Assembly: GCA_008501785.1 (NCBI GenBank)
Contig: QQUD01000167.1
Coordinates: 1-17,072 of the forward strand
Direction: 5' to 3'
Origin: Chloroflexota bacterium
GTDB lineage: Bacteria; Chloroflexota; Anaerolineae; Promineifilales; Promineifilaceae
DNA: 17,072 nt
The notes under the pieces are model-generated. The model was not told the DNA's origin. It ran no database searches and saw nothing but the letters and a program-made list of their open reading frames with translations. Numbering within the stretch: position 1 is the first letter of the stretch; each line of letters opens with the position of its first letter. Below are positions 1 through 17,072 of this stretch, piece after piece. Position numbers and translations under genes: made by a program.

Positions 1-211
1 GAATGGGCGGTTTATTGGTGGCGGCAGCGGGCGGGAAACGGCCGTTCTGACCTCTGGCAGCAAATTTGATGTTTTTTTACTTTTCAAACTGGAAAAAACT
101 TGCCTACATTTCAGGGGTTTGTGTTTGATCTTTTTCTATAGTCGTTATGCGAAGCTCTGCCCCGCACTGCTTTTCCCCTTCTTGTGGGACCTCAACGACG
201 CTTTTTCATTG

Positions 212-230
212 GTACTACTGCCATTAGTAC
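212..230. repeat. Short inverted repeat GTACTA / TAGTAC
   Basis: The arms at 212-217 and 225-230 are perfect reverse complements around a 7-base loop CTGCCAT, and TTTT follows at 237-240. It could be a weak hairpin or a terminator for an upstream gene, but the stem is only six pairs and the T-run is short. Functional meaning is uncertain. Confidence 0.3.
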
Positions 231-287
231 TACCACTTTTATCCCAAAGACAAATTGCCTTCCTCAGGGTACCCTAATAATCACGTT

Positions 288-305
288 TATAAAATATTTT
301 TTATA
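288..305. repeat. AT-only 7 bp inverted repeat in an AT-rich patch
   Basis: TATAAAA (288-294) and TTTTATA (299-305) flank TATT. The patch from about 286 to 307 is the most AT-rich stretch of the leader and includes the -10-like TATAGT at 302-307. It may mark the promoter region, but no matching -35 was seen, so this remains a guess. Confidence 0.25.
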
Positions 306-388
306 GTAACGACAACACATCGTTCCCAACAATCTAGCAACTATCCTGCACAGTTAATTGATCAGGATTCAAAATACGAAGAGCCAGT

Positions 389-412
389 CAGCAAAATTCT
401 TGAATTTTGCTG
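389..412. promoter_or_regulatory. Perfect 11 bp inverted repeat with a 2 bp spacer, in the leader
   Basis: The left arm CAGCAAAATTC (389-399) and right arm GAATTTTGCTG (402-412) are exact reverse complements, separated by TT. It ends 76 bases before the start codon. A two-base loop is tight for an RNA hairpin, although the inner AT pairs could open to leave an eight-pair stem. A dyad-symmetric operator for a dimeric regulator is equally possible. No run of T follows, so it is not an intrinsic terminator. Confidence 0.6.
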
Positions 413-478
413 GTTGCAGTTTACGGTTCTGGAAGTTCCATCTAAGCAGTATCCAGGGTGGGGGTAATTCCATCAGGT

Positions 479-482
479 AGGA
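479..482 (+). promoter_or_regulatory. Shine-Dalgarno-like site for the giant gene
   Basis: AGGA lies six bases before the ATG at 489, inside the stretch AGGTAGGAAACAAA. The spacing is right for ribosome binding. It supports 489 as the start, as does the signal peptide that begins exactly there. Confidence 0.7.
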
Positions 483-488
483 AACAAA

Positions 489-587
489 ATGAATATTAAA
501 ACCAGGCGTTTTTTGACCTCCTTGTTTGTTGGGTTGGGCATGATTTGGGCATTAATGGGATTATTTACAATTTCGCCTACTCAAGCG
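489..587 (+). other. Sec-type signal peptide (residues 1-33)
   Basis: A basic start MNIKTRR is followed by a hydrophobic core FLTSLFVGLGMIWALMGLFTI and a polar end SPTQA. The most likely cleavage is after A33, with T31 at -3 and A33 at -1. No lipobox cysteine is present: the first Cys is at residue 38. This directs the chain out of the cytoplasm. Confidence 0.88.
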
Positions 588-3500
588 CAAGAAATAACCT
601 GTGATACCGAGAATCTATTTACTAAATTCTTGTCCCAATGTGACACAGAAACAGGTAATTTAGAGGAAGCCCCTGAAACAGAATCGCTGTGGCTGCAAAA
701 TCTCGTTGCCGACGAAGCACCTCCCCCAGCTCAAAACCTCGATGAAGCATATCAGCGTGTTTTAGACGCTGGCGCGTATGACTTTTCATCAGTTATCCAA
801 CAGACACTGGTGCCTCGCGCCATCCCCGAGATGATTGGCGAAACAAACCACAATCTCAATATGTATTTGGATGGTGAAGTGGAACTGCCAGGAAACGGCC
901 GTTTGCGATTAAGCGTTGAAGGTGCTGGGCTAGACCCCACCCCCGTCATGCTCGTCCATGAAAATGGCTCCTCTTTCATGATGAAAGAGAATGAGCAAAT
1001 TCCTATCGAAAACCCCGTTGGATTTGCTGCGCCCACAGGTGATTATTTAAGCTATTTGGCGGCTGCCGAAAATGTGCAACCGTGTGACATCACCCAAGCC
1101 CCATTGCCAGATGCCACCACCTGCTACACCTTTGATATTAATGGCGAACACTTCGCAGAATTTACGCGCATTCAGATGCAAAAACAGATGCAGGCGAATG
1201 GCACCTTACATCCCAATTCCAATCTGGAACCCTCGCTCATGTTGTCAAATATGGTTGGCAGCGGCAAGATTTGGATTGATGCTAATGGGCTACCACTTCG
1301 GCAAAAGGTGGATCTCGACTTTACCGAGTTGAGTGATCTGTATGACGCCCGCGTCAGCATGGTCACGGATTATGAATTTGATGAAACGGCCGTTCAAACC
1401 GTAATTGCCGCACAAACACCCGTTAAGTCACTTTTGAGTTGGGATAGAACGGCGCTCAATCGTCTCGGTACAGCCGTAAATGCAGCCGTGCCCAATGCGG
1501 TTATCCTCTTATTTTTTGTGGTAAGTGTTTTACTGCTGATCGCCTTGCGCCGCCGTCGTTGGATGTATACCTTTGTTGCCGTTGCGATTATCTTGATTAT
1601 GCTCACCACGCCCATGCTGCAAGTTGTCAGCTACACACGCTTCTATACGCGTCAAGCCGCCTTTGCTGCCTCGAAAGAGTCGCTTATCGAAACATTAGCT
1701 GTTTCAGATACCGTCGATGCTGTCGAAATGGAAACCAACACAGAAATGGCCGTATCGCAGCAAGATATTGCACCTGCTGCTGTGGTACCTTACGAACCCA
1801 GCTCTTATTGTGGCTTGGGTGGAAATTCAGACCGTGATGGTGATGGCCTGGCCGACGATACAGAGCACTGCTTAGGCACTGATCCAAACAATCCGGATAG
1901 CGATGGCGACCTGATCATGGACAGTGATGAAGTGCAGGGTTTTGTTTATGGCCAAACGGTAAGCCGTACCTGGTACACCGACCCGCTAAACCCTGATTCC
2001 AACAATGATGGCCTGGATGATGGTTCTGAATGGATGACTGTTGAAGGAGGAAGTTTGGGAACGGCCGTTTCCTGGGACATTGACAAGGACGGCGTGCCCA
2101 ATGTATGGGACGAGGACGATGATGGAGACAGCGTAAGTGACCGCATAGACCTCTCCCCAGGGTCACGCACTCAATACATTTCCAATACCACCTCTATTTC
2201 CAATACAGGCGGAGTTACCACTTCCACGAGCATCACAAATCCATTTTCTTTCACCATCAATGACAGCTACGATGGCTACATTTACGTTACCCTGCAAGTG
2301 CAGCCCAGTGATCTCACATACCTTCAATATGCATCCGGTTATTTAGATTGGCCCTATGATAAAGAAGGCCACATCCAAGACCGCGATGGGTCCGTAAACG
2401 ATATTCGGATTGTACCCATGCTTGCGGTAGACATGAATAAGTGGCCAGATAGTGAACTGGCTGAAGAGTATTATGTCAATCCTATGAAGGTAGATGATGA
2501 TGGTGACAATTTCCGGGAAGTACTCATACCCTTGAATGTATTAGAAAATGGTGGCCGTGTGGAAGCGCTTTCTGCACACATGGCTTATGGCCCTGAAACA
2601 TTGAAGGATTTAGACGATGCCGGTATTCAATGGCGCAATGCCCGCATATTGTGGCTGGTCCAGGCCAACAATGATAGTGAAAATGACAACGGCGACGTGA
2701 CTACCAAATCATCTGTGGTACACACCTACACGGAACCCGCTTTTCGGATTACCGGTTGGCAAGTTACCAAGAGCGGTCAATTCCGCAGCGCGATTTTAGG
2801 AACACCAGATTTTCCTGATGATGATCGCCATCTCTTCCAATTAATGTTTGGTCTAAGCGCGTCCTTCCTCTCTTACAAAGACCCTGATCTGGATGAGATT
2901 AAAGCCCGTTTTTCTGGGGCAAACACACCTATTGAACAAAAATGGGGCATTACCACAACCGTCGCAGTTGATTTGCCCGCGTCATCTTCCGCACATTTTG
3001 ATGAAGGGCTTAAAGGCCTAGACGACCAAATCGAAACATTTCTAGCTGAGCATTATACGTGGGATACGCCGAATGCTGTGATTGTGGCTACAGAATCTGA
3101 TTTAGGTGCGTATACACAGGATTTCTTAGATGAATTTGAACCCTCTATTTCCACGATGGGCGTTGATCTAGACGATATCAGCATGGGTAAGCAGCGTACC
3201 CTTAATTTGCAAATGCGGGATCGCTGGAAGGCATTTGATGAGGGTGAGGTCGCTGAAGCCTTGTTTGATCGCCTGCCATTAGCTGTTGATGATGCCCTGG
3301 TGGAACTGCAAGATCAATATCCGGCACTGACAGCCAGCGACCTCTTTGCCTTGTCCATGTCACTTTACATGACGTGGCATGGTGGACGCTCGCGGCTATT
3401 GAACATTGACGGTTTGGCAAGCGAAATACAAAGTCGCCCTGATACAGACATCCACAAACAGCTCTTTACCGAACCTCGAGATCGCCATAATGATCCGGCA

Positions 3501-6500
3501 AACATCAACACATTGCCGGGTTATCTAGTTGAGGTGGGGCATTTTGGCAAAGTTGGTGGGGGATTCTTATTTAAAGACTCAGGTGTATACACCTGGCAAT
3601 ATTTTCAAGCCAACAAACAGACCGCTGCTATCATCGGCTTTACCCAAGCCTCAACCTATCTTGTTGAACTGACATCCAGATTTTTGCAATCAGAATTGAA
3701 AGATGCAACATCATTTGAAGGTGCAGATTGGCACAAGAAAAAGAGTGTCCAGCTTAAGGCCCGGGTAAAGCTTAAGGTTAAGACGAATTTCATCAAGGGT
3801 CGTGTATTTCAATCTGCGTATAAAGGCATCTCAAACTTGCTCGGTGTGGCGGATACCTCTGCTGGCTTAAAAAGCACTGGGAAACTCGCAAAACTATTTA
3901 CTAAAATAAAAACTTCATCCGTTGCCGTGAAACTAGCCAAAGTTACGAAGGTAATTTCAAAAATAGCGAAAAGGATAGGTGCCTTTCTGGGGGTAGGATT
4001 ATTTGTCCTTGATATTGTCATTACCCTTGTGACATTTTTTATGGAAGGCGATTACTCAAGTGAGGCGATAGGTATGCTGGTAGCGACGATAGCCGTCTCT
4101 ATTGCGCTATACCTGATCGGTTTGACACATCCTGTCGGGGCCGTTGCGGTTGCTTTAGTTGGCCTTGTTGATCTCTTCTTGTATCTTTTTGGTGTTGATT
4201 TCTCAGTTACCGGTGCGGTGGCTAAATGGTTGTATGATGCATTTAAAGGACCGGATTATTCAGCGACTGAAGTTGGAGAGTTTGATTTCAAGGATTATGA
4301 TGTCTTCCTGCGTGATCCAGAAATGGGGTTCGTTGTCGGTAATCGTTTGACAATAACATCAACCTTTGCAGGTCATGTTGAAGTTGTTCTCCGAAAAAGA
4401 TCACCAATTAACCCATCGAAAACCTATATAGCCGAAAACGGATGGATTTGTGGTAGATTTGAAAATAAAGTAGAAAATTTAACTAAATCTATCATCCAAA
4501 CTTCCTGCCCAAATACCAAAGCCGAAGTCACCACATCAGGCAATCTGATCACGTATACAAACCAAATGTCGATGACTGTCATTTTCAACGAAGGCAATGT
4601 TAACCAGGCTATTTCATTTGTTGAGACGGTTGATGCGCAAACCTTGCGCTGGAGTAAAGCTCTGAGAAGAGATTGTAGAAAAGCAATTAAGAAGCGGTAT
4701 TGTTATGAATTAGATAAAGAATCTATTGTCAGTTATCCAGATAAACTTCCTGAGGAAAATCAATGGGAACCGACGACTTTCTATGTGGATTTGCTTCCGA
4801 AAACTGTACAAGAATTATGGTTCTTTTCTGACATTATCAACCATGATCCAGATGGGGATGGAATGTCATCAAGGAATGAAATCAATGAGCTATTTGGCTC
4901 CCAAACATATGGCATTATGAGCGATGATCTTACACCTTTCGCGGTTGGCACATTAAAGTATCGATCAATTGATGTATTGTTAACGCAATGGGATAAGCAC
5001 GAAACCCATTCCACGATCACTGCTTGGTGTTCGAATAATCCTGATTATGCCTCGATGTGTAATACAAACGAAAAACCCATCTGGCTTAATTGGGACCGTG
5101 ATGGTGATGGTCTGTCTGATGGGTTTGAATTTGACAATATTGGCCTATTGGGCACAGACAACAACGATGCTGATACAGACAACGATGGTTTAAATGATGG
5201 ATTTGAATATCGTATGGGAACACGCATTGATGCGCCCGATTCTGATATGGATGGCTTGCTTGATAATGAAGAGGTGTTTTATAAAGACACAAATGGAGAT
5301 TGGCAGGGTGGATGGGATATGGTTGTAGAGAAATATGGCGCGGTGGGGCAATACGGCCGTTTCACCACCACCGTCCACATTTTCCCCAACCCCACGCTCG
5401 CTGATACAGATTTAGACGGCTTGAGCGACAAAGTCGAGCAAGAAAACGTCACCAGCCCCTATGGCTTCAATCGTGCCCCGCGAGTCACCTTAGAAGGGTC
5501 TCCCTATGCTGAAAGTCCGGCGGGGTTAAGTGCAGTTTACATCAAAGCTGGCGAAGAAATTTCATTTACAGCAACGGTAGAAGCATTTGAGCCAATTAGC
5601 GTCGCCTCTACATTAGAGCTAACTGTACCCTGGTCGCTGCTGTCCGCTGCACAATTTGACAAGATGCATGGGAACAGCGCCCCCAACAACACTGGCCAGC
5701 CCGCTTACCCGGCCTGGTCATTTGCAAAAGACCCCTTGCTTCCCGAAGAATCTTCCTACACCATCGCCACCGCACAAACGGCAAATTTATCACAGTCAAT
5801 GACCGGCACCGCCCAAATACGCCTGCCCATGAAGCCTGCTGGCTGGCTGCCGGTCGGCGTCGGTGCAGGGTCAGATAGTTTTAGCGCTACTATCTATGCA
5901 ATGGCTGAAGACCCAGATGATCATACGCTCTATGCTGGCGGCCAATTCGATAAAGCTGGCGGTCGTTCAGCCGACGGTATCGCCCGTTGGAATGGCAGTA
6001 GTTGGGGAACAGTAGGCTTTGGCATAGACGGCACTGTTTATGCCATCGTCATTGCGCCAAACGGAGATGTTTATGCAGGTGGTCATTTCTACGAGGCTGG
6101 CGGCAAAGATATAAGCTATATCGCCCGTTGGGATGGTACCCAATGGCATGCGCTTGGCAGCGGTGTGGACAGCTACGTTTATGCAATGGCGATGGATTCC
6201 AACGGTGATTTGTTTGTGGCCGGCGATTTCACCAAAGCGGGGGGGACAATCGTAAATTATGTCGCCAAGTGGGATGGCAGCAGTTGGTCTGCATTAGGCA
6301 GCGGCACAAACGAAACTGCCACAGCCATCGCTGTTGCTCAAAATGGCGACCTGATTGTGGGGGGGATGTTCACAAAAGCAGGCAATGTTTCCAGCCAGCG
6401 GATTGCGCGTTGGAATGGGTCAAGTTGGCTAGCAATGCCGGGCTTGTGGGCTGGCATGTACGAATCTGTCGGTGATATTGCCTTTGATCCTGAAAATGGT

Positions 6501-9500
6501 GACATTTATGCTGCTGGTAGTGCTGTAGATGTGAGTGGACAATCATCCCATTCCAATATAGCCCGTTGGACCGGCACGGCGTGGACTTTGTTGCCCGATA
6601 TTGCCAGCAATCCAGACAGCGGTCGCCAATATGCAAACACGTTGGCCTTTGGCCCAGATGGAAATTTGTATGCTGGTGGTTGGTGGGCTGAAACAACCTT
6701 AACCGAAGACCATTACTTTGCCCGCTGGGATGGCACTAATTGGGATACCGATCTTGGTGATTTTTCGGGATATGGTGTTTACTCGCTCCTCCCAGACGAA
6801 AACGGCATGTATGTCGGTGGAACATTTAGCCAGGTAGACGACACCACTTCTGAAAATGTAGCCTATTTCGCGATTGTAGATGGACAGGTACAAGAAAGTG
6901 AAGTGACCGTTGTGGTCGATGCAGATAGCCCGCGATTGGGTTTGATTGAGCCACACTATGGTCAAATAATTGGCGGTGGCGTCACCGATTATGTGATAGG
7001 TGGATATACCCGTGAAGAAACGACATGGGTGACAGAAGTAGAGATTGATTTACCCGTTATCGGGTCCACCACTCTCACCCGCAGCCAAAGCCTAAGCCCG
7101 TGGGCGTATACCTGGAACTTGCCTGCGGATGGTGTTTATAATCTTGCGGCACGCACAACAGACTTTGTGGGCAATGTGTCTTCAGACGACAATGGACATG
7201 TCATGATTGACAACACACCGGCATCGGTGACGGTCAATTTGAGTGATGGAGCTGTGTATGGTCCGCCGGAAAACAGCGGCGTGATCACAATTACACTCGA
7301 TGGCACGGCAAGCGACAACCTTTCTGGTCTGACTCGTGTGCAAATTAGCACCGATGGTGGGCCGTGGCGCGAAGTGTGGACATTAGCTACCGCCACCGTG
7401 ACCAATTCCACCACTACTACATTTTCACCCACATTCCATGATCGTATGACTGGTGCGACTTGGGAGGCTGTGTGGACATTGCCGAATGTTGAATCTGTGC
7501 AAGGGTATCACAGCATACGCGTGCGAGCGTTTGACGAGGCTAGCAACTGGCCAACCATCCTCGAACGCACCATCATTGTGGATGTGATTCCACCTACAGA
7601 TGAGCTTTTGAATCGTGCCTATCTGCACGACTTCCCGCATGTGACTACCAATGAAGCACACACGTTCTACGGTGTGGTCAATGATGTGGGCAATGTGCCA
7701 GAACCATCCCGCCCGACTGAACTGGTTGGTGATTTGGACAGTGTTGAAGATGCGACCATATGGTTAGGTCTTTCCGACATTGCGGAAAATGATGCCGGTG
7801 TGACGGTGGATTGGATTGGTGATTTTAATGGTGACCGGCGTGCCGATTTGCTGGTTGGTCTGCCGTCTGCGGCAAATGGAGCGGGAGAAGTGATGGTGGT
7901 ATACGGCCGTTCTGGAGACTGGCCCGTACCCGACGCTCACGAAATGCTCGCCAGCAGCACCACTTCATTTGTGGGTACGGCTGGCGCTGGCATTGGTGCG
8001 CAAGCGCTCTCTGCTGGTGATGTCAATGGCGACGGAATAGCCGATTTGCTCATTGGAGATCCTAATAACAATCGAGTCTTCCTTATTTTTGGACAGACAC
8101 GTTCACTTGGGCGAGATATTTTACTTAACAGCCCACATGGTGGTGCGCGCGTTGTTTTATTGCCGCCTGATGGCGAGCAAATTGGACAATATATCGGGGC
8201 CGCCGGTGATGTCAATGGTGACGGCTATGCCGACATGCTCATTGGCGCAACAGGTTCTACAGACAAGGTTTATCTACTCTTGGGAGAATCGCACCCATGG
8301 TTCGAAAATGTAAAAGTTGATACCAATGCTGCCGTGCAGGTGGTCAATATCGAAGCGGCAACACTCACTGGTGTGGGTGATTTAGATGGCGACTTTAACG
8401 ATGAATTTGTTCTTGGTGCAGGCAATAACCTTTATCTTTTTGAAGGGAAAGCAAGTTATGCACCCAAAGCGGGCCTCGCATTGATGTTGAGCAACGCAAC
8501 CCATACATTTGCCAGCAGCGATGCCACACCAACAGCCGCTGCACTTGGTGATGTCAACGAAGACAATCTGGGAGATTTCATCTACAGCAATGGTGGCAGC
8601 CAACAGCTTGTGTTTGGTGATGGCACCCTCGACGGTTCATGGACAACCCAAACATTCAACTACGGCAGCGGCTTTTTAGCTGGCCCTGGTGATGTGGACA
8701 ATGATGGCCGTGCCGACATCCTCATTGGCGGCGGCGGCAATGCCTACCTCGTTTTAGGCAGCGATCTGGGATCGGCCGAATCGACAATTAGCGGGGTGGC
8801 GATGGCTGCTTCTGCCCCTAATGCTGCCGGAGCAGACTTGAACAGCGATGGATCGTCAGACTTGTTGCTCGTTCCTGCTGCGCCTGATGGCGCTGCCAAT
8901 GGTGCGGCTTCGACAACGTTGGCAGACTTGCCGCCCGCATGGGTGCCACGTGTTGCCGAGCAAAACTTGGATACTTTTGTGGGTGCTACAACCTTCCCCG
9001 ATTATCCTGGGGCTGATGCGTATGTGAATGATGATGGGGTTTGTTACGGCCGTTCCCCCTGCTACACAACCATTCAAGATGCTATCGATAACAGCATTAC
9101 CAACGATTTGATCATCATACAGCCCGGTGTCTACAGTAGTTTCACCGTCAGCAATAAAAATTACCTTACTATTCAGGGCATGAACGCCGATGCCGTATTT
9201 ATCGACGGAGCTGGTGGCAGCTATGCTGCACAAATCATCAATTCACTTGATGTACAACTTAAACACATGACCTTGCGCAACGCCGACTACGGTGTGCGCC
9301 TCGAAGATGCAGGCATTTACGGTCATCTAACGATGAGCAACCGCACCAGCCTGGACCACCTCCTCATCTACGATGTCAATACACACGATATTTACATGTC
9401 TCGCTCCAGCACGGTTAGCGTCACCCACAGCACATTAGTCGCCAACAGCAACCATGTGGGCATCTTCGGTGACGTAGATTTTCGTGTCACGACGGGTTGG

Positions 9501-12500
9501 AGCAGTGCAGGTACAACGCCGTGGGCCATTGATGATGGCGGTGGTGCAACCGCGATTAGCGACACCGTCTACGTTTGGATTGGAAACGGCGGCGGTGGTT
9601 TTAGCTTCAAAGATATGTCCACAGGTAGTGGTTGGTCCACGCCTTGGGGGCCTCCCGGAAAATTAGAGCCAGACAGCGTGATGGCAGCGGGCAGCGATGG
9701 TCAGATTTACGCCATTGGTGCGCCCGATTGGAATACAATTAGTGCTCCGCCAGACCAAATTGATGGCATGGTTGTTCATCCAAACAATGAGCACATTTAT
9801 GCAGCCCCACAATTAGGAAGCAGTTTTTATATATGGGATGGCAGCAGTTGGACAACACAGGGTGGTGCGCCTCATCAAAATTACACAGCCATTGCTATTG
9901 ATCCCACAAATGGGGACGTGTATATGGGTGCGTTGGGTGGTGATGTTGTTAAATGGAATGGGAGCAATTGGACCACTATTCATACTTTTGTGGGTGGCAT
10001 CCACGATATAGTCCCAGATTCTCAGGGTGATATCTATATTTCCGGCGCTTTTGACGGTTATTTTGCCAAATGGGATGGCAGCACCATGACTATATTGGGG
10101 CAACCAGACGTTACCGGTGATGTAGAAGATATGATTATTGATCCAAATGACAATATCTACCTCGCCGGATATTTCGATTATACGTTCAATTCAGATGGCT
10201 ATTTACAAAAGTGGAGTACCAGCGGTAATGAGTGGCAATACATTAGCGATGGTGGCATCACCGATACGGTAAAAGCGTTGGCATACAATGAACGAACCAA
10301 TAAGCTGTATGCTTGTGGTGATTTCGCATCTTCCGATGTTGCTGTCTATGATGATGCTGGTAGTTGGACGTTCTTGCCCCCAATTGAAAGTGGCCCTAAT
10401 GGTTTTAACGAATGTCATGACTTAGATTATAGTGGGCAAATTTATGTGTCTGGTGAGTGGGATACCGGTGAACTCTATGATCAAGGCGGTGGCATATTTA
10501 CACACAAATTTATTTACCTTGCCCGATGGGATGATGTTGGAAACAAATGGGAGCCTCAGGGCGCAGGCGGCATTCGCGGTACGAATTATTGGGACTGGGT
10601 AGATGTAGAAGAGATTGTTGCTACCAATAAGGGGCTAATCTTTTCCGGGCAATTTGATTTCATAGGTGAAGATGAATTTAATCAAATGGCATCGGATGAT
10701 TTTGGTCAGATTCACTTCTTCCACGCCGTGTACAGTCCGACGGCAAACAGTTGGACGACGCTGCCACCCCCTCCAGCCATTGGGTCTGGTGCTAGCTACG
10801 GTGGTTCGGCTGATGGCAAAATGGCTTTAATCAGAGGTGGTGGGAGTAATACCACGTATTTCTATGACATTGCCTCGCAATCATGGGACAGCTTAGATAC
10901 GTTAGATGTGAATGTGACTGGCAGCGCGATGACGATGGGCAAAAATGAAAACCTGTATGCCATTGTCAATGGTGGTCAATTCTGCAGCAGTGGAGACGGC
11001 CGTTATTGGAGCTGTTCCGCCAATGGTGACATCGATGAAGGCACAATGGGAACCGTGTCTGATGGCGCTTCGCTGGCATACGATCCCGTGAAAGATACCT
11101 TCTATGCCTTCCCCGGTGGCAACAGCACCAACATGCTGCGCCACCGCGATGGCAGTTGGGAACTGCTCGATTCTGGAAACTTCACACCCCAACCGATACG
11201 TCCAGGTGGCGACCTCGTCTATATTCCTGGTGCTACAGAAAACAGCCTCTATGCTATTCCAGGGGGCAACAACAATGCATTTTGGCACTATCCACTGCCA
11301 GAGCCGAACAAGATCGGGTTTGAGCACAGTGCGATTGTGGCTCCTGCGACGGCGCAATGGCTCAATGTAGATGCATTCCCAGATGACTTTAATTATCGTA
11401 TGGGAGAAGGGAATATGTGGTTTGGCGGTACGGGCTGGACACCTGAGCAGCGGTATGCGCTGCCAGAAAGCGGCGCGGATCCGTTTCTGGATCAGACACG
11501 TGACCTGTATCGCATGGGCGAAGATGGATTTGCGATGGGTTATCACACCTACACCATGCCGGTGACGGCAACCACGACGGCGGGCATCCAGGATGCGATC
11601 AACAGCGGCGCGAATCGCGTGATTGTGAAGCCTGGTATTTATGAGGAATCGCTTTACCTTGTAAATGGCGTGGAGATTGTGGGTAGCAATCCTGATTGGG
11701 TGATTGTGCGGCCTCCGAATGGCAGCACATTGCCTCTTGTTCATGCAGAAGGTGTGGCTGGCACGAGCCTATCACGCATCACATTGGACGGGAAAGGCAG
11801 TGGTTTAAATGGGCTGGTGGTTACAGGGCGTGGACAGCACAACAGCTTGAGCCGCGTTTTGATTAAGGGAACGGAAACGGCCGTTCTCGTTGACGCAGCC
11901 GACAGTGATATTGAAATCGCCAACGCCACCATTGTGCAAAACAACAACGGGCTATCGGCCACCAATTGCGCATCAATTGATGTGCGCAATACGATTTTCG
12001 CTTATCAAACTGGGACCGGTCTTAGTCACGAAGGGTGTGCGGCAGTCAAATTGCACACCTATAACTTGTATTGGGCAAACAGTACAGATTTTGGCGGCAC
12101 AGCAGATGCTGGCGCAGCGGAACTGTTCTTAGACCCGAACTTTGTTGACCCATTTGATAATGATTATCGGACTTTGAACTACTCACCCGTCATTGATGCA
12201 GGCAATCCGACAGACCCGCCACCTCCGGGAGCGGGCAACCGTATTGACATTGGCTACATTGAGCAAGGTCGCGCTAACTTCTTTGTAGACGACGACTATT
12301 GTGAACTTTGTGAGAATGACGGTTTGAGCTGGGGCATCGACGCGTTTGACACGATTCAAGCGGGTTTGAATACGGCGCAGAACACCCTCACCACGCTCAG
12401 CCCCGGCATTGGCGAAGTGCCACAACTTATTGTGGGCGTGGGTCCGGGCACGTACAACGAGCAGTTGACGATTCCGAGCCATGTCATTTTGATGGGCAGC

Positions 12501-15500
12501 GGCGCGGAAGAGACCTTACTTGATTTGGGTGGTGGGGATACGGCCGTTACCTTCAACGGCGTCACCGACGCAGGCATCAACAACTTCACCATCAAAAATG
12601 CGACCACCGCTATCTCGGTGACAGGTGCCAGCAACACCATTCTTATTGACCATAACATCTTTGACAGCAATACCACTGGCATGATTGCCAGCGATAGAAG
12701 CACACCCGAATTGACTTTTAGCACCTTTGTGAACAATGGCACAGCTATCAACGCCGACGGCAATGGCACATGGGCTTCTGTCTCGAACAACATTTTCTCT
12801 GGCTCAGGTGTTGCTTTATCAGGCACAGCGAACGGACAGGTGTTTAGCAAATACAATTTGCTGAACATGTCCACCAATTATGATAATGTGTTTGCCGGTG
12901 AAGGTGACATCACTGGAAGTGACCCGCTGTTTGCCGGTGGTGCATTCCCTTACCGGCTCACGGCGAACTCGCCGGCACTCGACGCCGCATCACGACATGA
13001 ACAGGTGCCAGAAGGTGGCGGGCTGCGGGCCGACCTGGGTTACAGTGAACTGCTGGCCGCGCCTATTCTGCTTTTGCTGGGGCAAGAAGATTTGTCTACA
13101 GTGATGGGGAATTCGGGGGTAAAAAGTGTGGAAACGGCCGTTGTCGAAATCACCGACAGCAGCCAACCCGTCACCGCCACGCTCCCATCTTCATGGATAT
13201 CTGTGACGCTCGATTCTCCTGGAGCCACCTTCTCTTACTGGCAATCTGACTTTACACCTGACGCAGAAGGGTTGTACCGATTCTACAGCCGCGCTACCGA
13301 CATGGTAGACAACCAGGAAGAAGATGAAATTGATTGGTATGATGGCTCATTTGTCGCGGACAGTGTGCCGCCAACCATTACCTGGATTGAACCGCTGAAC
13401 GGTGCTTCTGTGAATGCGCCTATTGAACTGCGAGCGCAGGTATCAGATTACGCCGCCGACGATTTCAGCGTGGCGCAAAAAGATGTTTACTTTGATGTTG
13501 GTGGCACCATTTATGCGGCGACATGGGCGGCCGAACCCTGGGATGAAGATGCCCAGGAACCGCGCATTTTCCGCGCCTGGATTACGCCGACGGTTGGCAG
13601 TTACACCAACGTCACAGCTTATGCCGAAGACAAAGCCGGTAACTCAGCCTCAGACAATTCACTATCATTCGATATTGTGGGTAACGATGCAGCAGATGTG
13701 ACAGCGCCACTATTCACCGTTGATGCACCTTCCGCAGGCGCGTGGCTGACACATACCGTTGCCTTTTCTGGCACGGTGTCGGATGTAGAGAGCGGCGTTG
13801 CTGCCGTCGAAGTCAGTCTGGATGGTGGGACTTCCTGGCATCCGGCAACGGTTTCTGGCAGCGATTGGTCGTTGACCTGGGATGGCCCAGAGTACCTGCC
13901 GTTTGTCAGCTATCCAGCATGGGTGAAAGCAACAGACCGGGCTGGCAACACAAACAGCAGTCCGCTGGTCTTCAGCATTGATGAAGTACCGCCGTCTGGA
14001 TTGGATCCGGTGGCGTTTAGCGCTCCTGTAGGCACACATTTCGATGTGGAAACCTCGCTGATGATTACATGGACGGCGGCGTTGGACAGCAGCGGCATTT
14101 TGACAACGTACCTGACTGTTGATCAAATTACAGACACAATTTCTGCCGATGCGGTGACGGGGAATACGGCTTCCGCCACCCTCAACGCCAATGGCAAATG
14201 GTATGTGCATTTGGCAGCGATGGATGCTGTTGGCAATACAACGTTCTACGATTACGGTCCCTGGTATGTGGGCATCGACAATGGGTCATTTGGTTCACGC
14301 CAACAATCTATTATTGTTGATGGCTATGTCGATACCGCGAATGGTGAATGGGAGCCAGATACCGATTACCTGGACAACGATGCACGGACTGTAGGCAGTG
14401 AAGTCACATACAGCCCAACTGGCAAACAAGCATTCTATACCGCATGGGACAGCGATGATTTCTTCATGGCGTGGCGCGGTGGTTGGTGGACGTTGGATGG
14501 TGAGCTGTGGATTTACTTAAACAGCGGTGGTGGCGGCAGCAGCGCACTAATCACGCCATTGCAAAGTGCGCCCAGCGCTCAACTGCCATTTGACGCAAAT
14601 TACGCTGTACAAGTTACTTCACCGCTGACCGGTACGCTGTGGGAATACAGTGGAAGTTGGCAGCCATCTGCATTGGATTGGGAATTTGTGCAAGGCAATG
14701 AAGGAGATACAGAAGTGCGGCTGCCGTTGGTGGGTACGAGCAATATTGAAACATTGTCCTTTGGTTTGGGTGATAACGGCCGTGTTTGGGCCATCTTCCC
14801 CGCCACCAATCCACTAAACCCAGTCAATAGCGCTCCCTCCTCAGGGATGCAAATGGACAACGCACAGACCTCAGGTTGGGTGCCATACCATTGGGATGAC
14901 ATCACGGTTGTGGACAATGTGGCAGACAATCAGCCTATCGCTACCAGTCTGGCATTGACGGTGGACAGCCTGCAAGCGCCTTCGGCGAATTGGGGACCGG
15001 GCGGCACGTTGGAGTACGTGGTGCAGGTAGATAACCAGGAAAGTGAAGTGTTGACGGGTGTTGAGATTGACTTAACGGCCGTTTCATCCACCGCCATCAT
15101 CCACGACAGCATCGAAGGGGCAAGTTGCACCACCACAAACCCGTGGCAGTGTACATTGGATCCGTTGGCTCCTGGTAAAAACACAATTACCTTAACCACC
15201 CACCTCGCCAGCGACTTGGCTGATAACGCCGAAGTTACACTGACAGCGGCGTTACAAAATGTGAATGTACCGCCAGAACTGCCCTCATCAGACAGCATCA
15301 CGCATCAGCTAGACAACCAACCACCCGTTGTTACAATTTCTAACGAACCGTTTGTCACCACAGGCCCTCAAATTTTCCAAGGGACAGCAGACGACGGCGA
15401 TGGTGCTGGTGTAGCGTATGTAGAAGTACGGCCAGAATATGGCAGTTGGCAAACTGTACAGGGTACGGAATTTTGGTCTGCGGACCTGACCGTGCTGCCA

Positions 15501-17072
15501 TTCCTGAATCATGGTGAAACGTGGCAAATCGAAGTTCGAGCTGCTGATGCATTTGGTCAGGTGAGCGCCATTGAAACGATGACGTTTACGGTTGATTTGG
15601 AAAGCCCAATTCTGACCTTTACCCCGCCAGCGATGTTAGGTGGTGACTATAACCAGATGTTAGGAACGGCGCTGGATGATTTGGAAGGCAGTGAAGCGGT
15701 GCAGGTGACTGTTCAGCTTGACAGTGAGCCTTGGAAAGAAACGGCCGTTTACGCCCCAGACGAAACCGGCGAACAGCAGTTCCTGTGGATGTGGGAAATG
15801 CCTGCTGTCGATGGGGTGACGTATACCCTGCGCGTTGAGGCTGAAGATATTGTGGGCAATGTGGGCACACTGGGGACGCCGCAACAAGTTTGGGTCGATA
15901 CCGTTGCCCCGCAAATCACCGTCACCACTGTGTTAACCCAGGTGGCCATGCAGCATTATCCTGTTGGCGGTAGTGGTGTGCCGGTTCTCAGCGGTTCGAT
16001 GAGTGATGGTAGTGATATTGCTGCTGTGACGGTGAATGTAGAGCTTCCAAATGGCGAATGGTATGATGCCGATGGCAGTTGGGGTAGTGGCACCTGGCAA
16101 TTTGCGCCCGAACTGGAGCTGATAGGTGACTACCTGCTACAAGTGAAGGTGCGAGATGTGGCAGGCAACCTGACAAAGAGTGATTCGTACACGTTGACTG
16201 TGGTGGCTGCGCCAGATAGTGGACCGAATCATTTCTACACGTTGGAAGATACGCCAATTGTTTTCCAACCCTTGCTGGATGATATTGATCTGGATGGTGA
16301 TGATCTGCTCGTTGCTTCGATTTCGGTTCCCACTAGTGGGGCGGCTGCGCTGCAATCAACGGTCGATGTGGTTTATACGCCGACGTTGAATTTCAACGGC
16401 CAGGATGTGTTTACTTATGTTGCCAGCGACGGCGATTATACAGACACTGCGACGATTACGGTGACGGTAACGGCCGTTAACGACGCACCCACCATCGACG
16501 GCAGCAGCACTATCGCCATCACCATCGACGAAGATACACCAACTAGCCTCAATTTCAGCAGCGCAGATGTTGATGGAGATTCGATGAGCTGGAGCATTGG
16601 GCAGGGTGGGGGAACGGCCGTTGTCAGCAACACCTCTGGTGTGAATAATGTCAATGCCGCCATTTCCTATACGCCCGTCGCCGATGCCAATGGCGCAGAC
16701 AGCTTTACGGTGCAGGTCAACGATGGCGAATACAACGACACAGTCACCGTTAATGTGACTATCGATCCTATCAACGACGCCCCCCGCCCAATAGACGATT
16801 ATCTGCTGGTTGTGCCCAGCGATAAATGGTCGCCAATGACGCTAAATGTCCTGGCAAATGATGAGGATGTGGAGGGTGACTCGATGAATTTAACCGCCGT
16901 CGGCGATCCATCTGTTGCCAGCACTGCTTATGCTAACAGCAACCAGGTTGCCTTCACGCCAATTCTAGATGTTGGCGACACTGAGACGTTTACCTATACG
17001 GTTTCTGATGGGCAGTTGGCAGAAACGGCCGTGGTCCACATCAAGATGGTCGCTGGTGATAAGGCAGCCAGC
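489..17072 (+). CDS. Giant modular surface protein, 5,528 codons visible, 3' end beyond window
   Basis: A single uninterrupted frame starts at the ATG at 489 and is still open at 17072. The start is supported by an AGGA six bases upstream and by a classic signal peptide immediately after it. The chain is exported and built from beta-rich modules: calcium repeats, at least two kinds of beta-propeller, three beta-helix domains, many Ig-like modules, a CBM9/DOMON-like domain, a DUF11-like domain and C-terminal cadherin-like repeats. A two-helix membrane hairpin near residues 337-377 should tether it. No enzymatic motif was recognised, so a role in adhesion, cell-cell contact or binding of extracellular polymers is inferred, not shown. 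All 24 cysteines I found fall in 12 close pairs, which fits oxidative folding outside the cytoplasm. The real length is unknown because the stop codon is not in the window. No neighbouring gene is visible. Certainty about the frame is very high, about the function low. Confidence 0.97.
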   Translation, partial: MNIKTRRFLTSLFVGLGMIWALMGLFTISPTQAQEITCDTENLFTKFLSQCDTETGNLEEAPETESLWLQNLVADEAPPPAQNLDEAYQRVLDAGAYDFSSVIQQTLVPRAIPEMIGETNHNLNMYLDGEVELPGNGRLRLSVEGAGLDPTPVMLVHENGSSFMMKENEQIPIENPVGFAAPTGDYLSYLAAAENVQPCDITQAPLPDATTCYTFDINGEHFAEFTRIQMQKQMQANGTLHPNSNLEPSLMLSNMVGSGKIWIDANGLPLRQKVDLDFTELSDLYDARVSMVTDYEFDETAVQTVIAAQTPVKSLLSWDRTALNRLGTAVNAAVPNAVILLFFVVSVLLLIALRRRRWMYTFVAVAIILIMLTTPMLQVVSYTRFYTRQAAFAASKESLIETLAVSDTVDAVEMETNTEMAVSQQDIAPAAVVPYEPSSYCGLGGNSDRDGDGLADDTEHCLGTDPNNPDSDGDLIMDSDEVQGFVYGQTVSRTWYTDPLNPDSNNDGLDDGSEWMTVEGGSLGTAVSWDIDKDGVPNVWDEDDDGDSVSDRIDLSPGSRTQYISNTTSISNTGGVTTSTSITNPFSFTINDSYDGYIYVTLQVQPSDLTYLQYASGYLDWPYDKEGHIQDRDGSVNDIRIVPMLAVDMNKWPDSELAEEYYVNPMKVDDDGDNFREVLIPLNVLENGGRVEALSAHMAYGPETLKDLDDAGIQWRNARILWLVQANNDSENDNGDVTTKSSVVHTYTEPAFRITGWQVTKSGQFRSAILGTPDFPDDDRHLFQLMFGLSASFLSYKDPDLDEIKARFSGANTPIEQKWGITTTVAVDLPASSSAHFDEGLKGLDDQIETFLAEHYTWDTPNAVIVATESDLGAYTQDFLDEFEPSISTMGVDLDDISMGKQRTLNLQMRDRWKAFDEGEVAEALFDRLPLAVDDALVELQDQYPALTASDLFALSMSLYMTWHGGRSRLLNIDGLASEIQSRPDTDIHKQLFTEPRDRHNDPANINTLPGYLVEVGHFGKVGGGFLFKDSGVYTWQYFQANKQTAAIIGFTQASTYLVELTSRFLQSELKDATSFEGADWHKKKSVQLKARVKLKVKTNFIKGRVFQSAYKGISNLLGVADTSAGLKSTGKLAKLFTKIKTSSVAVKLAKVTKVISKIAKRIGAFLGVGLFVLDIVITLVTFFMEGDYSSEAIGMLVATIAVSIALYLIGLTHPVGAVAVALVGLVDLFLYLFGVDFSVTGAVAKWLYDAFKGPDYSATEVGEFDFKDYDVFLRDPEMGFVVGNRLTITSTFAGHVEVVLRKRSPINPSKTYIAENGWICGRFENKVENLTKSIIQTSCPNTKAEVTTSGNLITYTNQMSMTVIFNEGNVNQAISFVETVDAQTLRWSKALRRDCRKAIKKRYCYELDKESIVSYPDKLPEENQWEPTTFYVDLLPKTVQELWFFSDIINHDPDGDGMSSRNEINELFGSQTYGIMSDDLTPFAVGTLKYRSIDVLLTQWDKHETHSTITAWCSNNPDYASMCNTNEKPIWLNWDRDGDGLSDGFEFDNIGLLGTDNNDADTDNDGLNDGFEYRMGTRIDAPDSDMDGLLDNEEVFYKDTNGDWQGGWDMVVEKYGAVGQYGRFTTTVHIFPNPTLADTDLDGLSDKVEQENVTSPYGFNRAPRVTLEGSPYAESPAGLSAVYIKAGEEISFTATVEAFEPISVASTLELTVPWSLLSAAQFDKMHGNSAPNNTGQPAYPAWSFAKDPLLPEESSYTIATAQTANLSQSMTGTAQIRLPMKPAGWLPVGVGAGSDSFSATIYAMAEDPDDHTLYAGGQFDKAGGRSADGIARWNGSSWGTVGFGIDGTVYAIVIAPNGDVYAGGHFYEAGGKDISYIARWDGTQWHALGSGVDSYVYAMAMDSNGDLFVAGDFTKAGGTIVNYVAKWDGSSWSALGSGTNETATAIAVAQNGDLIVGGMFTKAGNVSSQRIARWNGSSWLAMPGLWAGMYESVGDIAFDPENGDIYAAGSAVDVSGQSSHSNIARWTGTAWTLLPDIASNPDSGRQYANTLAFGPDGNLYAGGWWAETTLTEDHYFARWDGTNWDTDLGDFSGYGVYSLLPDENGMYVGGTFSQVDDTTSENVAYFAIVDGQVQESEVTVVVDADSPRLGLIEPHYGQIIGGGVTDYVIGGYTREETTWVTEVEIDLPVIGSTTLTRSQSLSPWAYTWNLPADGVYNLAARTTDFVGNVSSDDNGHVMIDNTPASVTVNLSDGAVYGPPENSGVITITLDGTASDNLSGLTRVQISTDGGPWREVWTLATATVTNSTTTTFSPTFHDRMTGATWEAVWTLPNVESVQGYHSIRVRAFDEASNWPTILERTIIVDVIPPTDELLNRAYLHDFPHVTTNEAHTFYGVVNDVGNVPEPSRPTELVGDLDSVEDATIWLGLSDIAENDAGVTVDWIGDFNGDRRADLLVGLPSAANGAGEVMVVYGRSGDWPVPDAHEMLASSTTSFVGTAGAGIGAQALSAGDVNGDGIADLLIGDPNNNRVFLIFGQTRSLGRDILLNSPHGGARVVLLPPDGEQIGQYIGAAGDVNGDGYADMLIGATGSTDKVYLLLGESHPWFENVKVDTNAAVQVVNIEAATLTGVGDLDGDFNDEFVLGAGNNLYLFEGKASYAPKAGLALMLSNATHTFASSDATPTAAALGDVNEDNLGDFIYSNGGSQQLVFGDGTLDGSWTTQTFNYGSGFLAGPGDVDNDGRADILIGGGGNAYLVLGSDLGSAESTISGVAMAASAPNAAGADLNSDGSSDLLLVPAAPDGAANGAASTTLADLPPAWVPRVAEQNLDTFVGATTFPDYPGADAYVNDDGVCYGRSPCYTTIQDAIDNSITNDLIIIQPGVYSSFTVSNKNYLTIQGMNADAVFIDGAGGSYAAQIINSLDVQLKHMTLRNADYGVRLEDAGIYGHLTMSNRTSLDHLLIYDVNTHDIYMSRSSTVSVTHSTLVANSNHVGIFGDVDFRVTTGWSSAGTTPWAIDDGGGATAISDTVYVWIGNGGGGFSFKDMSTGSGWSTPWGPPGKLEPDSVMAAGSDGQIYAIGAPDWNTISAPPDQIDGMVVHPNNEHIYAAPQLGSSFYIWDGSSWTTQGGAPHQNYTAIAIDPTNGDVYMGALGGDVVKWNGSNWTTIHTFVGGIHDIVPDSQGDIYISGAFDGYFAKWDGSTMTILGQPDVTGDVEDMIIDPNDNIYLAGYFDYTFNSDGYLQKWSTSGNEWQYISDGGITDTVKALAYNERTNKLYACGDFASSDVAVYDDAGSWTFLPPIESGPNGFNECHDLDYSGQIYVSGEWDTGELYDQGGGIFTHKFIYLARWDDVGNKWEPQGAGGIRGTNYWDWVDVEEIVATNKGLIFSGQFDFIGEDEFNQMASDDFGQIHFFHAVYSPTANSWTTLPPPPAIGSGASYGGSADGKMALIRGGGSNTTYFYDIASQSWDSLDTLDVNVTGSAMTMGKNENLYAIVNGGQFCSSGDGRYWSCSANGDIDEGTMGTVSDGASLAYDPVKDTFYAFPGGNSTNMLRHRDGSWELLDSGNFTPQPIRPGGDLVYIPGATENSLYAIPGGNNNAFWHYPLPEPNKIGFEHSAIVAPATAQWLNVDAFPDDFNYRMGEGNMWFGGTGWTPEQRYALPESGADPFLDQTRDLYRMGEDGFAMGYHTYTMPVTATTTAGIQDAINSGANRVIVKPGIYEESLYLVNGVEIVGSNPDWVIVRPPNGSTLPLVHAEGVAGTSLSRITLDGKGSGLNGLVVTGRGQHNSLSRVLIKGTETAVLVDAADSDIEIANATIVQNNNGLSATNCASIDVRNTIFAYQTGTGLSHEGCAAVKLHTYNLYWANSTDFGGTADAGAAELFLDPNFVDPFDNDYRTLNYSPVIDAGNPTDPPPPGAGNRIDIGYIEQGRANFFVDDDYCELCENDGLSWGIDAFDTIQAGLNTAQNTLTTLSPGIGEVPQLIVGVGPGTYNEQLTIPSHVILMGSGAEETLLDLGGGDTAVTFNGVTDAGINNFTIKNATTAISVTGASNTILIDHNIFDSNTTGMIASDRSTPELTFSTFVNNGTAINADGNGTWASVSNNIFSGSGVALSGTANGQVFSKYNLLNMSTNYDNVFAGEGDITGSDPLFAGGAFPYRLTANSPALDAASRHEQVPEGGGLRADLGYSELLAAPILLLLGQEDLSTVMGNSGVKSVETAVVEITDSSQPVTATLPSSWISVTLDSPGATFSYWQSDFTPDAEGLYRFYSRATDMVDNQEEDEIDWYDGSFVADSVPPTITWIEPLNGASVNAPIELRAQVSDYAADDFSVAQKDVYFDVGGTIYAATWAAEPWDEDAQEPRIFRAWITPTVGSYTNVTAYAEDKAGNSASDNSLSFDIVGNDAADVTAPLFTVDAPSAGAWLTHTVAFSGTVSDVESGVAAVEVSLDGGTSWHPATVSGSDWSLTWDGPEYLPFVSYPAWVKATDRAGNTNSSPLVFSIDEVPPSGLDPVAFSAPVGTHFDVETSLMITWTAALDSSGILTTYLTVDQITDTISADAVTGNTASATLNANGKWYVHLAAMDAVGNTTFYDYGPWYVGIDNGSFGSRQQSIIVDGYVDTANGEWEPDTDYLDNDARTVGSEVTYSPTGKQAFYTAWDSDDFFMAWRGGWWTLDGELWIYLNSGGGGSSALITPLQSAPSAQLPFDANYAVQVTSPLTGTLWEYSGSWQPSALDWEFVQGNEGDTEVRLPLVGTSNIETLSFGLGDNGRVWAIFPATNPLNPVNSAPSSGMQMDNAQTSGWVPYHWDDITVVDNVADNQPIATSLALTVDSLQAPSANWGPGGTLEYVVQVDNQESEVLTGVEIDLTAVSSTAIIHDSIEGASCTTTNPWQCTLDPLAPGKNTITLTTHLASDLADNAEVTLTAALQNVNVPPELPSSDSITHQLDNQPPVVTISNEPFVTTGPQIFQGTADDGDGAGVAYVEVRPEYGSWQTVQGTEFWSADLTVLPFLNHGETWQIEVRAADAFGQVSAIETMTFTVDLESPILTFTPPAMLGGDYNQMLGTALDDLEGSEAVQVTVQLDSEPWKETAVYAPDETGEQQFLWMWEMPAVDGVTYTLRVEAEDIVGNVGTLGTPQQVWVDTVAPQITVTTVLTQVAMQHYPVGGSGVPVLSGSMSDGSDIAAVTVNVELPNGEWYDADGSWGSGTWQFAPELELIGDYLLQVKVRDVAGNLTKSDSYTLTVVAAPDSGPNHFYTLEDTPIVFQPLLDDIDLDGDDLLVASISVPTSGAAALQSTVDVVYTPTLNFNGQDVFTYVASDGDYTDTATITVTVTAVNDAPTIDGSSTIAITIDEDTPTSLNFSSADVDGDSMSWSIGQGGGTAVVSNTSGVNNVNAAISYTPVADANGADSFTVQVNDGEYNDTVTVNVTIDPINDAPRPIDDYLLVVPSDKWSPMTLNVLANDEDVEGDSMNLTAVGDPSVASTAYANSNQVAFTPILDVGDTETFTYTVSDGQLAETAVVHIKMVAGDKAAS
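588..1490 (+). other. N-terminal extracytoplasmic domain, possibly LolA/LppX-like
   Basis: Residues 34 to about 330 form an extracytoplasmic domain between the signal peptide and the membrane hairpin. It begins with an acidic, proline-containing linker. It then has alternating beta-like segments such as MYLDGEVELPGNGRLRLSVE and GKIWIDANGLPLRQKVDLDF. The phrase WIDANGLPLRQ resembles strands of LolA/LppX-like lipid-carrier folds in actinobacterial and Chloroflexi lipoproteins, but that is a resemblance by eye only. Cys pairs 38/51 and 199/212 could form disulfides. Confidence 0.4.
1497..1619 (+). other. Two-helix membrane hairpin with RRRR turn (residues 337-377)
   Basis: A hydrophobic helix at 337-353 (VILLFFVVSVLLLIAL) is followed by RRRR at 354-357 and a second hydrophobic helix at 359-377. 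By the positive-inside rule the arginine turn is cytoplasmic. This leaves both the N-terminal domain and the long C-terminal chain outside. The protein would thus be anchored near its N-terminus by an internal hairpin and not by a C-terminal anchor, although a further anchor beyond the window is possible. Confidence 0.8.
1830..2153 (+). repeat. Thrombospondin type-3-like calcium repeats, cluster 1 (residues 448-555)
   Basis: Aspartate loops of the DxDxDG type occur at D448-G453, D470-D474 (PDSDGD), D503-G508 (PDSNNDG), D532-G535 (DKDG) and D541-D547 (DEDDDGD). Each is followed by a D/E four to seven residues later, as in LADDTE, MDSDE and LDDGSE. Linkers such as GTDPNNPDSDGD are typical of the family. 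These loops bind calcium and stiffen stalks in secreted bacterial proteins. The Cys pair 441/461 brackets the first loop. Confidence 0.85.
2154..3734 (+). other. Unrecognised region (residues 556-1082)
   Basis: I do not recognise this part. The first portion (about 560-780) is beta-like and threonine/serine-rich, with stretches such as GYIYVTLQVQPSD and a further acidic loop VDDDGDN. The later portion (about 830-1080) looks more helical, with DDQIETFLAEHY, GEVAEALFDRLPLAVDDAL and SDLFALSMSLYMTWHGG. No cysteines and no catalytic signature were seen. It carries no copy of the iterated palindrome. Confidence 0.5.
3735..4196 (+). other. Lysine-rich segment followed by three hydrophobic segments (residues 1083-1236)
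   Basis: Residues 1083-1162 contain 19 Lys and 3 Arg but one Asp and no Glu, with alternating patterns such as VQLKARVKLKVK and KLAKVTKVISKIAKR that would form cationic amphipathic strands or helices. Three hydrophobic segments follow: 1166-1184, 1194-1212 and 1216-1236, the first two separated by the acidic MEGDYSSEA. This is unlike the acidic, beta-rich remainder of the chain. It could be a second membrane-embedded part or a membrane-inserting module. An odd number of crossings would place the rest of the protein in the cytoplasm, so at least one segment is probably re-entrant or peripheral. Confidence 0.75.
4197..4838 (+). other. Unrecognised, AT-richer linker domain (residues 1237-1450)
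   Basis: This part contains beta-like stretches (RLTITSTFAGHVEVVLRK, NLITYTNQMSMTVIFNE) and two Cys pairs, 1321/1340 and 1396/1405. The second pair sits in the basic segment RRDCRKAIKKRYCYE. The base composition is AT-richer by eye, and the arginine codons AGA and AGG are used several times (for example at 4677), whereas they are rare in the rest of the gene. No family was recognised. Confidence 0.45.
4845..5438 (+). repeat. Thrombospondin type-3-like calcium repeats, cluster 2 (residues 1453-1650)
   Basis: Loops DPDGDG (D1453), DRDGDG (D1536), DTDNDG (from D1562), DSDMDG (D1584) and DTDLDG (D1639) each precede the acidic partner pattern seen in LSDGFE, LNDGFE, LLDNEE and LSDKVE. Five loops are clear. 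The Cys pair 1514/1524 lies between loops one and two. The cluster mirrors the one at 1830-2153 and flanks the membrane-like block from the other side. Calcium binding is a family property. Confidence 0.85.
5460..5870 (+). other. Probable beta-sandwich domain (residues about 1658-1794)
   Basis: The segment alternates short polar and hydrophobic strands, for example AGEEISFTATVEA and SVASTLELTVPW, and ends with TGTAQIRLPMKPAGWLP. It sits between the second calcium cluster and the first propeller. It looks like an Ig-like or DUF11-like sandwich, but the family is not clear. There are no Cys residues. Confidence 0.35.
5889..6884 (+). repeat. Seven-repeat beta-propeller, WDGSSW type (residues 1801-2132)
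   Basis: Seven tandem repeats start at residues 1801, 1848, 1895, 1942, 1992, 2049 and 2094. The first three intervals are exactly 47 residues. The consensus is a strand with xVYAxAxxxNGDxYAGGxFxxAGG followed by xIARWDGSSWxxLGSG. Copies seen include DVYAGGHFYEAGG, DLFVAGDFTKAGG and the WD/N-G-S-S-W motif at the end of each repeat. Seven repeats fit one seven-bladed propeller. The repeats degrade towards the C-terminal end: repeat 7 lacks the WDGSSW motif. The likely role is binding of a ligand or partner outside the cell. Confidence 0.88.
6918..7808 (+). other. Three Ig-like modules (residues 2144-2440)
   Basis: Module boundaries are marked by D-x-x-x-P phrases: DADSPRLGLIEP at D2144, DNTPASVTVNL at D2241 and DVIPPTDELL at D2365. 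The first two modules end with the typical phrase for these domains, as in YNLAARTTDFVGNVS and HSIRVRAFDEASNW. These are spacer-like beta-sandwiches common in bacterial surface proteins. They connect the first propeller to the FG-GAP propeller. Confidence 0.75.
7809..8880 (+). repeat. Seven FG-GAP repeats, integrin-type propeller (residues about 2441-2797)
   Basis: Seven calcium-loop cores start at residues 2445 (DFNGDRRAD), 2511 (DVNGDGIAD), 2574 (DVNGDGYAD), 2631 (DLDGDFNDE), 2688 (DVNEDNLGD), 2735 (DVDNDGRAD) and 2783 (DLNSDGSSD). Most are followed by a strand like LLIGDP or MLIGAT and then a hydrophobic strand ending in FGQ, LGE or LGS. Seven copies match the seven blades of the alpha-integrin-like propeller. 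Spacing shrinks from 66 to 47 residues along the array. Copies 4 and 5 have the least regular loops. Confidence 0.92.
9018..9476 (+). other. Parallel beta-helix domain 1, apparently truncated by an insertion (residues about 2844-2996)
   Basis: The entry phrase YTTIQDAIDNSITNDLIIIQ followed by PGVYSSF is the hallmark of pectin-lyase-fold beta-helices of the DUF1565 type. Successive coils include YLTIQGMNADAVFIDG, AQIINSLDVQLKHMTLRNA and STVSVTHSTLVANSNHVGIF. The Cys pair 2852/2858 sits at the start. Unlike helices 2 and 3, it stops after the STLVANSN coil with no DPxF...SPAxDA cap. A cap-like sequence appears only after the second propeller region (11469-11552). Confidence 0.75.
9477..11370 (+). 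repeat. Second propeller region with WDGSSW-like repeats (residues about 2997-3627)
   Basis: About eight or more degenerate repeats carry a strand such as GDVYMGALGG or GDIYISGAFDG followed by a tryptophan motif: YIWDGSSW, VKWNGSNW, AKWDGS, QKWSTSGNEW, VYDDAGSW, ARWDDVGNKW, VYSPTANSW, FYDIASQSW and RHRDGSW. They are related to the first propeller: an 18-base identity, TGGGATGGCAGCAGTTGG, is shared between 6270-6287 and 9834-9851. The later repeats look Kelch-like. The length would allow one large or two propellers. Cys pairs 3276/3309 and 3499/3509 occur inside. Confidence 0.7.
11469..11552 (+). other. Degenerate beta-helix cap (residues about 3661-3688)
   Basis: SGADPFLDQTRDLYRMGEDG followed by FAMGYHTY aligns by eye with the ends of the two later helices: DPNFVDPFDNDYRTLNYSPV in helix 2 and DPLFAGGAFPYRLTANSPAL in helix 3. 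It retains D-P-x-F, D-x-Y-R and an alanine two residues after the expected SP position. I read it as the displaced C-terminal cap of beta-helix 1. Confidence 0.45.
11550..12266 (+). other. Parallel beta-helix domain 2 (residues 3688-3926)
   Basis: It enters with AGIQDAINSGANRVIVKPGI then YEESLYL, and continues through coils such as VEIVGSNPDWVIVRPP, LSRITLDGKGSGLNGLVVTG and IEIANATIVQNNNGL. It ends in the standard cap NYSPVIDAGNP followed by RIDIGYIEQ. Fold: right-handed parallel beta-helix, which often binds or acts on polysaccharide. I see no catalytic residues I could defend. Cys 3827/3850 form a pair. A palindrome copy at 11876 encodes ETAV within a coil. Confidence 0.8.
12270..13046 (+). 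other. Parallel beta-helix domain 3 (residues 3928-4186)
   Basis: It begins with ANFFVDDDYCELCEND and the entry phrase FDTIQAGLNTAQ, then QLIVGVGPGTYNEQLTIPSH. Coils include FNGVTDAGINNFTIKN, NTILIDHNIFDSNTTGMIAS and WASVSNNIFSGSGVALSG. The cap is DPLFAGGAFPYRLTANSPAL, with RADLGYSE at the end. The CELC motif (Cys 3938/3941) is the tightest cysteine pair of the protein. The domain directly follows helix 2, so the two probably arose by duplication. Confidence 0.8.
13062..14300 (+). other. Four Ig-like modules (residues about 4192-4604)
   Basis: Boundaries are visible at SVPPTITWIEP (near residue 4292), DVTAPLFTVDAP (D4403) and DEVPPSGLDPV (D4498), with one module before them (SSWISVTLDSPGATFSYW). 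Modules end in phrases like TAYAEDKAGNSAS, WVKATDRAGNTNSS and HLAAMDAVGNTTF, the usual final strand of this family. They act as spacers between the beta-helices and the CBM9-like domain. Confidence 0.75.
14310..14800 (+). other. CBM9/DOMON-like beta-sandwich (residues about 4608-4771)
   Basis: The opening IIVDGYVDTANGEWEPDTDY and the next part QAFYTAWDSDDFFMAWRGGW follow the pattern D-G-x-x-D...W...Y-x-A-W-D-x-D-x-x-x-x-A of family 9 carbohydrate-binding modules and DOMON-like domains. A strand LDGELWIYLNSGGGGS and the closing TLSFGLGDNGRVWAIFPATN fit the same fold. Carbohydrate binding is possible but inferred. This is the only such module in the window and is rich in tryptophan. Confidence 0.5.
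14943..15280 (+). other. DUF11-like beta-sandwich (residues about 4819-4931)
   Basis: WGPGGTLEYVVQVDNQESEV then LTGVEIDLTAV, later CTLDPLAPGKNTITLTTHL and AEVTLTAALQN, matches the DUF11 layout: a polar-ended strand with V-x-N, a middle D/I-S phrase, then L-x-x-G, and a final V-T/A strand. The Cys pair 4880/4889 brackets the TTTNPWQ loop. A palindrome copy at 15074 encodes LTAV in the middle strand. Confidence 0.6.
15312..16208 (+). other. Three Ig-like modules (residues 4942-5240)
   Basis: Boundaries are DNQPPVVTISNEP (D4942), DLESPILTFTPP (D5036) and DTVAPQITVTTVL (D5137). The modules end in VRAADAFGQVS, VEAEDIVGNVG and VKVRDVAGNLT, matching the Ig-like modules upstream. The spacing is about 95 to 105 residues, regular for this family. 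Confidence 0.8.
16215..17072 (+). repeat. Cadherin-like tandem repeats, open at the window end (residues 5243-5528)
   Basis: Three repeats of about 90-100 residues are visible. The first has TLEDTPIVFQPLLDDIDLDG, then VVYTPTLNFNGQDVFTYVAS, and ends TITVTVTAVNDAP. The second ends VTIDPINDAP. The third runs off the end, with NVLANDEDVEGDSMNLTAVG and ETFTYTVSDGQLAETAVV. The phrases D-x-D-G-D, Y-T-P-x-x-x-F-x-G-x-D-x-F-T-Y and N-D-A-P are typical of bacterial cadherin-like/Ig tandem domains involved in calcium-dependent adhesion. More repeats or an anchor probably follow. Confidence 0.85.

Follow-up and report, generated by a model that had tools for sequence, protein, structure and literature searches.

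The DNA uptake sequences of Neisseriaceae and Pasteurellaceae are short words, found at about 1 per kb and with lineage dialects, that thin out to about one per imported fragment. A repair bias can also raise the frequency of a methyltransferase site, as in Dcm with Vsr very-short-patch repair. For the iterated palindrome HIP1, function and upkeep have, to our knowledge, been open for decades. Elhai 2015 (PMC4390886) gives HIP1 as GCGATCGC and describes an alternate cyanobacterial HIP, TCGATCGA, with a changed outer base pair; there, G-methylC-directed mismatch repair is proposed for HIP1, and the model requires GC next to the core. Selection on HIP1 is treated by Xu et al. 2018, as represented in citing passages in PMC6604393. 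Of the published ideas known to us, the Elhai model is the nearest to the mechanism considered here. Our searches of open-access papers turned up no earlier description of ACGGCCGT or CGGCCG as an iterated word in Chloroflexota, and a count in PMC12772301 gave no CGGCCG.

The present word, ACGGCCGT, resembles HIP1 in being a palindromic octamer around a hexamer core, at 0.4-2.1 per kb of genome, and likewise in being conserved, the most over-represented octamer in larger samples, and accompanied by deviants at its outer positions. As with the alternate HIPs, relatives swap the outer pair (A..T, T..A and G..C here). Unlike HIP1 proper, which is cyanobacterial, it belongs to another phylum and has the core CGGCCG; unlike the HIP1 model, half of the present carriers do without a C5 methyltransferase and there is no limit at one per kb. 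Bare-hexamer genomes, an excess of the word-coding tripeptides and word-dense phage contigs are features of the present system that HIP1 may share.

The window, by which we mean the whole 17,072-nt stretch of DNA that was analyzed, contains 17 copies of the octamer ACGGCCGT, 10 copies of the 10-mer AACGGCCGTT and 19 CGGCCG hexamers, 17 of which sit within the octamer; these counts, first given by a sequence-only reading of the window, proved exact on recount. Markov models predict 0.23 (order 1), 0.30 (order 2) or 0.59 (order 3) octamers and 0.018-0.07 10-mers (orders 1-3), which places the observed octamers at a 29-fold (order 3) to 74-fold (order 1) excess. We also applied a stricter null in which the protein and its codon usage are held fixed, and under these terms the single large open reading frame holds 16 octamers versus 1.2 expected (Poisson P for at least 16 = 3.5e-13) and nine 10-mers versus 0.13. 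The copies in this frame use two reading frames, 10 coding for TAV and 6 for [YHND]GR, and the word encodes 10 of the 12 TAV and 6 of the 7 [YHND]GR tripeptides of the giant protein. One octamer, at 38, lies upstream of the frame at 489-17072, as the earlier reading had it. The features are as follows.

489..17072, plus strand: gene that carries 16 of the 17 copies, an open frame of 5528 residues running off the window end
37..46, unstranded: AACGGCCGTT copy 1, first full 10-mer, upstream of the open frame
894..903, unstranded: AACGGCCGTT copy 2, codes NGR
1385..1394, unstranded: AACGGCCGTT copy 3, TAV
2060..2069, unstranded: AACGGCCGTT copy 4, TAV
5353..5360, unstranded: ACGGCCGT copy 5, YGR; the G006 and G002 orthologs have the word too
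7903..7910, unstranded: ACGGCCGT copy 6, YGR; the G006 and G002 orthologs have the word too
9046..9053, unstranded: ACGGCCGT copy 7, YGR
10996..11003, unstranded: ACGGCCGT copy 8, DGR
11876..11885, unstranded: AACGGCCGTT copy 9, TAV
12540..12547, unstranded: ACGGCCGT copy 10, TAV; the G006 ortholog has the word too
13133..13142, unstranded: AACGGCCGTT copy 11, TAV
14776..14783, unstranded: ACGGCCGT copy 12, NGR
15074..15083, unstranded: AACGGCCGTT copy 13, TAV
15740..15749, unstranded: AACGGCCGTT copy 14, TAV
16469..16478, unstranded: AACGGCCGTT copy 15, TAV
16613..16622, unstranded: AACGGCCGTT copy 16, TAV; the G006 ortholog has the octamer too
17025..17032, unstranded: ACGGCCGT copy 17, last octamer, TAV, its 10-base context ending in G and thus not a full 10-mer; word also in the G006 ortholog
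8773..8778, unstranded: CGGCCG outside the octamer, context TCGGCCGA
13528..13533, unstranded: CGGCCG outside the octamer, context GCGGCCGA

The giant window protein (>5,500 residues) looks secreted and bears Ig-like domains; Rax2-like propeller, FG-GAP, beta-helix and Big_13 domains were found in the first 5000 residues, which were scanned. Its first 704 residues have relatives at 46-50% identity in genomes G006, G017 and G002, and because these are three members with a dense word, the window most likely comes from the carrier order or close to it. Matches to the N-terminal region are numerous in G426 (29) and G445 (24). In aligned orthologs, 5 of 15 window words are kept as word in G006 and 2 of 9 in G002; at this distance, most window words have changed together with the protein. 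That 16 of the 17 window copies lie in one gene might point to a protein or codon-usage artefact of a giant repetitive gene, or to an artefact of assembly. We consider such an origin next to impossible: it is refuted by the 28 separate genomes described below, by intergenic enrichment, by the codon null, and by dialect-specific words in the same gene, which carries 21 ACGGCCGT and 0 TCGGCCGA in G006, and 26 TCGGCCGA and 0 ACGGCCGT in G433.

A scan of a genome contig collection for two full 10-mers 11-12 bases apart matched at least 120 stretches, which form two sets by the density of further copies. Among the stretches listed, 84 are in records titled Chloroflexi, Chloroflexota or Anaerolineae-type (0.24-3.75 further copies/kb) and 36 come from other groups (0-0.12 further copies/kb); a narrow protein search of the collection gave no match. 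Whole-genome counts covered 24 of the at least 26 Chloroflexota genomes in the scan list, leaving out records WYBM and WFSA, and all 24 contain 2,887-15,176 copies of ACGGCCGT, versus 40-403 for the reversed control word. All 24 fall in one Chloroflexota order, for which 56 genomes were examined, and four further dense members of it (G424, G425, G432 and G440) contain 6,514-13,708 copies. Among 400 evenly drawn Chloroflexota genomes, G004 has 12,611 copies and the other 399 have at most 646. ACGGCCGT is an iterated palindromic HIP-type word, genome-wide in 28 of the 56 examined members of this order. With genome sizes rounded, its density is about 990-2100/Mb in 27 of the 28 carriers, within the roughly 500-2500 copies per million bases of the HIP class; the exception is G014 at 437/Mb. 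ACGGCCGT tops the octamer list of a 220 kb sample (872 both-strand counts versus 30.7) and ranks first in a 200 kb sample and in most shorter carrier samples, with a local repeat outranking it in samples of G006, G007, G020 and G024. The word is thus neither confined to one gene nor at background frequency in whole-genome counts of related genomes, which hold thousands of copies, far over the control word. The proposal of the sequence-only reading, a HIP1-like genomic word and not a protein repeat, is upheld by the counts in 28 genomes, the use of three frames, the intergenic copies and the conservation between relatives.

To gauge the strength of the pressure, we used genes called with a simple custom caller, not standard annotation. 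Across 843,847 bases from 25 genomes, the word accounts for 659 of 684 TAV and 388 of 452 [YHND]GR tripeptides. The log odds of the word over neutral coding in the three frames are 5.77, 5.47 and 5.39 in G011, 4.78, 5.59 and 5.26 in G015, and 4.98, 4.62 and 4.63 in a pool of 23 genomes. None of eight control palindromes exceeds 0.92 in G011, and GCGATCGC is used at 0 of the 109 sites of the G011 sample that would permit it. In the genomes of their own dialect, TCGGCCGA and GCGGCCGC have log odds of 4.1-5.1 and 3.9-4.4, respectively, and bare CGGCCG has 1.9-4.5 in hexamer genomes versus 1.4-1.6 in G011. Because the log odds are similar in all codon frames, the pressure is on DNA. It reaches protein sequence, where it is seen as an excess of word-coding tripeptides: TAV occurs 223 times in G011 versus 31.5 expected (its five permutations, 21-55), Ser-Ala-[Asp/Glu] 43 times versus 9.5 in TCGGCCGA genomes, and Ala-Ala-Ala 18 times versus 4.2 in G441, the last also being 1.3-1.7-fold over expectation elsewhere. 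Intergenic DNA has a lower raw word density than genic DNA, and relative to an order-2 model it holds 48 words versus 0.67 in G011 (72-fold) and 25 versus 0.37 in G015 (68-fold). The word is a strong attractor, in that the sites a protein allows mostly are the word, in any codon frame.

Core one-offs are far scarcer than the word itself, a pattern that avoidance could produce if near-miss sequences were punished and only the perfect word survived. Once word codons are set aside, the ratio of observed to expected is 0.2-1.4 for core one-offs and 2.3-3.2 for outer ones, which leaves near-miss avoidance unsupported; it also cannot produce extra TAV or intergenic words, and we rate it as extremely unlikely.

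The earlier reading had also called for a comparison of copies between close strains, and between relatives word sites turn out to be kept far above matched octamers. This comparison used one 20 kb region of G011 and five relatives. In four of these, at about 84% identity, 29/33, 33/38, 45/51 and 21/22 word sites are identical (128/144 overall), compared with 28-32% of octamers of equal G+C; in G424, at 76% identity, 20 of 30 word sites and 12% of matched octamers are identical. Wobble-base identity is 94.0% inside the word (n=317) and 66.7% outside it (n=16,400). Within the G011 group, conservation falls off at the eighth base, which bears on the unit of the word: the palindrome stands as described, and the octamer is retained in place of the 10-mer that had been put forward as the full unit. 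The 10-mer makes up 5-6% of octamers in G007, G011, G018 and G023, and 82-84% in G001 and G013.

The spacing of copies speaks to what kind of process maintains them. Sorted by distance to the nearest copy, from <30 bp to >1.6 kb, the word share of TAV is 28/29, 67/69, 91/100, 152/158, 171/174, 114/115, 30/31 and 6/8, and that of [YHND]GR in the same classes is 17/20, 20/26, 49/56, 91/112, 111/121, 83/91, 13/18 and 4/8. Since a nearby copy brings no relaxation, the word acts site by site, and the lack of a density limit argues against roles that need about 1 site per kb. A density-limited role of the segregation type, one of the functions floated earlier, is accordingly a poor fit, as saturation is independent of the nearest copy. 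Were the word a DNA uptake sequence that natural transformation had spread, with a dialect for each lineage, it would resemble the known cases in its density of about 1 per kb and in having dialects. Unlike the uptake sequences of Neisseriaceae and Pasteurellaceae, however, the present word is palindromic, saturation holds at each site with no thinning of copies by a neighbor, and core near-matches are not enriched; phage contigs bear the word too, and we judge this explanation very unlikely.

Spacing in G011 is near exponential (CV 1.1), and that in G015 is wider (CV 1.45 and 2.96) because of gaps. In pooled samples, neighboring copies show no helical phasing in their distances, and word pairs less than about 80 bp apart are scarcer, at about 1.1-2.0 versus 2.3-3.2 per bp farther out. 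The pooled samples contain six word-free stretches >5 kb, with G+C below the surroundings in five and above in one (G005), so a stretch of DNA can do without the word, and copies seem to build up slowly. The longest, 25.8 kb on G015 contig C90 (about 103165-128944; G+C 0.47 versus 0.59 around it), is probably a recent arrival or island.

The deeper unit is the core CGGCCG, with outer bases that depend on lineage. In samples of 120 kb each (220 kb for G011), ACGGCCGT makes up 436 of 639 CGGCCG in G011, TCGGCCGA makes up 183 of 231 in G433 and 158 of 233 in G426, and GCGGCCGC makes up 192 of 219 in G441, so that sister lineages have the outer pairs A..T, T..A and G..C. One-base deviants in G011 number 106 at position 1 (with 8) and 16-19 at each core position. 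In G427, G445, G446, G447 and G449, CGGCCG is present at 2.5-4.2/kb and a strong outer preference is absent; the assignment of G448 to this hexamer class rests on a 3 kb sample. Bare-hexamer genomes still hold 657-2,982 ACGGCCGT each, and G445, which leans to A..T (15 of 90 CGGCCG) and still holds octamers, is for these reasons an intermediate case. A milder CGGCCG excess is seen in high-G+C members (G392, 132 versus 86.7; G453, 64 versus 30.4; three pooled, 71 versus 24.2), and G428 has no CGGCCG excess (25 versus 26.2 expected). In G430, TGCCGGCA, which had been chosen as a control word, is a different iterated palindrome with another core (3,665 copies in 4.0 Mb, and 14 of ACGGCCGT); the RecA of this genome groups with those of ACGGCCGT genomes with moderate support (82/79).

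The classical HIP model, in which a C5 or beta-class N4-cytosine methyltransferase acts on CGGCCG or GGCC and G-methylC-directed mismatch repair follows, would account for a palindrome around a hexamer core, for alternate words that differ in their outer bases and for deviants mostly at positions 1 and 8, and C5 or N4/N6 enzymes do occur in many of the genomes. We nonetheless find it quite unlikely: the C5 family PF00145 is absent from 14 of the 28 ACGGCCGT genomes, which rules out a C5 methyltransferase as universal driver, and in 6 of the 28 carriers no PF01555 match is as strong as 1e-10; in five of these six, the weak matches include pieces of the enzyme of about 660 residues described below. 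A need for GC beside the core also does not predict outer A/T bases, and there is no saturation at 1 per kb. Among the beta-class N4/N6 matches listed (E to about 1e-27), no orthogroup is common to all carriers. One C5 group is common to G427, G446, G447 and G392, and looks Dcm-like, as it is also present in G392, which has no detected word and in which Vsr adjoins the C5 gene. A Dcm/Vsr-like process differs from the present one in that no more than 8 of the order's 56 genomes have Vsr and that all one-off kinds are involved here, not just C to T.

Inspection of weak PF01555 matches in eight genomes drew our attention to a protein of about 660 residues in G011, G002, G008, G021 and G424; fragments of it occur in G005 and G014. 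Its motif I, ILDPMMGGGTT, precedes TDPPY with about 390 residues between; the motifs are invariant in 5/5 proteins, and the PF01555 scores are 40.8-57.8 bits versus a cut-off of 26.7. The protein is like the DUF1156 methyltransferases (NF042963; PADLOC DUF1156_MTase, PglXI) in its partial match (E 1e-14 to 4e-23), glycine-rich motif I and DPPY, and unlike them in its length of about 660 residues versus 919-960; the five proteins score at most 76 bits with NF042963 against a cut-off of 1000. No defence partner was identified in the neighborhoods examined. A database search with the enzyme returned at least 1,617 proteins at E <= 0.001 among 7,998 candidates, of which the best 120 have names such as hypothetical protein, DNA methyltransferase or putative DNA methylase, the named organisms being Chloroflexota/Anaerolineae. 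The predicted structure has a pLDDT of 86, with tRNA methyltransferases as the nearest solved folds. From its sequence, we infer a DNA substrate and regard the protein as a putative DNA methyltransferase; this DUF1156-like enzyme is our best candidate for the reader of the word, and a candidate for the solitary methyltransferase that the sequence-only reading had suggested.

A profile of the five proteins finds the enzyme in 26/28 A-dialect, 2/2 T-dialect and 1/1 G-dialect genomes, that is, in 29 of 31 octamer genomes (it is missing from carriers G019 and G440), in 0/6 bare-hexamer genomes and not in G430. It is also found in 14 of 18 order genomes without a detected word. Given the two carriers that lack it and the 14 genomes that have it but no detected word, the enzyme does not suffice for the word and may not even be needed. 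Its association with the octamer class has a Fisher P of 0.0013 (octamer genomes versus the rest, kinship ignored). The class boundary is blurred, as G445 (bare-hexamer) holds 2,982 ACGGCCGT and G014 (octamer) 2,887; moving G445 to the octamer class gives 29/32 and P 0.009, again ignoring kinship. In the RecA tree, G427 is the neighbor of G426 (100/96), and the G445-G449 rows cluster apart from them (84/87), a placement suggestive of the enzyme and the outer preference having gone missing together twice. The T-dialect enzymes have long branches, and some positions that are invariant in the A group are different in them. As a sign of a specificity change between dialects, no region of the enzyme stands out in an alignment whose T rows include wrong-frame residues of G433, in which the gene is split over two frames.

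The gene downstream of the enzyme was identified in 11 of the 20 neighborhoods fetched and encodes the NurA nuclease in 6 of the 11 (G426, G441, G004, G001 and G432 by Pfam; G433 by alignment); it is not NurA in G011, G424, G002, G015 and G008. A HerA helicase lies two to four genes past NurA in G426, G433 and G004. In the loci L454, L455 and L461, the gene order is methyltransferase, NurA, one to three small genes, and HerA; one of the small genes encodes about 205-218 residues and has no match in Pfam, and the cluster is repair-like. As a separate observation, two near-full-length RecA genes, unusual for bacteria, are present among the matches listed in 35 of 56 order members (e.g., G001, G004, G015, G024, G440 and G441), with and without the word, and the duplication has no evident link to it.

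The pair scan also returned 21 viral stretches, many of them dense; five hold only their pair (<=0.35/kb). Phage genes include a portal and a head protease in L009, a head protease in L021 and a tape measure in L017, and L002 has partition, anti-repressor, lytic and FtsK-like genes. In four phage contigs, the word share is 9/12, 15/15, 15/17 and 13/13 for TAV, and 6/11, 4/5, 6/9 and 14/15 for [YHND]GR. Either phage DNA is also subject to whatever drives the word, or the phages need it.

Our preferred reading, held tentatively and at somewhat less than an even chance, is an independent HIP-type system most likely kept by word-favoring mismatch repair guided by an orphan methyltransferase. The attractor would be a bias in DNA repair toward the word and not a requirement for some fixed count of copies. 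Any strand bearing the word would be marked by an orphan methyltransferase, and mismatch repair would use the marked strand as template, such that mutations into the word would be kept and mutations out of it undone, with the same bias working in host and resident phage DNA. If about 99% of in-word mismatches were settled for the word, log odds of about 5 would result by our own estimate, near the values seen in several lineages that differ in their words. The enzyme of about 660 residues would set the octamer and would not account for the bare hexamer. Word-favoring mismatch repair fits because the process is local, frame-blind, active on phage DNA and directed at one exact palindrome with a lineage-variable outer pair.

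Additive selection of similar strength would lead to the same equilibrium and fits saturation and conservation equally well. Here, each copy would be a site for a very abundant DNA-binding protein (nucleoid, topology or repair), adding a small and equal benefit with a scaled strength of about 4-6, in keeping with the strong conservation of each site, the similar strength in three frames, and the enrichment in coding and non-coding DNA. Against it stand the lack of any diminishing return even with a copy within 30 bp, the like log odds in lineages with different words, the absence of helical phasing in pair distances, and the excess of word-coding tripeptides in proteins; none of these points is decisive. 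We rank selection second because it needs an equal additive value per copy, even for neighbors, and similar strength across lineages, and we see it as a serious possibility, if a doubtful one.

Word-favoring repair could also be taken further, to a recognition site that drives itself. A conserved orphan methyltransferase together with mismatch or HerA-NurA-type repair would convert DNA, one copy after another and in resident phages as well as the chromosome, to its own 8-bp site, to the point of raising TAV seven-fold in G011. A change of the enzyme would give a new dialect and its loss the 6-bp core, and cyanobacteria, with HIP1, would present another instance of this general process. We place this version on the unlikely side.

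As a second iterated-palindrome system, in another phylum, the word makes HIP models testable by comparison inside one order, which includes octamer genomes with any of three outer pairs, bare-hexamer genomes, one genome with a new core and others in which no word was detected. Such comparison separates the core from the outer bases, finds a C5 methyltransferase not required in half of the carriers, reveals a per-site process that density does not limit, and points to a single enzyme with a measurable site. The DNA-level pressure on proteins matters when codon usage or amino-acid conservation is read in these genomes. The word may further serve as a signature that ties phages and unbinned contigs to hosts, and the word-dense phage contigs L009, L017, L021 and L002 are cases in which it could help to assign them.

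Outside the carriers, several Chloroflexota of the evenly drawn set are nearly without ACGGCCGT, with 0 copies versus 643 of the control word in G074, 3 versus 490 in G054 and 3 versus 373 in G063, a near-absence that looks like avoidance.
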